Source: Planctomycetota bacterium (GTDB lineage: Bacteria > Planctomycetota > MHYJ01 > JACQXL01 > JACQZI01). Taken from it: a stretch of DNA of 64,000 nt. Positions 1-64,000 of this stretch are shown one piece after another; positions within the stretch are counted from its first letter, which is position 1, and every line of letters begins with the position of its first letter. The stretch is from contig JACQZI010000018.1 in the NCBI GenBank assembly GCA_016207825.1, positions 1-64,000 of the forward strand. The letters run 5' to 3'. Position numbers and translations under genes: made by a program. The notes under the pieces were generated by a model that saw only the letters and a list, made by a program, of their open reading frames with translations, did no database searches and was not told the origin of the DNA.

Positions 1-2
1 AA

Positions 3-1658
3 TACCTAGAATGCCCCAATTGCCGTATCCAGATTAAGCCGACTCCGGGGATTCCCTGGTCGGGCGCGACATGCCCGGGTTGTAAAACTGTCATGGCGCA
101 TTTTATCCGTGAGGTGCAGAGTAAAAACGGTAATAATCAGCCAAATCCACCGGTTGCTTCAGGCACCCAGCCTGTATACTGGGGTCCTTTTGGGTTACTT
201 GCACATAAATTTTATCATGGGGCTGGGAATCAGGCACAGGGACAGCCACAAGCCCTGCAACCAGCCAACCCACAAGTTACTCAGCAGACAACAGGTGGGA
301 TTGGCGCCGGTATTATTGTATCTTCACAGGGACATATTTTAACTAATTACCATTTGATTGCCGGACAGACGGATATAACTGTAACCATATTTACGCCTCG
401 AGGTAATAATGCTTGCCCAGCTGTTATAATTGCAACAGATCCCCAAAATGATTTAGCTATCCTGCAGATTAAGCCAACTGCGCCGATGGAGTTTCCGGTA
501 GCGCCATTAGGGAACTCTGATAATATTTCGGTGGGAGATACGGTTTTAGCCTTTGGCAATCCTTTTGGATTATCACAGACCGTAACCGATGGTATCATCA
601 GCGCCAAAAGGAAAAACATAAACATAGAAGGGCATCAGTTGAATAATATGCTCCAGACGGATGCCCCGATTAACCAGGGAAATTCCGGCGGGCCTTTGGT
701 TAACCTGCAAGGAGAAGTTATCGGGCTTAATACCGCCATTTATTCGCCGATGCAAACCCATACAGGCTTGGGTTTTGCGATACCTATTAACCAAGCAAAG
801 CAATCCTTTGCAAAATATATAGACCTGAAATCGCCGCAGGCGGTCCAGGCGCAGTTGGTTGCCATGCGCTGGATAACATGCCCGAGAGCATTCCCGGTTG
901 CCCAGGCCGGGCCTCAGGCAGGGCCCCAAGCTGGCCCTCAAGCCGGACCAGTAGCAGCAAATACCCCTAATGAGGATTCTCCTGCCTGGATGGGTGTAGA
1001 ATTCCAAATACTCAATGACGTCCTGGCAGAACAGTTCAAGGTGCCTTTTGACCGTGGAATACTCGTTAACAAAGTTTTTCCTAATTCACCTGCAGCTGAA
1101 GCCGGATTGCAGGTTGGTGATGTCATTTACCGTGCCGACGGGACAAGGATAGCGGATGAAACAGTTATCCGTACCTTTTTGGCTGATAAGAAACCGGGCG
1201 ATAGCGTAACCTTTGCCATCTTCCGTGAAGGCAATAAATTAACTATCAAGGTGAAACTTGCCGGTGGCTCGAACGGGCAACCAATGGGATTAATACCGCT
1301 GCCTCCGGATGGGTTATTGTTCGGTTCGGAAATAGAGGCCGGGACAGCCGATATCGTAACCCTGGGGTTAACCGTGGATAATATTACCCCGGAGGTTGCT
1401 TTTGCATTTGGATTGCCTGAAAACATGAAAGGAGTAGTGATTGCAGATGTCGAAGGAATAGCCTTATTGAAAGGGGTAGAAGAAGGTGATGTAATAAAAG
1501 GTGTTAATGGGGAACCTACACCTGACCTGCTTTCCTTTTTTAAGTGCTTAAAGAAAAGTGATTTGACTAAAGGAGTGACCATGAACCTATCACGCAATGG
1601 CAAACCGGTTGATATATTTCTAAAGGAAAATCCGGAAATTCTGACACCGGGAATATGA
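3..1658 (+). CDS. mamE: MamE-like HtrA serine protease with N-terminal Cys-pair ribbon and two PDZ domains (5' partial)
   Basis: The frame is open to the left edge, so the true start lies outside; the first internal ATG is at 93 but the coding sense begins earlier. Before that Met the frame reads two CxxC pairs (CPNC at about 12-23, CPGC at about 72-83), a ribbon-like or degenerate magnetochrome-like motif. A Gln/Pro-rich linker follows, then a trypsin-like domain with an intact triad (His87, Asp120 and Ser198 in GNSGG, counted from Met at 93). A short AGPQ repeat links it to two PDZ domains (about 300-385 and 430-515). HtrA/DegP proteases process or scaffold envelope proteins; MamE is the magnetosome member. 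The mam assignment rests on the neighbours mamB and mamM rather than on the protease domain itself, and generic DegP is the alternative. Confidence 0.72.
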   Translation, partial: YLECPNCRIQIKPTPGIPWSGATCPGCKTVMAHFIREVQSKNGNNQPNPPVASGTQPVYWGPFGLLAHKFYHGAGNQAQGQPQALQPANPQVTQQTTGGIGAGIIVSSQGHILTNYHLIAGQTDITVTIFTPRGNNACPAVIIATDPQNDLAILQIKPTAPMEFPVAPLGNSDNISVGDTVLAFGNPFGLSQTVTDGIISAKRKNINIEGHQLNNMLQTDAPINQGNSGGPLVNLQGEVIGLNTAIYSPMQTHTGLGFAIPINQAKQSFAKYIDLKSPQAVQAQLVAMRWITCPRAFPVAQAGPQAGPQAGPQAGPVAANTPNEDSPAWMGVEFQILNDVLAEQFKVPFDRGILVNKVFPNSPAAEAGLQVGDVIYRADGTRIADETVIRTFLADKKPGDSVTFAIFREGNKLTIKVKLAGGSNGQPMGLIPLPPDGLLFGSEIEAGTADIVTLGLTVDNITPEVAFAFGLPENMKGVVIADVEGIALLKGVEEGDVIKGVNGEPTPDLLSFFKCLKKSDLTKGVTMNLSRNGKPVDIFLKENPEILTPGI

Positions 1659-1739
1659 GTTACCCGGTAGTTGCTATTCCGAACCGATGCCCAGTGTTTA
1701 CGTTATTATTTAACGAGTTTCTAACAAGCAAGAATTTAA

Positions 1740-2639
1740 ATGACAACTTTAAGTAATGTAAACGGGAATGAAAAATGCGCCGGTTGTGCCCGGTCTGTCA
1801 TGATGATTTCCGCCTTAGCTAATGTGGTCATGGCATTCGTAAAAGGATTTGTGGGGTTTATGACCGGTAGTAAAGTGCTATTAGCCGATGCCTTGCATTC
1901 AGGCGCTGATATTATTTGCGGCTTTTTTAGCATATTAAGTTCATGGACGAGCGGCAAGCAAAGCGACCAAAAACATCCTTATGGTTACGGCAAGATAGAA
2001 TTTTTTGTCGGCATTGTCGTTGGCTTAGTTCTTATTTTTGCCGCGGCTAATATATTTATCCCATCATTTAAAGCCTTCTTTTTAACGCCACCTGTAACGG
2101 TTCATGCGCCGCCCTTCATCGCACTCTGGGTGGCACTTCTTTCAATTTATGCCAATATCGTAGTATCGCAGTTGACGCTTTGTGCGGCCAAGCGCGTAAA
2201 CAGTCCCGCTCTGGATGCGATTTCCGCGGACAACCGCTCGGATGCGTATTCTTCCGTCCCCGTTGCTCTGGCAATTATGGGTGCGCAATTAGGGTTTCCA
2301 CAGCTTGATTCGATTGGCGCAATTTTTGTCAGTATCATCATCCTCAAAATCGCCGTAACACTGGTTATAAAGAATTACCGGGGCTTAATGGATGCAGCGG
2401 CACAGCCTCAAGAGGTCCAAAATATCTCCAAGATTGTAAAGAGCCTGCCTGAAGTAAAAGATATCGGATACCTAAAAACCCGCCTTACCGGCAGGAATAT
2501 CTGGGTCGATCTCCAAGTGTTGGTGGATGGCAAAAAGACAGTTTCTGAAGCGGATTTGATATGCACGAGAATCCGTTCGGCTTTAATACAGAAAATAAAT
2601 ACTATCGGCAACGTCCAGGTGACATTAAAGCCGGTTTGA
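1740..2639 (+). CDS. mamB: MamB-like cation diffusion facilitator
   Basis: A 299-residue CDF transporter with six membrane segments and a cytoplasmic C-terminal domain, expected to move Fe(II) or another divalent cation out of the cytosol or into a magnetosome vesicle. An N-terminal CxxC (Cys13, Cys16) precedes TM1. TM2 has ADALHSGAD (His53, Asp57) and TM5 has DNRSD (Asp164, Asp168), the combination found in MamB, where generic CDFs have HxxxD in TM5. The HPYGYGKIE loop and a GLMDAA motif after TM6 also match MamB. It starts 81 bases after the protease gene with no clear Shine-Dalgarno and is followed 13 bases later by a second protease gene, suggesting one operon. A non-magnetosome CDF is less likely given the TM5 Asp and the MamM-type paralogue downstream. 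Confidence 0.8.
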   Translation: MTTLSNVNGNEKCAGCARSVMMISALANVVMAFVKGFVGFMTGSKVLLADALHSGADIICGFFSILSSWTSGKQSDQKHPYGYGKIEFFVGIVVGLVLIFAAANIFIPSFKAFFLTPPVTVHAPPFIALWVALLSIYANIVVSQLTLCAAKRVNSPALDAISADNRSDAYSSVPVALAIMGAQLGFPQLDSIGAIFVSIIILKIAVTLVIKNYRGLMDAAAQPQEVQNISKIVKSLPEVKDIGYLKTRLTGRNIWVDLQVLVDGKKTVSEADLICTRIRSALIQKINTIGNVQVTLKPV

Positions 2640-2652
2640 TGAGAGGCTATAT

Positions 2653-3978
2653 ATGAAAACAAATTCAGTAGTATGGGTCATGGTTTCGATTATCGCGGTC
2701 GGATTGATTTTACTGTGGCTCGTTTTATTCCGAAGCCTCTGGACAGATGAGCCGGCTAAAATAGGCAGCGTTAATTTATGGAATAATAGCAGTTGGTCAG
2801 GGCAGCCCGTGATTAACCCTACTCCTTTAAAACCAGATGCAGTGACCGGCCCGACCCCGCGGATTATTGCCTGGCAGACGGGAAATGTTATTAACAGTAT
2901 CAGGCCGGCGGTAGTCGGTATAGCCGTGGGGAATACCGGACAGCCGCCCCCCTGGCAGCAAGGCTGGAAGGTGTTTACGCCTACCGGTAAGTGGAGTGTC
3001 GGCAGCGGCGCAATCGTCAGTCCCCAGGGATATATTATTACCAATTATCACGTTATTGCTTCGGGCGGACAGATTGCGGTTTCCGTATTCTCAAATGATA
3101 CTTACCAGGAATATCCGGCACAGCTTATTGACGGCAATGCCAATAACGATTTAGCGCTTCTTAAGATTAGTTCCGCCCAGCCATTACCGTCTGTTCCGAT
3201 AGGCAATTCGGATAAAGTGCAGACCGGCGACCAGGTCATTGCCATCGGTAATCCCTTTGGATTAAGCCAGACCGTGACCAAGGGTATCATCAGCGCCAAG
3301 CGGAAAAAACTAATGATTGGCAACCTTAATATGTATAACCTGCTTCAAACCGATGTCCCGATTAATCCGGGCAATAGCGGAGGTGTATTATGCAATTTAA
3401 AAGGCGAGGTCATCGGTGTTAATGTAGCGATTTATTCTCCGGTAGAATCGGTTTATACCGGTGTGAGTTTTGCCATACCCATTAATAAGGCAAAGATGCT
3501 TTATGGCAAGTATATGGATTTGACCACTCAACCGGTGAAATATCAGCTTCTGAGCGGCAAGTCGCCGGGATACGGGCAGCCTGCCGCCGTAGGTGTAAAC
3601 AATCCTGTTCCGTTTAATGCGGCTAATCCGGAACGCATTCCGGCTAATCAGCAGCGGATTATGCCCTCACCGGGAGAAGGCATTGAAGAGCTTGCCTGGC
3701 TGGGTATTGACCTGGTGCCGGCAGCTGATGTTGGTTTGGGGGTAGAGGTAGATGAAATAGAAGGAATTTCACCTATGGAGGCAGGGCTGCAAGCCGGCGA
3801 CATTATTCAAGGAATTAATGGGTCACCTATAGTTGATCTCTACGCCGTTAAGGAGATAATCAAAGAGATTCCTCTCAAAAAAGGACAGTCGGTTGTCATG
3901 CAAGTCTTTCGCCCGCGGACGACCCAGAATATATTTATCAATTTCCGCTTGCAGGACTGGGATATTAAGGGAAGATGA
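2653..3978 (+). CDS. MamE/MamO-type membrane-anchored trypsin-like protease with one PDZ domain
   Basis: Residues 5-26 form an N-terminal anchor, followed by a Pro-rich linker and a trypsin-like domain with His133, Asp166 and Ser242 (GNSGG) all present, so it looks catalytically competent, unlike the degenerate MamO protease. One PDZ domain occupies about 345-430. The protease core is close to that of the upstream protein (shared GNPFGLSQTVT and GIISAKRK), so the two are probably tandem duplicates with mamB between them. No CXXCH haem motif is present. The start at 2653 has a weak GAGAGG upstream and follows mamB by 13 bases. Role is inferred as periplasmic or vesicle-lumen processing in the metal-organelle cluster; an ordinary DegQ-like protease is the alternative. 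Confidence 0.75.
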   Translation: MKTNSVVWVMVSIIAVGLILLWLVLFRSLWTDEPAKIGSVNLWNNSSWSGQPVINPTPLKPDAVTGPTPRIIAWQTGNVINSIRPAVVGIAVGNTGQPPPWQQGWKVFTPTGKWSVGSGAIVSPQGYIITNYHVIASGGQIAVSVFSNDTYQEYPAQLIDGNANNDLALLKISSAQPLPSVPIGNSDKVQTGDQVIAIGNPFGLSQTVTKGIISAKRKKLMIGNLNMYNLLQTDVPINPGNSGGVLCNLKGEVIGVNVAIYSPVESVYTGVSFAIPINKAKMLYGKYMDLTTQPVKYQLLSGKSPGYGQPAAVGVNNPVPFNAANPERIPANQQRIMPSPGEGIEELAWLGIDLVPAADVGLGVEVDEIEGISPMEAGLQAGDIIQGINGSPIVDLYAVKEIIKEIPLKKGQSVVMQVFRPRTTQNIFINFRLQDWDIKGR

Positions 3979-3987
3979 ATCCCGATT

Positions 3988-4821
3988 ATGATGAAGGAAG
4001 ATATCAGTGCACAAGCAGACCAACTGTTTAAGCAGGGTTTATTCCATTATACCCAGAGTAAAACCTCGGAGGGGATAAAAATCGTTACCGACCTGTGGCA
4101 GAAGGCAATAGAACTCTACCGGCAGATTGGCGATCAGATTAAAGTAAAAGAGGTAGAATCATATTTTAATCGCCTTTCCCGAAACATCCTAAAGAAAGCA
4201 TCCCCCGAATCATTTACTAAAAGGGCAAAAGAGAAGTCCAAGAAGTTATTTAACGATTGGTGGGTTTTCCTGAAAATAGGCTGTTTCGGGGTAGGCGGTC
4301 CCATGGCGGTTCTGGGATTATTACAGGAGGAATTGGTTAATCGTAAAAAGGTTCTGGATAATAAAGACTTCCTGGAAGGGACGGTCTTGGGTGATATCAT
4401 TCCCGGTCCGGTAACTATGGACCTGGTTACATATACGGGCTTTAAACTGCGCAAGTGGACCGGAGCCATATTGGCAACCGTGGTTTTTATCCTGCCTTCT
4501 TTTTTTATAATGCTTATCTTAGCAAAATACTACGACATATATAATTCAATCCCCATGGTAAACAATATATTCAAGTGTTTAGGGGCAGCGGTAGTTGCAA
4601 TCATAATTTCCGTCGGAATAAACCTGGGCAAAAGTGAGATTAAGGATTATTGGGGAACGGGTATTTTACTCTGGTCTTTTATCTCATTTGTATTCTTTAG
4701 GGTGGATATGATTATAGTAATATTTTTAGCCGGGTTAGTGGGTATCCTTGTTGAGTTTATCCCCCCCCCCCCCGCATTATCGACTGTTTCAGAAGGCATT
4801 ATGGGGGAAGTAAAGGCATAG
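3988..4821 (+). CDS. ChrA-type transporter half, with N-terminal helical extension
   Basis: The C-terminal ~190 residues are a chromate-transporter (ChrA, CHR family) domain starting with WWVFLKIGCFGVGGPMAVLG and containing the VLGDIIPGPV signature. About 85 residues of charged helix precede it and resemble a single TPR-like unit, which is unusual. The protein is half-length; the partner half is the next gene, as in the split short-chain ChrA pairs of many bacteria. The anion carried is unknown; CHR proteins move chromate or sulfate-like oxyanions. It begins 9 bases after the protease gene. A run of 13 C lies near its 3' end (4761-4773). Nothing in the sequence ties it directly to iron, so its presence in the cluster is only positional. 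Confidence 0.8.
   Translation: MMKEDISAQADQLFKQGLFHYTQSKTSEGIKIVTDLWQKAIELYRQIGDQIKVKEVESYFNRLSRNILKKASPESFTKRAKEKSKKLFNDWWVFLKIGCFGVGGPMAVLGLLQEELVNRKKVLDNKDFLEGTVLGDIIPGPVTMDLVTYTGFKLRKWTGAILATVVFILPSFFIMLILAKYYDIYNSIPMVNNIFKCLGAAVVAIIISVGINLGKSEIKDYWGTGILLWSFISFVFFRVDMIIVIFLAGLVGILVEFIPPPPALSTVSEGIMGEVKA
4761..4773 (+). repeat. Homopolymeric C13 tract inside the ChrA-half gene
   Basis: Thirteen consecutive C residues code for a Pro run (ATC then four CCC codons) about 16 codons before the stop. Such tracts slip during replication and can phase-vary a gene. Loss or gain of one C replaces only the last ~14-18 residues, so the effect would be modest. It may also be a length error in the assembly. 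Confidence 0.85.
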
Positions 4822-4828
4822 AATAATT

Positions 4829-5344
4829 ATGTATACGTTACTTTTGCTTGGTTGGGTATTTCTGAAGGTTGGATTCTTCTGCTGGGGCGGAGGCATTGTA
4901 ATCATCCCCTTGGCAGAAGAAGAAGTCGTTTTCAAATATGGCTGGTTGACTCCGACTGAATTCGTTGATGCAGTGACATTAGGCCAGGTATCGCCTGGGC
5001 CGGTGGTTATTTCCACCACTTTTATCGGCTATAAAGTTGCCGGTTTATTAGGCGCGATTGTTGCTACAGTAAGTGTAATATTGCCGGGTTTTATTCTGAT
5101 GTGTTTGGCTACCCAGGCAGTAACCGCGTTCAGGAATAACCGTTACATGAGCGCCTTTTTCCATGGTGCCCGGGCAGCCGTTATCGCCATGATTTTCCAA
5201 GCAGCCTTAAGTATTGGTAACACTGCTCTGGTTGATGTCAAAGCGGTTTTTATCGCTGTAATCAGCTTGGTGTTGCTGACACGATATAAATTAAGCCCCA
5301 TCTGGCTGATATTTGTGGTGCTAGGTATAGGAATTATAACTTAA
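4829..5344 (+). CDS. ChrA-type transporter, second half
   Basis: A 171-residue hydrophobic protein of the chromate-transporter family. It starts with LGWVFLKVGFFCWGGGIVII and carries the family signature VTLGQVSPGPVVI. It follows the first ChrA half by 7 bases, so the two are almost certainly co-translated and form a heterodimeric inner-membrane transporter. Five to six membrane segments can be read. No cytoplasmic domain is present. Substrate is unknown. Confidence 0.82.
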   Translation: MYTLLLLGWVFLKVGFFCWGGGIVIIPLAEEEVVFKYGWLTPTEFVDAVTLGQVSPGPVVISTTFIGYKVAGLLGAIVATVSVILPGFILMCLATQAVTAFRNNRYMSAFFHGARAAVIAMIFQAALSIGNTALVDVKAVFIAVISLVLLTRYKLSPIWLIFVVLGIGIIT

Positions 5345-5356
5345 TTAAAAGAGCTT

Positions 5357-6028
5357 ATGAGTAATATATGTCTCGAAGTTAAAACCTGTTCAACAAGGTT
5401 AATGATTTTTTCGGTAATAGCCAGCCTTGTTTTGAGTGTCATTAAAGGCGGAATTGGCATTCTCGGCAAAAGCGAGGCGCTGGTGGCAGACGGGTTATAT
5501 TCATTTTACCAGGGTTTTATTTGTGCCCGGTCTCTTATAACCAAAAGAGATATAGAGCCGGATAAAGATAGTAACCGGTTCCCATTGCTGACTACCGGCC
5601 AGATATGGTTTGTAAGTAGCGTGGTAGGTTTGATTCTTATATTAGGCGTATTTGACGTATTTGTTTTTTCTATAATAAGATTAATTAAAGCCGCAAGCGG
5701 TTGGATAGTTGACCCAAGCCCGTATGCGTTTTATGTGGCGTCTTTTTCTAGTACTGTTAATTATATCTTTTCATGTTACAGCAATTGTGCGGTTCAGCAA
5801 ACCGCGGTGAAAAATATAGCGGAGTTAAACCATAGCTTTCGGTTATCAGTCCTTATTTCTATGATTGCGCTGGTCGGTATCGGGTTAAGCCGCTGGGCAT
5901 GGCTTGGCGGGGATGCCTTTGCCGCCATGGTCATTGTCGTATTGATTGTTAAACCGGTTTTTGGATTATTCCAGAAATACCAAGGCGATAGATTAAATAC
6001 GACTTCTATGGGTACTAATATTACTTAG
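5357..6028 (+). CDS. Degenerate CDF-family membrane protein lacking metal-site residues and C-terminal domain
   Basis: 223 residues with the CDF six-TM pattern: LVADGLYS matches the TM2 motif and an NHSFRLSVLIS stretch matches TM5. The metal-binding residues are replaced: TM2 HxxxD reads Tyr48 and Gln52, and TM5 HxxxD aligns with Ser160 and Ser164. The loop HPYGHGK between TM2 and TM3 is also lost, and the protein stops after TM6 without the cytoplasmic dimerisation domain. The reading frame is intact, so it is not obviously a pseudogene. A non-transporting partner of the MamB/MamM-like proteins is a reasonable inference. It lies 12 bases after the ChrA pair with an AAGAG-type site. Confidence 0.7.
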   Translation: MSNICLEVKTCSTRLMIFSVIASLVLSVIKGGIGILGKSEALVADGLYSFYQGFICARSLITKRDIEPDKDSNRFPLLTTGQIWFVSSVVGLILILGVFDVFVFSIIRLIKAASGWIVDPSPYAFYVASFSSTVNYIFSCYSNCAVQQTAVKNIAELNHSFRLSVLISMIALVGIGLSRWAWLGGDAFAAMVIVVLIVKPVFGLFQKYQGDRLNTTSMGTNIT

Positions 6029-6057
6029 TGATGAGTTTATAATAAGGAGGGCTCTAT

Positions 6058-6621
6058 ATGTCATTAGTCAAGTGTGTACAATGCGGCCACGATATTTCGG
6101 ACCGCGCTTTAACCTGCCCAAGATGCGGTGACCCAAGGCGCTTAGCCGGCAATCCTGAACCGCGTTTTGGCGGTAATATGGTTAAAGAACCGGTTATTAC
6201 CTGCCCAAACGGTGCGGAGGATACTAAGCTTCATGAGGTATCATTAAAACATCAGGGGGCAGTAACGGAAACGCCTAATATTGCCAGGAGGATTCTCGCT
6301 GAAGAAACTGAGTATGTGGAGCACGAGGCAAAAACGGCGAAAATCTGGTGTTTGCTGGGGATTATTGGCGGTCTGGGTATCATTGGCGGTGCTATCTGGA
6401 TAATGATTTATACCCGAAATGCTGTTATTGACCTGAGCTTTCTTACTAAGCTCTTGGGCAGGAATATAGATATAAAATATCTGGGTGAAATATTGTCAAT
6501 TGGGTTATGGGGTGTGGCATTAGCAACCATAGTGCATGGTATCTGGTGGCTACGGCGGATGAATCGCCTTCAGCCGGTTATTGCGAGTCTCAGGAATATT
6601 CGGGATAAGATGCAGAAATAA
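6058..6621 (+). CDS. Zinc-ribbon membrane protein of unknown function
   Basis: 187 residues. An N-terminal zinc ribbon (CVQCG at 6-10 and CPRCG at 20-24) is followed by a linker and two membrane segments (about 100-120 and 145-165), ending in a basic cytoplasmic tail. A strong AAGGAGG lies 8 bases before the ATG. It closes the first block of the cluster; an array of 22-bp repeats follows. I do not recognise an assigned family. Cys-pair ribbons recur in this cluster (first protease, 15290-15976). Confidence 0.6.
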   Translation: MSLVKCVQCGHDISDRALTCPRCGDPRRLAGNPEPRFGGNMVKEPVITCPNGAEDTKLHEVSLKHQGAVTETPNIARRILAEETEYVEHEAKTAKIWCLLGIIGGLGIIGGAIWIMIYTRNAVIDLSFLTKLLGRNIDIKYLGEILSIGLWGVALATIVHGIWWLRRMNRLQPVIASLRNIRDKMQK

Positions 6622-6699
6622 AACCATATATGTAGCATACTAATTGCTAAAAGTGGTTGTTCTTTGACAAATAATTATTTTTTTTGTGACAGGGGGGAG

Positions 6700-6963
6700 C
6701 GTATATTGCCTAGGGAGAGTATAACTGTTGTAGAGGAGCGGGATAACTGTTGCGAGGGACGGAGATAACTGTTATAGGCTGGAAGTAAGTATATTGCCGG
6801 TATAGAGTATAACTGTTGTGGGCAGGGATGATGACTGTTGCAGGGATAGCTGGGAACTGTTGCAAGGCATGGTGGTAACTGTTATAAGCTGGGGGTAAGT
6901 ATATTGCCGGTATAGACTATAGCCGTTGCAGGGTAGATGCGGTTATGTTGCAGGCGGGGTGTA
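6700..6963 (+). repeat. Array 1: twelve tandem 22-bp degenerate repeats
   Basis: Twelve units of exactly 22 bp can be phased without gaps. Most begin TAACTGTTG followed by about 12 variable, G-rich bases; a second unit type begins AGTATATTGCC. The pair TAACTGTTATA.. plus AGTATATTGCCGG.. occurs at 6766-6809 and again at 6876-6919, 110 bp (five units) apart. There is no spacer/repeat alternation and no cas gene, so it is not CRISPR. The array sits inside the mam-type cluster between the zinc-ribbon gene and the MamL-like gene and is followed 5 bases later by a G-rich block. Confidence 0.9.
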
Positions 6964-6968
6964 CGCCA

Positions 6969-6993
6969 GGAGGGGGTGGGGGGAGGTACCCCC
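6969..6993 (-). other. C-rich/G-rich block adjoining array 1
   Basis: On the minus strand this reads GGGGGTACC followed by CCCCCCACCCCC. Nearly the same block, in the other orientation and also next to a 22-bp array, occurs at 39325-39348. Long G runs on one strand could form a quadruplex, and the ends can pair as GGGGGTACC/GGTACCCCC. Confidence 0.7.
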
Positions 6994-7255
6994 TATCACC
7001 TTGAAACCGATTTATATTGATTTTTAGCGGGAATAATCGTGACTTTTTCATACGAAACTCAATATATTAAGAATTAATTCTGCATATATTCGAGATAGGC
7101 TAAAAACGTCACGATAAAACCGAACTATTATAGATGAATTTTAGAACAGCAAACATGGGTATATATGAAACAAGATAAAGGTATAATTGTTGCTTCTATA
7201 TTATTAATACAGGAGGGAGCAAAGTAGCTAATCCCCTAATAATAGGAGTTGCAAT
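6994..7255 (+). other. Intergenic region before the MamL-like gene; possible leader ORF
   Basis: AT-rich and likely to contain the promoter of the second block. A 20-codon ORF at 7165-7227 (MKQDKGIIVASILL.., ending before the ORF at 7256) has no strong Shine-Dalgarno and may be chance. I see no clear consensus promoter, riboswitch or Fur/DtxR box that I would defend. Confidence 0.3.
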
Positions 7256-7549
7256 ATGAAATTTCAACTAATTATTATCCTGGTAATGGCGTTGATTGTA
7301 GTCCTTTTTACCTTCCAAAACCCGCATCCGGTTCCCATGCACTTTGTCGGCTGGGGAACCAGGGATTTCCCGGTAATAGGCGTAGTCTTGATTTCGGTCA
7401 TTGCCGGAGTGATACTGTCTGTTTTATGGGGATTAATCAGCAATAGCAAGTTAAAAGAAGAGATTTTTAATTTAAAGAGGAAGTTACATAAGGTTCAAGC
7501 CCCACCGGTTAATCCGGAGGAAGAGGAACCGCCTGATTTCATGAAATAA
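7256..7549 (+). CDS. LapA-domain (DUF1049) two-TM protein, MamL-like
   Basis: 97 residues: TM1 (5-20), a short loop with the FQNPHPV..F pattern typical of LapA/DUF1049, TM2 (about 40-60), then a basic helical tail (KLKEEIFNLKRKLHK) and an acidic Pro-rich end. MamL, which is needed for magnetosome membrane formation in Magnetospirillum, has the same build: two LapA-like TMs and a positively charged C-terminal helix. The MamL reading is therefore an inference from architecture and location; an ordinary LapA-domain protein is the alternative. TAGGAG precedes the ATG by about 7 bases. Confidence 0.6.
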   Translation: MKFQLIIILVMALIVVLFTFQNPHPVPMHFVGWGTRDFPVIGVVLISVIAGVILSVLWGLISNSKLKEEIFNLKRKLHKVQAPPVNPEEEEPPDFMK

Positions 7550-7596
7550 ACTATTAATAAATTACGAGCTTTTATAAGAAAGGAGCATCGAGGATT

Positions 7597-7836
7597 ATGA
7601 AAGATAAAAACCCAGGATTGGCGGGAGTATTTTCGTTCTTTATTCCCGGTTTAGGACAGATTTATAACGGCGAATTCGGCAAGGCCATCGGTTTTATTAT
7701 AGCTTCAATCATCGGTGGATTGCTGACGCCTATTTTTATCGGCTTCCTGATCATTCTGCCGGCTTGGGCGTGGGGCGTGGTAGACGCTTATTACTCAGCC
7801 GAGAAGATTAATGAAGGCGAAATTGTTGCGGATTAG
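7597..7836 (+). CDS. TM2-domain small membrane protein
   Basis: 79 residues with the TM2-domain pattern PGLGQIYNGEFGKAIGF, then a second hydrophobic segment and a short VVDAYYSAEK end. TM2 proteins are small two-helix inner-membrane proteins without an established biochemical role. A good AAAGGAG precedes the ATG. It lies between the MamL-like gene and feoB, all on the + strand. Relation to the small magnetosome membrane proteins (MamF/MmsF-type) is not supported by the motif. Confidence 0.65.
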   Translation: MKDKNPGLAGVFSFFIPGLGQIYNGEFGKAIGFIIASIIGGLLTPIFIGFLIILPAWAWGVVDAYYSAEKINEGEIVAD

Positions 7837-7961
7837 GATATATTGATGCCTTTCTGCACTTCCGGCAGGCGGATTTACTATTCCCGTTATTACGCCCGTT
7901 ACACTAAGGAGTGGTTGGTGCAGGAATGCTTCCGGTTAAATAATGACGTTTTACGATTTCT

Positions 7962-9929
7962 ATGAATATTACAGCTATAGAAGAAAAACCAGTGATGTTT
8001 CTGGGTAATGTAAGTGTCGGTAAAACCACTCTTTTTAACCTGCTGTGCAAAAAAACAGCCTGTGTAAGTAATTATCCCGGAACACTGGTGGAAATCGGGC
8101 GCGGGTATTTTTCAGAAAACGGGAAAAACATAATGTTAATTGACACGCCGGGGATTAACAATATCAATCCTGAGTCTGAAGAGGAGATTATATCGCGCAA
8201 CCTTTTGCTTTTGGAACAACCCCAATCTATAGCCCTGATAGGCGACGGTAAGAATTTACGCCGCACTTTGCTGTTGGCTTTGCAATTAAGCGAATACCGG
8301 CTACCCATTTTGCTTAACCTGAATATGATGGATGAAATAGCCCAGCGGGGGATACAAATCAATAAGGAGCTATTATCTTCAATGTTAGGGGTCGATGTTA
8401 CCTCGACTACCGCGACCAAAGAAGACGGCGTTTTTGCGTTCCGCAGAAAATTGCTCAACGCCAGGGTGCCGCATTTGTTGGTTAAGTATAATAGCGAGAT
8501 AGAATCAGCGCTGGAGCGGATTTCCGGGGTTTTAGCTGATTCGTTCCATTCCATTCCGGCAGATGTGAAAAAATCATTGAGAGCAATCGGCACATTATTG
8601 CTCAGCGGTGATAACGGCATATTAAATTATATCCGTGAGAAATGGGGGCATGAAGTATCGGAACAGGTTAGCTTAATTATTAAAAATACCCAAAAAGTGT
8701 TTACCAGGCCGTTAAACCTGATTATATCCGAAACGCGATTGCGGATGGTTGACGAAATAGCCCAAAAAACCCAGGTGGTTTCTACGCCCCGTAAAACATT
8801 CTGGTCGGAACGTATCGGGGAATGGACGCGGCAGGTGCATACCGGCATCCCTATTGCAGTGGGAATGTTGTTTCTCATGTATCTTTTCGTGGGGTGTTTT
8901 GGCGCACAATTACTTGTCGGATTGGTTGAAGGGGAATTATTCGGACATATTATCATTCCTTTCCTGCAAAAGATAGTTTACGGATTACCGTTATTTGTAC
9001 AGGATGCTTTTATCGGAAAATTCGGGTTAATTAGTATGGGATTAACGGCTCTTATAGGGATTGTCGTTCCTGTTTTGGCGACGTTTTTCTTTGCCTTCGG
9101 GATACTGGAAGACCTCGGTTATATCCCGCGCCTTTCCATATTGCTCGACAGGATTCTTAAGAAAATCGGCCTGCACGGAAAAGGCATTATTCCTTTTATT
9201 CTGGGTATTAACTGCGTTACCACAGGGATTCTTACTACGCGCATCCTGGAAACTAAAAAGGAAAAATTTATTGCGACTCTTTTGATAGTGGGGTTGCCCT
9301 GTGCGCCTCTTTTTGCCGTAATGCTGGCTATATTCGCGTCGGTTTCATTCTGGGTGCCGTTCGTTGTTTTCTGGATTATTATTGGATTGAAAATTATAAC
9401 CGGTATTATTGCTGATAAGGTTATTAAGGGAGAGCAATCTGATTTTATCATGGAAATTCCGCCGATTAGATTGCCTGATTTCAAGAAAGTATTAATTAAA
9501 AGCTTCAGCAGAACCAAGGATTTTGTCATTGAAGCTTTTCCTTATTTCATCATGGCTGTTTTTATTGCATTCCTTCTGGATTCGATTGGGCTACTTGCAT
9601 TAATTGAGCACCTTGGTGCGCCGGTAGTCAGGGACATTCTGGGTTTGCCGGCACAGGCAACCGAGATGTTTATTATGTCGGTAATGAGGCGTGAGGCTGG
9701 CGCGGCAATGCTGAAGCATCTTTTTGACAGCGGGGGAGTCGGGACGATCCAGCTAATCGTCTGTATATTAGTAATGACTTTTTTAATCCCATGCCTTAAC
9801 ACCTTGCTGGTAATTGCCAAGCAATATGGGGTTAAAACGTGCTTGATTATCCTGGGCATTATGGTCCCTTATGCCATTTTGGTGGGAGCAGCCGTGAACT
9901 GGGGATCCCGGCTTATGGGAATACATTAA
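7962..9929 (+). CDS. feoB: Ferrous iron transporter FeoB
   Basis: 655 residues. The N-terminal G domain has G1 GNVSVGKT (15-22; the common form is GNPNVGKS), G2 in SNYPGTLVE, G3 DTPG (61-64) and NxxD-type G4 (NLNMMD). The membrane domain carries the Gate signatures LGINCVTTGILTTRILE and GLPCAPLFAVMLAIF. FeoB imports Fe(II) into the cytosol using GTP. Length is near the short end of the family and there is no FeoC-like tail. It is followed by a regulator that includes a FeoA domain, so feoA is supplied as a fusion. In known magnetosome clusters a dedicated FeoB feeds magnetite synthesis; that role is inferred from context here. Confidence 0.95.
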   Translation: MNITAIEEKPVMFLGNVSVGKTTLFNLLCKKTACVSNYPGTLVEIGRGYFSENGKNIMLIDTPGINNINPESEEEIISRNLLLLEQPQSIALIGDGKNLRRTLLLALQLSEYRLPILLNLNMMDEIAQRGIQINKELLSSMLGVDVTSTTATKEDGVFAFRRKLLNARVPHLLVKYNSEIESALERISGVLADSFHSIPADVKKSLRAIGTLLLSGDNGILNYIREKWGHEVSEQVSLIIKNTQKVFTRPLNLIISETRLRMVDEIAQKTQVVSTPRKTFWSERIGEWTRQVHTGIPIAVGMLFLMYLFVGCFGAQLLVGLVEGELFGHIIIPFLQKIVYGLPLFVQDAFIGKFGLISMGLTALIGIVVPVLATFFFAFGILEDLGYIPRLSILLDRILKKIGLHGKGIIPFILGINCVTTGILTTRILETKKEKFIATLLIVGLPCAPLFAVMLAIFASVSFWVPFVVFWIIIGLKIITGIIADKVIKGEQSDFIMEIPPIRLPDFKKVLIKSFSRTKDFVIEAFPYFIMAVFIAFLLDSIGLLALIEHLGAPVVRDILGLPAQATEMFIMSVMRREAGAAMLKHLFDSGGVGTIQLIVCILVMTFLIPCLNTLLVIAKQYGVKTCLIILGIMVPYAILVGAAVNWGSRLMGIH

Positions 9930-9950
9930 CCCGTTAGAAAGGAGAATGTT

Positions 9951-10610
9951 ATGACGACGCGTGATGCGGATGAGGCCTTGGAAAGAATATGGACTTATGG
10001 TGAAGAATGCGAGCACCGTTTAAGCGTGATAAAGAAAAAGGCACACGCGACCATTACCCCCTCAGTCTTAAATCAGCTGGAAGAGGAGAACTTGATTGCC
10101 TACAGCGGTGATGATGTCTTGTTGACCCGCGATGGCAAGCGCTATGCCGCAGGAATTATCAGGCGCCACCGTTTAGCGGAAAGGATGCTTGTGGATATAT
10201 TAAATATGGATATTGACGTAATTGAACCGCGGGCTTGCGAATTTGAGCATGTGATTATTGATGAAGTGGTTGATAGCATTTGCACCTTGTTAGGTCACCC
10301 GAAGGAGTGCCCCCATGGATTACCTATACCCGAAGGAAAATGCTGCCATGAAACCAGAAATACGGTGAAAAACAGCATTATGCCGTTAGACAAACTGGAT
10401 ATCGGAGAGAAGGCTAAAATCGCCTATATTTCCACCAACAGAAATCACGGCAGGCTGTCTAAATTAATATCTTTTGGTGTTACGCCTGGAAGGAGAGTGC
10501 AGGTTAACCAGAAATTCCCGAGCTTTGTAATAAAATGCGACCAAAGCGAGCTCTCGATGGAAAAGGAGTTTGCAAAAGAAATATTCGTATGGAGGGAGAA
10601 TTATGAATGA
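9951..10610 (+). CDS. DtxR/IdeR-type metal-dependent regulator with C-terminal FeoA (SH3-like) domain
   Basis: 219 residues. An N-terminal winged helix is followed by the DtxR dimerisation/metal module (RRHRLAERMLVDIL and ACEFEHVIIDEVVDSI, with CPHGLPIP) and a FeoA/SH3-like domain from about 140. Such proteins repress iron-uptake or homeostasis genes when loaded with Fe(II) or Mn(II). A GAAAGGAG site precedes the ATG. Its stop codon overlaps the start of the substrate-binding protein gene, so it is co-translated with the importer. It is likely to control feoB and perhaps the whole cluster; no operator could be identified by eye. Confidence 0.85.
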   Translation: MTTRDADEALERIWTYGEECEHRLSVIKKKAHATITPSVLNQLEEENLIAYSGDDVLLTRDGKRYAAGIIRRHRLAERMLVDILNMDIDVIEPRACEFEHVIIDEVVDSICTLLGHPKECPHGLPIPEGKCCHETRNTVKNSIMPLDKLDIGEKAKIAYISTNRNHGRLSKLISFGVTPGRRVQVNQKFPSFVIKCDQSELSMEKEFAKEIFVWRENYE

Positions 10611-11670
10611 GATTAAAAACATCCCGTTGAAAGATCATGTTATGGATGCCAAAGGGAAAATCATTTACGCCTTGATATTATTCGGCATAGTAATTTGGGG
10701 CGTGGCTGTTTTACTGGGTTGTGAACCTGAACAAAAACTGGCGGTTAATGCAGGTTATTTCCCTGACATTGTCCATGCCCAAGCTCTAATTGGCAGGGCA
10801 AACGGGTCTTTTTCAGGTGCCTTGTCTTCACAGTGCATTATTGATTGGAAGGTGTTCAATGCCGGCCCTTCAGCCATAGAAGCGCTTTTTGCCGGTGAGA
10901 TAGATATTGCTTATATCGGGCCTAACCCGGCAATTAACGGGTTTATCAAATCCAAAGGCAGGTCGTTAAAAATTATCGCCGGTGCATCCAGCGGTGGCGC
11001 TGGACTTGTTGTGCGTAAAGATTCCGGTATCACTAAGATAGAAGATTTTCATAATAAGAAAATAGCGACACCCCAATTAGGCAATACCCAGGATGTGGCA
11101 TGCAGGTATTGGTTCCAGAAGCAAGGTTTATTGTCGAAGGAAAAGGGCGGTGACCTCCAGGTTATCCCGATAGCCAATCCGGACCAGTTAAGCTTGATGG
11201 TGAAGAAGGAAATCGATGCTGCCTGGACGAAAGAGCCATGGGTTGCCAGGTTGATAAAGGAGGCAAATGGGCGGTTATACATGGATGAAAGGGATATCTG
11301 GGAAAACGGCGAATTTGTTACCGCCCATGTCATTGTCAGCACTAAATTCCTGGAAGCACACCGGGATTTAGTCAAAGAGTGGGTTAGGGTGCATGTCGAC
11401 TTAACAGATTGGATTAATAAAAACAATCAAGAAGCCAAGAAAATTATTAATGCCGAAATTAAAAAGCTTACCGGTCATCCATTAGCCGAAGGTGTTTTGG
11501 ATGACGCCTTTACCCGCGTTAAGATAACACACGACCCGATTAGTAAATCCTTGCTAAAATCCGCCGCCTGGGCATATGAAATCGGTTTCCTTGGTAAAGA
11601 ACAGCCGGCGCTCGATGGTATTTACGATTTGTCCATACTTGATGAAGTCCTTAAAGAAAGGCAGAATTAG
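10603..11670 (+). CDS. SsuA/NMT1-like ABC transporter substrate-binding lipoprotein
   Basis: The start at 10603 is preferred over 10570 because GGAGGGA lies just upstream and because it overlaps the preceding stop in an ATGAATGA arrangement. A hydrophobic segment ending in a lipobox (VLLGC) predicts a lipid-anchored periplasmic protein. The fold is that of the nitrate/sulfonate/taurine/thiamine-precursor family (GYFPDIVHAQALIG, DIAYIGPNPA). The ligand cannot be read from the sequence. With the two following genes it forms a complete importer. Its tight coupling to an iron regulator is unusual for a sulfonate system. Confidence 0.85.
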   Translation: MNEIKNIPLKDHVMDAKGKIIYALILFGIVIWGVAVLLGCEPEQKLAVNAGYFPDIVHAQALIGRANGSFSGALSSQCIIDWKVFNAGPSAIEALFAGEIDIAYIGPNPAINGFIKSKGRSLKIIAGASSGGAGLVVRKDSGITKIEDFHNKKIATPQLGNTQDVACRYWFQKQGLLSKEKGGDLQVIPIANPDQLSLMVKKEIDAAWTKEPWVARLIKEANGRLYMDERDIWENGEFVTAHVIVSTKFLEAHRDLVKEWVRVHVDLTDWINKNNQEAKKIINAEIKKLTGHPLAEGVLDDAFTRVKITHDPISKSLLKSAAWAYEIGFLGKEQPALDGIYDLSILDEVLKERQN

Positions 11671-11672
11671 AA

Positions 11673-12452
11673 ATGAGTTTGATACGTTTGGAAAACGTGA
11701 CCAAGGGGTATCAATCCGAGAGTAACGGCTTGATTATTGCCTTGAAAGATATCAACCTGGAGATTGAAGCAGGTGAATTCATCTGTGTAGTTGGCCCCTC
11801 CGGTTGTGGAAAATCGACCATCCTTAATATGATTGCAGGGTTTGATTATCCGACCGAAGGCAGGATTTGTTTCAATGATGACCTTATCACCGGGCCGGGC
11901 CCGGAACGGATTATGGTTTTCCAGGAACATGCTTTGATGCCCTGGCTTAATATCAGGCGTAATATTGAATTCGGTTTGACCATGAACGGTAAAACCCAGG
12001 ATGAGCGCAATAAAATTGTTGATGATTTGCTGAAGATTACCCACTTAGAAAGGTTTGCCAATTCATGGGTGCATGAATTATCAGGCGGGATGAAGCAAAA
12101 AACCGCTTTAGCGCGCGCCCTGGCGCCGAACCCGAAAATATTGCTGATGGATGAGCCGTTTGCAGCTCTGGATGCGCAAACCCGGCGCATGATGCAGGAT
12201 GAATTATTGAATATGTGGTCACTGGCTAATAAAACCATTCTTTTCATTACGCATAATGTGAATGAAGCCGTGACGCTGGCAGACCGGGTGGTCGTTTTGA
12301 CCAAGCGTCCCGGAAGGATAAAGAAAATTATTCCGGTTCGCCTTATGCGTCCCCGTGACCGGACGGGTTTTGATTTTAATACAATCCGACAGGAAGTTTA
12401 CGGAGAATTGGAAGTGGAAGTGACACAGGCATATGCAAATGCTTTGTCGTAA
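11673..12452 (+). CDS. ABC transporter ATPase (SsuB/TauB-like)
   Basis: 259 residues with Walker A GPSGCGKST, signature LSGGMKQKTALARAL, Walker B ILLMDEPFAALD and the switch His in FITHNVNEA. It belongs to the nitrate/sulfonate/taurine ATPase group. It begins 2 bases after the binding-protein gene and is followed 12 bases later by the permease gene. It energises import at the inner membrane; substrate unknown. Confidence 0.92.
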   Translation: MSLIRLENVTKGYQSESNGLIIALKDINLEIEAGEFICVVGPSGCGKSTILNMIAGFDYPTEGRICFNDDLITGPGPERIMVFQEHALMPWLNIRRNIEFGLTMNGKTQDERNKIVDDLLKITHLERFANSWVHELSGGMKQKTALARALAPNPKILLMDEPFAALDAQTRRMMQDELLNMWSLANKTILFITHNVNEAVTLADRVVVLTKRPGRIKKIIPVRLMRPRDRTGFDFNTIRQEVYGELEVEVTQAYANALS

Positions 12453-12464
12453 ATAAATAACTTT

Positions 12465-13235
12465 ATGAAAAAGAATAACCATAAGTCGTTGTTCCTGAAA
12501 ATAGGATTTCTGGCTCTGGTCATGGTAATATGGGAAGCATTGTCCCTGATGCATATTTGGGATGATTTTATTTTCCCATCGCCTGTTAACGTTATCAAAG
12601 ACCTTGTTGCCGGAATAGGAGAAGGGACTTATATTACGGCTATTTTAATAAGTATGAAACGTATTGCCATCGGGTTTGGTTTGGCTATGGCGGGTGGTGT
12701 TGGTTTGGGCTTATTATTAGGAAGGTCTAAATTAGCTGAAGATACTATCGGAACTCTTGTTCTGGGTTTGCAAACATTGCCGAGTATTTGTTGGTTGCCG
12801 CTGGCTTTGCTTTGGTTTGGTTTGAATGAAAAGGCGATAATTTTTATCATTATTATCGGTTCGATGCTTTCCATAAGCATTGCGACCATGTCCGGGATTA
12901 AAAATATACATCCTCTGTATCTCAGGGCGGCCCAAACATTCGGTGCTAAAGGATATAAATTGTATTCTAAAGTTATCATTCCTGCGTCAATTCCATCCAT
13001 TATTACCGGATTGAAGCAGGGATGGTCATTTGCCTGGCGTTCATTAATGGCTGGGGAATTGCTTTATATCAGCCTGGGGCTGGGACATATCCTGATGATG
13101 GGCAGGGAATTAAATGATATCAACCAGGTCGTCTCGGCAATGCTTATCATTATGTTGATTGCCATGGTGATTGACCGGTTAATCTTTAGCCGTCTTGAAA
13201 CCATGGTTTATAAAAGATGGGGTTTAGCAAATTAG
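12465..13235 (+). CDS. ABC transporter permease (SsuC/TauC-like)
   Basis: 256 residues with six membrane segments and the EAA-type loop (LRAAQTFGAKGYKLYSKVIIPASIP, quoted in part) that docks onto the ATPase. It completes the binding protein-ATPase-permease set. A short gap (54 bases) separates it from the small ORF preceding the MamM-like gene. Function is import of a small anion or organic ligand of unknown identity. Confidence 0.92.
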   Translation: MKKNNHKSLFLKIGFLALVMVIWEALSLMHIWDDFIFPSPVNVIKDLVAGIGEGTYITAILISMKRIAIGFGLAMAGGVGLGLLLGRSKLAEDTIGTLVLGLQTLPSICWLPLALLWFGLNEKAIIFIIIIGSMLSISIATMSGIKNIHPLYLRAAQTFGAKGYKLYSKVIIPASIPSIITGLKQGWSFAWRSLMAGELLYISLGLGHILMMGRELNDINQVVSAMLIIMLIAMVIDRLIFSRLETMVYKRWGLAN

Positions 13236-13289
13236 CCGGGAAACTTGCGTGTTGATTAACTTATTTTGAACGTAAGGAGATAAATAAGA

Positions 13290-13547
13290 ATGCAAAAGCA
13301 AACAATAGAAACGCTGGATAAAATTAACCCGATCTGGCTGTTAAGGCAGATAAGCGTGGACAATTTGGTTAGAGGGATTAATTGGATTGGGAGAATTCTT
13401 ATCCCGATTAAGAAGTGTGCCGTTTCGGTATCAGGTAATATCAAGGAAAGTATTGCGGAAGCAGCAGAAGAAATGGAGAACCCGAAATCAAAGGGTAAAA
13501 AGATTACGATATCTAATAAAACGGATAGTGAAAAAAATGCAGAGTAA
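13290..13547 (+). CDS. Small charged protein of unknown function, overlapping mamM
   Basis: 85 residues with no Cys pair and no full membrane segment; the middle (INWIGRILIPIKKCAVSV) is amphipathic and the C-terminus is rich in Lys, Glu and Ser. A good Shine-Dalgarno (AAGGAG) sits about 10 bases before the ATG, and its stop overlaps the start of the MamM-like gene, so translation of the two is probably coupled. I recognise no family. It could be a peripheral membrane protein. Confidence 0.6.
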   Translation: MQKQTIETLDKINPIWLLRQISVDNLVRGINWIGRILIPIKKCAVSVSGNIKESIAEAAEEMENPKSKGKKITISNKTDSEKNAE

Positions 13548-14403
13548 GGAAAAATGTAGCGTGTGTTCCAATAAATACTTGTGGGTAGGGCTCGGCAATA
13601 GTATTGTCCTGGTGGTTTTGAAAGGCACTGTTGGTTTATTAAGCAATAGCCGTGCATTGATTATGAGTGCCTTTTATTCTATCCATGATGTTATCGCTGC
13701 CATTACCATTATTACCGGGTTAAAGATAGCCAATGCACCTAAAGATGAAGAGCATCCTTATGGCCATGGTAAGGTGGAAGATATTATCTCGGTATTTACC
13801 AGTCTTCTGATCATGGGCGGTGTTATTTTCCTTTTGATTGATATCATCAGGATTGTTTATGCCGGAGAACATTCTACTCCTCATTGGGCGGTTTTCGGCA
13901 CGGCGCTTATTGCCGTTTTTGCCAATGAAATTATCCACCGGTATAATATCTGTGCTTTTAAACGGTTGAACAGCCCTGCGGTTTTAACCGGCGCCAAGCA
14001 CCACCGGGCGGATGCTATCTCGTCCCTCGCCGTTGTTATTGCGGTTTTGGGCGGTAAATTGGGATTCCATTTCTTGGATTCTGTTGTAGCTATATTCGAA
14101 GCAGGGCACCTAATAATCTTGAGCGGTGAAATACTTTACCATTCAAGCGCAGAGTTAATGGATCGTTCTCTGGACCAAAAGATAATTTCTGTCATACGAC
14201 GGGTTGTTTCCGGTATTGTCGGCGAGGATACAATTAAAAATATAAAGACCAGGCAAATTGGGCGGCTTTGGTGGATTGATTTATCCCTTGCTTTGCCTGA
14301 TAATATTACCATTACCGAGGCAGATAATATTAAGCATGAAATCGAATATACTCTCAAAAGGGATGTTAAGCATTTAGAACACGTTAATGTAATATATGAG
14401 TAA
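13537..14403 (+). CDS. mamM: MamM-like cation diffusion facilitator
   Basis: The start at 13537 gives MQSKEKCSVC.. and overlaps the preceding stop; the longer frame from 13387 is only the shadow of the upstream gene. An N-terminal CxxC (Cys7, Cys10) is followed by WVGLG as in MamM. TM2 carries Tyr47 and Asp51 (AFYSIHD) and TM5 carries His155 and Asp159 (AKHHRAD). This YxxxD/HxxxD site is the known MamM variant of the CDF metal site, where other CDFs have H or D at the Tyr position. The HPYGHGKVE loop, STPH and NSPA motifs also match. MamM forms a complex with MamB and supplies iron to the magnetosome. The gene overlaps the next CDF gene by 8 bases. Confidence 0.82.
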   Translation: MQSKEKCSVCSNKYLWVGLGNSIVLVVLKGTVGLLSNSRALIMSAFYSIHDVIAAITIITGLKIANAPKDEEHPYGHGKVEDIISVFTSLLIMGGVIFLLIDIIRIVYAGEHSTPHWAVFGTALIAVFANEIIHRYNICAFKRLNSPAVLTGAKHHRADAISSLAVVIAVLGGKLGFHFLDSVVAIFEAGHLIILSGEILYHSSAELMDRSLDQKIISVIRRVVSGIVGEDTIKNIKTRQIGRLWWIDLSLALPDNITITEADNIKHEIEYTLKRDVKHLEHVNVIYE

Positions 14404-15286
14404 ATCAAATATAAAAGAACGTTGCATCAGATGCGAACAGAAAGTGCCCTGGGTAATTCTTTCTATTAACCTTGGCGTATTCCTGATAGAAGGGGTTTTT
14501 GCCCTTATCAGCAATTGCCGTTCGCTCACGGCTGATGCCATTGAGTCTTTTGCGACTTTGATTATTGCCTTAATCGTTCTGTATAGCCTTAAAATTTCAA
14601 AGAAAGAAAATGATGAGAAACATCCTTACGGGTATGGTAAAATAGAATTTCTCGCTTCAGGTGTAATATATTCATTGCTATTAATGGGGATATCGGTGTT
14701 TATTTATGCCTCAATCAAGGAAATGATAACACCCGGCTTTATGGAGCCGCCTTGTCTTATTGCGGTTTTCCCTGTCTTGATTGCTATTGCGGGTAATTAT
14801 ATTGTATTCAAATATTGCCGTTGCGCAGGGGAGAAACTTCATAGTCCGGTTATTTTAGCTAATTCCATGATTAATAAAACGGATATAATGACTTCTTGCC
14901 TGGTTCTCGTGGCGGTTATCGGGTCTAACCTCGGATGGGTTAGCCTGGACCATATTATTGCCGTTATCATCAGCCTTCTGATTGTCAAGACGGCCGTTGA
15001 GGGGATGATTAAATCCGCAAGAGGGCTAATAGATTATTCTCCCAAAGAAGCCATTTTACAAATAAGGGATATAATCAATCGGGTTCCGGGAGTAAAGGAA
15101 ATTAAGGATATAAAAACGAGATTAGTCGGCAGAAAGATTTGGGTTGATTTGGATCTGGGTGTCCCCGGAAATTGTATCTTGGGCGAGGGGTTGAAGATTA
15201 GCGAAAAACTGAAATATATGTTAAAAGAGAAGATGAGTAACATTGTAGATGTTACGATACGTCTGTCTCCGGTAACGGAGGAATAA
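14396..15286 (+). CDS. CDF paralogue with altered metal site
   Basis: 296 residues, full CDF layout including the C-terminal domain (VPGVKEIKDIKTRLVGRKIWVDLDL, quoted in part as a single conserved region around residues 225-260). It retains the N-terminal CxxC (Cys10, Cys13) and HPYGYGKIEF, but TM2 has Glu50 and Thr54 where HxxxD is expected, and TM5 has Ile159 and Asp163. Three of four site residues are therefore changed. It overlaps mamM by 8 bases. It looks like a MamB/MamM-related subunit that has lost or changed transport ability. A heteromeric partner role is inference. Confidence 0.75.
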   Translation: MSKSNIKERCIRCEQKVPWVILSINLGVFLIEGVFALISNCRSLTADAIESFATLIIALIVLYSLKISKKENDEKHPYGYGKIEFLASGVIYSLLLMGISVFIYASIKEMITPGFMEPPCLIAVFPVLIAIAGNYIVFKYCRCAGEKLHSPVILANSMINKTDIMTSCLVLVAVIGSNLGWVSLDHIIAVIISLLIVKTAVEGMIKSARGLIDYSPKEAILQIRDIINRVPGVKEIKDIKTRLVGRKIWVDLDLGVPGNCILGEGLKISEKLKYMLKEKMSNIVDVTIRLSPVTEE

Positions 15287-15289
15287 CCA

Positions 15290-15976
15290 ATGTATTGGAA
15301 TGATGAGCTTAAAAACGAGGGTAAAATGTCGTCTGCGGTACTTAGTAATGCAGGAGGTGCCCTGTCGGATGAGGATTGCTTTGCCGAAAAGTCGAAAGGT
15401 TGGATTTATGTGCTGGCATTTGTCATTATCGGAGTTCTGCTTTTCGGGATAATTAACCTTTTTAATAATCCTACTTGTCCGATAGCGCAACTTAATACCA
15501 TGGCACAGCCGGTCGCGTTGAATCCCTGCCCATATTGTACCGGGGGACTGCTTGATAGTCAAGGGCGGTGTAATATCCCGGACTGCAAGATTTTTAGCCC
15601 TAATTGGGGACAGGCATCAAACACTATTACTTCAGCTCCGGTTCCCAAGGTAGTGCCTAAACCGGTTTTGATTAAACAGGTGGCAATGGAAGTGGCCCCA
15701 TCCGCTGTCGGTCAAGGGGTGGTGGTTCATTCGGTCTATGGCGGGAGCTGGGCTCAAAAGGCGGGGCTTGAGCCGTATGACCTTATTATTAATTTTAACG
15801 GGCAGAAAGTAAAAGACATCGAACAGTTTCAGGCTTTGGTCGCCAAGGCAAAAGCTGAATCAGCGGTTAAAATTGCGTTCGTGCGTGATAATAAAAAATA
15901 TGAATCAAATATTACCATTGGAGAAGGAGAAATGGAAGGAGCAATCAAACCGGTTGTTCCCCTTAAAGTGCAATAA
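15290..15976 (+). CDS. Single-TM zinc-ribbon PDZ protein (MamP-like layout without haem motif)
   Basis: 228 residues: cytoplasmic N-terminus, one membrane segment (38-57), a Cys-pair ribbon (Cys80, Cys83, Cys94, Cys99) and a C-terminal PDZ domain (about 130-205, with GSWAQKAGLEPYDLIINFNG). MamP is also an anchored PDZ protein, but it carries CXXCH magnetochromes that bind haem; here the Cys motifs lack His and look zinc-binding. CGGAGG just upstream sets the start. It follows the CDF gene by 3 bases. Whether it is a true MamP homologue cannot be decided from the sequence alone. Confidence 0.65.
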   Translation: MYWNDELKNEGKMSSAVLSNAGGALSDEDCFAEKSKGWIYVLAFVIIGVLLFGIINLFNNPTCPIAQLNTMAQPVALNPCPYCTGGLLDSQGRCNIPDCKIFSPNWGQASNTITSAPVPKVVPKPVLIKQVAMEVAPSAVGQGVVVHSVYGGSWAQKAGLEPYDLIINFNGQKVKDIEQFQALVAKAKAESAVKIAFVRDNKKYESNITIGEGEMEGAIKPVVPLKVQ

Positions 15977-15997
15977 ATAATGTTAGGAAGTAAAATT

Positions 15998-17431
15998 ATG
16001 CAAAACACCCAATTAAAAACACAAGCAAAACCGGAAAAAGATACGTCCCCTAAAGTTATAGAATTACTGAAGCGTATAAAATCATTCCAGGGCGAAGAGC
16101 TTGCCGATATTCAGGTTTCCGGTAAAGTTTCTAAGTTGGAACAGACCGATTCCGGGCATAGATATTTTATGCTTGGTGAGGGAAAAGAGCAAATTAAGTG
16201 TGTCCTTTTTGCGGATAAGGCGCGGAATCTTAATCTAAAGATGAAAAACGGATGGCAGATGTCCGTTTCCGGCAGTGTGGTGATAGATAAAAAAGCCAAC
16301 AGCGGCCAAATCATTGCGGATAACGTCGAGATTATCGGGATGAGCGGTATGCAAATGGCGATAACGCAGCTTAAAGACCGTCTCCATGAAGAAAAACCAT
16401 TGGAATCATCGCATGAAACGCCCATAACGCCGGTGCCCAAAGCGCAGGCAAGCGGCGGCGTTCCGCTTCCGGTTAGCGCGCCTGGGATTAATAAAAACAG
16501 GACTCAGGAAGAAGAGGATGATGCCGTCCGTGATGAGAAACTAGGGGTTGCCCGTTTGTCCATCATATCCAATACCGTTCTTATTATCGGAAAATTAGCC
16601 GTAGGTCTTTTCACCGGTTCGGTTAGTGTTGTGTCCGAAGGCATCCATTCCGGCATGGATTTATTGGCTGCGATTATCGCCTATTTCTCGGTTCGCGCCG
16701 CCGCCGTGCCACCGGATAAGGAGCACAAATTCGGGCATGGCAAGATAGAAAATATCTCCGGTTATATTGAAGCCACTTTGATATTCTTTGCCAGTGCTTT
16801 GATTATCCATGAGGCTATTGATAAATTAATCAATGGGACACCTGTCGAATTCCTTGGTTTGGGTATTTTTATTATGGGAGTATCCATCGTATTAAACTGG
16901 ATTGTCTCTAAGAAACTTATGGCTGTTGCAAAGAAATATCATTCCGCAGCATTGGAGGCCGATGCTATGCATCTTACCACGGATATATATACTTCATTAG
17001 GTGTATTGGTCGGATTGGTGTTAGTGCAATTAACCGGCGTAGAGATTATTGACCCGATCGTCGCCATACTGGTCGCTTTGTTAATCGTCCATGCGGCTTA
17101 TGAACTGACCAAGCGGTCTTTGCGCGATTTGTGCGATGCCAGGCTGACCGACCAGGAAGAAGCTGTAATCAGGGGTGTTTTAGATGAACATCGCGAGCAA
17201 TATGTAGATTATCACCAATTGCGCACCAGAAGAGCCGGAAATACCTGCTTTATTGATTTACATGTGGTTGTGAAAAAGGAAAGTTATATTGATGAAGGGC
17301 ATAAACTAAGCAAGCACTTGGAACGTGATTTGGCAGAGGCATTCCCCAGCACCGAAATATTAATTCAGGTGGAGCCCTGTGATGAAAAGTGCACGCTCTG
17401 CCCGAAGAAAAAAGATTGCCAACCCGGCTAA
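15998..17431 (+). CDS. CDF transporter fused to an exonuclease VII-type OB fold
   Basis: I prefer the ATG at 15998 (AGGAAG upstream) to that at 15980. Residues 35-130 match the OB fold of exonuclease VII large subunit: SGHRYFMLGEG, QIKCVLF, a NGWQMSVSGSVV strand and a closing QLKDRLHEE helix. After a linker (135-180), residues 185-460 form a canonical CDF transporter with intact TM2 (His217, Asp221) and TM5 (His325, Asp329) sites. The C-terminus ends in a Cys cluster (CDEKCTLCPKKKDC). It is the only CDF here with the full classical site. An OB fold on a membrane transporter is odd; it may bind a nucleic acid, nucleotide or another protein. Confidence 0.82.
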   Translation: MQNTQLKTQAKPEKDTSPKVIELLKRIKSFQGEELADIQVSGKVSKLEQTDSGHRYFMLGEGKEQIKCVLFADKARNLNLKMKNGWQMSVSGSVVIDKKANSGQIIADNVEIIGMSGMQMAITQLKDRLHEEKPLESSHETPITPVPKAQASGGVPLPVSAPGINKNRTQEEEDDAVRDEKLGVARLSIISNTVLIIGKLAVGLFTGSVSVVSEGIHSGMDLLAAIIAYFSVRAAAVPPDKEHKFGHGKIENISGYIEATLIFFASALIIHEAIDKLINGTPVEFLGLGIFIMGVSIVLNWIVSKKLMAVAKKYHSAALEADAMHLTTDIYTSLGVLVGLVLVQLTGVEIIDPIVAILVALLIVHAAYELTKRSLRDLCDARLTDQEEAVIRGVLDEHREQYVDYHQLRTRRAGNTCFIDLHVVVKKESYIDEGHKLSKHLERDLAEAFPSTEILIQVEPCDEKCTLCPKKKDCQPG

Positions 17432-17548
17432 AAATCGGCAGGGAATTTTCGGAAAATACCGGTGTGATTAAATACTTGATTACACGGAAGGAATATGTAT
17501 AATCTCTCGTGAGCATTATTGGTGTATGCTTATGAGAAAGGCTATGTT

Positions 17549-17989
17549 ATGAAAATAGCGGTTCCTTCTGATGATACCCAGAATATTTCTGCTCACTTTG
17601 GCCGGTGTACTTATTTTATAATCTATACGGTTAGGGATAAAAAAGTTATAGAACGAGAGGTGAGGAACAATAACTATTGCCCCCATCGCATGGGTGTTTG
17701 CCCTAAAATGGTGAAAAGCAAGAAGGATAAATTCGTGGAGAAAGTAAGGGCATCGGCTGTTGGCGGAATTCGGGATTGCAACCTGTTAATCGGCCGATTT
17801 ATAAATCCAACATTGAAAAGCACGCTCAAGAAGTATAATATTGATTATCGGGTCGTTGATGAAAAGGAAGGCGATAAAACCGTAGAAAAATATTTATCCG
17901 GGGCTTTAACCGATAGGTCAGCTGATTTTTCGTGTGAGCATCCGCAATGCCAGTGTAATTGCCTGGGAGAATTCATTGCTGATAATTAA
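17549..17989 (+). CDS. NifX/NifB-like dinitrogenase cofactor-binding domain protein
   Basis: The ATG at 17549 gives MKIAVPSDDTQNISAHFGRC, the classic start of this family; the upstream ATG at 17519 only adds ten residues before it. The fold (about 115 residues) binds iron-sulfur or iron-molybdenum clusters in NifX, NifY and NafY. A Cys-rich insertion (NYCPHRMGVCPK) and a CEHPQCQCNC tail add potential metal ligands. No nif structural genes are nearby. In other genomes this domain accompanies CDF transporters. An iron- or cluster-carrying role in the cluster is inference. Confidence 0.8.
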   Translation: MKIAVPSDDTQNISAHFGRCTYFIIYTVRDKKVIEREVRNNNYCPHRMGVCPKMVKSKKDKFVEKVRASAVGGIRDCNLLIGRFINPTLKSTLKKYNIDYRVVDEKEGDKTVEKYLSGALTDRSADFSCEHPQCQCNCLGEFIADN

Positions 17990-18003
17990 TCCTGCTGATA
18001 ATC

Positions 18004-18945
18004 ATGTCTAAGATTTTTGGCAAATGGAAAGACTTTTTCAAAGATTACATTTCCACCGACAAAAAGGGAGGTGGCTCCTCTTTGATTAGCCATGTAATAA
18101 AAAGCCTGAGGCAAAAAAAGAGGCATAATAAGGATACGCAAAGCTTGGCGTTAGGCGTCCTTATCGCTTCCGGCGCGGCGACGGCACGTGCTCTTTATGC
18201 TAAGCCAAGTGTTAAATCTACATTTGAGTCCACCGTGGATAAATTATTTACCGGCAGGTGGGAAGAATATAAATCTTTGGGGACGGTTAAACGCTATGCC
18301 GATTTGATTGCTGAACTGTTAAAATCCAACAATGTTGTTCCTGAAAGGTTGGCTGTGGATGGCTTGCCCGGAAGCGGCAAAAGCACATTGGCGCGTGCGC
18401 TTGCCGAAAGACTCGATTTCCAATGGAAATCCTTGGATGGCATGAACCTGAATAAACCCATCGATTTCAGCGAAAGCAAAGCGGTTTATGAGCACCACCG
18501 GTTGTTAAGAACCCATGAACCGGATAATTTCGACGCCATTATATATATTGACGAGCCGGTCGAAATGGCTAAAGCCAGGGTGGTAAAAAGAAAAAGAATG
18601 GCGATTGTCGTGGATATCTGGGATTTTGATAAATTAAAACAGATAGGCGATAAAGCCTTTGCGATTTGCAATGGGGCGGTTCATGCCATCCCAAATAGTA
18701 ATATCAAGATCAAAATAAAACCCCGCGGCGGTTTTGGAGCATATGAGAATATCGCCTCCGAATTATTTATCTTGGGAATTAATTCGGAAGGTTTATCTAA
18801 GGAGCAATTATTGTTTTTATCCATAGATGGCAAGGCAAGGCAGGGGCTTAATGCTTATATTAACACCAGCGCATATAATCAAGAGTTGCTTGCTGGGTTG
18901 ACGGCAGGGCTTCGTGAATTATTCCAACCGGGAAAAGATGATTAG
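18004..18945 (+). CDS. P-loop kinase-like protein (uridine kinase fold) of unknown substrate
   Basis: 313 residues. After a basic N-terminal third with a short hydrophobic stretch (LALGVLIASGAATARALYA) comes a P-loop NTPase domain with Walker A GLPGSGKST at about 122-130 and an IYIDEPVEMAKAR region. The pattern resembles uridine kinase/phosphoribulokinase-like enzymes, but the substrate is not predictable. It follows the NifX-like gene by 14 bases and is the last + strand gene before a convergent apbE, so it marks the right end of the cluster. Confidence 0.6.
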   Translation: MSKIFGKWKDFFKDYISTDKKGGGSSLISHVIKSLRQKKRHNKDTQSLALGVLIASGAATARALYAKPSVKSTFESTVDKLFTGRWEEYKSLGTVKRYADLIAELLKSNNVVPERLAVDGLPGSGKSTLARALAERLDFQWKSLDGMNLNKPIDFSESKAVYEHHRLLRTHEPDNFDAIIYIDEPVEMAKARVVKRKRMAIVVDIWDFDKLKQIGDKAFAICNGAVHAIPNSNIKIKIKPRGGFGAYENIASELFILGINSEGLSKEQLLFLSIDGKARQGLNAYINTSAYNQELLAGLTAGLRELFQPGKDD

Positions 18946-18960
18946 CCGCTTGCGTTTTTG

Positions 18961-19974
18961 CTAATTCTGTTTTAAGAATTTAGCGAATCCTTCGGTTTGG
19001 AGAAAAGTTAATTTCTCTCCGTCGCTGGTTATGATAAAAACCTCCGCGTCTGGGATTGATTTTGCCAATTTCAATCCTTCTTCAGGCCCCAAAACGCATA
19101 TCATGGTTGCCAGGGCGTCGGCGGCGGTTCCATCCGATGCGATAACCGTTACGCTCGCCAACTTTTCCTCTACCGGCCATCCGTTTCGTGGATCGATGAT
19201 ATGGGAATATTTCTTTCCCTGGACCGTGTAGAATCTCATATAATGCCCCGAAGTTGCGACAGCTTTATCAGTGATTCCTATATACTTCAGGTTTTCTTCA
19301 GGTTTTAAAGGGTTTCTTATGCCTATCAGCCAATCAGCACCTTTTTCCGGGTTATTACCGAGCGCATATAAATCGCCTCCGGCGACAATTAGTCCGTTGG
19401 AAACACCTTCGGATTTCAATACCTTGATAGCTTCTCCCACGATGTACCCTTTGGCAATTCCTCCGATATCAATGCTCATTCCCTGTTTGGAAAACCCAAC
19501 CTCAAGGGATTTGGGGTCGAGAATAATATTACCATAGCCGGTAAGATTTATCGTTGCTTTTAGTTCGTCTGATGATGGCAGGGCGTTTTTGTTTTCCGCT
19601 TCGCGCCACAGTCTTAAAATCGGTTCAACCGTAATATCAAAAGCGCCGCGCGAAATATTCCCGAATCCAACAGATTTATTTATTATATCGAAAGTTATCG
19701 GATTAACTTTGGATTTTTGGGGGGAGGATTGGTTCAAACGTGCAATATCGCTGTTGTTATTGTGTTTGTTTAAAAGCACTTCTAATTCTGATATTTTTTG
19801 GAAAGCCGCGTTCGTTACCTTAGCAGCTTTATTTTCATCCTCGGCAAACACCGTAATAGAAATTTGTGTGCTTAATAAAAGCCTGTCTTTTTGATATTTA
19901 ATCTTTTCAGCTTTTGAGCACCCGAAAGCAACTATTAAAAACAGACAGAAAAAAACAGAGTGTTTAGACAGCAT
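18961..19974 (-). CDS. apbE: FAD:protein FMN transferase (ApbE), lipoprotein
   Basis: 337 residues with a signal ending in a lipobox (AFGC). ApbE motifs are present: SIDIGGIAKGY, AGGDLYALG, ATSGHYMRFY, SHIIDPRNGWP and DGTAADALAT. The enzyme transfers FMN from FAD to a Thr on flavoproteins such as Rnf or Nqr subunits, outside the inner membrane, using Mg(II). It converges on the kinase gene with a 15-base gap. No target flavoprotein gene with an S(T)GA(T)-type motif is in the window. Confidence 0.93.
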   Translation of the reverse strand: MLSKHSVFFCLFLIVAFGCSKAEKIKYQKDRLLLSTQISITVFAEDENKAAKVTNAAFQKISELEVLLNKHNNNSDIARLNQSSPQKSKVNPITFDIINKSVGFGNISRGAFDITVEPILRLWREAENKNALPSSDELKATINLTGYGNIILDPKSLEVGFSKQGMSIDIGGIAKGYIVGEAIKVLKSEGVSNGLIVAGGDLYALGNNPEKGADWLIGIRNPLKPEENLKYIGITDKAVATSGHYMRFYTVQGKKYSHIIDPRNGWPVEEKLASVTVIASDGTAADALATMICVLGPEEGLKLAKSIPDAEVFIITSDGEKLTFLQTEGFAKFLKQN

Positions 19975-20127
19975 ATATAGTTATTATCGCGTTGGTATTT
20001 GTTTGTTTTATAGCATAATTAAATTGATGCGTCAAGACCTTTAATGTTTTTCAGGAGTTTTGATCTAGACTAAATGATAATGAAAATCTAAGATAATGAG
20101 GCTAAGTATATTCCGATGAACAAAACA

Positions 20128-20156
20128 TTGACAGATAAGCCATGAAATGATAAATC
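20128..20156 (+). promoter_or_regulatory. Probable promoter of tRNA-Cys
   Basis: TTGACA at 20128-20133 and TAAATC at 20151-20156 are separated by 17 bases; the tRNA begins 16 bases downstream. The -35 box is perfect and the -10 box is weak. Confidence 0.5.
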
Positions 20157-20172
20157 AGATAGGCGTATTTAA

Positions 20173-20244
20173 GGCGGTGTAGCCAAGTGGTAAGGCGGAG
20201 GTCTGCAAAACCTCTATTCACCGGTTCGAATCCGGTCGCCGCCT
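20173..20244 (+). tRNA. tRNA-Cys (GCA)
   Basis: A 72-base cloverleaf: acceptor GGCGGTG pairs with CGCCGCC (one G-T pair), the anticodon arm GAGGT/ACCTC has loop CTGCAAA with anticodon GCA at 20205-20207, and the T arm is CCGGTTCGAATCCGG. CCA is not encoded. It stands alone between apbE and gcvPA, about 1.2 kb beyond the right end of the mam-type cluster. Confidence 0.96.
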
Positions 20245-20286
20245 TACTTTTTAAATTCTAAACAGAAACAGTTAATTAGTTTTAAT

Positions 20287-21624
20287 CTATGCTTTAATCG
20301 CTTCTGCTAACCGGTCGATATCGAATTTGGTATTGACCTCAGTCGCGCAGAAAAGAATCGAACCTTTAAGTTCCGGATAGAACCTGCCTAAATCTAGCCC
20401 TCCGATAATGCCTTGTTTTATAAGCTTCTTATTAAGTTCGGCCGGTTTTATCGGGCATTTCATGGCGAACTCGTTAAAGAAAGGGCCTTCAAAGACCGGT
20501 TTATATCCTTTTTCCGTGCCTATTTTTTCCGCGGCGTAATGGGCTTTATGGGCACAGAGAGTGGCTACGTCCTTGATTCCTTTTTTGCCGACGCTGGCCA
20601 GATATATTCCGGCGCGCAACGCCAGGAGCGCTTCGTTGGAGCAGATATTGGAAGTGGCTTTTTCCCTTCTTATGTGCTGCTCGCGGGTGGAAAGGGTCAG
20701 GACGAATCCGCGTTTGCCGTCGTGGTCTTTGGTTTCCCCGACCAGTCTGCCGGGCATCTTGCGGACGTATTTCATCTTGGCGGCGAAGATTCCCAAAAAC
20801 GGCCCGCCGAAATACATTTCGTTTCCCAAAGACTGGCCTTCTCCGACGACGATATCCGCATCGTATTCGCCGGGGGCTTTGAGGATTCCCAAAGAAATCG
20901 GTTTGACAATGGCGACAAGGAGTGCGTTGTTTTTATGGGCGAGTGCGGAAATTTCCTCGCATTCTTCGATGATGCCGAAGAAGTTCGGGCTCTGGATTGC
21001 CACGCAGGAAGTATCCGGGGTAATTGCTTCTTCCAGGGCGGCTAAATCCGTCTGGCCGTTTTTGCCGTAGCCGACCTCGACGATTTGCGAATCAATATCC
21101 TTGAGATAGGTTTTAAGGACTTCACGGTATTCAGGGTGAACGGTATTTGAGATAACCACCTTCTTTTTATTGGTGGAGGATAAAGACATCAGAATCGCTT
21201 CCGCCAGTCCGGTTGAGGCGTCGTAGACGGAAGCGTTTGCCACTTCCATTCCGGTCAGCTCGCAAATCATGGTCTGGTATTCGAAGAAGGCGGTTAGGTT
21301 TCCCTGGCTGGCTTCCGGCTGGTAAGGCGTATAAGAGGTGTAGAATTCGCTCCGGCCGGCCAGATGGTTGACAACCGCCGGGATAAAATGATTATAACAG
21401 CCCGCGCCGAGGAAGGAGATATATTTATCCGCCCCAATGTTTTTATCCGCGAGGGTTTTCATATGGCGGGTGAGTTCAAGCTCGGACATTGCCGGAGGGA
21501 GATTGAGGAGTTTTTTCAGGCGCAAATCCGCCGGGATGGATTGGAACAAATCGCCGATTGATTTAACACCGATAGCCTGGAGCATTTCGTTGATTTCGTC
21601 CTGTGAATGCGGGATGTATGGCAT
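20287..21624 (-). CDS. gcvPA: Glycine dehydrogenase (decarboxylating) subunit 1
   Basis: 445 residues from the ATG at 21624 (MPYIPHSQDE..), preferred over the upstream TTG because AAAGAG lies 8 bases before it. The protein matches the alpha subunit of the split P-protein of the glycine cleavage system: LPPAMSELELTRHM, FLGAGCYNHFIPAVV, FFEYQTMICELTGMEVANAS. The PLP-binding Lys is on the beta subunit, which is not in the window. The complex decarboxylates glycine and passes the methylamine group to lipoyl-GcvH. No gcvT, gcvH or gcvPB is adjacent, so the operon is dispersed. No glycine riboswitch is apparent upstream. Confidence 0.95.
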   Translation of the reverse strand: MPYIPHSQDEINEMLQAIGVKSIGDLFQSIPADLRLKKLLNLPPAMSELELTRHMKTLADKNIGADKYISFLGAGCYNHFIPAVVNHLAGRSEFYTSYTPYQPEASQGNLTAFFEYQTMICELTGMEVANASVYDASTGLAEAILMSLSSTNKKKVVISNTVHPEYREVLKTYLKDIDSQIVEVGYGKNGQTDLAALEEAITPDTSCVAIQSPNFFGIIEECEEISALAHKNNALLVAIVKPISLGILKAPGEYDADIVVGEGQSLGNEMYFGGPFLGIFAAKMKYVRKMPGRLVGETKDHDGKRGFVLTLSTREQHIRREKATSNICSNEALLALRAGIYLASVGKKGIKDVATLCAHKAHYAAEKIGTEKGYKPVFEGPFFNEFAMKCPIKPAELNKKLIKQGIIGGLDLGRFYPELKGSILFCATEVNTKFDIDRLAEAIKA

Positions 21625-21760
21625 AAGTTGCTCTTTCAATTAATTATTATTATGTTATGCTATTAAAATAATACGAAAACGAGGCGGGGTCAAGGAAATA
21701 ATATTATAAGCTGATTAAGCCTAAATGATGCCATCCAAATCGCTTTTAATTTTTAGGCCG

Positions 21761-22112
21761 GGGAATATAAGCTTTCCGGGTACGGGGAATAAGCCTTTTG
21801 TGACCGGGATTACAAACTTTGCAGACGGGAATTAATCCCGGCAAAGGGGCGGGAATAAGCTCTTTAATAGATGGGTTTGCCTGATTTGGGAGAGGGAATA
21901 ATCTCCGCCCCCTACCAGATAGGTATAGGGATACCCCCCTACCCACCTCCCCTATACCCCCTACCCGACCCCTATCCGGATTACCCCGAACACGAAAAGG
22001 GAGCATATAGATTTTCTATCCGAAGGGAATAAAATAGCTTGAACGCCCCGAAGCCAGTATCACCACCCTCTCTACCCACCTACCCTATAACCCCCTCCTA
22101 CCCCCTATCCGG
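21761..22112 (+). repeat. Array 3: about sixteen degenerate 22-bp units
   Basis: The first units share GGGAATAAGC-TTT followed by variable bases, with spacing of 22 bp (starts at 21761, 21783, 21805, 21827, 21849...). After several C-rich units (CCCTACCCACC.. at 21937, 21959) another GGGAATAA unit begins at 22025, exactly 12 units after the first, and the C-rich unit returns at 22069, six units after 21937. The gap between gcvPA and the DUF4340 gene (565 bp) holds nothing else that I can recognise. Confidence 0.72.
21928..21952 (+). other. C-rich block within array 3
   Basis: Reads GGGATACCCCCCTACCCACC and on, resembling the blocks beside arrays 1 and 2 (GGGGGTACC..CCCCCACCCCC). Here the block is in phase with the 22-bp units. 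Confidence 0.5.
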
Positions 22113-22204
22113 ACCGGTCAAAGTATTTGAATAGGGGGGTACGACGAGAGAGTATAAAAGTAGGTGTTAAGTTCAGAGTTTAATTCCGGAGATGCTCTCC
22201 CTCT

Positions 22205-23596
22205 TTATTTGTTCTCTTCGGGTGGCTTGGGTTGGTCATCTTTTGGCGGTTCGGGAGGTTTGGCTTTAAAATCTTCAGGCTTTTTCATCAGGTTTTCCGC
22301 ATAGTGCTTGCTTAAAAGATATATCGTTTCCGAATCACTTTTCTTAACATAATATGCCTGGTCATCTTTCTTGTTACCGATTAGCAGGGTTTGCTTAGTG
22401 CCGTCTTTAAGGGCGCCAGTTATCTGGAACTGGGGGCTTACCAATCCGGTTGCAGACAGGTCGGTTTCCGCCGTGGCGACATTCGCCCTGAGATTGGAAA
22501 AGGTATTAATGATGAAGTTGACCGTATCGTTCTGGGCGGTAATCGGTTCACTCTGAACTGGCTCCAATAATATCCAATTGCCTGTTTCCGTTTTGCTGAT
22601 AACCAGTTCAGTATCTAAATACTTTATGGTTAGTTCTGTTACATTTGCCGTTTCGAATTTGGCGAGTGTTTTATCTATAAAATCTTCTAATCTCTTTGCC
22701 AGTTTTTCGATAATCGCCTTACGCACGATGACGGAGAAGTTCGAGGATGATAGTTTGGCATAGTAATCTCCGGAAGGAGCGGGACTGCCGACCAGAAGCG
22801 TTTCAGCGGAATTATCTTTCTTCTGCACAATAACCATTCGTTGGGGCGGTTCCAGTCCGTAGGCGGCGAGCGCGGTGACAGGGGCAACAGATTCCAATTC
22901 CAGGTTTGAAATGACCTGGGTTATTTCATTTGCCGCGTTTTTATCGCAGGGGAAAGTTTTGGGGGCGATAACCGACCAGTCGCCGCTTTCCGCCTGTTTC
23001 AGGGTGATGGCGCTGTTATCCGCATGAGATTTAAGGGTTATTTTGGCAATATCCTTTTGCTCGCATTTAACGAGGGAGAGTTCCAGCCATGTTTTGTCAT
23101 CAACCGCAATCAACCTTGAGATGTTTTCATCTACGGTGAGGACTTCATCGGCGTTATGGGGCCTGATATACGTGCTCTGGTAATCCGTCCCGTTTTTGCC
23201 GATATAAATATCCGCGAGTGTATTATTGCTTTTATCTAATATTTTCAATAACTTTCCCTGTGCGGCGTCAACCTGGAAGAGGCTGTGCTTTTCCGGGTTC
23301 TTGGAGACGGCATCTGAGCGCTTGAGATTTTTAGTTTTATCAAGCAGTTCCTGCACCTTAGCTTCTTTGACGGGGTAATTGAAGGAGGAAGCCGCCAGCC
23401 ATTTTCCTTCATTCCTTAACAGGGAAATTTGTTTGCCGCCCTGGGATAATTCAATCCGCATTGCCTCACCCGGCGCAAAGTTCGTAATCGCCTCGCCGGG
23501 TTCGCCTGATTTATAGGTTGATGGCCCTTTAAGCACCAGCGCTAAGATAATCAGGATGATGAGCACTATCAGCGGAACAATTATTTTCTTAAGCAT
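22205..23596 (-). CDS. DUF4340 domain protein, membrane-anchored
   Basis: 463 residues: an N-terminal membrane anchor (about 5-25), then repeated DUF4340 modules (pattern of an SLLRNEGKW strand, a KVQELLD helix and an IYIGKNG turn), ending in a Pro/Lys-rich tail. DUF4340 proteins usually sit downstream of GldG-like proteins in ABC systems of unknown substrate related to gliding or surface transport. It follows the GldG-like gene by 100 bases on the minus strand. The ABC role is known only by association. Confidence 0.85.
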   Translation of the reverse strand: MLKKIIVPLIVLIILIILALVLKGPSTYKSGEPGEAITNFAPGEAMRIELSQGGKQISLLRNEGKWLAASSFNYPVKEAKVQELLDKTKNLKRSDAVSKNPEKHSLFQVDAAQGKLLKILDKSNNTLADIYIGKNGTDYQSTYIRPHNADEVLTVDENISRLIAVDDKTWLELSLVKCEQKDIAKITLKSHADNSAITLKQAESGDWSVIAPKTFPCDKNAANEITQVISNLELESVAPVTALAAYGLEPPQRMVIVQKKDNSAETLLVGSPAPSGDYYAKLSSSNFSVIVRKAIIEKLAKRLEDFIDKTLAKFETANVTELTIKYLDTELVISKTETGNWILLEPVQSEPITAQNDTVNFIINTFSNLRANVATAETDLSATGLVSPQFQITGALKDGTKQTLLIGNKKDDQAYYVKKSDSETIYLLSKHYAENLMKKPEDFKAKPPEPPKDDQPKPPEENK

Positions 23597-23696
23597 ATTA
23601 GTTTGCTCCTATTTGACACAAAAACACGGAAGTCAACTCGAAAACACGAAACCTTTCCTTTCCGTGTTTTCAGGTTTAAAGTTTGATTATTTAGTG

Positions 23697-25316
23697 TTAA
23701 ATAACTTCCTCAACTGCTTTTTTCTCCCGATGCCTCAAGAGTAGCCTGACAAGCCCGTAAAGGATAAAGAGGAACGGCACCAGACCGATATTCAAGACTT
23801 TGCATAAAAGTTTTGTCGCCGGAGATGTTTCTTTTAATGGTTTTAATTCCGTATCTTTGGCCCGGATGCCGATTAAATCACCGCCCATGGTAGCCCAATC
23901 AACGGCGTTCAATATGAACGGCAAATTGCCTTCCCGGCCGCCTGAGAGGAGTTGATTGGATATAAAATCAGAATCGCCTATTACCATGATAGTTGCCGGA
24001 TTGGCGCATTCCTTTACAGTCTGCCGGTTTTTGTCGGCCTCCGCCGGGAGCGGCGTCTTGTCCGAAGCCGGCTTGGGGGCGGGAATTGGCTTATCCGAAA
24101 AGAAACTCTTGAATTTTCCGCGGATAATAGCGGCCAGAAGATACTGTTTTAAATCAGCCATATTAGGCCGGGGCAAGCGCTGTGCATCGATATTAAAGTT
24201 GTCTTTCTGTTCGGTAGACTTAGGAGTGGTTTTTAATAACTCTGTCACCTCCATATCCGGGATACGGTCTTTATTTATTTCAATCGAACTTATCCATGGG
24301 AAAGCGACTGTTTCCAGCCGGCTGACAATCGGGTTGTTCGGTGCCATGTGGTCATGCACTACCTTGGGCCAGGGTGGGTAGTTGGTGGAAAACTGGACAT
24401 ACTGGCTGCCGAAAGTGACGATGGAATTGGCACCCCAGTCCAGAACCAGGTTGTTATTCAGGCGGACGCCATAATTTTCCAGAAGGTCATTCAGCTTATG
24501 GCTTTTGGGGAGCGCCATGAACACTTCCGTCGAAACGTTTACCGAATCAATCAGGAAGAAGACATTCTTTCCCTGCATCAGGAATTGGTCAATTTCATAT
24601 TTATCGCGGTCGGAAAGTTCGTTCGGCCCGGCAATGATTAAGGTTTCAACGTCATCCGGTATTTTCGTCCCGTCGGAGGTGTCAACCGTGGTGATTTCAT
24701 AATTCTTTTCCAGAGATTGCTTGACCGTGCTGTAATCACTGCTGATAGTATGCTCTCCATGTCCGGTGAGGAAGCATAGTTTTTTGAGCTTGCCTTTCAG
24801 CACCTTAAGTATGGAACTCGTGAGGTCGTATTCAAGATTAGCGACGCTCGTAACGGCCGGCAGGATTTCCTTGCGGTCGGCGTAAAAGATGCCTATTCCC
24901 ATGTAAATATTAACCAGCTCGCGTTTATCCTGTTCGATAATACTAGCCTGCAATTGGGGGATGCCCAGGCGCTGGACTTTTTGTTCTTCGTCCTTATTTT
25001 CAGCCGGGTCAATCCATTCAACCTGCAGTTTACTGCCGGCATAAGCCTGGTATTCATTAAGAGTGTCCCTTATTTCCCCGGCGACCTGCTCCAGCTGGGT
25101 AGGCAGTTTTTTGGAGCAATAGACTTTTATTGAAACGATATCATCCAGCCGTTTCAAGACGTTACGGGTAGATGAAGTGACCGAATAGGACTTATTTTCC
25201 GTCAAATCCCAGCGCCAGAAATAATCCGCGGAGATGAAGTTGACAATCCCCATAATCCCCAGGATGATGACGAGGTTAATCAGGATACCGTAACGCCTTT
25301 TCTTATATCCTTGCAT
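23697..25316 (-). CDS. GldG-like ABC system auxiliary protein
   Basis: 539 residues with N- and C-terminal membrane segments and the ABC-type uncharacterised/GldG domain in between (DFLMQGKNVFFLIDSVN-type region, IEVYCSKKLP-type strand after the first TM). A long low-complexity insertion (APKPASDKTPLPAEADK) lies before the final TM. With the permease and ATPase upstream it forms a four-gene operon ATPase-permease-GldG-DUF4340. In gliding bacteria GldAFG is needed for motility; in other phyla the role is undefined. Confidence 0.85.
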   Translation of the reverse strand: MQGYKKRRYGILINLVIILGIMGIVNFISADYFWRWDLTENKSYSVTSSTRNVLKRLDDIVSIKVYCSKKLPTQLEQVAGEIRDTLNEYQAYAGSKLQVEWIDPAENKDEEQKVQRLGIPQLQASIIEQDKRELVNIYMGIGIFYADRKEILPAVTSVANLEYDLTSSILKVLKGKLKKLCFLTGHGEHTISSDYSTVKQSLEKNYEITTVDTSDGTKIPDDVETLIIAGPNELSDRDKYEIDQFLMQGKNVFFLIDSVNVSTEVFMALPKSHKLNDLLENYGVRLNNNLVLDWGANSIVTFGSQYVQFSTNYPPWPKVVHDHMAPNNPIVSRLETVAFPWISSIEINKDRIPDMEVTELLKTTPKSTEQKDNFNIDAQRLPRPNMADLKQYLLAAIIRGKFKSFFSDKPIPAPKPASDKTPLPAEADKNRQTVKECANPATIMVIGDSDFISNQLLSGGREGNLPFILNAVDWATMGGDLIGIRAKDTELKPLKETSPATKLLCKVLNIGLVPFLFILYGLVRLLLRHREKKAVEEVI

Positions 25317-25319
25317 AAA

Positions 25320-26021
25320 TTATTTCTGTGTTACGACTATAAAGTTATTTAAGAATAAGAAGAAAAATATCACCGAAAGATAATAAATCACATCGCGGGA
25401 ATCTATCACGCCGCGCGCGATACTTTCAAAGTGTGTTGCCGGGCTCAGGAAATATAAAAGCGTGCCCAGAGAGCCGAATATCTGGGCGAGCCAACCGGCG
25501 ATAAGCGAGACAGCCAGGATAAATATGGTTAGGAGGAAAGCGATAATCTGGTTTTCGGTCAGGCTTGAGATGCACGTCCCGACCGCGGCGTAAGAGGCAC
25601 CCAATAGAGCCGCGCCGATATAACCGCCGATAATCGGGCCGAAATCCGGTTTGCCCAGTAATGCCAGAGTTATCGGCACGTTTATGGAAAGGACAAGCGT
25701 AAGCAGAATTAATAACACGCTTGCCAGGTATTTTCCGATGACTACCTCGTAATCCCTGACCGGCCAGGTTAGAAGAAGCTCTAGTGTTCCCTGCTTGCGT
25801 TCCTCCGCCCACAGGCGCATGGTAATCGCCGCCACGAAGAAGAGGAACACCCAGGGCATTATCCCGAAATAATAACGCATCTCGGCAATATTGTTTAAGA
25901 ATAATGTATAGAAAAATAGCCCGTTGGTAAAAAGGAGATATACCACGATGAAGACATAGCCTATGGTCAGGTTAAAGAACGACCTGAATTCCTTGCGCGT
26001 AATAAGCAATATATTCCGCAT
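25320..26021 (-). CDS. GldF-like ABC transporter permease
   Basis: 233 residues with six membrane segments, ABC-2 type (MRLWAEERKQGTLELLLTWPV is the hallmark cytoplasmic stretch). The gene is 3 bases from the GldG-like gene and 6 bases from the ATPase gene, so the order ATPase, permease, GldG is one transcript. The substrate is not known. Confidence 0.9.
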   Translation of the reverse strand: MRNILLITRKEFRSFFNLTIGYVFIVVYLLFTNGLFFYTLFLNNIAEMRYYFGIMPWVFLFFVAAITMRLWAEERKQGTLELLLTWPVRDYEVVIGKYLASVLLILLTLVLSINVPITLALLGKPDFGPIIGGYIGAALLGASYAAVGTCISSLTENQIIAFLLTIFILAVSLIAGWLAQIFGSLGTLLYFLSPATHFESIARGVIDSRDVIYYLSVIFFFLFLNNFIVVTQK

Positions 26022-26027
26022 AAAATA

Positions 26028-26969
26028 TTATTTATTATCCTGTTTAGTCAGCTTGATAAAGACATCTTCCAGGGTTGCTTCTTCCTTGTATAATTCGGCC
26101 AGGGTCCAGTTATTATCTTTTGCCAGGTGGAATATTTTCTCGTTGATATCAATATCTTCCGCGCACGTTATTTCGTATTTGCTCAGGTTGTCGCTTGATT
26201 TCTGGATGGTTTTAATTCCGGTAATCTTATCCAGTGTTTTCAGCTTATTAATAATATCGCTTTCAGACCCGCGTATTTTGGCATAGACGACTGCGCCGCT
26301 GCGCGCCTTGCACTGGAGTTCCTCAATCGTGCCCGAACCGGCGATTTTGCCTTCGTTAATGATGATGACGCGGGTGCAGGTTGCCTCGACTTCCGCCAGG
26401 ATATGCGTGCTGAAGATGACGGTCTTTTCTTTGCCGAGCTCCTTGATTAAATCGCGTATCTCGACAATCTGGATAGGGTCAAGCCCGGATGTTGGTTCAT
26501 CCAGGATAAGGACTTCCGGGTCGTGTATCATTGCCTGGGCGAGCCCGACGCGCTGGCGGAATCCCTTGGAAAGCTTGCCGATATTCTGCTTGATTACCTT
26601 TTCGAGTCCGCAGGTCTTGATAATCCGCTTTACCTTTTCCCGTTTATCTGTGGATGGTATATGGCGCATATCCGCGACGAAAGAGAGGAAATCGCTCACC
26701 CTTAAATCATTATAAAGGGGATTATTTTCGGCCAGGTAGCCGATCTTCCGCCTGATTTCCAGCGGGTTTTCCATGATGTCAAATCCGCCCACGCTTGCCG
26801 TGCCTGCCGTGGGAGGGAGGTAGCAGGTGAGCATCTTCATGGTGGTGGATTTGCCTGCGGCATTGGGTCCTAGGAATCCGACAATCTCGCCTCTGTTGAC
26901 CTCAAACGAGATATTATTAACCGCCGTTACGCCCGGATATTTCTTGGTAAGGTTTTTAACTTCTATCAT
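26028..26969 (-). CDS. ABC-2 type ATPase (GldA/NosF-like)
   Basis: 313 residues: Walker A GPNAAGKST, signature LSKGFRQRVGLAQAM, Walker B VLILDEPTSGLDP and the FSTHILAEVE switch region. A C-terminal ~80-residue domain resembles that of the multidrug/GldA group. It is the first gene of the minus-strand operon. The 142-base gap to the divergent sigma gene likely holds both promoters. Confidence 0.93.
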   Translation of the reverse strand: MIEVKNLTKKYPGVTAVNNISFEVNRGEIVGFLGPNAAGKSTTMKMLTCYLPPTAGTASVGGFDIMENPLEIRRKIGYLAENNPLYNDLRVSDFLSFVADMRHIPSTDKREKVKRIIKTCGLEKVIKQNIGKLSKGFRQRVGLAQAMIHDPEVLILDEPTSGLDPIQIVEIRDLIKELGKEKTVIFSTHILAEVEATCTRVIIINEGKIAGSGTIEELQCKARSGAVVYAKIRGSESDIINKLKTLDKITGIKTIQKSSDNLSKYEITCAEDIDINEKIFHLAKDNNWTLAELYKEEATLEDVFIKLTKQDNK

Positions 26970-27111
26970 AATGTATTAAGGAAATCCGGAAAGTGGGTTT
27001 AATTATTAGATATAAAATATTTTTCTATATGAATTTGTCAAGAATTTTTATATTCCATCTAAAAAGATTTGATTTATGAGTTAATATATCCTAAAATAAA
27101 ATCCAGCGGTT

Positions 27112-27705
27112 ATGGAGAACCTTTCTGATATAGAATTGATTTCCCTGTGTAAAAGCGGTTCTGAGCGGGCGTTTGAAACCCTTTACGAGCGTTACCGCCA
27201 GACCGTGGTTAACTTTGCCTATCAGATATTGAAAGACAAGGATTTATCGCTGGACGCGCTCCAGGAAACCTTTGTCTATGTCTTTAAGAAAATGCCTGAA
27301 TACCAGCCGGCTGCCAAACTATCCACTCTGCTTTTTACCGTTACCAGGAATATCTGCCTGAATATGCTGAGTAAAACCAAGTGCAACAAGAGCATACCGA
27401 ACGAAGAGATGAACGGTTTTATCAAAGTAAAAGAGCCGGTAAATTCGATTGAACTTGTGGAGAAAGAGGAGTTGAAGAAAACTGTCGCTGCCGAACTGGA
27501 TAACTTACCGGATATTTACCGCGAGGTGATAATACTCAAAATACTTAAGGGGATGCAATATGATGAAATAAGCCAGGTGGTTGGTTGCCCAATCGGGACG
27601 GTGAAATCGAGGCTTCATAACGCCCTGGAGTACCTGCGGAATAACCTGGCGAAAAAAGGGGAAGAAAAAGATTTAACTGAACCAAAAGGCGAGGTGTCGG
27701 CTTAA
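27112..27705 (+). CDS. ECF RNA polymerase sigma factor
   Basis: 197 residues with region 2 (LYERYRQTVVNFAYQIL, DALQETFVYVFKK) and region 4 (LPDIYREVIILKILKGMQYDEISQVVG quoted as the stretch near 135-160, then CPIGTVKSRLHNALEYLRN). It directs RNA polymerase to promoters in response to a signal relayed by its anti-sigma factor. The anti-sigma gene follows 23 bases downstream. ECF classification is clear; the regulon is not, except for a possible site at 28917-28950. Confidence 0.95.
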   Translation: MENLSDIELISLCKSGSERAFETLYERYRQTVVNFAYQILKDKDLSLDALQETFVYVFKKMPEYQPAAKLSTLLFTVTRNICLNMLSKTKCNKSIPNEEMNGFIKVKEPVNSIELVEKEELKKTVAAELDNLPDIYREVIILKILKGMQYDEISQVVGCPIGTVKSRLHNALEYLRNNLAKKGEEKDLTEPKGEVSA

Positions 27706-27728
27706 TATATGGAAGGAAGCGTGTAAAC

Positions 27729-28394
27729 ATGGAATGTAAAGAGATTCTTAATGATATGCTGGTGGATTTTAACGAGAAGGCGTTGCCGGCTAAAACAGCC
27801 CAGATGATATCCGACCATTTAGCCGGTTGCAATAATTGCCGCCAAAGGTGCGAGCAGATAAAGAGCATACATTCGGCATTGAAGTTTTCGGCTGAATTGA
27901 CCAGGCATATAAATATCCCGGAAAAGATGGATAAACAAATAAGAGAGGCAATTCCGGAAATAATCAAGACGCACCGTATGGCAGCGCGCAGGCGGGTGAT
28001 AACGGTTTTCGCCTCAGCCGCCGCGGCAATCCTGATTATATTTTCCGGCTGGCTGGTTTTTATGAATATGGAAAAATCCGAAGAGTCCAAGAGCCAGCCA
28101 ACCGCGATGAGCCCAAGCCGTCCGGAGCCGACACCGCCTCATGAAACGACCCCGCAGGTTAACCCGCCGCCGATGGAAACAACTCCTGAGCCGCCTGTGG
28201 TTGTCATGGAAGAGCCGGTAAAAGGTGATATCAATAAAGACGGCGAATTGAATATCGTTGACAGCATGCTTATCTGCCAGTATATTCTAAAAGAGCGGGA
28301 AATAACGGATGCCGAATCCGCCGATATTAACGGCGACGGCAAGGTGGATATCGGCGACTCTTTATTAATTGCCAAGAAGTCGTCAGGAGAGTAA
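27729..28394 (+). CDS. zf-HC2 anti-sigma factor with extracytoplasmic dockerin domain
   Basis: 221 residues. The N-terminal zinc finger (HLAGCNNC with an upstream Cys3) is the anti-sigma domain that holds the sigma factor. A membrane segment lies at about 95-113. A Pro/Thr-rich linker (about 120-160) leads to a C-terminal type I dockerin with two Ca-binding repeats (GDINKDGELNIVDS and DINGDGKVDIGDS). A sensor anti-sigma factor that ends in a dockerin would bind a cohesin outside the membrane. The next gene encodes a cohesin. RsgI proteins of cellulolytic clostridia couple anti-sigma to carbohydrate sensors; this protein uses a different anti-sigma domain. Confidence 0.9.
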   Translation: MECKEILNDMLVDFNEKALPAKTAQMISDHLAGCNNCRQRCEQIKSIHSALKFSAELTRHINIPEKMDKQIREAIPEIIKTHRMAARRRVITVFASAAAAILIIFSGWLVFMNMEKSEESKSQPTAMSPSRPEPTPPHETTPQVNPPPMETTPEPPVVVMEEPVKGDINKDGELNIVDSMLICQYILKEREITDAESADINGDGKVDIGDSLLIAKKSSGE

Positions 28395-28398
28395 TAAG

Positions 28399-28890
28399 AT
28401 GATAAGAATTATAAGTTTATTAATCGTTATTATTGTTATTTCGGGATGCATGGCATCATACAGTGCATCAGCAAAAACCCCGGCTGACATGATGCCGTAC
28501 GCTACAATTGCCGGTGAAAATGCGGAGTTAAACGCGGATATCTGGATAGATTGCGGGGAGAATAAATTGGGGGCATATACCCTGGAAGTTATTTACAACC
28601 CGATAATCGTAGAGGTGAGTGAAATAACAACCTCTGGAGAGAACGCGTTTCCCGGGATGCCCATGTCAAATCCATCTACCTTCAAAAGCGGGAAAACCGT
28701 TATTATAGGGATGTATACAGGGCATGATGTTCCTGATGGCCGGTTAAAGATAGCCCATATAAAATTTGCGCCTGTTTCCAAAGGGACAAGCCCGCTTAAA
28801 GTGATGTTGCAAAGCATTTATGATACAGCGGGGAATCTGTTTGACGCCACAGCCATCGTTTCTCCGGACAGCCTGACCGTGACTAAATAG
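28399..28890 (+). CDS. Cohesin-domain lipoprotein
   Basis: The start at 28399 (AGGAGAG upstream) gives a signal peptide with lipobox VISGC; a longer frame from 28369 overlaps the dockerin gene and is unlikely. The mature part is a single cohesin-type beta sandwich of about 130 residues (WIDCGENKLGAYTLEVIYN, VPDGRLKIAHIKF, GTSPLKVMLQ). Cohesins bind dockerins with Ca. Coming directly after a dockerin-bearing anti-sigma factor, it is likely its extracytoplasmic partner. No cellulosomal enzymes are visible. Confidence 0.85.
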   Translation: MIRIISLLIVIIVISGCMASYSASAKTPADMMPYATIAGENAELNADIWIDCGENKLGAYTLEVIYNPIIVEVSEITTSGENAFPGMPMSNPSTFKSGKTVIIGMYTGHDVPDGRLKIAHIKFAPVSKGTSPLKVMLQSIYDTAGNLFDATAIVSPDSLTVTK

Positions 28891-28916
28891 AATTTTCGCT
28901 CCATTCTGATTTTTCC

Positions 28917-28950
28917 GTGAACCTTTTCGCCCCCTCCTTGCTTAATAGGT
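28917..28950 (+). promoter_or_regulatory. Candidate ECF-type promoter of the DUF4349 gene
   Basis: TGAACCTTTT (28918-28927) followed by CTTGCTTAATA at about 28937-28947 resembles ECF promoters, which often have an AAC-containing -35 element. It would place the DUF4349 gene under the sigma factor encoded just upstream. Spacing was judged by eye. Confidence 0.4.
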
Positions 28951-28975
28951 ATAGTTAATAAAAAAGGAGGTGTTT

Positions 28976-30187
28976 ATGGGAAAGATAGTAAAACCTGTTG
29001 CGCTGATGTTAGTGGTAGTTTCTTTGCTGATGATTAGATGTGCATCTTATAGCAAAGAATGGTCTCCTTCTTGGACAGAAGAAGTTAAATATGAAAAAGA
29101 CGCCCAACGTGCGCAAGTTTCTCAAATACCGCCTATAGGATCCTTTACCAGCGAGATAAATTTCAACGCGAATGAATCCGCTCCAAAGTCTAAACGGCAG
29201 GTGATTTACAGCTCATGTTTAAGGCTGGTGGTATTTCATCTCAGGGAAAGCTTGCAGAAGGTGCAGGATATTGCCGGTAAGTTTAACGGGTATATGCAGG
29301 AGATGACCGGGAACAGCATTCTTATCCGCGTTCCGCCGGATTCGTTTTACGATGCCATTGCGGAGATTGAGAAAATCGGTGAGGTCGTAACCAAAGACAT
29401 AAAAGGGCAGGATGTCACCGAAGAGATGCATGATTTGGGAGTAAGGATAAAAAACGCGGAGGATGTCCGGAACCGGCTGGCCGGGCTTTTGGAGAAATGC
29501 GGCATGATGGAGGATGCGCTTAAGATAGAAAAAGAACTGGAACGGGTTACCGGGGAGATAGAAACGCTCAAAGGCAAATTGCAGTTTATCAGCCATAATG
29601 TGGATCATTCGGCAATCAGGGTTGAATTTAATATCAAGAATCCTACTGTTATCCAGCAGATTTCTCTTCCGCTTCCGTTCCCGTGGCTGAATGAATTAGG
29701 GCTTGACCATATTCTTAATTACAGCCCGGAGACAAGGGGTAAGGGGAGCAGTTCCAAATTCAAGATGGAAAATCCAGAAGGATTTGTGCGGATGGAATAT
29801 CCCGGCTGGCAGCACGGCATCAGGTTGATTTCGGCTGACGGGATAAATATTTGTGTTTCGGTAAAGCCGAATCTCAAAGGAGGAGCGCTGGATTTCTGGA
29901 GGAAGTTAATCCTGCGTGCCCTAGTTGAAGGGAAGGCGTATTCGCCGATTAGTGAAGAGAAATTGAAGACAAAGAAAGGAGCCGAGGGTGTTATCCTGCA
30001 GTTCGGGACAGAGCAGGCATCCGGCAAGGCTTATCGTTATGACATTGCAATATTTGCCAAGGAAAGCAGTTTTCTCCTATTTATAAAAACAAGAAAACTC
30101 TATTTAGTTGAAATATCCGGCCCGGAAGAAGTGGTTAAAAAAGAATACGATAAAATCAAGAACGCTTTAGCCAACAGCAAGTTTTAA
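28976..30187 (+). CDS. DUF4349 domain membrane/secreted protein
   Basis: 403 residues from the ATG at 28976 (AGGAGG 5 bases upstream; the GTG at 28970 is less likely). An N-terminal hydrophobic segment ends at Cys (MIRCAS), a doubtful lipobox. Residues about 65-220 are DUF4349 (RQVIYSSCLRLVV, VQDIAGKFNGYMQEM, then a coiled coil KIEKELERVTGEIETLKGKL). The C-terminal 170 residues are unassigned and lack the usual final TM of DUF4349 proteins. Probably regulated by the upstream ECF pair. Confidence 0.8.
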   Translation: MGKIVKPVALMLVVVSLLMIRCASYSKEWSPSWTEEVKYEKDAQRAQVSQIPPIGSFTSEINFNANESAPKSKRQVIYSSCLRLVVFHLRESLQKVQDIAGKFNGYMQEMTGNSILIRVPPDSFYDAIAEIEKIGEVVTKDIKGQDVTEEMHDLGVRIKNAEDVRNRLAGLLEKCGMMEDALKIEKELERVTGEIETLKGKLQFISHNVDHSAIRVEFNIKNPTVIQQISLPLPFPWLNELGLDHILNYSPETRGKGSSSKFKMENPEGFVRMEYPGWQHGIRLISADGINICVSVKPNLKGGALDFWRKLILRALVEGKAYSPISEEKLKTKKGAEGVILQFGTEQASGKAYRYDIAIFAKESSFLLFIKTRKLYLVEISGPEEVVKKEYDKIKNALANSKF

Positions 30188-30195
30188 TAAAGTTG

Positions 30196-30933
30196 TCAGG
30201 GGCGCGGTACATCTTTAATACGCGAAAGTGCCGCGCTGAAGCTTTTATTAGCGCCTTTGATATATTGCTCGTCCGATATAATGGGCTTTTGCAATGCCGC
30301 GACTGTTTCCGGGGAAAGCTTGAGATTCTTGGCGATTTCCTCTCCTGCCTTAACGAGCAAATTGCGATATCCGTAAATAAACGGTTTCAGTATAAAGGGA
30401 TGGTTGGCGAGCAGTGCGCCGCCCGGGCGGTATATCTCGGCGATAAGCTCGGATTGCATATTCCGCGCGATGCGCTTGAATAACAGGCTCAATACCTGGA
30501 AATGCACCGGCTCCGGAAATCCGGAATTTGATATCACCATGATTTTCGGGATTTTACTAAGCCTTGTCTTGTGGAAGCATTCCCCGCTTGCGTCTTTTTC
30601 AAAGCGGGCGTCAAGAATCGGAATCATCCGGTCCATGAAGTTCTTCATTATGCCGGTGACATTATCCACATAAAGCGGCGTGGCAAAACCTAATATATCG
30701 GATGACGAGAATTTTGTCAGCAGTTCTGCCATATCGTCTGCCATGGCGCATTTTCCGGGAGTCTTTAACCAGCAGGTAAAACAGCCTTTGCAGGGCGCGA
30801 TGGTTTTTTGGGAGAGGAAAATATTTTCCACCTCAGCGCCGGATTTTTGCATGCCTTCGGCCAAAGCCTGAACCATGAAATGGGTGTTGCCTTTTTCTCC
30901 GTGCGGGCTGCCGTTAAAGATGGTGATTTTCAT
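30196..30933 (-). CDS. NAD(P)H-dependent FMN reductase / iron-sulfur flavoprotein
   Basis: 245 residues with a flavodoxin-like fold: FMN-binding GSPHGEKGNTHFM (7-20), CKGCFTCWLKTPGKC with a CxxCxxC..C layout that may hold an iron-sulfur cluster, and TPLYVDNVTGIMKNFMDR. It reduces quinones, flavin or metal centres using a nicotinamide cofactor. The gene is convergent with the DUF4349 gene and stands alone. Substrate unknown. Confidence 0.85.
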   Translation of the reverse strand: MKITIFNGSPHGEKGNTHFMVQALAEGMQKSGAEVENIFLSQKTIAPCKGCFTCWLKTPGKCAMADDMAELLTKFSSSDILGFATPLYVDNVTGIMKNFMDRMIPILDARFEKDASGECFHKTRLSKIPKIMVISNSGFPEPVHFQVLSLLFKRIARNMQSELIAEIYRPGGALLANHPFILKPFIYGYRNLLVKAGEEIAKNLKLSPETVAALQKPIISDEQYIKGANKSFSAALSRIKDVPRP

Positions 30934-31091
30934 GATAATATTACTCCTTATAAATTAGGATATTGTTATAGCGTTGCTTTGACTAAATGTCAAGAGTAAA
31001 CATAGCGCCGTTTTGATGGATATTTTTTTATTGATATTCTGAAATATAAATGTTTTAATATCGGTTTGCCAAAAGCCTGAAAAGCTTATAT

Positions 31092-31394
31092 ATGTTCAAG
31101 TTTATATGTGATTCGTGCGGGAAAGGGTTATTGCTGGATGAAGACGTCCGTTATGAGGTGACGATAGAGGTGAAATCCGCTTATGACCCGATGGAACTGT
31201 CGCCGAGCGACTTGATGCGCGATTATCGCAAGGAAATAAGCGAGCTTTTGGAGAGGATGAAAGAACGCGACCCGCAAGAAATGGAGGACGAGGTTTATAA
31301 GGTGTTTAAGTTTGATCTGTGCCTCCAATGCCAGAAGAAATTCCTGAAAAACCCGCTATTCAATAAAGTAGACAGCCCCGACGTTCGCCCCTAA
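31092..31394 (+). CDS. Small zinc-ribbon-like protein
   Basis: 100 residues with CDSC near the N-terminus and CLQC near the C-terminus, flanking a charged helical middle (LLERMKERDPQEMEDEV). The two CxxC pairs probably form one zinc site. No clear Shine-Dalgarno is present. It precedes the large activase gene by 50 bases. Function unknown. Confidence 0.65.
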   Translation: MFKFICDSCGKGLLLDEDVRYEVTIEVKSAYDPMELSPSDLMRDYRKEISELLERMKERDPQEMEDEVYKVFKFDLCLQCQKKFLKNPLFNKVDSPDVRP

Positions 31395-31444
31395 AGGGAG
31401 GCTGCGCACTCGGGACTGCTGATTTATTATAGATAGTAGAATAT

Positions 31445-34400
31445 ATGAAGATAGGAATTGATATCGGTTCGGTCAGTGTTAAGCTGGTTGTTCTGGATGA
31501 TAAGAATGTTATCAAAAAACATGTTTATTGCCGGACGCATGGACAGCCAATAGAAATACTTCTTTTGCTTCTCAAGGATTTAGCCAAATCTTATCCTTCA
31601 GATGAATTTTCCGTTGCGGCAACCGGAAGCGGCGGAAAGCTTGTTTCCGAGGTTTGCGGCATCGGTTTTGTCAATGAGGTCACCGCCCACGCCGTCGGCA
31701 CCGGGACGGATTATCCGAAAGTTAGATGCGTGATAGAAATCGGCGGCGAGGACGCCAAGCTGATTCATATCAGCGAAAAAGAAGAGCGGAAAAATAACGA
31801 AGTTAAAGAACACGTCAGTGTAATAGATTTTGCCACCAATACGGTCTGTGCCGCCGGGACGGGTTCGTTCCTCGACCAGCAGGCATCGCGCCTGGGGATA
31901 GCGATAGAAAACTTCGGCAGCGTGGTAATGAAATCGGTTAATCCTCCGCGCGTGGCGGGCCGGTGCAGCGTTTTTGCCAAGACGGATATGATACATCTCC
32001 AGCAGGTAGGCACCCCGGTTGAGGATATCGCGGCCGGCTTATGTTATGCCATGGCGCGCAACTTCAGGAGCAATGTCATCAAGGGAAGCCATCTGGAAAA
32101 GCCGGTGGCCTTTCAGGGCGGTGTGGCGGCAAACCAGGGAATGATCCGCGCCTTTAGGGATGTCCTGGAACTGGCGGAAAACGATTTGGTCATACCGGAA
32201 AACTTTGCGCTGCGCGGTGCGATTGGGGCAATATATGAAAGTTCACATGTTCAATCGCTCAAAAGCTCAACAGTCCGGAAATTGATAGATAAGCTCGAAG
32301 AATATGTTAAAGGACGCCGGATTGATCTTAAAACACTCGAACCTTTGGTCGGCGATAATTACCCGATAAATATTCAAACGCATCCGCTGAAAAGCGGGCA
32401 GAAAACGCAGGGGTATCTGGGGATTGATGTCGGCTCGATTTCCACCAATGTGGTGGTGATAGATAAGGATAATAATGTTTTAAGCCGTAGATATCTCATG
32501 ACCGCGGGCAGGCCGATTGAGGCGGTCAGGCAGGGATTGGCCGAGGTCGGTAAGGATGTCGGCGATTTCGTGGAAATCAAGGCGTGCGGCTCGACCGGCT
32601 CGGGCCGTTATATGACCGGCGCGTTTTTCGGCGCGGATGCCATCAAGAACGAAATCACCAGCCATGCCAAAGGCGCCGTGGCAATGGACCCGAAAGTGGA
32701 TACGATTTTTGAAATCGGCGGGCAGGACGCGAAATATATCAGCATCTCTAACGGAGTTATCGTTGATTTCACCATGAACAAGGTCTGCGCCGCCGGGACG
32801 GGGTCGTTCCTTGAAGAACAGGCGGAAAAGCTGGCTATTAAGCTCGACCAGGAATTCGGAGCTCGCGCCTTGAATTCCAAGGCACCGCTTGATTTAGGCG
32901 AACGCTGCACCGTCTTTATGGAATCGCAGCTTAATTATTATAAACAGCAGGGCATGGTCAAGGATGACCTCTTAGCGGGGCTGGCTTATTCGATTGCGAC
33001 TAATTACTTGAACCGCGTGGTGGAAAAACACAAGATAGGTAATCATATTTTATTCCAGGGTGGCGTGGCGTTTAACCGTTCGGTTAAGGCGGCGTTTGAG
33101 AAAGTGGTCGGCAAGAAAATTATCGTTCCGCCTCATCATGATATCCTTGGCGCGGTAGGCGCTGCCATTATCGCGCGTGAAGAAACGGTTGGGAAACAGA
33201 CTGCCTTTAAGGGATTCGATTTATCCAAACGAACTTACCAATCGTCATCATTTGAATGCCAGGGATGCCCGAATAATTGCGAAATACGCCGGGTGGTCTT
33301 TGAAAAGGAAAAGCCGATGTTTTACGGCTCCCGTTGCGGCAAATTCGATGATACGGAAGTCAAAAAGGCGCGCCAAACCAATCCTCTGCCGCAGTTATTC
33401 AAGGAAAGGGAAGAAAAACTAATCGGTAACTTGAAACCGGAAGCCAAAGGTTCCAAGCGCGTCGGCATCCCGAGAAGCGCGATGTTCTTCGACCTGGCAC
33501 CGTTATGGATAAGCTTTTTCCAGGGGCTTGGTTTCGAAGTCGTGCTTTCCGACCCGACCAACCGGACGATTATCAAGAAGGGCGTGGAAAACGTCCTTGC
33601 CGAACCGTGTTTCCCGATTAAGACCGCGCACGGGCATATCCTCAACCTTCTTGATAAATCAATAGATTATCTCTTCCTGCCGGTCCAGGTGAATATGCCC
33701 AAACTCGCTCCGGATTTCGTGCGCTCTTATAACTGCCCGTATGTCCAGTCATTGCCTTACACAGCGGAAAGTTCCATCCCGTTTTTGGAATATAACGTGA
33801 AAATACTAAAGACGGTCTTTGAGATGGCCAGAGGAAAGAGATTTATCGTCAAGGCGTTTGAATCGCTGGCGCAAGAGGCAGGCATCAAAGACCGAAGGGT
33901 TATTAGCCGCGCAATCGAATCCGCTTTCAAGGCGCATGACGAATTCAACCGCTGGATGGTAAAACGCGGGCGCGAAGTCCTGAATAATCTAAAGCCGAAT
34001 GAAAAGGCAATCGTCTTGGTCGGCCGCCCTTATAATACATCCGACCCCGGCCTGACCCTGGATTTGCCAGAGCGCCTGCGCGAGCAAGGGATTCTGGCGA
34101 TACCGATAGATTTCCTTCCGATGGAGGAATTAGGCAGGGAAATCTCTGGCGATTATCCTTATATGTATTGGAAATCCGGCCAGCGGATGCTTACCGCCGG
34201 AAGGATGGTTGCCCGCGACAAGCGTTTGTTTGCCATTTACATCACCAATTTCGGCTGCGGGCCGGATTCATATATTACCAAGTTCTTCGAGCGCGAGATG
34301 TCCTCCAAAGGCGGATCCGCCTCTGGCGGACACTGCAAGCCATTTATGGTACTGGAAATCGACGAGCATTCAAGCGATGTCGGCGTGATGACCCGTTGCG

Positions 34401-35671
34401 AGGCGTTCCTGGATACCATCCGCCATAGCGAATCGCTCGCCGAGACTAATCTTATCCAGATGCATTCATTCATACCGAGCCGTAAAAACGGCCGGACGAT
34501 TTATATCCCGTATATGGGCGACCACAGCCATACCTTTGCCGCGGCAATCCGGTCGCAGGGGATTCCGTCGGAATCGCTTCCGCTTTCCGATGAGAAGAGT
34601 CTTTCCTTCGGCAGGAAATTCACCACCGGCAAGGAATGTTTCCCGAGCATCATTACGACCGGCGATATCGTCAAGAAGGTTAATGAGAACGGTTTTAAGC
34701 GTGACAAGAGCGCTTTCTTCATGCCCGCGGCACAGGGACCCTGCCGTTTCGGGCAGTATAATAAGCTCCACCGCATGGTTCTGGACAGCCTTGAATATGA
34801 TGATATCCCGATAATGCTCTTTGACCAGATTGATTGTTACCATAAAGACGTGGCGGCGCTGGGCAAGAGCAGTTTTAAGCGGATGGCATGGCGCGGGTTT
34901 GTCATGATTGACCTCATGCAGAAAATGATGATGGGAATACGCCCGCATGAAGTTAACAAGGGCGAATCAGACTACGTCTATAAGGAATCGCTGGAGGAAT
35001 TGACCGGCCGCATGGAAAAGAACAGCGATTTGGCATCTTTTGCCGCCCAAACAAGGCATCGCTTTGCCCAGGTAAAGACAGACCCGACTATTAAGAAACC
35101 GAAAATCGGGGTGGTCGGCGAGATTTATGTCCGTAATAACCCCTTTGCCAATGATTTCATGGTCAGGAAGCTCGAGTCCCTGGGTGCGGAAGTTTCGCTC
35201 CCGCCGATGGAGGAATGGGTGGATTATTTGGATTATTGCCGCAAGGGAACTTATCTTACGAACAAAGACTATAAGCATTATCTGGCGCAAAGAATTGCCG
35301 AATTCGTCCAGGAATATGATGCCAACCGCCTGAGAAAAGGATTCAAGGGCGCCATCCGCGATTTCCCCCTGGAAGACTCGATGGAAAAGGTGATACATTG
35401 CGGCGGTTGTTATATCAGTCCGGCAATTCTTGGCGAATCGATATTGTCAATGGGGCGCGCTGTGGAATACGCCAAGAAGGGGTTCCACGGGATTGTGAAC
35501 GTGATTCCTTTCGGGTGCATGCCGGGTATTGTAGTGACGGCGATACTGAAGCAATTCCGGGATGACTATCCCGATATCCCGATAATCACTCTGACGGTGG
35601 ACGGTGTAAAAGACCCGGGCGGCGAAATGCGCTTGGAAGCCTTTGTCCAGCAGTGCTGTGATAACATGTGA
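31445..35671 (+). CDS. Giant CoA-substrate-specific enzyme activase-related protein (2x BadF/BcrAD ATPase plus DUF2229)
   Basis: 1408 residues. Two ASKHA ATPase modules in tandem (residues about 1-290, beginning MKIGIDIGSVSVKLV; and 325-590, beginning YLGIDVGSISTNVV), each with GTGSFLDQQ/GTGSFLEEQ and GGVAxN motifs, are followed by a DUF2229 region (Cys-rich, QGCPNNC at about 602-608) and an HgdB-like C-terminal part. Activases of this family inject an electron into dehydratases or benzoyl-CoA reductase through a 4Fe-4S cluster in an ATP-driven step. Proteins with this fused layout are common in anaerobes but their substrate is unknown. No dehydratase gene is adjacent. Confidence 0.93.
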   Translation: MKIGIDIGSVSVKLVVLDDKNVIKKHVYCRTHGQPIEILLLLLKDLAKSYPSDEFSVAATGSGGKLVSEVCGIGFVNEVTAHAVGTGTDYPKVRCVIEIGGEDAKLIHISEKEERKNNEVKEHVSVIDFATNTVCAAGTGSFLDQQASRLGIAIENFGSVVMKSVNPPRVAGRCSVFAKTDMIHLQQVGTPVEDIAAGLCYAMARNFRSNVIKGSHLEKPVAFQGGVAANQGMIRAFRDVLELAENDLVIPENFALRGAIGAIYESSHVQSLKSSTVRKLIDKLEEYVKGRRIDLKTLEPLVGDNYPINIQTHPLKSGQKTQGYLGIDVGSISTNVVVIDKDNNVLSRRYLMTAGRPIEAVRQGLAEVGKDVGDFVEIKACGSTGSGRYMTGAFFGADAIKNEITSHAKGAVAMDPKVDTIFEIGGQDAKYISISNGVIVDFTMNKVCAAGTGSFLEEQAEKLAIKLDQEFGARALNSKAPLDLGERCTVFMESQLNYYKQQGMVKDDLLAGLAYSIATNYLNRVVEKHKIGNHILFQGGVAFNRSVKAAFEKVVGKKIIVPPHHDILGAVGAAIIAREETVGKQTAFKGFDLSKRTYQSSSFECQGCPNNCEIRRVVFEKEKPMFYGSRCGKFDDTEVKKARQTNPLPQLFKEREEKLIGNLKPEAKGSKRVGIPRSAMFFDLAPLWISFFQGLGFEVVLSDPTNRTIIKKGVENVLAEPCFPIKTAHGHILNLLDKSIDYLFLPVQVNMPKLAPDFVRSYNCPYVQSLPYTAESSIPFLEYNVKILKTVFEMARGKRFIVKAFESLAQEAGIKDRRVISRAIESAFKAHDEFNRWMVKRGREVLNNLKPNEKAIVLVGRPYNTSDPGLTLDLPERLREQGILAIPIDFLPMEELGREISGDYPYMYWKSGQRMLTAGRMVARDKRLFAIYITNFGCGPDSYITKFFEREMSSKGGSASGGHCKPFMVLEIDEHSSDVGVMTRCEAFLDTIRHSESLAETNLIQMHSFIPSRKNGRTIYIPYMGDHSHTFAAAIRSQGIPSESLPLSDEKSLSFGRKFTTGKECFPSIITTGDIVKKVNENGFKRDKSAFFMPAAQGPCRFGQYNKLHRMVLDSLEYDDIPIMLFDQIDCYHKDVAALGKSSFKRMAWRGFVMIDLMQKMMMGIRPHEVNKGESDYVYKESLEELTGRMEKNSDLASFAAQTRHRFAQVKTDPTIKKPKIGVVGEIYVRNNPFANDFMVRKLESLGAEVSLPPMEEWVDYLDYCRKGTYLTNKDYKHYLAQRIAEFVQEYDANRLRKGFKGAIRDFPLEDSMEKVIHCGGCYISPAILGESILSMGRAVEYAKKGFHGIVNVIPFGCMPGIVVTAILKQFRDDYPDIPIITLTVDGVKDPGGEMRLEAFVQQCCDNM

Positions 35672-35753
35672 GCGGAAAGATAACCACAGAGACACAGAGT
35701 TCGCAGAGAAATCCCCTCTAAGAGGGAGATAAAGAGGCGTGTAAGAATTCTAA

Positions 35754-35780
35754 CACGAATCGCACGAATGAGACGAATCA
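35754..35780 (+). repeat. Three tandem 9-bp ACGAAT repeats at the WG-repeat gene start
   Basis: CACGAATCG, CACGAATGA and GACGAATCA follow each other. The ATG of the WG-repeat gene at 35768 lies in these units. An unrelated ACCACAGAGACACAGAG motif lies at 35683-35699. Both are common dispersed short repeats of environmental genomes. Confidence 0.6.
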
Positions 35781-36898
35781 TACTTTTCATATCCCTATCT
35801 GTTTTGTGCCTCGTTGGATGTGAAGCATCTAATAAAGAAATCAGTGAGAACCAAATTACCCCATTAGCGGACACGGATGATGCGGTTTTGCTTCCTGTTA
35901 AACAACATGGTAAATATGGCTATATTGACCGGACAGGCAAAATAATAATTAAGCCGCAATTTGATAGCGCTTCTGATTTTTCTGAAGACTTGGCGCGAAT
36001 AAAGGTTAACAAGAAAAGCGGTTATATTGACAAAACCGGTAAAGTTATTATTGAACCTCTGTTTGATTCGGCTGGTCCATTTCATGAAGGGTTGGCGCGG
36101 GTTGAAATAGCCAAAAAACACGGCTATATTGATAAGACCGGCAGGACAACAATTGATTTGCAATTTGACTACTGCGGTAATTTTTCAGAAGGGTTAGCCA
36201 TGATAGGTTTTATTATTAACGAAAATAAGGATGTGCCTATATACGAGCGTCATTATAAATGTGGCTATATTGACAAGACAGGTAAAATTATAATGGAGCC
36301 TCAATTTGCTTGGGCTAATGATTTTTCTGATGGATTGGCAGTAGTAAGGATTGGGCCTGAATTCTTAAAGGGTAAATATGGTTATATTGATAAAACGGGA
36401 AAAATGGTCGTAGAGCCGCGAGACAGATCGGCCAAAGATTTCTCCGAGGGGTTAGCATGGGTATATAACGGCCTTAATGAAGGCGGGGGTTACATAGATA
36501 ATACAGGTAAAATAATCATTAAAAGCGATGCGGTTGTTTCCGGCCCTTTTTCCGAAGGATTAGCCTGGATTAGAATTTATGATAAGAAGGGTGCTAAGTG
36601 GGGATATATTGATAAAACCGGGAAAATAGTAATTGACCCTCAATTTGATTACGCTTATAGTCCAAACTCGGATTTTTCTGAAGGTTTAGCTTTGGTGTCT
36701 TTAAAAGGCAGGTGGTGTTATATTGATAAAACAGGCAAGGCAGTAATTAAGTTGGAATCTGATATTTCGGGATATCCTTTTTCTCAAGGGATTGCACGGG
36801 TGGAAAAGCGAAGTTTTATAGAATCCTCGACCCAGCAGATGGGAAAAATCGGCTATATCGATAAGACCGGAAAGTATATCTGGGAACCGGCTAAATAA
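35768..36898 (+). CDS. WG-repeat (KWG) lipoprotein
   Basis: 376 residues with a signal peptide and lipobox (LVGC), then about nine WG repeats of roughly 30-40 residues, each with a GYIDKTGKIII..-type strand and a DFSEGLA-type turn. WG repeats form a beta structure of unknown binding target. It follows the activase gene and ends 24 bases before a small membrane protein. The first codons coincide with the ACGAAT repeat noted separately. Confidence 0.85.
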   Translation: MRRIILFISLSVLCLVGCEASNKEISENQITPLADTDDAVLLPVKQHGKYGYIDRTGKIIIKPQFDSASDFSEDLARIKVNKKSGYIDKTGKVIIEPLFDSAGPFHEGLARVEIAKKHGYIDKTGRTTIDLQFDYCGNFSEGLAMIGFIINENKDVPIYERHYKCGYIDKTGKIIMEPQFAWANDFSDGLAVVRIGPEFLKGKYGYIDKTGKMVVEPRDRSAKDFSEGLAWVYNGLNEGGGYIDNTGKIIIKSDAVVSGPFSEGLAWIRIYDKKGAKWGYIDKTGKIVIDPQFDYAYSPNSDFSEGLALVSLKGRWCYIDKTGKAVIKLESDISGYPFSQGIARVEKRSFIESSTQQMGKIGYIDKTGKYIWEPAK

Positions 36899-36922
36899 AT
36901 TCCATAAAAGGGAAGCATCTTA

Positions 36923-37165
36923 ATGGCTTTATATGCATTATTGGGGCAGCTTGTCATAATAGGTTGCGCGGCGGCAACCGTGGTGTTTCTTCTTTTGGCT
37001 GAGTCGTCAATTATCTGGAAGATTGTTATTGCGCTTGTCTACTCTTTTTCCTGGAAAACAGAACTCTTTATTCAGACAAGATTCCCCATAGGTTTCCTTA
37101 CCCAGATAGGGCTTAGTATTTATTATATTTTATATTATAAATGGTTCCGGGTGAGGGTTAAATAA
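36923..37165 (+). CDS. Small membrane protein of unknown function
   Basis: 80 residues with two or three hydrophobic helices (about 5-25, 28-44, 58-75) and a basic end (KWFRVRVK). GGGAAG lies upstream. It lies between the WG-repeat gene and an SDR gene, all on +. No family recognised. Confidence 0.55.
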   Translation: MALYALLGQLVIIGCAAATVVFLLLAESSIIWKIVIALVYSFSWKTELFIQTRFPIGFLTQIGLSIYYILYYKWFRVRVK

Positions 37166-37225
37166 ATGACTCCTCGGAGAAATACGAAAAACTCTCCGAA
37201 GAGGCAATTAAATATAAATCAATAG

Positions 37226-37942
37226 ATGAAAAAGGCAATTATTATCGGCGCGACCTCCGGCATCGGGAGGGAATTGGCTAAAATCCTATCCCAAAATGAT
37301 TATGTCGTTGGTATCGCCGGCCGGCGGGAGGAATTGCTCTGCGAACTCCAAAAAGAAATCACCGCCAAGACCTACGCCAAACGCATTGATGTTGCCCAAG
37401 CGTCAACCGCCATGAACTCCTTAAAAGAACTGATTAATGACATGGGCGGAATGGATTTGCTGGTTATCAGCGCCGGGACCGGCTATATAAATCCGGAAGT
37501 TGATTGGGAGAAGGAAAAGGAAACTATCGATGTGAATGTTTCCGGCTTTGCGGCGATGGCAAATGTCGGCATCCGGCACTTTTGCCAAGAGGGTTCCGGG
37601 CATCTTGTCGGGATATCCTCGATTGCCGCCCTTAGGGGGAGCGGAGAAGCCCCGTCATATAACGCGTCAAAGGCGTTTATCTCAAACTATCTTGAGGGGA
37701 TAAGGAAAAAAACGGCCAAGTTAAAACTGCCGATTACCGTGACGGATATCCAGCCGGGTTTTGTTGATACGGCAATGGCAAAAGGGGAAGGCTTGTTTTG
37801 GGTGGCGACTCCGGCAAAAGCCGCCTCTCAAATATTCCGGGCCATCAAGCGCAAAAGGAAACATGCCTATATCACAAAACGCTGGCGGATTATAGCCTGG
37901 ATGCTTAAGATTATGCCGGATTGGATATACAATAGATTATAA
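37226..37942 (+). CDS. Short-chain dehydrogenase/reductase
   Basis: 238 residues with the NAD(P)-binding GATSGIG motif (8-14), NVSG in place of the NNAG helix, catalytic Ser in SSIAA and YNASK (Tyr-x3-Lys). RR after GRREE hints at NADPH preference. Length and motifs are typical of classical SDRs. The substrate is not predictable. Confidence 0.9.
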   Translation: MKKAIIIGATSGIGRELAKILSQNDYVVGIAGRREELLCELQKEITAKTYAKRIDVAQASTAMNSLKELINDMGGMDLLVISAGTGYINPEVDWEKEKETIDVNVSGFAAMANVGIRHFCQEGSGHLVGISSIAALRGSGEAPSYNASKAFISNYLEGIRKKTAKLKLPITVTDIQPGFVDTAMAKGEGLFWVATPAKAASQIFRAIKRKRKHAYITKRWRIIAWMLKIMPDWIYNRL

Positions 37943-37987
37943 AGTAGATGGAAGCGGTGTGTTTCGGCGGTGAATAATCAGAACCAA

Positions 37988-38023
37988 TAAAAAAAGGGGC
38001 GACCCGATTTCTCGAATCGCCCC
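37988..38023 (-). terminator. Rho-independent terminator of the gene at 38046-38840
   Basis: GGGGCGA (37996-38002) pairs with TCGCCCC (38017-38023). On the minus strand the stem is followed by a T-rich tract from the A run at 37988-37995, as expected for termination of the minus-strand gene. Confidence 0.85.
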
Positions 38024-38045
38024 AATTTCGACCACATCTGGCATA

Positions 38046-38840
38046 TCAGACTTGACTGACTTGAACCTCAAGCCACAAATCATCCTTGTCCATGACGTAA
38101 TCTATGCGGGATGCCCCGCCGGTCGTGAAGGAATCCAACCCTAACGCCGGGTCAATGAACCCTTGGACGAGTTCATTGGTCAGGTTGTTCTGGGCAGTGA
38201 TTACCGCAGGCGAAAAGTTCGCCCGGATAATCGCCGCTCCAGCCTGAATCAGCCGCTGGGTAAGAGCTGCCTTCAAAGCCGCCCTCTTTTTGGTCTTGGT
38301 TACCAGGAACGGTCCGCCTTCAAGCACCTTGTCGGCATTCCGTAACTTACCCACGACCAACTGGTCGCCTACCAGCCAGCAAGAAGCAATCGGTGCCGGC
38401 CCGAGTTCCTCAATCTTGATTCCGGTAAACGGCAATGACCGTTTAGCCGTACCCCGAGAGAATTCCTCGCGTGCCAGGTCAACCAATTCCTTATACCGCT
38501 TGGCAGAAACACCATCCACCGTGGCGAAGACCCAATCCAGGGCTTCCTTATAATCAATATAAGAATCCCTGACATTAGCTCCCTGCTTGTTGATGATATC
38601 GCCTGAATCCAAGCCGGCCTCACTGGTAAAGCTGGGATTAACGAAAGGCGCAAACTTATCCGTAGAAGGCTTTGCCAGTTTGGACTGGTAAGTTTCTTCG
38701 TTCGGAATCATAGTTTGCCTTTTCTCGTTAATGCGTTCGGCGTTGAGTTTCAAGCCTTCCGCCCATTGCGCGATGACGCGCGCCGGAGCGCTGGCCCGAA
38801 AGTCCACCGCCAACCTTACGTGACTTCTGATTATACTCAT
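38046..38840 (-). CDS. Protein of unknown function
   Basis: 264 residues from the ATG at 38840, which has AGGAGG 8 bases upstream; the GTG at 38849 is less likely. No signal peptide, TM or Cys motif is seen. The sequence is soluble-looking, with a basic KTKKRAALKAALTQRL helix in the second half. It is flanked by a good terminator on one side and by an inverted repeat (38862-38906) on the other, so it is a single-gene transcript. I recognise no family. Confidence 0.6.
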   Translation of the reverse strand: MSIIRSHVRLAVDFRASAPARVIAQWAEGLKLNAERINEKRQTMIPNEETYQSKLAKPSTDKFAPFVNPSFTSEAGLDSGDIINKQGANVRDSYIDYKEALDWVFATVDGVSAKRYKELVDLAREEFSRGTAKRSLPFTGIKIEELGPAPIASCWLVGDQLVVGKLRNADKVLEGGPFLVTKTKKRAALKAALTQRLIQAGAAIIRANFSPAVITAQNNLTNELVQGFIDPALGLDSFTTGGASRIDYVMDKDDLWLEVQVSQV

Positions 38841-38861
38841 TTTTCTCACCTCCTTTCCATG

Positions 38862-38906
38862 CCCTGAACCTGAGTCCCGATTACTATCGGGATGAATGGT
38901 TCAGGG
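38862..38906. repeat. Nested inverted repeat upstream of the unknown gene
   Basis: CCCTGAACC (38862-38870) pairs with GGTTCAGGG (38898-38906), and an inner CCCGAT..ATCGGG stem is nested inside. It lies just upstream of the Shine-Dalgarno of the minus-strand gene, so it could be a REP-like insertion or a 5' regulatory hairpin. Confidence 0.7.
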
Positions 38907-39324
38907 TGAGCTGACCGTTTGATTTATTTGCTCCGGATAGGCACGGTCTTAACCTTTCCGGAGTAACCATCTGCCGGAATGCCTTCCCCTCACTTGCTTG
39001 GCCAGAGTAAGTATGGGGGCGCTTCGACAATCCTGATGAGCAGGTGGATTTTTACTATTGACTTATTCCGTTGTTTTTGTTATCCTTTGCTTATGATGTT
39101 TTTGTCTTCCCCCGGCACCATCTACTTACCAAGTGGGGACAGAAAAGGCCGGTTTTTAGCTGAAATCGTAAAAAACTTGGTTTTATAACTTTCTGATAAA
39201 TAAGGAGTTATAGTGGAATATCAAGATTTTTATTTTTTATTTGGTACCGCTAAGGAGAACCAGTGCCAAAAAAGACTGATTTTCGTTATAACTTATTGAT
39301 TTATATAGGAAAGGGACGAAAATT
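38907..39324. other. Intergenic stretch before array 2
   Basis: Contains CTCCGGA..TCCGGAG inverted repeats (about 38930-38962) and no gene that I can support. A 69-codon ORF from 38979 lacks a Shine-Dalgarno and overlaps these structures. Confidence 0.3.
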
Positions 39325-39348
39325 GGGGGTACCGCCCCCACCCCCACC
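39325..39348 (+). other. C-rich block adjoining array 2
   Basis: Reads GGGGGTACCG then CCCCCACCCCCACC. It is nearly identical, on the opposite strand, to the block beside array 1 (6969-6993), and like it stands within about 10 bases of the first 22-bp unit. Confidence 0.7.
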
Positions 39349-39358
39349 CTTATCAAAG

Positions 39359-39578
39359 GCTGGGTATGTATAAACCAGGCGCTGGCTGTATATAAATCAG
39401 GGCTTGGCTATATGTAAATCAGGCGTTGGGCATATATAAATCAGACCCTGAGTATATATAAGTCAGGGTTTGGGTATGTATAAATCAGGATTTGGATATA
39501 TATATACCAAGTTTTGGGTATATGTAAATCAGGACTTGGGTCTATATAAATCAGGGTTCGCGTATATATAAATCAGGG
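39359..39578 (+). repeat. Array 2: ten tandem 22-bp repeats
   Basis: Ten units of exactly 22 bp can be set out with no gaps. The core is TATATATAAATCAGGG preceded by TTTGG or CTTGG, with only a few substitutions per unit, so this is the best conserved of the four arrays. No cas gene or spacers accompany it. It lies between the C-rich block and the leader ORF of the sigma-factor gene. Confidence 0.95.
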
Positions 39579-39619
39579 TTTGGACTGAAGGATGTAACCA
39601 AAATAAGGAGGCGAAAATT

Positions 39620-39685
39620 ATGAAAGGGCAAAGATGGAATATCAGGATAGGCACACGGACGACACCTTGCCCCGTTAGAGATTAA
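39620..39685 (+). CDS. Leader peptide resembling the N-terminus of the downstream sigma factor
   Basis: A 21-codon ORF beginning MKGQRWNIRIGTRTTP with a perfect AAGGAGG 8 bases upstream. The downstream sigma protein begins MGQRWQIRIGTRTTPRKQ, so this is a duplicated start region. The ORF is interrupted at its 16th codon by the GIY-YIG element; without it the frame would continue with RKQSA and stop just before the sigma ATG. It may be a truncated duplicate or a short leader peptide. Confidence 0.45.
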   Translation: MKGQRWNIRIGTRTTPCPVRD

Positions 39686-39934
39686 GTTTATGTATTAAGA
39701 AGTATTAAAGATGGGAAATGGTATACCGGTTATACTGAAGATTTACGGAAACGCTTCAAAGAGCATAATGATAACAGAGTTATTACAACAAAAGGTAGAG
39801 GTCATTTTGAATTAATCTATTATGAGGGATGCCTAAACAAGTATGATGCTTTGGTTCGAGAGAAGTACTTAAAAACAGGGATGGGAAACGCTATCTCAAA
39901 AACCGCTTGAAGCGTTTCCTATCTCTAACGGGGC
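39667..39934 (+). mobile_element. 268-bp GIY-YIG element with 14-bp terminal inverted repeats
   Basis: The ends GCCCCGTTAGAGAT (39669-39682) and ATCTCTAACGGGGC (39921-39934) are perfect inverted repeats. The flanks join to ACACC/GAGAAAACAATC, which is the continuous sequence found in the intact paralogous copy at 40001-40022, so the insertion point can be read directly. The inside encodes one GIY-YIG-like nuclease domain. A subterminal GGAAACGC/GCGTTTCC stem overlaps the end of that frame. No target duplication is apparent. Confidence 0.75.
39686..39910 (+). pseudogene. Broken GIY-YIG nuclease (UPF0213/YhbQ-like)
   Basis: The frame reads VYVLRSIKDGKWYTGYTEDL, KRFKEHN and REKYLKTG, the GIY-YIG core with its conserved Arg and Glu. 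It has no start codon; it is preceded by an in-frame TAA that ends the leader peptide. Near the end the family sequence KRYLKNRLKRFLS continues in another frame after a one-base loss near 39888. Both defects suggest it no longer makes a full protein, unless the element is expressed in an unusual way. Confidence 0.7.
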
Positions 39935-39967
39935 GAGAAAACAATCGGCCCCGGAAAGGAGATAGCG

Positions 39968-40684
39968 ATGGGTCAGCGTTGGCAGATTAGAATAGGGACA
40001 CGGACGACACCGAGAAAACAATCCGCCATCAAAGCGGCGCGCGAAGGCCGGATGCTCACGAGGCACTGGGATTACGTCAAGCCGATTTATATCGCCTCGC
40101 TTTACCGTCCTTTACAGGATATTTTGCCGAGGGCGATTCCTTCCAATGACCTTGCGCAATTTGCCGAGGAATGTATTGAGGACGCGTTTGTTAGAATCAA
40201 GGAATACGAGGAAGGCAGGTATAAATTCCGCACCTTTCTGGTACAGAAAGTGGTTTTCCCCCGGCTGGCGGAATTCATCAGAGGCCGCAAGAACCGGCAT
40301 GATAAACTGCCGGATGAAAATGAGCTATACTCTTTAGCACGGATGAATGATTTTAGCGGCGACTTCCGTTATCACGCCCTAAAGCAATTCGTGGATGAAG
40401 CTTTGCGGGAACTCAAGAAAGACAACGAAGTGCAATATGAAGTGGTTGTCAGGAAGATTTACCGGGATATGCAGCAAGGCGAGATATACAAGGAACTAAA
40501 GGACCAATACACCTTGAGTTTAAACTCGGCTGATGCTGTCAAGAAGGCGAATCAGCGCGGATTGGAGAAACTCAAACATTACTTGCGTGAGATTTATAAA
40601 CGTGGTAAATATGTGGATAAGGAACGGCCGTTACAGAAATGGTTTTTGGCGAGATTGAGGGCGGAGACGACTGCTAAAAAGTAG
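39968..40684 (+). CDS. Divergent sigma-70-family (ECF-like) factor
   Basis: 238 residues. Region 2 is recognisable (FAEECIEDAFVRIKEYEEG, KFRTFLVQKVVFPRLAEFIRG) and region 4 weakly (YEVVVRKIYRDMQQGEIYKEL, then SADAVKKANQRGLEKLKHYL). The N-terminal IRIGTRTTP stretch is basic and outside the usual sigma domains. The Shine-Dalgarno AAGGAG is in place. There is no anti-sigma gene beside it. Function as a sigma factor is a fair reading, but a phage-type DNA-binding protein is possible. Confidence 0.65.
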   Translation: MGQRWQIRIGTRTTPRKQSAIKAAREGRMLTRHWDYVKPIYIASLYRPLQDILPRAIPSNDLAQFAEECIEDAFVRIKEYEEGRYKFRTFLVQKVVFPRLAEFIRGRKNRHDKLPDENELYSLARMNDFSGDFRYHALKQFVDEALRELKKDNEVQYEVVVRKIYRDMQQGEIYKELKDQYTLSLNSADAVKKANQRGLEKLKHYLREIYKRGKYVDKERPLQKWFLARLRAETTAKK

Positions 40685-40723
40685 AGAAGAGTAGGCAGTA
40701 GCCATGAGAAGGAAGGATAAATT

Positions 40724-40786
40724 ATGAGAAAGTTATCGTTAGCTTGTTTACTTTGCGCCTTTGCGGTGAATATTAGCTTATGTTAG
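40724..40786 (+). CDS. Possible 20-codon secreted/leader peptide
   Basis: MRKLSLACLLCAFAVNISLC has the shape of a bare signal sequence and a GGAAGG-like Shine-Dalgarno. It is too short for confidence and may be the decayed start of an exported protein. A hairpin-prone CCGG..CCGG stretch follows before the cyclase gene. Confidence 0.2.
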   Translation: MRKLSLACLLCAFAVNISLC

Positions 40787-40856
40787 AAATATCCGGCCCC
40801 AGATGTGCGCCGGGGCAGGCGCATCCGGAAAGAAATAGAATCTGAAAGGGAATTTA

Positions 40857-41705
40857 ATGGGCTCAAAAGAATATAGCGGCAAACCATATAAGTTGTTCTG
40901 GATAATATTGGGGACGGCTTTGATTCCGTCTCTCTGGGTAATCGATTACCTTGCGGGCCCTGATATTGCAATGTTGATATTTTACCTGGTTCCTATCTTC
41001 ATATTCACTTGGTTTGTCGGATGGTGGAGCGGTATGTTGATTTCTTTCCTGAGCGCGGTATTATGGCTGACCGTTGATATGATTACCAGCCCGGCTTATG
41101 TCAGCTTTGAACATGATTATTTGGACACGGCCATACAATTAGCCTTCTTTTTTATCACCGTTTCGGTTTTAACCATCCTGAGAGTAACCATCGAACGGGA
41201 GAAAAAGTTAGCCCGGATTGACCCTTTGACCGGTATTGCTAATGGAAGATATTTTTTAGAGCAAGTTCAAATTGAATTGTATAAGGCCAATCGGTATCAC
41301 TATCCCATCAGCCTGGCATACCTTGATGTGGATAATTTTAAAGATGTTAATGATACTTTCGGGCATAGTGTCGGGAATACCACTTTGCGGATAGTGGCGG
41401 AGACGATGAAACAGAACGTCAGGCTAAGCGACACTGTTGCCCGGTTGGGCGGCGATGAATTTGCCATCCTCCTGCCGCAGACCGATAGCCACCAGGCAAT
41501 GCTTGCAATAGATAAGCTGCAAAAGGTCCTTTTAGGGGAAATGCAGAAAAACCGGTGGCTTGTGACATTCAGCATCGGCTTGATTAGCTGTCCCACTCCG
41601 CCGTTTTCGGTCGATGCGATGCTAAAAAAGGCGGATGAATTGATGTATTCCGTAAAGAACAGCGGCAAGAATATGATAAAGCAAGAGACCTTTACGGATA
41701 AGTAA
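40857..41705 (+). CDS. Membrane-bound diguanylate cyclase (GGDEF)
   Basis: 282 residues. Three or four N-terminal membrane segments (about 12-110) precede a GGDEF domain with the active-site GGDEF motif at 198-202 and an RxxD inhibitory site (189-192) five residues before it. Both features indicate a working enzyme that makes c-di-GMP from two GTP and is feedback-inhibited. No EAL domain is present. Signal unknown. Confidence 0.93.
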   Translation: MGSKEYSGKPYKLFWIILGTALIPSLWVIDYLAGPDIAMLIFYLVPIFIFTWFVGWWSGMLISFLSAVLWLTVDMITSPAYVSFEHDYLDTAIQLAFFFITVSVLTILRVTIEREKKLARIDPLTGIANGRYFLEQVQIELYKANRYHYPISLAYLDVDNFKDVNDTFGHSVGNTTLRIVAETMKQNVRLSDTVARLGGDEFAILLPQTDSHQAMLAIDKLQKVLLGEMQKNRWLVTFSIGLISCPTPPFSVDAMLKKADELMYSVKNSGKNMIKQETFTDK

Positions 41706-41785
41706 ATTATTTTATTCCGTGTCCCAGGGGGTTTAACTTTAATCTGTGAAATCTGTCCCTAAAAGGAGGCCGCAGGCTCTGCCTT

Positions 41786-43330
41786 ATGTTAGAAATACCC
41801 GACCGCATCCGGAAAAAGATTAAAGGCTACAGCAAGCCCCAAAAGGTCTTCCGCACCAATTCGGAGCATATTCTCTGCTGGAAAACTACCAGGTTGGAAG
41901 ATAAAAACCAGGCAGTGATTAAACTCTTTGATTGGGAAGTAACCGAGCAAATCAAGGCGGAGTATAAGGCAATCGTTGCCATTAAGAAGATAACCCATAA
42001 GAATCTTGTTAGGGTTTATGATATTAAAGAGGATGAAGAACTCGGACTTTATTATGTTATGGAGTATTGGGGTGAAGATTTAAGGGAATCCTTTAAATAT
42101 CTTCCACGTCAGGAACAGACAATTGACATCATTAAACAAGTATTAGAAGGATTATCTGAATTACACAAAAAGGTCGGCCCGCATCGTGATATCAAGCCGG
42201 AGAATATATTTATTAAAGACGGGCAGGTTAAGATTGGTGATTATGGATTGGTTAAGTCCAAACGGTTTGTGACGGAACTGACCACTGTTGCCGGCACGCA
42301 CGGCTATATGGCACCGGAAGTGCTGGCGGGTAAACCCTATGATGAACGGTGTGATATATATTCTACAGGGATAGTTCTATTGGAGTTATTGACCGGACAA
42401 AGAGATAACACGAATCTCACGAATAGAGACAAATTAACACGAATAATATTAAAAGCAGTAGATAAAAATCCTGGTAAACGATACCAAACAGCAGAAGAAT
42501 TTATTGGGGTACTTTCTCACCACAAAGACGCAAAGGACACAGAGATAATTCCAGCCATTAATAAAAGAAAGCGGAAACACAAACGAAATGAACCCATTGT
42601 TTTAGGGTTAGCAAGAGGCGGGGAAGATTTACCTGTCAAGGAACAACCTGAAGATATTTTGGTTAAAACGCTTCTAAGCAGGTTTGAAGAATTACAAACT
42701 GGTTCGGAAACAAATAAGATTTTAGAAGTGGGAAATGAATTGCTTTCCAGGTTTGCGTCAATGCAAGGACTAAAATATCAAGAGGTTTATATAAGGAATA
42801 TCACTCTTGTTTTGGCTAAAATTAACTATGAAATAGGCAATTTTAAGAAAGCTGAACAATTATATCAAAAATGCTATGCTTTGGATGTAAAACTATTCGG
42901 AGAATACACTGGGCCGTCAATATTTGATTTATGCTGGCTTGGAAATAGTTATCTAAAGCAGAAACGCTGGGAATTAGCCATACAGAATTACCTACTTGCC
43001 CAGCAAAGCGTTGAGAAGCATGATGATTCAAAGGAGGAGAAAAATAGTTTAGCGATTATATTAAACAATCTGGCAACAACGTATTATTTATGGGGAAAGA
43101 AAGATATTGCACAACGGTTATACCAAAAGACTCAAGAACAACTGCGCGAAAATCAACCTGATGACACTATTGCGGTAATTTTATATAACCTTGCTTTGAC
43201 CTATTCAGCGATGGGGAATGAGTCAGCCGCCGAGCCGTTATATAAACAGGCGCTGGAGATTGCCGCCAAAACCATGAAGCCGGATGACGAGAGATTGGCG
43301 ATAATCCGGGGCGCGGCAAGTAAGGGTTGA
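41786..43330 (+). CDS. Ser/Thr protein kinase with TPR domain
   Basis: 514 residues. The kinase domain (1-265) has Lys46, Glu59, HRDIKPEN (133-140) and DYG (152-154) in place of DFG, then GTHGYMAPEV. A C-terminal TPR region (about 300-505) is likely a partner-binding module. No membrane segment. An odd feature is that codons near 42408-42440 and 42519-42545 are built from dispersed repeat motifs (ACACGAATCTCACGAAT, CACAAAGACGCAAAGGACAC). The Shine-Dalgarno is poorly placed. Confidence 0.88.
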   Translation: MLEIPDRIRKKIKGYSKPQKVFRTNSEHILCWKTTRLEDKNQAVIKLFDWEVTEQIKAEYKAIVAIKKITHKNLVRVYDIKEDEELGLYYVMEYWGEDLRESFKYLPRQEQTIDIIKQVLEGLSELHKKVGPHRDIKPENIFIKDGQVKIGDYGLVKSKRFVTELTTVAGTHGYMAPEVLAGKPYDERCDIYSTGIVLLELLTGQRDNTNLTNRDKLTRIILKAVDKNPGKRYQTAEEFIGVLSHHKDAKDTEIIPAINKRKRKHKRNEPIVLGLARGGEDLPVKEQPEDILVKTLLSRFEELQTGSETNKILEVGNELLSRFASMQGLKYQEVYIRNITLVLAKINYEIGNFKKAEQLYQKCYALDVKLFGEYTGPSIFDLCWLGNSYLKQKRWELAIQNYLLAQQSVEKHDDSKEEKNSLAIILNNLATTYYLWGKKDIAQRLYQKTQEQLRENQPDDTIAVILYNLALTYSAMGNESAAEPLYKQALEIAAKTMKPDDERLAIIRGAASKG

Positions 43331-43380
43331 TTATATTTGCTTTTCGGGCAGGATGAACGTATATTAAGCCTCTTATAACA

Positions 43381-44940
43381 ATGAAAAAACACCTGTTGCT
43401 TCCGTTTCTGGCTTCGCTCCTTTTATGCCTGAGCTTCCATCCGGCTAACCAGGGCTGGATTATCTGGCTCGCGTTAATTCCGCTGGTTTTTTATATCCGC
43501 CTTGAAACGAATTACAAGCGCCTGGTTTTCATCTCCTGGGCGTCCGGATTCCTCTTCTTTTTCACCGGTTTATGGTGGCTGCGCTATGTCACCTTCGCAG
43601 GGCTCGTAATTTTGGGCGTCATCCTGGGATTATATTTCGTGGTCTTCGCTGTGGCTTCCAAGATAATCCAGAAGAAATTAGGCGACAGCGCATATTATTT
43701 AACCATCCCGTTTTGGTGGGTGTTTCTGGAGTTTGCTCGTGCATACGTCCTGACCGGTTTCCCCTGGCTTTTCCTGGGGCATACCCAGTATAACTGGCTG
43801 ATATTCATACAGATATGCGATATCACCGGGGTCTATGGGATATCGTTTCTTATCGCCTCGGTCAATTCGTTCCTGACCTTTGTCTTGGTGCGCGCGATAG
43901 AGCGCAAAGCGCCCAAGCAGGAGACAAAAACACTCACCGCGGTTTGGGCATCGGTTATTGCCGTGCTGATTCTGTCATCGCTTATATACGGGTCTTTGCG
44001 CATGAAATCAATCGAGGTGGAAACCGGCCCTAAAATCAGCTTAGTACAGGGCAATATTCCGCAAAGCCTGAAAATCGCGCCTGACAGCGCGGAGAGGATT
44101 TATAATAAACATATAGAGCTTACCAAAAAGGCAAAGGCGGAAAACCCTGATTTGATTGTCTGGGCAGAGACGATGTATCCGGGTTTGGTTACGGAGTCGG
44201 CAGGGGAGCTGGACAACCTGAAAACGCTTGCCAAGGAGTTCCAGTCTGAGATGCTTATCGGTGCCGTGGCGGACAGGAGCAAATTGTCAGAGAGGTTTGA
44301 GCTTTATAACAGCGCCTATTATCTCTCAGCAACAGGCGAGATATTAGGGAGTTACGATAAAATACATCTTGTGCCGGTGAGTGAATTGCTACCTTTCCGC
44401 ACTATTATGCCGTGGCTGGAGGATTTGGCATTATATTTTTCAGGTTTGGAGCAACTGCCGATGCTCAATCCCGGCACAAAGTTAGAGCCTTTTGTATTGA
44501 ATGGTTCCCGATTCGGCGTTTTGATTTGCTACGAGAGCGTCTTTCCGGAACTCAGCCGCCAGGTTACCAGAAAAGGCGCGCGGTTTATAATGAACCTCTC
44601 CAATGACGGCTGGTTTTGGGACAGCGCCGAGTTGGAGCAAATCCTGGCTATTTCCGCATTCCGGGCGGTGGAAAACCGAATCGGTTTCGTCCGCGCCACC
44701 AATACCGGCATATCCGCCTTTATCTCGCCCATCGGCAGGATGGATATTTTTACCGACGAAAAAGGCAAGGCAAAGGAGATAGAAGGGGTCTTTACGCGCA
44801 ATGTTGAAGTTGCCAATATCGGGACAGTTTACAGCCGCTGGGGTGACTGGTTTCCGGCCCTTTGTGCCGTAGTTTTTGCGCTAATTATCTCATCTAAAAT
44901 TGTGGAAATTAACTTGACAAGGAAACCGATAATTAGTTAG
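43381..44940 (+). CDS. lnt: Apolipoprotein N-acyltransferase
   Basis: 519 residues: an N-terminal block of membrane segments (to about 205) and a periplasmic nitrilase-like domain with the Glu-Lys-Cys triad (Glu263 in WAETMYPG, Lys327 in YDKIHLVP, Cys383 in ICYESVFPE). The enzyme adds the third acyl chain to lipoproteins at the inner membrane and shows that the organism has an outer membrane and lipoproteins. Its stop is 27 bases before the coiled-coil genes of the mre region. Confidence 0.95.
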   Translation: MKKHLLLPFLASLLLCLSFHPANQGWIIWLALIPLVFYIRLETNYKRLVFISWASGFLFFFTGLWWLRYVTFAGLVILGVILGLYFVVFAVASKIIQKKLGDSAYYLTIPFWWVFLEFARAYVLTGFPWLFLGHTQYNWLIFIQICDITGVYGISFLIASVNSFLTFVLVRAIERKAPKQETKTLTAVWASVIAVLILSSLIYGSLRMKSIEVETGPKISLVQGNIPQSLKIAPDSAERIYNKHIELTKKAKAENPDLIVWAETMYPGLVTESAGELDNLKTLAKEFQSEMLIGAVADRSKLSERFELYNSAYYLSATGEILGSYDKIHLVPVSELLPFRTIMPWLEDLALYFSGLEQLPMLNPGTKLEPFVLNGSRFGVLICYESVFPELSRQVTRKGARFIMNLSNDGWFWDSAELEQILAISAFRAVENRIGFVRATNTGISAFISPIGRMDIFTDEKGKAKEIEGVFTRNVEVANIGTVYSRWGDWFPALCAVVFALIISSKIVEINLTRKPIIS

Positions 44941-44967
44941 TTATCGTATAAATCTAGCGCCTTTTAT

Positions 44968-45819
44968 ATGAATATTTTCACTAAATTGGTCATAATTCTT
45001 ATCCTCGTCATGAGCCTCGTTTATACGGGTTTTGCCACCATCATATTCAATACCAAGGAAAACTACAAGGTGATGCTCCATAAAAAAGACGAGGCGACCA
45101 AGAAGATTTCCGAAGTGGATAACGCGGAAATCACCCGTCAGAAAGAGGAATTCGCCAAGCTGGAAAGCGAAACCAAGGCGCTGGAAACCGAGAAAAAGAA
45201 TAAAACGGCCGAGTTGACCAGCAGCGCGGACAAGCTGACCCAGGAAAAGAACAGCCTGGGCGATATCCAGAAAAACATCACGGAGCTGACCGCGGAGAAC
45301 GAACGCATGGCGCGTGATATCGAATACGAAAGAAGGCGCAACGAGGAGCTCCACCGCGATATCGAAACCTCACGGAAGCGCTTCCAGGAGACGGAAAACG
45401 ATTTGAATATCGCGGAGGCAAGATTGATAAATGACCGGGACGACCTGGCCAGGACAAAGAAAGAGCTGGCCGCCCTGGACGAACAGTATATAGAGCTTTC
45501 CAGGAAATATGACCAGGCCAAATCCACACTTGAGGCATACCAGCGGAACAAGGACCTGAAACCGCCGGTCACGCCTTATAAAGATATCCGCGGGAAGGTT
45601 TTAGCGGTGAGCCAGAACACAAACGTGGTGATAATCAGCGCCGGGGAAACAGCGGGGGCGAAAGTAGGCATGGAATTCACCGTTTCGCGCGATAACAAAT
45701 TCATAGCGAAAATCAAAGTCGATAAGGTAGAGGAGAATTTTTCCACCGCAACGCCTGTCGAGAAATTATCAACGGATCTTATAAGAGAACAGGACGACGT
45801 GACCACGAGTCCTTTTTAA
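44968..45819 (+). CDS. Membrane-anchored coiled-coil protein (paralogue 1)
   Basis: 283 residues: N-terminal membrane helix (about 5-25), a long coiled coil (30-195), and a small C-terminal beta domain with GKVLAVSQNTNVVIISAGE and VGMEFTVSRDNKFIAKIKVD. That end recalls secretin- or MreC-like beta modules. The next gene is a paralogue with the same layout, and both precede mreBCD, so a role in cell-envelope or shape is plausible. Confidence 0.8.
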   Translation: MNIFTKLVIILILVMSLVYTGFATIIFNTKENYKVMLHKKDEATKKISEVDNAEITRQKEEFAKLESETKALETEKKNKTAELTSSADKLTQEKNSLGDIQKNITELTAENERMARDIEYERRRNEELHRDIETSRKRFQETENDLNIAEARLINDRDDLARTKKELAALDEQYIELSRKYDQAKSTLEAYQRNKDLKPPVTPYKDIRGKVLAVSQNTNVVIISAGETAGAKVGMEFTVSRDNKFIAKIKVDKVEENFSTATPVEKLSTDLIREQDDVTTSPF

Positions 45820-45822
45820 GAT

Positions 45823-46674
45823 ATGAGCCTTTTGACAAAACTGTTAGTTATCCTGGCTGTCCTTTTGAGCATAATATATTTCAGCCTTGCCGGCTCGCTT
45901 TTTACTTACCGCTTGTATTACAAGACCGAATACCAGAAAAGCGCCAAGAAATATGATGAGACGGTGGACCAGGGAATCGCCGAAATCACCAAATGGAAAG
46001 GCGATATCGACAGCAAGATGATTCACAATAGCCTCTTGCGTTCGGATATCGCCAGCATAAACATTTCCATCAAGGAAAGGAAAGACCAGTATGACGTGGT
46101 CCAGAAGCTGATAACCGATCTTGCCAAGCGTATCGAAGAGTTGACCGCGAATAACGGGAAATTAAAGGACGAACACAAAAAATTGACGACATCTAACGAT
46201 GAAATACAAACCCAGGTTACGGCGTTCAGGGACAGGCAGAAGCAGCTGGAAAAAGAGAGGAATGACCGCCAGGACGAAATGCAAAAAGTTTCCGATGAGC
46301 TTGCCAAGGATAAGAGAAACCTGGCATCTTTGAACGACGGCTACCTTGAGCTTTCCAAGAAACTTCGTTTCGTGGAACAAAGCCTGGAGTATTATAAGAA
46401 GCTGCTTACCGAACCGATTGGGCCGGCTAAAATCATCAAGGGAAAAGTGCTGGCGGTAAGCGAAACCCATAAAATCGTGATAATCAACGTCGGGACGGCT
46501 ATAGAAAAGGAAATAAGCGTCGGTAACGAATTTACGGTTTACCGGGGAGATAAATATATCAGTAAAATAAGGGTGGATAAGGTGGAGAAGGAATACTCCA
46601 GTGCGGTTATTATGCCCGGCACGGAAAAAGAATCCATCAAGGTCGGGGATGATATCACCACCAGCCCTTATTAA
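45823..46674 (+). CDS. Membrane-anchored coiled-coil protein (paralogue 2)
   Basis: 283 residues with the same parts as the preceding gene: N-terminal helix, coiled coil, and a beta module (GKVLAVSETHKIVIINVGT, EFTVYRGDKYISKIRVDKVE). The genes are 3 bases apart, so this is a tandem duplication and the two may pair through their coiled coils. Function unknown. Confidence 0.8.
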   Translation: MSLLTKLLVILAVLLSIIYFSLAGSLFTYRLYYKTEYQKSAKKYDETVDQGIAEITKWKGDIDSKMIHNSLLRSDIASINISIKERKDQYDVVQKLITDLAKRIEELTANNGKLKDEHKKLTTSNDEIQTQVTAFRDRQKQLEKERNDRQDEMQKVSDELAKDKRNLASLNDGYLELSKKLRFVEQSLEYYKKLLTEPIGPAKIIKGKVLAVSETHKIVIINVGTAIEKEISVGNEFTVYRGDKYISKIRVDKVEKEYSSAVIMPGTEKESIKVGDDITTSPY

Positions 46675-46686
46675 AGGAGATTTTTA

Positions 46687-47049
46687 ATGGCTAAGCCCAG
46701 CGATGAGCCGGAATTTGTTGAAGGGGAAGGCCTGGAAGGCGAAGGAGAGCCGGAACAACAGCCGCTTCCGCAGATGGAACCGCTGTTGCTCAAGCCCCGC
46801 AATAATATTTATACTCTGCTGCTGTTGATTTCGATATTATTTATACTCGTTTCGATTTACCTGGTGGGTTGGGAACTGCGCAACTTTTACGATGCGACGT
46901 TCGGAATACTTTCCCCTACGCAGCCGGTTGAAATGACTTCAGAGTCAAGTGAGCCCAAGCCCACTCCGGAAACTCCTGAAAATCCCGAAACACCTGTAGC
47001 GCCTGAATCACCCGGAACACCTGAAAATCCAACCTCAACTGGTGAATAA
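46687..47049 (+). CDS. Small acidic single-TM protein with Pro/Glu-rich tail
   Basis: 120 residues: a Glu/Pro-rich cytoplasmic start, one TM (about 38-60), and a periplasmic tail made of PENPETPVAPESPGTPENP-type repeats. GGAG precedes the ATG. It lies between the coiled-coil pair and mreB and is probably part of the shape operon. No family recognised. Confidence 0.6.
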   Translation: MAKPSDEPEFVEGEGLEGEGEPEQQPLPQMEPLLLKPRNNIYTLLLLISILFILVSIYLVGWELRNFYDATFGILSPTQPVEMTSESSEPKPTPETPENPETPVAPESPGTPENPTSTGE

Positions 47050-47096
47050 TCGTTGGTTTGACGATAAATAGATATTAGGAAAAGGAGGCTTGATAA

Positions 47097-48161
47097 ATGG
47101 GTAATTTTATTGATGATATCTTAGGCATGTTTTCCAGTGATATCGGGATTGATTTGGGCACTTGCAATACCCTGGTCTGTGTCAAAGGGGAAGGCGTTAT
47201 CCTTTCCGAGCCGTCAGTCGTTGCGGTGAAAAGGGGAACGAACAAGGTTTTATTGAACGGTCAGGCGGTGGGTAACGTTGCCAAGGAAATGTTAGGGAAA
47301 ACCCCGGGCGGAATCGTTGCCGTGCGCCCGTTAAGGAACGGTGTCATTTCGGATTTTGATCTGGCCGAAGCTCTTATCCGTTACTTCATACAAAAAGTCA
47401 AGCAGCATAAAGGCTGGAAGCTTGTAAAGCCCAGGGTGGCAATATCCATTCCTTCGGGCATTTCAACCGTGGAAAAACGCGCCGTCATAAACTCCGCCGA
47501 ACGCGCCGGTGCGCGGAAAATTTACCTCGTGGTCGAGCCGATTGCGGCTGCCATCGGTATCGGATTACCCATCCAGGAGCCGGTTGCCAGCATGATTGTG
47601 GATATCGGCGGCGGAACGACCGAGGTGGCCGTTCTTTCTTTAGGCGGTATCGTTGCTTCAAAAAGCATTCCGATTGCCGGAGACGAATTAGACGAGGCAA
47701 TCGCCCAGCATATGAAAACCACGTATAATCTGTTAATCGGTGAGCAGATGGCCGAAAGGGTCAAAGTGGCTATCGGTTCGGCATGGCCTTTGGAAAAAGA
47801 AATGACCATGGAAGTAGGCGGACGCGACCTGGTGGCTGCCCGCCCCCGTAAGATTATCGTGAATTCAGAAGAAATAAGGGAATCCCTTAAACGCCCGATA
47901 GATACGATTATCCAGGCGATTAAAGAAACCCTTGAGAAAACCCCGCCCGAATTATCGGCGGATTTGATTAACCAGGGTATCACGCTGGTTGGCGGCGGCT
48001 CTCTTTTAAGGGGCATGGATAAGGCGATTGCCAAGGAAGTGCAGATTCCCGTCAGGGTTGATGAAGACCCATTAACCGCAGTCGCTAAGGGTACGGGGAT
48101 TGTCCTGGAAAATCTTGACCAGATTCAGGAAAGCCTGGAAAGCGGAGAAGATTTACTCTAA
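47097..48161 (+). CDS. mreB: Rod shape-determining actin homologue MreB
   Basis: 354 residues with the actin ATPase signatures IGIDLGTCNTLV, VVEPIAAAIGIG, VDIGGGTTEVAV and a final LVGGGSLLRGMD. Length and motifs are those of MreB; it is followed by mreC and mreD, which rules out MamK. It polymerises on the inner membrane face and guides cell-wall synthesis. AGGAGG sits before the start. Confidence 0.97.
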   Translation: MGNFIDDILGMFSSDIGIDLGTCNTLVCVKGEGVILSEPSVVAVKRGTNKVLLNGQAVGNVAKEMLGKTPGGIVAVRPLRNGVISDFDLAEALIRYFIQKVKQHKGWKLVKPRVAISIPSGISTVEKRAVINSAERAGARKIYLVVEPIAAAIGIGLPIQEPVASMIVDIGGGTTEVAVLSLGGIVASKSIPIAGDELDEAIAQHMKTTYNLLIGEQMAERVKVAIGSAWPLEKEMTMEVGGRDLVAARPRKIIVNSEEIRESLKRPIDTIIQAIKETLEKTPPELSADLINQGITLVGGGSLLRGMDKAIAKEVQIPVRVDEDPLTAVAKGTGIVLENLDQIQESLESGEDLL

Positions 48162-48176
48162 ATCTGCTCATGAGCG

Positions 48177-49088
48177 ATGCTTGGTTATAATAAACCGTTC
48201 CCTCTGGCTTTTCTCCTGTTTGCTTTTGTTGTTTTCCTCATCCCCGCTAAGGCAGACGGTCCTGTCAAATCAATGATTATCACGCCTTTTACCCCATTTG
48301 CAAGGATTTTGCCTGCCCAAAAGGCTTCGCCGGTCATTAATAAAAAAGATGGCGCTGATACGAAGAAAGAAACTGCTTCCGAGCGCCTCGCAAAGCTGGA
48401 AAAAGAAATAGAATCCCTTAAGGCTGAGAATATAATCCTGGCGAATGACAACCGGGAATTGAAAAGTAAATTGAGCAGTATCTCGAGTTTTATCGAGGTC
48501 GCGTCTTCCTCCAGGAAAATAAACGAGGCGTACGAACTTATTTCGGCTGACGTTATTTTAGCCGATGATTCCTCCAGCTGGAGAAAGGGAATTACGATTA
48601 ACCGCGGGAGCAATAGCAAGATTGAGGTCGGGTTGCCCGTGGTTTACGGTAAATACCTGGTCGGCCGGGTGGTGGAATGCGGCCCTTTTAACAGCCGGGT
48701 GCAGCTTTTGACGGACCCTGTCTTTAGGATAAAAGCCTTTGCAGCGGCTTCCCAAAAAGTGCCTTCCGAGAAGAAAGAAAAGAAAGACATACCCGAAACA
48801 ATTCAGGCCGTACCGGAAAAAACAGCCAAACCAACCGCCTCGGGCAACGGCGTCCTGGAGGGCAAATCCACGTCCGAATGCATCCTTAAGTATATATCCA
48901 GGAGCATACCGGTTGAGGAAGGCTGGATAGTTTTTTCTGCCCAGGATATTTCGGAAACTTACCCGAAGGGCTTGCTTATCGGCGAGGTCGTTGCGGCGAA
49001 GCAGGAAAGCTATTTTTCGTTGTTGACGGTAAAGCCGTTTCTGGATTTTAACAGCCTGGAGAATGTTATAATCATTAAGAAGAAATAA
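48177..49088 (+). CDS. mreC: Rod shape-determining protein MreC
   Basis: 303 residues: signal anchor, coiled coil (about 65-105), then the MreC beta domains (ITINRGSNSKIEVGLPVVYG, GRVVECGPFNSRVQLLTD). A Lys/Pro-rich insertion (about 205-225) interrupts the second half. It bridges MreB and the periplasmic wall enzymes. It lies 15 bases after mreB and 1 base before mreD. Confidence 0.9.
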   Translation: MLGYNKPFPLAFLLFAFVVFLIPAKADGPVKSMIITPFTPFARILPAQKASPVINKKDGADTKKETASERLAKLEKEIESLKAENIILANDNRELKSKLSSISSFIEVASSSRKINEAYELISADVILADDSSSWRKGITINRGSNSKIEVGLPVVYGKYLVGRVVECGPFNSRVQLLTDPVFRIKAFAAASQKVPSEKKEKKDIPETIQAVPEKTAKPTASGNGVLEGKSTSECILKYISRSIPVEEGWIVFSAQDISETYPKGLLIGEVVAAKQESYFSLLTVKPFLDFNSLENVIIIKKK

Positions 49089-49089
49089 G

Positions 49090-49605
49090 ATGCGGATTAA
49101 TTCTTTGTTTATTATCGTTGCTTCCGTTTTGACTTTATTCTTACAGTTGACGCTGTTGCGGTTCGCGGAAATCGCGAGCATTAAGCCGGAGCTCTTGTTT
49201 ATATGGGTCATAATGAGCTCTTTCTATCTTCCTTTGCGCTCGGCAGTTTTTACGAATTGGCTTATCGGTATTATGGCGGATGCGACCTCTAATTCAAGTT
49301 TGGGGACGATGGGTTTTTTATACCTGCTGGTCGGTTTGGCAATATCCTTGTTAAGGGAAATGTTTTTCCGGGAAGATATTGCCGCCAGGGTCGGCATCAC
49401 CTTCATTTCCGTTTATTTTTGCCATTTCCTTTACGGGGCAGGGATGTGTTTTGCCAGGGGGTCGCTTGATTTTTGGTTTATAATAATAAAGCCTTTTGGC
49501 ATTGCTGTTTACACGACAATAGCCGGGATAGCTTTTTTCTTTGTCTTGGCCATTATCGAACGTGTCGTCCAGGTGAAGCGTTTAAGGGATGAACTTAAGC
49601 CTTGA
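49090..49605 (+). CDS. mreD: Rod shape-determining protein MreD
   Basis: 171 residues, hydrophobic throughout with five or six TMs, in the invariable position after mreC. No catalytic motif. The 3' end converges on the histidine kinase gene with a 3-base gap. Confidence 0.9.
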   Translation: MRINSLFIIVASVLTLFLQLTLLRFAEIASIKPELLFIWVIMSSFYLPLRSAVFTNWLIGIMADATSNSSLGTMGFLYLLVGLAISLLREMFFREDIAARVGITFISVYFCHFLYGAGMCFARGSLDFWFIIIKPFGIAVYTTIAGIAFFFVLAIIERVVQVKRLRDELKP

Positions 49606-49608
49606 AAG

Positions 49609-51276
49609 TCATTTTTTGGGGCAGGGCAGCCTTATAGTGAATTTCGTCCCTTTCCCGACAGCCGTCTCAAACGAAATCCTTCCTTTATGGAGCTGGATAA
49701 TCTTACCGGCAATGGCTAAGCCCATCCCGACACCTTTGGGTTTGGTGGTGAAAAACGGGTCGTAAATTTTATCCCGGTAAGAAGGTTCTATCCCCTTGCC
49801 GAAATCGATAACTTCAATAATGATTTCTTCGGCGTTCTTGAATTCGTTGTATTCAGTGTATGCTTTTAGAATTACTTTGTCCGTATCCGCCTCAAGCGCA
49901 TTAAGCCCCAGGTTAATCAATACTTGCTTTAACTGCTCGGAATCAGCGGAGCAAAATATTTTCCCTTTGATTTCTTTTTGGATTTTTACGGGTTTGGCGG
50001 TTTCCTTGTGTTCAAGAAGGATGGCAACCTCGTCCACGATTTGCCCGATATTGCAGTACTGGAAACAAACCGGCCTTTCCCTGGCGAAATCTATGAATTC
50101 GGTGATTATTTGGTTGAGGCGCTTTGTTTCTTTAATGATAATATCCATCAGCTTTTTCTCGTCCGGGGAAAGCTTGTCGAGAATGCCCAATTCCTGGGCG
50201 GCGCTTCTTATGGATGCCAGCGGATTTCTTATTTCATGCGCGATTGACGTGCTCATTTCGCTCAAACTTTGCCACCGCTCTGCCTGCTTGGTTATTTCCG
50301 CGGTTTTTCTGGCGAGCGTGACATCGTTAAACAATACGATGGTTCCCCTCGTTTTTTCCTGGGAGTCTTTTAACGAAGTCGTGCCGAATTCTATGAAGTA
50401 ATCGTTTTTATCATCCTTGATGGTTATTTCGCCTGAAGAAATCTGGGAATCGAGCAAGGCATCGTGCAACTGTTTGTAGTTTGGATGATCGAAAATATCT
50501 TTTACTTCCGCCCCTTCTGTGAAGATATCTTTAGGCAGCCGCAGGAGTTTGCGGGCTTGAAGGTTGTAAAAAGCGATTTTACCCTGCAGGTTGATTACCA
50601 TGAGCCCGGTTGACATTCCCTGAAGGATTTCTTCGTTAAGGATTCTTTCGTGGCTGAGCTCGATCGTCAGCCGGCCGGACAGGAACGCCACAAGATGCAA
50701 TGCCAGCGCAAAGAAGAAAAGGTACGGCAGGGCGAAACTCAAATTGCCGCTTACGTCTTTGATATATTCATTGGGAAGAAATGGCAGCGGGCGGTTATAA
50801 TGGACGCCGAGGAAATAAATTATGGTTATTCCGGAAAGGAATATCGAAGCCAGCGAAGCGAAAATAAAGCTGCTCCGCGCGGAAATTAACAGGGCTCCTG
50901 ACACGATGGAGGCAAAATAGAGGTAAATAAAAATGCTTCCTCCTATCCCGCCGGTGAAATATATAAGCAGTGTTTCTATCAATATATCGAGGGTTATTTG
51001 AAACATCGCTTGTTTCCTGAGTGAAATCCATGTCCACCTGATAGCAATGAGATACAGGATGTTGATAAAACAGGCGAATATCAGGATGGTGTAAGCAGAG
51101 ATGAGATGCGGGGGAAAAGATTTAAATGTCTTTTGCTGGTATAAGATGATTGCGATAAGCGCCAGGATGGCAATCATCAGCCGGATGAACAGGAACCATT
51201 TCAGCCGGCTTTGCAGGCCGGCTGTTTCATAGGAAGAGATTTTTTTAGTATTCGTTTCAGGCGAAGTAGTTTCCAT
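49609..51276 (-). CDS. PilS-like sensor histidine kinase
   Basis: 555 residues: six N-terminal TMs (about 30-215), a PAS domain (about 220-330), HisKA with SIAHEIRNPLASIRSA (phospho-His) and an HATPase domain with NLGLNALEAD, GKGI and GVGMGLAIAGK. The layout matches PilS/NtrB-type sensors; it follows pilB-pilC in the same direction, so control of pilus genes is plausible. No response regulator is adjacent in the window. Confidence 0.85.
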   Translation of the reverse strand: METTSPETNTKKISSYETAGLQSRLKWFLFIRLMIAILALIAIILYQQKTFKSFPPHLISAYTILIFACFINILYLIAIRWTWISLRKQAMFQITLDILIETLLIYFTGGIGGSIFIYLYFASIVSGALLISARSSFIFASLASIFLSGITIIYFLGVHYNRPLPFLPNEYIKDVSGNLSFALPYLFFFALALHLVAFLSGRLTIELSHERILNEEILQGMSTGLMVINLQGKIAFYNLQARKLLRLPKDIFTEGAEVKDIFDHPNYKQLHDALLDSQISSGEITIKDDKNDYFIEFGTTSLKDSQEKTRGTIVLFNDVTLARKTAEITKQAERWQSLSEMSTSIAHEIRNPLASIRSAAQELGILDKLSPDEKKLMDIIIKETKRLNQIITEFIDFARERPVCFQYCNIGQIVDEVAILLEHKETAKPVKIQKEIKGKIFCSADSEQLKQVLINLGLNALEADTDKVILKAYTEYNEFKNAEEIIIEVIDFGKGIEPSYRDKIYDPFFTTKPKGVGMGLAIAGKIIQLHKGRISFETAVGKGTKFTIRLPCPKK

Positions 51277-51283
51277 TAATAAA

Positions 51284-52510
51284 TTACTTCTTACCCATTA
51301 CCGCCGACTGGATCTTGAAGATCGGCATAAACACCGCCAGGACGATTCCGCCTACCACGGCGCCCATCACGCCGATCAATAACGGTTCGATCATGGATGT
51401 CAGCGATTCAACCGCGGCAGAAACCTGCTGGTCGTAGAAATCGGAAATCTTTTCCAGAAGCGCTTCCAGTGCGCCAGATTTTTCGCCTATTCCGATCATC
51501 CTTGTGACCATCGGCGGGAATATTTTATTTTGAGATAGGGGTGCGCTTAGGGTTTCCCCTTTACGCACGCTTTCCTTTGCGTCGTTAACCGTGTCTTCGA
51601 TCAATATGTTTCCCGATGTGCTTGCCACTATTTCCAAGGCGCCTAAAATAGGAACGCCGCTTTTTATGAGCGTGGCAAAAGTCCGGCAGAAACGGGATAC
51701 CGCTACTTTGGTAAACAAATCCCCGAAAACCGGGGCATTCAGTGATAGCCAGTCCATTACGCGCGCGCCCTTTTTAGTTTTCTTGAATGCGCCGAATGCA
51801 AAAATCAAACCGACTATTGCGCCGATCCAGATATACCAATAGTTTTGCATGGCATCGCTTGTTCCCATGAGTATTTTAGTGGGTAGCGGCAGTTCGATGC
51901 CCATACTGGTGAAAATCGATTTGAATTTCGGAACGATGAAAATCATCAGTCCGCCCACGATAAGGAATATCATTGCAAGCGAAATGACCGGGTAAGTCAT
52001 GGCGGATTTGATTTCTCGTCTCAAAGCCTGTGTGCTTTCCTGGTATTCGGCCAGGCGCACCAGGATTGCATCCAATTGGCCGCCGGCTTCGCCGGCCCTG
52101 ATCATGCTGACATAAATACGGGCGAATACCTTGGGATAGGCTTCCAGTGATTCGGAAAAATCTGCGCCTCCTCTTACTTTCTCGACCACGCCTCCCAGCG
52201 TTAATTTAAAACTTTCATTATCGGTTTGCTCCTGCAGGATTTCCAGCGATTCCAGAAGGGGAATGCCCGCTCCGATCATCGTTGATAACTGCCGTGTAAA
52301 CACCATCAGGTCGTCCGCTTTAATTGACGAACCGGCTTTGGGCCTAAACAAGGCAAAACCTCCCTTTTTGTCGGAAGCCGCTTTGACCGTCAGCACCGTT
52401 AATCCCTGTTTTTTTAGTTCGATAGTTGCTTCGGTAGGATTGATTGCAGAAATGGTTCCTTTCTTGGGTTTTCCGTCAGCGCCTCTTACGGTGTACAAAT
52501 ATTTAGGCAT
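51284..52510 (-). CDS. pilC: Type IV pilus inner-membrane platform protein PilC
   Basis: 408 residues with two GspF domains (about 65-190 and 270-395) and three TMs, and the LYTVRGADGKPKKGTISA start. The GSGKxxG-type Gly/Pro-rich turns are as in PilC. It works with PilB to assemble pilin. It is 7 bases upstream of the kinase gene and 25 bases after pilB. Confidence 0.95.
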   Translation of the reverse strand: MPKYLYTVRGADGKPKKGTISAINPTEATIELKKQGLTVLTVKAASDKKGGFALFRPKAGSSIKADDLMVFTRQLSTMIGAGIPLLESLEILQEQTDNESFKLTLGGVVEKVRGGADFSESLEAYPKVFARIYVSMIRAGEAGGQLDAILVRLAEYQESTQALRREIKSAMTYPVISLAMIFLIVGGLMIFIVPKFKSIFTSMGIELPLPTKILMGTSDAMQNYWYIWIGAIVGLIFAFGAFKKTKKGARVMDWLSLNAPVFGDLFTKVAVSRFCRTFATLIKSGVPILGALEIVASTSGNILIEDTVNDAKESVRKGETLSAPLSQNKIFPPMVTRMIGIGEKSGALEALLEKISDFYDQQVSAAVESLTSMIEPLLIGVMGAVVGGIVLAVFMPIFKIQSAVMGKK

Positions 52511-52535
52511 TATTCAACCTCCTGTATAAATAGAT

Positions 52536-54236
52536 TTAAGTATTGCTTAAAACTTCTTCAAGGGATGTTAATCCTTTGATTACATTTACGATACCGGCTC
52601 TTCTTAATGTGTTCATTCCTTTGCTGACGCCGTATTCGCGCATTTCTATGACGGAACTACCTTTGATAATCATTTTTCTTACTTCGTCATCGACCTCAAA
52701 TACTTCATAAAGGGAAACCCTCCCTTTATAACCGCCGTGGCAGCGCGGGCATCCGACCGGCTTAAAAAGTTTTACTGTTTCAGATTCTTGGGGAGTAAAA
52801 CCGACCGCGACCATCCGTTCCGGCGGTAGTTTCATCGGTTCTTTGCAGTGGGTGCATAGCCGTCTTGTCAGCCGTTGATTGGTTACCAGTAAAACTGCGG
52901 AAGCAACCATAAAAGGGTCAATGCCCATATCCGTCAAACGGCTTATTGTAGAAACCGCATCATTCGTATGAAGCGTTGAAAAGACCAGGTGCCCGGTGAT
53001 TGCGGCTTTTACCGCAATATCGGCTGTTTCCAGGTCGCGCATTTCCCCGATCATGATAATATCCGGGTCCTGTCTTAAAAGCGCCCTCAAAGCGGCACCA
53101 AATGTCATTCCCTGTTTCGGGTTGACCGGTACCTGGATGACGCCGGGCAGCTGGTATTCCACAGGGTCTTCCACCGTGCTGATATTATCATTGGGTGAAA
53201 AAATCTCTTTTAATGAGCAATATAAAGTTGTTGTTTTGCCGGCACCGGTCGGGCCGGTTACCAGAACCATTCCGTATGATGAATTGATTGCCCGGTGGAA
53301 AGCATCCAGGTCGCGCGATTCAAACCCTAAATCTTTTAAGCTTAAGGTCAAAGATGATGAATCCAGCAAGCGCATTACCACTCTTTCGCCATGAACGGTG
53401 GGGGTGGTGCTGACCCGGAAATCAATCCTTCTTCCCGAATACTTTATTTGGAATTTTCCGTCCTGGGGGATACGCCTTTCGGAAATATCCAGCCCGCACA
53501 TTATTTTTATCCTGGAGGCGATGGCGTTGCCTAAGCGTTTCGGCGGGAAAAATATTTCGTTCAGGATGCCATCCTGGCGGAAACGCACGCGTATTTTTTT
53601 CTCGTAAGGTTCGATGTGGATATCGCTTGAGCCCTCTTTTAAAGCCCGCATTAATATCATATTAACCAGTTTTATGACGGGTGATTCGCCTGCCTCGGAG
53701 GTTATCTGGAAAAGGTCTAATTCTTCATCCTCTGAGTCTTCCTTTAATTCCATCTCAGGACCGCCTACATCCTGCAAGAGTTCTTCCAGCTTGTGGTCTT
53801 CCGGGTTGTAGAATCTTTTTATGGATCTTTGCAGGTTGCGTTCCAGCGCCAGTACCAGCCTTAATTCACAATTGGTTATCATGCGTATGTCATCCAGCTT
53901 GAAAATGTCAAACGGGTTTGATACGACAATCGTCAGGATATTCCCGATTTTGGATATAGGCAGGGCGGAAAAAGATTTTGCTTTTTCCTCGGGGAAATCC
54001 TTCAAGGCTTTTTCATCGGGATGTATTTTCTCTATGGATATCGGAGGAATCCTTACGTCTTCGGCCAGTGCGCTTAATATCACGTCTTCGTTAAGAATAT
54101 TCCGTTCAATCAGCACGTCCACGAAACCCAGCGACTCTTTTTTTGTTACTTCTATCGCCTCGTTAATCTTTTCCTTGCTCAGCAGTCCTTTTTTCAGGAT
54201 GATGCTGTTTACCCTTTTGTCGACGGCTGTTATCAT
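52536..54236 (-). CDS. pilB: Type IV pilus assembly ATPase PilB
   Basis: 566 residues: N-terminal GspE-N domain, then a secretion ATPase with Walker A GPTGAGKTTT, an Asp box, Walker B IIMIGEMRD, a His box with HLVFSTLHTNDA and a tetracysteine zinc motif (CTHCK..CPRCHG). It powers pilus extension. It is the second of four tightly spaced genes (murA-pilB-pilC-HK). Confidence 0.96.
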   Translation of the reverse strand: MITAVDKRVNSIILKKGLLSKEKINEAIEVTKKESLGFVDVLIERNILNEDVILSALAEDVRIPPISIEKIHPDEKALKDFPEEKAKSFSALPISKIGNILTIVVSNPFDIFKLDDIRMITNCELRLVLALERNLQRSIKRFYNPEDHKLEELLQDVGGPEMELKEDSEDEELDLFQITSEAGESPVIKLVNMILMRALKEGSSDIHIEPYEKKIRVRFRQDGILNEIFFPPKRLGNAIASRIKIMCGLDISERRIPQDGKFQIKYSGRRIDFRVSTTPTVHGERVVMRLLDSSSLTLSLKDLGFESRDLDAFHRAINSSYGMVLVTGPTGAGKTTTLYCSLKEIFSPNDNISTVEDPVEYQLPGVIQVPVNPKQGMTFGAALRALLRQDPDIIMIGEMRDLETADIAVKAAITGHLVFSTLHTNDAVSTISRLTDMGIDPFMVASAVLLVTNQRLTRRLCTHCKEPMKLPPERMVAVGFTPQESETVKLFKPVGCPRCHGGYKGRVSLYEVFEVDDEVRKMIIKGSSVIEMREYGVSKGMNTLRRAGIVNVIKGLTSLEEVLSNT

Positions 54237-54311
54237 AAAGGCGTATTATATTTTTTTATCCGGTCGTTGTCAATATCTCTTGTCCGCAATTTTAAGGAGA
54301 AAAACGATAAG

Positions 54312-55610
54312 TTAATTTTCATCTGTCCCGGTTTTCGAAGGGATATCCGGTATGCGTTCGATATCCGCGCCGAGCGAGATTAGTTTTTCTTCTATCTTTT
54401 CATAACCGCGGTCAATATGATAAATACGCTGGATTTCGGTCGTGTTATCGGCGACCAGTCCGGCCATAACCAGGGCGGCGCTGGCGCGCAAATCTGATGC
54501 CATTACCGGGGCGCCGTGCAAGGCTTTTACCCCGTGTATAATCGCGTAATTGCCTTCTTTCCTGATATTCGCGCCAAGGCGGTTTAATTCGGCGATATGC
54601 ATGAACCTGTCCGGGTAGATTTTTTCGGTAATCACGCTGATGCCTTCGGCCAGGCATAAAAGAGTCATTATCTGCGCCTGCAGGTCGGTTGCGAATCCCG
54701 GATAGGGCAGGGTGGTAATATCTGATGGCGTTATCTTTTTAGTATGTTTGACCGTGCATTCTGTTTGGGAGTTTTTCTCCACAGTAATGCCCATTTCTTT
54801 CAGCTTGTCGAGCATGGCGGAAAGGTGGTCAACCCGGCAGTTCCGGATCGTTATTTCGCCTGAAGTTATCGCCCCTGTCAGGATAAACGTCCCCGCTTCA
54901 ATCCTGTCCGGGATAACCGTATGCTCGGCGCCTTTCAACGATTTGACGCCTTTGATGACCAGGCGGTGCGTTCCGATGCCTTCTATTTTAGCGCCTGTTT
55001 TGACGAGGAAGCTTGCCAGGTCCTGGACTTCGGGTTCGGATGCCGCGTTTTCTATGACGGTGGTTCCTTCGGCGAGCGTTGCCGCCATCAGGACATTTGC
55101 CGTGCCGGTGACGGTCGAGCCGAAAGCTCCGCCCAAATATATTTCCGCGCCTTTTAATCTTTTGGTTTTGCTGATGAGATATCCGTGTTCATAATTGATA
55201 TCGGCGCCCATCATCCTTAAGCCTTTTTCGTGGAGGTCAATCGGCCGCACTCCGATGACGCATCCGCCGGGCATGGAAACCTTGGCATAGCCGCGCTTGG
55301 CGATAAGCGGTCCCAGGACGCAGATGGAAGCGCGCATGGTCTTGACCAGCTCGTAACGCGCGGTTGATTGTTTTTCGGAGATAACCTCCGTGATAATATC
55401 GCCATTGGCTTTTCGCTCGGATTTTACGCCGAGCTCTTTCATTATGTCAAGGAGCGTGTCCACATCGCGTAGGCGAGGCACACCTTTTATGGTGTTTTTG
55501 CCTTCCGTCAAAATAGTCGAAGCGATGATAGGTAGTGCCGCGTTCTTTGAGCCGCTGACAGTGACCTTTCCCTTTAAAGGCCTGCCGCCCTTAATAACAA
55601 ATTTATCCAT
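54312..55610 (-). CDS. murA: UDP-N-acetylglucosamine 1-carboxyvinyltransferase
   Basis: 432 residues matching MurA along the whole length, with the catalytic Cys117 in PGGCVIGVRP. The enzyme transfers enolpyruvate to UDP-GlcNAc in the first committed step of peptidoglycan synthesis. The Cys (rather than Asp) implies sensitivity to fosfomycin-type inactivation. It lies upstream of pilB with a 75-base gap. Confidence 0.96.
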   Translation of the reverse strand: MDKFVIKGGRPLKGKVTVSGSKNAALPIIASTILTEGKNTIKGVPRLRDVDTLLDIMKELGVKSERKANGDIITEVISEKQSTARYELVKTMRASICVLGPLIAKRGYAKVSMPGGCVIGVRPIDLHEKGLRMMGADINYEHGYLISKTKRLKGAEIYLGGAFGSTVTGTANVLMAATLAEGTTVIENAASEPEVQDLASFLVKTGAKIEGIGTHRLVIKGVKSLKGAEHTVIPDRIEAGTFILTGAITSGEITIRNCRVDHLSAMLDKLKEMGITVEKNSQTECTVKHTKKITPSDITTLPYPGFATDLQAQIMTLLCLAEGISVITEKIYPDRFMHIAELNRLGANIRKEGNYAIIHGVKALHGAPVMASDLRASAALVMAGLVADNTTEIQRIYHIDRGYEKIEEKLISLGADIERIPDIPSKTGTDEN

Positions 55611-55663
55611 AGATTAATTTATCCTCCTATAGTAATGATAGTTAGTCCCTATTCTTTTTTCCT

Positions 55664-55855
55664 TCTGTCATGCCTGCCCCTCTCCCCACGCCGGGGCGGG
55701 GTTCGGGGACACCCGATAATAGGGAGTCCCAGAATGGGGCAGAAGCAGGCATCCAGTTCGCATCTGGATTCCCGTTTTCACCCCATGTCCCCGCTTTGCG
55801 GGACATGGACTCCCTTTTGGTCCCCGTAGCGAAGCGGAGCGGGAATGACATAGCA
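55664..55855. repeat. Dispersed palindromic intergenic repeat (REP-like cluster)
   Basis: CTGTCATGCCTGCC.. at one end and GGGAATGACATAGCAG at the other are imperfect inverted repeats, with several nested hairpins between: GCCTGC/GCAGGC, CCAGTTCGCATCTGG and the strong CCATGTCCCCGC/GCGGGACATGG stem at 55783-55808. Such GTCATTCCCGC modules are widespread repeats. It fills the gap between murA and the Kdo transferase gene. Confidence 0.75.
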
Positions 55856-55873
55856 GAAGCCTAAATACGTTAG

Positions 55874-57151
55874 CTATATAAACCTTTTTATTATTGCCAG
55901 GTTTTTTTCGGTGGCGCCTTGCTGCGAAGCGATTACGTCAATTCCCTTTTTGCCTGTTTCTTTGAGCCGGGTTAAATCAGACAGCAATTCTTTCAGTTTA
56001 TGGAGCAGTTCTTCCTTATCCTTAACCATAAACCCGGCGCCTGCCTTAACTAATAAATCGGCACTTTCCCGGAAATTATACACAAAAGAACCGAAAATCA
56101 CCGGTTTTCCCAAAGCCGCCGGTTCGAGCATATTCTGCCCGCCACGGTCTATCAGGCTTCCGCCGACAAAAACTATCGATGCGAGCGAATAAATCATGCT
56201 TAATTCGCCCATGGTATCCAGAAAGATAACATAGTTGTTAGATGTTAGTTGTTCGTTGTTAGAGGGTTTGCTGCGCTTCAGGCAGGCGAATCCCTTTGAC
56301 TTAATCAGGCTTTCCACCTCGCAGAATCTTTCGGGATGGCGGGGAGCGAGTATTAATTTCAGATTGCTGATTGTAGCTTTTAGATTAGAGTAAATATCCA
56401 GGAGAATTTCCTCTTCCGGTGCGCTTGTGCTACCGGCTATCAGCACAATATCTTTGTCCCTAATCCCCATCTCATCTTGGAGTTTGCGAAGCGGAGCGGA
56501 GTCCCGCTCTGCGGGAGGATTTTTAATCATATCGTATTTCATATTCCCCGTTACGGTGATTCTTTCTTTGGGAACGTTCAGTTGGGCATATCGTTGGGCG
56601 TATGTCTCGTCCTGGACGCCGAAATGGCTGAGCATAGCAAGTGACGGCTTGAATATCAATCCGGATTTGCTGTAACGATTAAATGATTTTTCGGTAATTC
56701 GGGCATTTAAAAGCAATACCGGGATTTTCATGCCGGATGCCGCCCTGATGAAATTAGGCCAGATTTCCTGCTCTAATAGTATTATAAGTCTTGGGTTAAT
56801 CCGCCTTAGGGCTCTTTTAACCACCCATGATAAATCTATAGGGAAGAATATGCACAGGGAGTTGGGATACTTCTTCCTGATAAGCGACTGGGCAGTTGGG
56901 GTAAGGGAAGAAAGCACAATAGCGTAATCAGGATAATCCGTAAGCAATTTCTCGATAAGGAGCTCGACTGATTTAAGCTCGCCTACAGATGCGCCATGCA
57001 ACCAGATTGATGGTTTATCTATTTTCGGGATAAAGCCGAATCTCTGCCATAATCCCATCCGTGCTGAAGGCGTGGTAATAAACTTTACCAGGTAATACGG
57101 CAGGACGATGATAATGGCGAGGATATAGATAATATTAATAATGAATGACAT
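55874..57151 (-). CDS. waaA: 3-deoxy-D-manno-octulosonic acid transferase
   Basis: 425 residues: N-terminal anchor, then the Kdo transferase motif WLHGASVGE (50-58), LLEQEIWPN, and an NMLEPAALGKPVIFG region. It adds Kdo to lipid A precursors at the inner membrane, so the cell has an LPS-bearing outer membrane. It is separated from murA by the repeat cluster and is probably transcribed alone. Confidence 0.93.
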   Translation of the reverse strand: MSFIINIIYILAIIIVLPYYLVKFITTPSARMGLWQRFGFIPKIDKPSIWLHGASVGELKSVELLIEKLLTDYPDYAIVLSSLTPTAQSLIRKKYPNSLCIFFPIDLSWVVKRALRRINPRLIILLEQEIWPNFIRAASGMKIPVLLLNARITEKSFNRYSKSGLIFKPSLAMLSHFGVQDETYAQRYAQLNVPKERITVTGNMKYDMIKNPPAERDSAPLRKLQDEMGIRDKDIVLIAGSTSAPEEEILLDIYSNLKATISNLKLILAPRHPERFCEVESLIKSKGFACLKRSKPSNNEQLTSNNYVIFLDTMGELSMIYSLASIVFVGGSLIDRGGQNMLEPAALGKPVIFGSFVYNFRESADLLVKAGAGFMVKDKEELLHKLKELLSDLTRLKETGKKGIDVIASQQGATEKNLAIIKRFI

Positions 57152-57541
57152 GGCGCCTATTCTAAATTACTTCCCTTAGTTTGGCAAGAAAATCGCTTCG
57201 ATATAACTTTCCGCCGGAGGCGGATTTTCCGATAGCTTCGGGATGAAAAGGTGGTTAGGTCTATAGCCCTGTACCACAAGTAAAACCATAACCGCAGATT
57301 AACGCTGATTATGCGGATTAATATCCTTCCAGTGAGGGCGATTTCTACTTGACAATAAGACTGAGAAGCGAGTATACTACGGTAAATTATCAGAATGGCA
57401 AAGGGAAATTAGTATTGCATAGCGGAGCGCGGAGCCGCAGCGAAGTCCCGAATGAAACTTCGGGGAAGTCCCGACTGTCGTCGGGGTGTCCCCGGATTTT
57501 CCCCGGATTTCAGCAACTCACTTGGTTCGAAGTGGCACTAA
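57152..57541. other. Intergenic region with repeats and an orphan promoter
   Basis: Contains the common ACCGCAGATTAACGCTGATT dispersed motif near 57290-57310, a consensus-like promoter (listed separately) and from 57415 a GC-rich, hairpin-prone run (AAGTCCCGA, TTCGGGGAAGTCCCGACTGT). No protein gene is supported. Confidence 0.5.
57349..57378 (+). promoter_or_regulatory. Orphan sigma-70-type promoter
   Basis: TTGACA (57349-57354) and TATACT (57373-57378) with an 18-base spacer. It points right into the repeat-rich stretch and then into the 3' end of a minus-strand gene, so it has no evident protein-coding target. A small or antisense RNA is possible. Confidence 0.55.
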
Positions 57542-58852
57542 TTATTTATACCTGATTAGGATATAACGGCTAAGGCCGGCTTGGTAGTGGCGTCCGCCGA
57601 CGATAATCTTGCCGTCTGCCTGGATTTTTACATCATTGGCATACGTATAAGAGCCTGTTGTCGGCACAATGATGATGCCATCAACTCCGAATCCGGTATC
57701 AATCGTCCCATTAGTATTATAGCGCGCTAGAATGATTCCGTTACCAATATAACCTGCCACTACTATCTTGCCGTTAGCCTGCAGGCTCATTCCGTAATAC
57801 CCTATCTCCTTATAGGTGGCAATGGTTTGGGTAACCACGCCATTGGTGCCGAAGGAACTATCAAGCGCGCCATTGGCATCATAACGCAGGATAAAACCGA
57901 AATAATCATTATTCAGATTGGATGTATATCCGCAAAGAAGAATCTTGCCATCGCTTTGTAACGCGATATCATAGGCTCTCTCATCATTATTGGCTCCGGC
58001 TGCGGTGGTAATTGCTCCGTTTATGCCGCAGGTTGTGTCCAGTGTGCCGGTCACGGTATAACGCGCCAAGGCAGTAACATAACTGGTATCATTATATCCG
58101 GCCAGCAGAAGCTTCCCGTCCGGCTGGAGTTCAAGAGCCAAGCCGACACTGCTGCCGGCGCCTATTAAGCTGGTGATTACCCCGCCCGTGCCGAAAGTCC
58201 CGTCAAGCACGCCGGCATCCGTGTAACGCGCCAGGGCGAAGGCAAAATTTGCATAGCCGCCAGCAACAATCTTCCCGTCCGGCTGGATTTTCAGGTCATT
58301 GAATACGCTGCTGCCTATGTCAAGAGTTGTGGTGATAATACCATTTGTGCCGAAGGTCGCGTCCAGAGCGCCGGAGGCGGTGTAACGCGCAAGAGCAGAT
58401 TTACTAAAACCGGATGAGGCGTATCCGGCGGCGACAATCTTGCCATCCGCCTGAATCTCGATTCTTGAGATTTGGTCGTTTGATGCCCCTACGGTATTGG
58501 TTACGGCTCCGTTCGTGCCGAAGGCGTTATCCAAAATACCGGCAGTAGTATAGCGCGCTACGGCGAAATCTTCATTTGAGCTGACAGACGAAAACCCGGC
58601 ACCTAAAATCTTGCCGTCTGCTTGAATCGCTAATCCGTTAATATAGCAGGAATCGCCTATAACCGAGGTAACGATTCCGGCTGTGCCGAAATCGGTATCG
58701 GTAATGCCGGTTGCTTCATAAATGCCGCTGGAACCGGTGCTTACGGATTTATCTTTGCTGTCGCTGTTGAAGCAGGTGCCGCCGTAGCTGATGATGCCGA
58801 TGGATAATAAGGTGATTATAATAACCGTTTTGCCGACTAGGATTTTTTTCAT
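57542..58852 (-). CDS. Delta-60 repeat secreted protein
   Basis: 436 residues from the ATG at 58852 (GAGGAG upstream); the longer frame from 59101 extends through unrelated sequence. A signal peptide is followed by about seven delta-60 repeats of roughly 55 residues, each with ALQPDGKIL-type, ARYTASGALD-type and FGTNGVVT-type segments. These repeats form a beta structure of unknown role in exported proteins. A Cys at the predicted cleavage region (GGTCFNS) suggests a possible lipid anchor. Confidence 0.85.
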   Translation of the reverse strand: MKKILVGKTVIIITLLSIGIISYGGTCFNSDSKDKSVSTGSSGIYEATGITDTDFGTAGIVTSVIGDSCYINGLAIQADGKILGAGFSSVSSNEDFAVARYTTAGILDNAFGTNGAVTNTVGASNDQISRIEIQADGKIVAAGYASSGFSKSALARYTASGALDATFGTNGIITTTLDIGSSVFNDLKIQPDGKIVAGGYANFAFALARYTDAGVLDGTFGTGGVITSLIGAGSSVGLALELQPDGKLLLAGYNDTSYVTALARYTVTGTLDTTCGINGAITTAAGANNDERAYDIALQSDGKILLCGYTSNLNNDYFGFILRYDANGALDSSFGTNGVVTQTIATYKEIGYYGMSLQANGKIVVAGYIGNGIILARYNTNGTIDTGFGVDGIIIVPTTGSYTYANDVKIQADGKIIVGGRHYQAGLSRYILIRYK

Positions 58853-58926
58853 AGTCGCTCCTCTTTTCTTTTTTAATACGCGACTAATATAGATTCCGGG
58901 CTCATCCCTGTCAAGATAATTATTCC

Positions 58927-58966
58927 TGGTAGTGTGGTGCACTCTTTGGTAGTGTGGGACACTCTT
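58927..58966. repeat. Two tandem 20-bp palindromic units upstream of the delta-60 gene
   Basis: TGGTAGTGTGGTGCACTCTT is followed by TGGTAGTGTGGGACACTCTT. Each contains a dyad (AGTG..CACT; AGTGT..ACACT) and they are spaced about two helical turns. They lie about 75 bases before the delta-60 start codon and could be operators or the end of a lost insertion sequence. Confidence 0.6.
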
Positions 58967-59224
58967 CCCAACCACAACAAAATCAATCTGATACAGGCGA
59001 TTTTCCCTGCTGTATTTGATAAAGGATATCTGCCCCGCTATTTTATCTATTATCCCCAGCCTTTGGCCGGTAAATCCTGAACTTAAGCCCAAAAACTCCA
59101 TTTTATTCGTTCCTAATAACTCAATATATCGCGTTTGGCCGATTAAAACATGCCACCCTATATCTATAATACTAAGGACTTATACCCTAATTTCCATAAG
59201 AGCATTTTTGATTTTCGGCAGGTG

Positions 59225-59489
59225 GTAGGGGGGTATGGTAGGGTCCAATACCCCCTTTGTAACAATCTAATACCCTAAAGCAAACATCCTAATGGGTTAA
59301 ACAGAGTAAATCCAATGGGGGGTAGGGTAGGGGGTAACGGCCTAAAAGGCTGGGAATAATACCCCAAAATAAACATTCTAATCCCCTAAAGCAAACAGGC
59401 TACTACCCTAAAGCAAATATCCTAACGGTCTTGGCATGCCGAAACCAACAGGGGGTAGGGTAGGGGGTAATACCCTGAAAGATTAGAAA
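59225..59489 (+). repeat. Array 4: about twelve degenerate 22-bp units
   Basis: Units such as AATACCCTAAAGCAAACATC and AATCCCCTAAAGCAAACAGG recur at 22-bp steps (59247, 59269; then 59358, 59380, 59402). Two G-rich units (..GGGGGTAGGGTAGGGGG, 59313-59334 and 59446-59467) are themselves 22 bp and 133 bp (six units plus one base) apart. The array lies between the delta-60 gene and the M24 peptidase gene. Confidence 0.8.
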
Positions 59490-59629
59490 TAAGGGGTGCG
59501 GAAAAATAAAACAGTAAGCTGTTGATAAGTTAACTATATATGTATTAACACACCCTCCCCACCATAACTACGCCACACAACCGCATATCCCATCCCTTGC
59601 ATATTCATATACTACATCCACGCCTTACC

Positions 59630-59662
59630 CTATACTATCCGCTGTAGGGACGGATAGTATAG
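59630..59662. other. Perfect 12-bp stem-loop beyond the peptidase gene
   Basis: CTATACTATCCG pairs with CGGATAGTATAG around a nine-base loop. It lies about 50 bases past the stop of the minus-strand peptidase gene. It lacks a T tract on that strand, so it is not a classical terminator, but it may end transcripts or protect them. Confidence 0.6.
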
Positions 59663-59712
59663 ATTATACACGCCAATATCTTATTCTCAAAATTGTCCTT
59701 ATGCCCCCTAAA

Positions 59713-60822
59713 TTAAACCGTCATTTCTTCGATTGCTTTAGGAAGAGAAGAGGTGAGTATTTCACAACCGTGTTCGGTGACCAGTACCATATCTTCTATC
59801 CTGATTCCGCCTTTGCCGGGCAGATAAATCCCCGGTTCAATGGTGAATACCATTCCGGGCTGGAGAAGGTAAGGTTTTGGCTTCATCGACGCGGGCATGG
59901 AATAACGCCTGATGCGCGGGAGTTCGTGGACTAATCTACCGACGCCGTGCCCTAACCCGTGCCCGAAGTTTTTACCGTAGCCTTTTGATTCGATAAATTT
60001 ACGGGCGGCCCTGTCAAGCTCTACCGAATCAATCCCCGGTTTTACCAGGTTAATCGCGCGTTGCTGCGCTTCGCGGACAATCTCATAAATATTCCTCCAG
60101 AAAGGCGACGGTTTCCCCAAGAAGACCACACGGCTGGTATCCGAATTATATTGGTTGACGCAGGAGCCCCAGTCAAAGAGCACAAACCCGCCTTTTTTCA
60201 GTTTATTATCGCCGGCAGTGGCGTGTGGGAGCGAGGCGCGGCTGTCCGCGGCGATAATTGATTCAAAAGCCGGATGGAGCGAACCGCGCTTTCTCATCCG
60301 GTATTCCAGTTCTGCGGCAACCGCCTGTTCGGTCATGCCGGGTTTTAACAGGCGCTTGACTTCCTTAAAAGATTCATGCGAGCATTTTACCGATTCGCGG
60401 ATGCATTCGATTTCTTCCGGCGTTTTAACCGCCGCAATATTTACGATTACGCCCTGGGTGGATTTAAGCCTGGTATAAGCTGGCAGTTGCTTTAATATAT
60501 ATTTAACACCTGCATATGACAAGGCGTCTGATTCAAAACCGAGTTTCTTGATGCGGTATTTTTTCACCAGTTCGATAACCTTATCAACCAGTCCTTTTTT
60601 ATGCTCGATAATCCTAAAAGCGCTGACTTCATTCTGCGCCTGTTCGGTATAACGGGAATCGGTTATCAGGAACGCCTGCTTAGGTGTTACCAAAAGGTAA
60701 GTATCATCCCCGCTAAAGCCGGAGATATATTGGACATTAGGGGTTTTTGTTACTAGAAAGGCATCTGCTTTTTGTTTCGTTAGTTCAAGCCGCAGTCTTT
60801 GAAGGGGTGTTATTGTATTCAT
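59713..60822 (-). CDS. pepQ: Xaa-Pro aminopeptidase (M24 family)
   Basis: 369 residues from the ATG at 60822 (MNTITPLQRL..); the frame extends upstream to 60894 but the extra part is not typical. The M24 pita-bread domain has the metal ligands: Asp in FDWGS, Asp in NSDTSR, His in GHGLGHGVG and two Glu in TIEPGIY and IRIEDMVLV. It cleaves Xaa-Pro peptides with two Mn or Co ions. pepQ or pepP naming is not decidable from sequence alone. Confidence 0.93.
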   Translation of the reverse strand: MNTITPLQRLRLELTKQKADAFLVTKTPNVQYISGFSGDDTYLLVTPKQAFLITDSRYTEQAQNEVSAFRIIEHKKGLVDKVIELVKKYRIKKLGFESDALSYAGVKYILKQLPAYTRLKSTQGVIVNIAAVKTPEEIECIRESVKCSHESFKEVKRLLKPGMTEQAVAAELEYRMRKRGSLHPAFESIIAADSRASLPHATAGDNKLKKGGFVLFDWGSCVNQYNSDTSRVVFLGKPSPFWRNIYEIVREAQQRAINLVKPGIDSVELDRAARKFIESKGYGKNFGHGLGHGVGRLVHELPRIRRYSMPASMKPKPYLLQPGMVFTIEPGIYLPGKGGIRIEDMVLVTEHGCEILTSSLPKAIEEMTV

Positions 60823-60931
60823 AAGTTTATAAGGCGCAAGATGGGTGAAGAAGGCATTAGAGGGCACAGACGACAAGAAGGCAAAATAAGTCATAGTGCC
60901 GTCATAGTCTTCTTATCCTTTCTTAAGCCGT

Positions 60932-62716
60932 CTATTCCTTCTTTTTAATAACATCTTTATCTATTGTTGAAACTGTGTTGGAACCCAGTATAAAGACGAT
61001 ATTTTTACCTTCTATCATTGCGTAAAAATCGCCTTTATCGGTTTTTTTGCCTATTAAGACGGTTGTTTTAGCCGGGCTTTCATCTTTATTATATTCTATT
61101 TCCACGCGGCAGGTGGGGTAATCAAGGCCATATGCGGAGAGATCGGAAGGATTGTTTGCCACAAATTCCTTTGCTCCCAAGTAGCATATTTCGCTTAGGA
61201 TATTGTATAATTGGGTGGTATCTTCTATCGGCTGTTTATCGTCGGCGAGAATATTCCAAACGCCTTCCTTTTCCTGCTCGCAGACTATTTGTTTATCTTC
61301 TTTTACGATGGTGCAGCGGGTGATTTTATTGCGCGGGATTTCGAGGAGCCCTTTCTTATGGAGGTACAAAGCGCCTTTATCAACAATATCGAATAATTCT
61401 TTGCCCGCCGATACCACGCGTGTTTCGTTTGATTTCTTGAGATAGACATATTTTTCATCCATTGACGGCGATATCCCGATTGTCAGTGCGGGTTGGTTAT
61501 CTAAAAATGCAACGGTTATTTCCAACAGCGGCGAACTAAGCCCGTAGGCGCCAAAATCGGAGACATTATCGGCGATAAAATCGAATGCCTCGGTCTCGTT
61601 AATCTTTTGGACCAATTGGCTGGGGCCGTTCCATTCCAGCGGAATATCGGATGGCTTGGTTAATTTCCATTCGGCTCCGGTTTTTTCCAGGAGCACGAGT
61701 GTTTCACCGGATTTCTTGGTTTCAATCGATTTGACATTCTCAAAAGCGATATTGAAGAGTTTTCTTTCACGGAATTCTTTAAAAGGTATGTTTAAATTAG
61801 ACAGGCTTGCGGCGTCAACCAATATAATCGGGTTTACGCCTCGCTTGGTTGCATATATTTTCTTGGTATCGGAAATAGGAATTGTTCCCCAGATAATAGT
61901 TTCGGAAACGTTTGCTCCTGAAACGGTTATTTCCAGCACCGGTTTATCCAGCCCGTATTGGGCATAATGTTTTCCTGCGTCCTCCTGGGTGTCGCTTTGC
62001 TCCGCGACCACTGATTCGGCTTTTAGGTTTTCCAGTTCGGATAATAAAAATCTTATTTTTTCAGGGGAAGCATTTTCGTTGACCGGATAGGTTGTAAGCC
62101 ATTCGTCCAGTTCTTTACGCTTAAATTCCATCGAATCCGCTGGCAGGGTGATTTTTATCTGTTCAATCTTTGCCGGCTCAATTGAAATCACCTTTTTATC
62201 CCTAAGGTCAAACAGGCTTTTGCTGATTGCCTGCCAGAATGATGGCTTGATGATATAAATATTGTTATCACCTTCTTTCATGGCATAAACGCCCTGATTC
62301 ATTGGGGCATCCTTGCCTATTCTTAAATGATATGTCTGGTTCTTTTTATCGGTTACCGCCAGGTTAATACGCGGGATATCCAACCCGTATTCAGAAAGAT
62401 TGCCGGCAACCGGAATTCCTTTTTCCTTGGAAAGGGAGCTTATTTCATAAGTAAGGTTTTCTATCTCTACCTTGTCCGCCGGTGTTTTAATTGGAGACGT
62501 GATTCTCCAATTGTTTTCCTTATTAAACTCGCAAACAATTTGTTGATTATCCTTATTTATCTCTACTTTTACGATATCTTTTTGTTCCAGGGGAAGCATT
62601 TGTTTGGCGAGCTTATCCCATTCTTTAACCGGAGGAACGGTATAGTGAAGGATAATGATGGCTCCTCCGATAACCACGGCAATGGCCAGCATAATAAGCG
62701 TAGAGCGGAATCTCAT
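60932..62716 (-). CDS. DUF4340 domain protein (second copy)
   Basis: 594 residues with an N-terminal anchor and at least three DUF4340 modules (ENNWRITSPIK, EWLTTYPVNE and EWKLTKPSDI-type strands). It is longer than the copy at 22205-23596. The GldG-like gene is 5 bases upstream in the same direction, so the pair repeats the organisation found at 22-25 kb. Confidence 0.85.
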   Translation of the reverse strand: MRFRSTLIMLAIAVVIGGAIIILHYTVPPVKEWDKLAKQMLPLEQKDIVKVEINKDNQQIVCEFNKENNWRITSPIKTPADKVEIENLTYEISSLSKEKGIPVAGNLSEYGLDIPRINLAVTDKKNQTYHLRIGKDAPMNQGVYAMKEGDNNIYIIKPSFWQAISKSLFDLRDKKVISIEPAKIEQIKITLPADSMEFKRKELDEWLTTYPVNENASPEKIRFLLSELENLKAESVVAEQSDTQEDAGKHYAQYGLDKPVLEITVSGANVSETIIWGTIPISDTKKIYATKRGVNPIILVDAASLSNLNIPFKEFRERKLFNIAFENVKSIETKKSGETLVLLEKTGAEWKLTKPSDIPLEWNGPSQLVQKINETEAFDFIADNVSDFGAYGLSSPLLEITVAFLDNQPALTIGISPSMDEKYVYLKKSNETRVVSAGKELFDIVDKGALYLHKKGLLEIPRNKITRCTIVKEDKQIVCEQEKEGVWNILADDKQPIEDTTQLYNILSEICYLGAKEFVANNPSDLSAYGLDYPTCRVEIEYNKDESPAKTTVLIGKKTDKGDFYAMIEGKNIVFILGSNTVSTIDKDVIKKKE

Positions 62717-62721
62717 GGCAG

Positions 62722-63999
62722 TTATTTCCTCCTCATTATCCAGACAATAATGCCGAGAAGCAATCCTATAGACGGGATAAATACCAGGCTTATCAGTGTT
62801 AATTTTAATGGCCGGTTGTCTTTGCTTAAATCAATGCTGGTATCTTCGGGCTTTTTAGGTTCAATCGTGATGAATTGTTCCTGCCGGGCGAGCCAGCGTA
62901 TGGAATTTATGACAAAGTCATTCGGGCCGAGGTAATAAGGTGATTCAGGATGAAGGTATCTGTTTTTTATCATTTCGGACGCTCCGATAACCACCAACCG
63001 TGTTTCCGGCAACTGTTCCGTCGAACTTGCCGTTGTTCCGCTAACCGGTTTGCTTATGGCAAAAGCCAGGGTTAACGGTCCTTTTTTCTCATTTTCATCC
63101 AGTCTTGCTTTGCCTGTGTCCAAAACTCCGGCGATATCCGTTTCTCCCCATGAATCTTTCGACGAATGCGCGATTTCAGTTGTTTGTATATCCTGAGATG
63201 TTTCTTTATCTTTTTCCATGGAGCGGCAGAAAACAAGAGGCGTGGGTAATCCTTTGGCTTTCAAATCCTTGGTAATCGGATGAAACGCTATCCCGTAATC
63301 GGTGACCTGCGGGGCGGTGTAATCTTTCATCAATCCCATAACGCTGTTGCATTGCTGGTCAATCACGACGACATCTTCCAGAATTATACCCCATTCTTTG
63401 AGGAGTCCTTCGAGTTTTATATTCATGCCGGCGCTGATGAGTATCAGCACTTTTCCGCCTTTCTTAAGATATTCCCTTATCTGGTTGGTTTCATCGGGCA
63501 GGAAAGGTTCGGAAGGGCCTGCGATGATTAAAATATCCGCATCCTTCGGGGTGTTTTTACTCGTATGGAGATTAATCGCCTGCGTATCCATGTTTTCCCC
63601 CTTAAGGGTTTTATCAAGATAGAGCAGGTCTTTCGATAATTCCGGTTCGTTGTGCCCTTCGGTAAAATACACCTTAATCTTTTTTGCCTGGATGACGCTC
63701 AAGATAGCGCTGCTGAAGGCTTCTTCCCCCCGGAAAACATCTATCCCTGTTTCCTGCGGTTGCATATAAGGGTTGCTGTAATCATATTTAGGCGTATAAG
63801 TATCGCGCATGTTTACAACCTTGCTTTTACCTTCATAAACAAATACGATGTCGTTTTCCTGGAGGACTGATTCGACTTTAAGCTCTTCGGTAAGGTATTT
63901 TAATTTGGCTTCGGTAAGAGCCGGTTCCTTATAGATTTCTATTTCTTCCACAATTATATTGCGCGAATTCATCTTGTATTCTTCCAGCAGGTCTTTCAG
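62722..63999 (-). CDS. GldG-like ABC auxiliary protein (second copy, 5' partial)
   Basis: The frame runs past the right edge (LKDLLEEYKMNSRN..), so the start lies outside; Met at 63972 is internal. The visible part has the GldG soluble domain (VKVYFTEGHNEPELSKDLLY, ILIIAGPSEPFLPDE, YLKKGGKVLILIS) and a C-terminal TM with basic tail (IVWIMRRK). It would be anchored to the inner membrane. The permease and ATPase presumably lie beyond the window. Confidence 0.88.
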   Translation of the reverse strand: MKDLLEEYKMNSRNIIVEEIEIYKEPALTEAKLKYLTEELKVESVLQENDIVFVYEGKSKVVNMRDTYTPKYDYSNPYMQPQETGIDVFRGEEAFSSAILSVIQAKKIKVYFTEGHNEPELSKDLLYLDKTLKGENMDTQAINLHTSKNTPKDADILIIAGPSEPFLPDETNQIREYLKKGGKVLILISAGMNIKLEGLLKEWGIILEDVVVIDQQCNSVMGLMKDYTAPQVTDYGIAFHPITKDLKAKGLPTPLVFCRSMEKDKETSQDIQTTEIAHSSKDSWGETDIAGVLDTGKARLDENEKKGPLTLAFAISKPVSGTTASSTEQLPETRLVVIGASEMIKNRYLHPESPYYLGPNDFVINSIRWLARQEQFITIEPKKPEDTSIDLSKDNRPLKLTLISLVFIPSIGLLLGIIVWIMRRK

Positions 64000-64000
64000 C

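Follow-up and report, generated by a model that had tools for sequence, protein, structure and literature searches.

A probable divergent magnetosome gene cluster, cut by a contig end, in a Planctomycetota draft genome

A run of genes encoding MamE-, MamB- and MamM-like proteins beside a ferrous iron importer raises the question of whether its host carries a magnetosome gene cluster and, if so, what such a cluster would be used for. Magnetosome clusters are already known in the Planctomycetota (PMC7602337), and the Riflebacteria have been reported as a phylum containing magnetotactic bacteria (MTB; Lin et al. 2020, PMC7602337). The core set mamABIKMQ comprises six genes that more than 90% of high-quality MTB genomes possess, mamBIMQ being essential in Magnetospirillum (PMC7602337). 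Complementation of Magnetospirillum gryphiswaldense mutants with one distant orthologue at a time has failed (PMC10470508). The 64,000-base stretch of DNA analysed here (the window) corresponds to bases 1-64000 of contig C18 (G000:C18; 82,697 bp), which belongs to a draft genome (G000) of 2.89 Mb that is 97.6% complete and 0.05% contaminated. It was compared with the genome G004 (Planctomycetota MAG CSMAG_1870, 94% complete), which belongs to a different family of the same order, and with bona fide magnetosome clusters of the same phylum taken as positive controls, namely those of G033 (contig C135), G057 (Planctomycetota nwagbin3, whose 4,705-bp contig C232 is JADGBV010000309.1) and G377 (C33).

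Because the first base of the window is also the first base of the contig, the first gene (3..1658) is cut and the cluster is left open there; a DNA search with the first 140 bases as the query yielded no other contig with the same broken end. From 3 to 18945 every gene is on the + strand, and the next, an ApbE family gene (18961-19974), lies on the - strand, in agreement with the one-directional 19-kb block of the original prediction. Apart from a truncated CDF gene (5357..6028, + strand), the reading frames of the block are intact, and a gap of roughly 630 bp (6622-7255) holds degenerate repeats of about 22 bp. Promoter and terminator scans revealed no excess, an Rfam search gave no match and GC content was uninformative.

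The block contains every CDF gene found in the genome, five in total. In a 118-row CDF tree, the proteins encoded by 1740..2639, 13537..14403 and 14396..15286 (all + strand) fall inside a clade (100/99) whose other members are CDFs encoded on magnetosome-cluster contigs, or relatives of these. A 66-row tree, in which the magnetosome rows are split from 22 other rows at 100/98, placed the second of these proteins in the MamM clade (100/97), the first with two Riflebacteria cluster CDFs as its sisters (100/98) on the MamB side (92/85), where the deepest forks have only moderate support, and the third beside its homologue from G004 and a CDF of Desulfamplus (99/89). Placement among the non-magnetosome CDFs was rejected by the AU test for the MamB-type and MamM-type proteins (p = 0.0037 and p = 8e-8, respectively, both from a tree holding one stray row) and for the third CDF (p = 5e-51, from the 66-row tree, which is free of that row). 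The diagnostic residues agree with these placements: an N-terminal CxxC is present in 21/21 MamB and 24/25 MamM sequences (45/46 Mam in all) versus 1/67 other CDFs, and an internal Cys in 46/46 versus 0/67, Mam-type cysteines being carried by all three full-length proteins of the window and both features by the MamB-type and MamM-type ones. The metal site of the latter, Y-D-H-D, is that of 20/25 MamM rows, while the H-D-D-D of the former conforms to the H-D-E/D-D of 20/21 MamB rows. For each of the three full-length proteins, the NCBIfam MamM/MamB models score above the generic CDF model, the two best proteins reaching E = 4e-72 to 2e-78 to MamM, although most proteins of bona fide Planctomycetota clusters, like those of the window, score below the NCBIfam equivalog cut-offs.

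The expected MamB-signature and MamM-signature CDFs are thus confirmed, but their number had been underestimated, since there are three full-length magnetosome-type CDFs rather than two, in addition to the truncated protein, which lacks the C-terminal domain and has a degenerate Y-Q-S-S metal site. The metal site of the third CDF is also degenerate (E-T-I-D in the window, E-N-V-D in G004), yet the two versions of the protein share 54% identity, suggestive of a conserved partner without transport function. The OB-fold-CDF fusion assigned to the cluster by the original prediction is present (15980..17431, + strand), but its CDF moiety is an ordinary one that falls outside the magnetosome clade of the 118-row tree, beside G003 and Bacillota; it shares 67% identity with a G003 CDF and is probably not part of the system.

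Two MamE-type HtrA proteases had been recognized, and both hold up. The first, E1 (3..1658, + strand, truncated at its 5' end where the contig starts), displays a trypsin domain and PDZ domains, with the motifs TNYH, NDLA and GNSGG, and the second, E2 (2653..3978, + strand), contains one N-terminal membrane segment and a PDZ domain; the H-D-S catalytic motifs of both are intact. In an HtrA tree the two group with the MamE of the Riflebacteria cluster (94/95) and are separated from six further HtrA paralogues encoded by the genome, which lie in a generic clade (100/99). The CxxCH motif, found in MamE of most other cluster genomes, is absent from the MamE proteins of the window and of Riflebacteria. 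Instead, E1 carries a four-cysteine module, CPNC-x16-CPGC (12..83, + strand), of the same 24-residue spacing as both copies in Riflebacteria MamE; this CPxC-x16-CPxC module, present once in the window protein and twice in that of Riflebacteria, is absent from the generic HtrA proteins of the set examined and may be read as a zinc-ribbon- or rubredoxin-like knuckle.

Two further products of the block contain four cysteines: a zinc-ribbon membrane protein with the motif CVQC-x10-CPRC (6058..6621, + strand) and a membrane-anchored protein combining one four-cysteine motif with a PDZ domain (15290..15976, + strand). The latter had been described as MamP-like, which is correct as far as the anchor and the PDZ domain are concerned; a full MamP, with a PDZ domain and tandem magnetochrome CxxCH motifs, was rejected since the protein has neither magnetochrome nor CxxCH. 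Its homologues are found beside MamM/MamB in G033, on the G057 cluster contig and, devoid of the PDZ domain, in G004.

The iron-uptake genes of the block are those originally proposed, comprising feoB (7962..9929, + strand), whose product is 68-86% identical to that of G004 and 31% to FeoB of a Nitrospinota magnetosome cluster, and a DtxR-family regulator fused to FeoA (9951..10610, + strand), 59% identical to its G004 counterpart and 39% to the product of the gene adjoining feoB in the Nitrospinota cluster. Also present as predicted are the two halves of a chromate transporter (ChrA; 3988..4821 and 4829..5344), the substrate-binding protein (SsuA/NMT1-like; 10606..11670), ATPase (11673..12452) and permease (12465..13235) of an SsuABC-like ABC transporter, and a NifX-like protein with a dinitrogenase Fe-Mo cofactor domain (17549..17989), all encoded on the + strand. 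The product of 7256..7549 (+ strand), proposed to be MamL-like, is a two-helix membrane protein that matched LapA_dom and none of the NCBIfam models. It is 34% identical to the LapA protein adjoining Riflebacteria mamQ, and comparable LapA proteins are encoded by the clusters of Riflebacteria and of Ca. Magnetobacterium casense. It is a possible MamL analogue, although the likeness rests on a widespread domain. The adjacent small membrane protein (7597..7836, + strand) gave weak DUF5683/TM2 matches below the cut-off.

Several core genes are missing from the assembly as it stands. No mamI match was found in it, nor any mamQ beyond LemA proteins (by profile search and tree) or any mamA beyond the TPR background. 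The LemA proteins of contigs C8 and C39 match the MamQ profile but lie in the LemA clade of the tree, and the TPR proteins, with up to 107.8 bits, stay within the range of non-cluster relatives. The genome of the same order, G004, offers a likely explanation. Its 7,578-bp contig C69 reads regulator-regulator-HEAT-STAS-DUF502-HEAT-small-mamA-mamQ-mamI-mamE, the last represented by its N-terminus only, and stops within the MamE cysteine motif, at the very point where the window starts. On this contig MamA scores 149.5 bits, MamQ belongs to the MamQ clade together with Riflebacteria and Hydrogenedentes (97/86), and MamI reaches 56.5 bits, which is below the cut-off, as are the 76.9 bits of its Ca. 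Magnetobacterium casense counterpart. Two other contigs of G004 carry feoB, another gene, dtxR-feoA, TauE, a small protein and mamM (C223) and the third CDF followed by the anchored four-cysteine protein (C112; 6,324 bp, DAOWBV010000121.1), an order identical to that of the window save for TauE replacing SsuABC, although adjacency of the three contigs is itself inferred. The regulator-HEAT-STAS block that precedes mamA in G004 is located away from the mam genes in the window's genome (C6:8018-12427), and the mostly 40-60% identity between the two versions supports the assignment of C69 to this order. From this synteny, the segment missing upstream of mamE in the window most likely held mamA-mamQ-mamI. 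The MamE cysteine-motif region is repetitive in Riflebacteria, which could explain why the contigs of both the window and G004 break there. Within the order the cluster is patchy, no MamM-type CDF having been detected at 1e-25 in G003 (96% complete) or G006 (93% complete).

Among the known systems compared, that of Candidatus Riflebacteria nDJH6bin19 (JADFYG010000006.1) shares with the window two MamE-type proteases adjoining a MamB-type CDF, a LapA-type protein, CDFs sister to 1740-2639 and a MamE with the 24-residue four-cysteine module and no CxxCH; unlike the window, its contig encodes a protease-MamN/CitMHS fusion and MamQ, while the cluster stretch examined gave no FeoB, DtxR-FeoA, ChrA or SsuABC. 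G004 has in common with the window feoB, DtxR-FeoA, the small protein, MamM (67% identical), the third CDF and the anchored four-cysteine protein, and differs in the mamA, mamQ and mamI genes upstream of mamE, in TauE and in the missing PDZ domain. The clusters of G033, G057 and G377 contain Mam CDFs and MamE/PDZ proteins, the PDZ protein of G033 lying beside the CDFs, but they also possess magnetochrome domains or CxxCH motifs. The Nitrospinota nNGHbin12 cluster likewise has a fused DtxR-FeoA and feoB, there following MamB, but its MamE is of the classical type with CxxCH, and MamK and MamQ are present.

The placement of the CDF and MamE proteins, together with the mamA-mamQ-mamI-mamE segment of G004 that ends where the window begins, points with good confidence to a divergent magnetosome gene cluster that is common to a second genome of the same order, probably under selection and cut by the contig start. 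The original prediction of a magnetosome-type cluster of a non-classical lineage is therefore upheld, the three full-length CDFs lying inside the magnetosome clades, and an iron organelle, made by the host now or in the past, can reasonably be inferred. In such a system, FeoB, controlled by DtxR-FeoA, would import ferrous iron to the cytoplasm, and MamI and MamQ, perhaps with the LapA-type protein, would shape an inner-membrane compartment, with mamQ, mamI and mamA being seen in G004 and presumed for the missing segment of the window. The MamM/MamB-type pair would then deliver Fe(II) into the compartment, and the degenerate third CDF may serve as a partner that does not itself transport. Deposition of mineral or iron may be organised or licensed by the anchored PDZ protein and both MamE-type proteases, with four-cysteine modules in place of the heme magnetochromes of classical systems. 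Compartment, iron transport and mineral are all inferred.

The use of such a compartment is harder to establish. Magnetochromes (PMC3971196) were searched with PF18509, which had no match in the window's genome or G004 and matched in G033 and G057, and no CxxCH was present in the window cluster proteins scanned; magnetochromes are not universal to these clusters, as the Riflebacteria MamE illustrates. No MamK was found in the window's assembly or in G004, the sole actin-type match of the former being an MreB-like protein (47097-48161), whereas G057 and G377 possess a MamK-type actin. Flagellin_N, the one flagellar family searched, was unmatched in both drafts and matched in G033, G057 and G377. 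The combined lack of MamK, magnetochrome and flagellin favours an organelle without navigational use, and the phenotype of a magnetotactic bacterium is not supported for this host by the tests made. Tentatively, the lineage may have kept the core (MamA, B, E, I, M, Q, FeoB and DtxR-FeoA) and dispensed with magnetochromes, MamK and flagella, the four-cysteine modules of MamE and the PDZ protein replacing heme domains in an organelle for iron storage, detoxification or redox buffering. We regard a compartment not used for navigation as the single most likely use, ahead of magnetotaxis or a relic, while holding it with less than even confidence, since a single flagellar family was searched, the drafts are incomplete and no MamK was found in G033 either.

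A conventional magnetotactic bacterium, whose missing segment would hold mamK and magnetochrome genes in addition to mamA-Q-I and whose cells would follow field lines, appears unlikely. The contig does break inside mamE, so that genes are lost beyond it, the assembly falls about 2.4% short of completeness, and MamK was not found in the G033 assembly despite its classical cluster with a magnetochrome MamP; nevertheless, it is in two genomes that magnetochrome, MamK and flagellin all failed to appear, while the three positive controls have flagellin. About equally improbable is a decaying or silent cluster in a lineage that formerly made magnetosomes and is now losing the genes, for which there is a published precedent in the non-magnetotactic host Rhodovastum atsumiense (PMC9938234). 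The truncated CDF with its Y-Q-S-S site, the decayed repeats of the 6622-7255 gap, the failure to find mamQ, mamI and mamA in the assembly and the patchy presence across the order fit such a loss. The other reading frames are, however, intact, the catalytic residues of the proteases and the metal-site residues of the MamM/MamB types are kept, and MamM, the third CDF, FeoB and DtxR-FeoA are 54-86% identical to those of G004 across two families of the order, which indicates continued selection.

That the block is unrelated to magnetosomes, with FeoB, DtxR-FeoA, efflux CDFs and HtrA stress proteases of ordinary iron homeostasis grouped by chance, is highly improbable and already largely refuted. 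The HtrA, LapA, PDZ and CDF families are indeed common, and the genome encodes many HtrA-like proteins, but chance grouping would account neither for the CDF clade placement, the AU rejection of its alternatives and the diagnostic cysteines, nor for the kinship with Riflebacteria cluster proteins and the presence of mamA-mamQ-mamI beside mamE in the same order.

By its tested sequence features, the block is a magnetosome gene cluster of a variant form, and no prior description of this order or of a four-cysteine MamE was found in the open-access literature. It is unusual in that MamE bears a four-cysteine module in place of heme motifs and in that neither magnetochrome nor MamK nor flagellin was found in the window's genome or G004; an iron compartment without navigational use is a live reading that may apply to this host. 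Early magnetosomes have been proposed to act as iron or oxygen-radical buffers before navigation (PMC3971196; PMC7602337), and a lineage keeping compartment and iron-transport genes without the navigation and heme parts would make this proposal testable; if true, the non-navigational reading would represent a present-day case of that early role. The cluster also suggests that magnetochromes are dispensable, with CPxC-x16-CPxC as the candidate replacement module, and screens keyed to mamK or magnetochromes would miss clusters of this kind. A MamP variant with a NitroFeMoCo domain has been reported (PMC3971196), to which the separate NifX-like gene of the block may or may not be related. Finally, the gene preceding mamM (13290..13547, + strand) may be viewed as a new gene of this lineage, encoding a small conserved protein that matches no family and is 39% identical over 64 aa to the product of the gene in the same place in G004.

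In the magnetosome cluster of the Nitrospinota genome nNGHbin12, mamB, feoB and a fused dtxR-feoA gene lie consecutively (L075:11012-14652), a row that constitutes a shared iron-supply cassette. At 15980-17431, the window encodes a fusion protein that joins an XseA-like OB-fold to a CDF metal exporter of the ordinary kind; its OB part matched no other protein of the compared loci. A stretch of approximately 630 bp at 6622-7255 holds no evident gene and carries degenerate repeats of about 22 bp around 'ATAACTGTTG', with TRF matches at 6721-6777 and 6834-6883.

Elsewhere in the Planctomycetota, MamK-like actins scoring above 400 bits against a MamK profile were found in several genomes (G044:C271, G039:C346, G015:C180 and G037:C158, among others), in none of which a MamQ above the LemA background level or a match to the magnetochrome heme domain (PF18509) was detected; a MamK-type actin does not, on its own, mark a magnetosome bearer.

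A full magnetosome cluster of the classical type, comprising mamI, mamE, mamK, mamM, mamN-like, mamO/P-like, mamA, mamQ and mamB, is present in a genome from another Planctomycetota family (G377:C33:8000-27051). Homologues of MamM, MamB, MamA, MamQ and MamE also occur in two groundwater MAGs placed in the Myxococcota (L088 and L089), the former of which additionally encodes a MamI-like protein.
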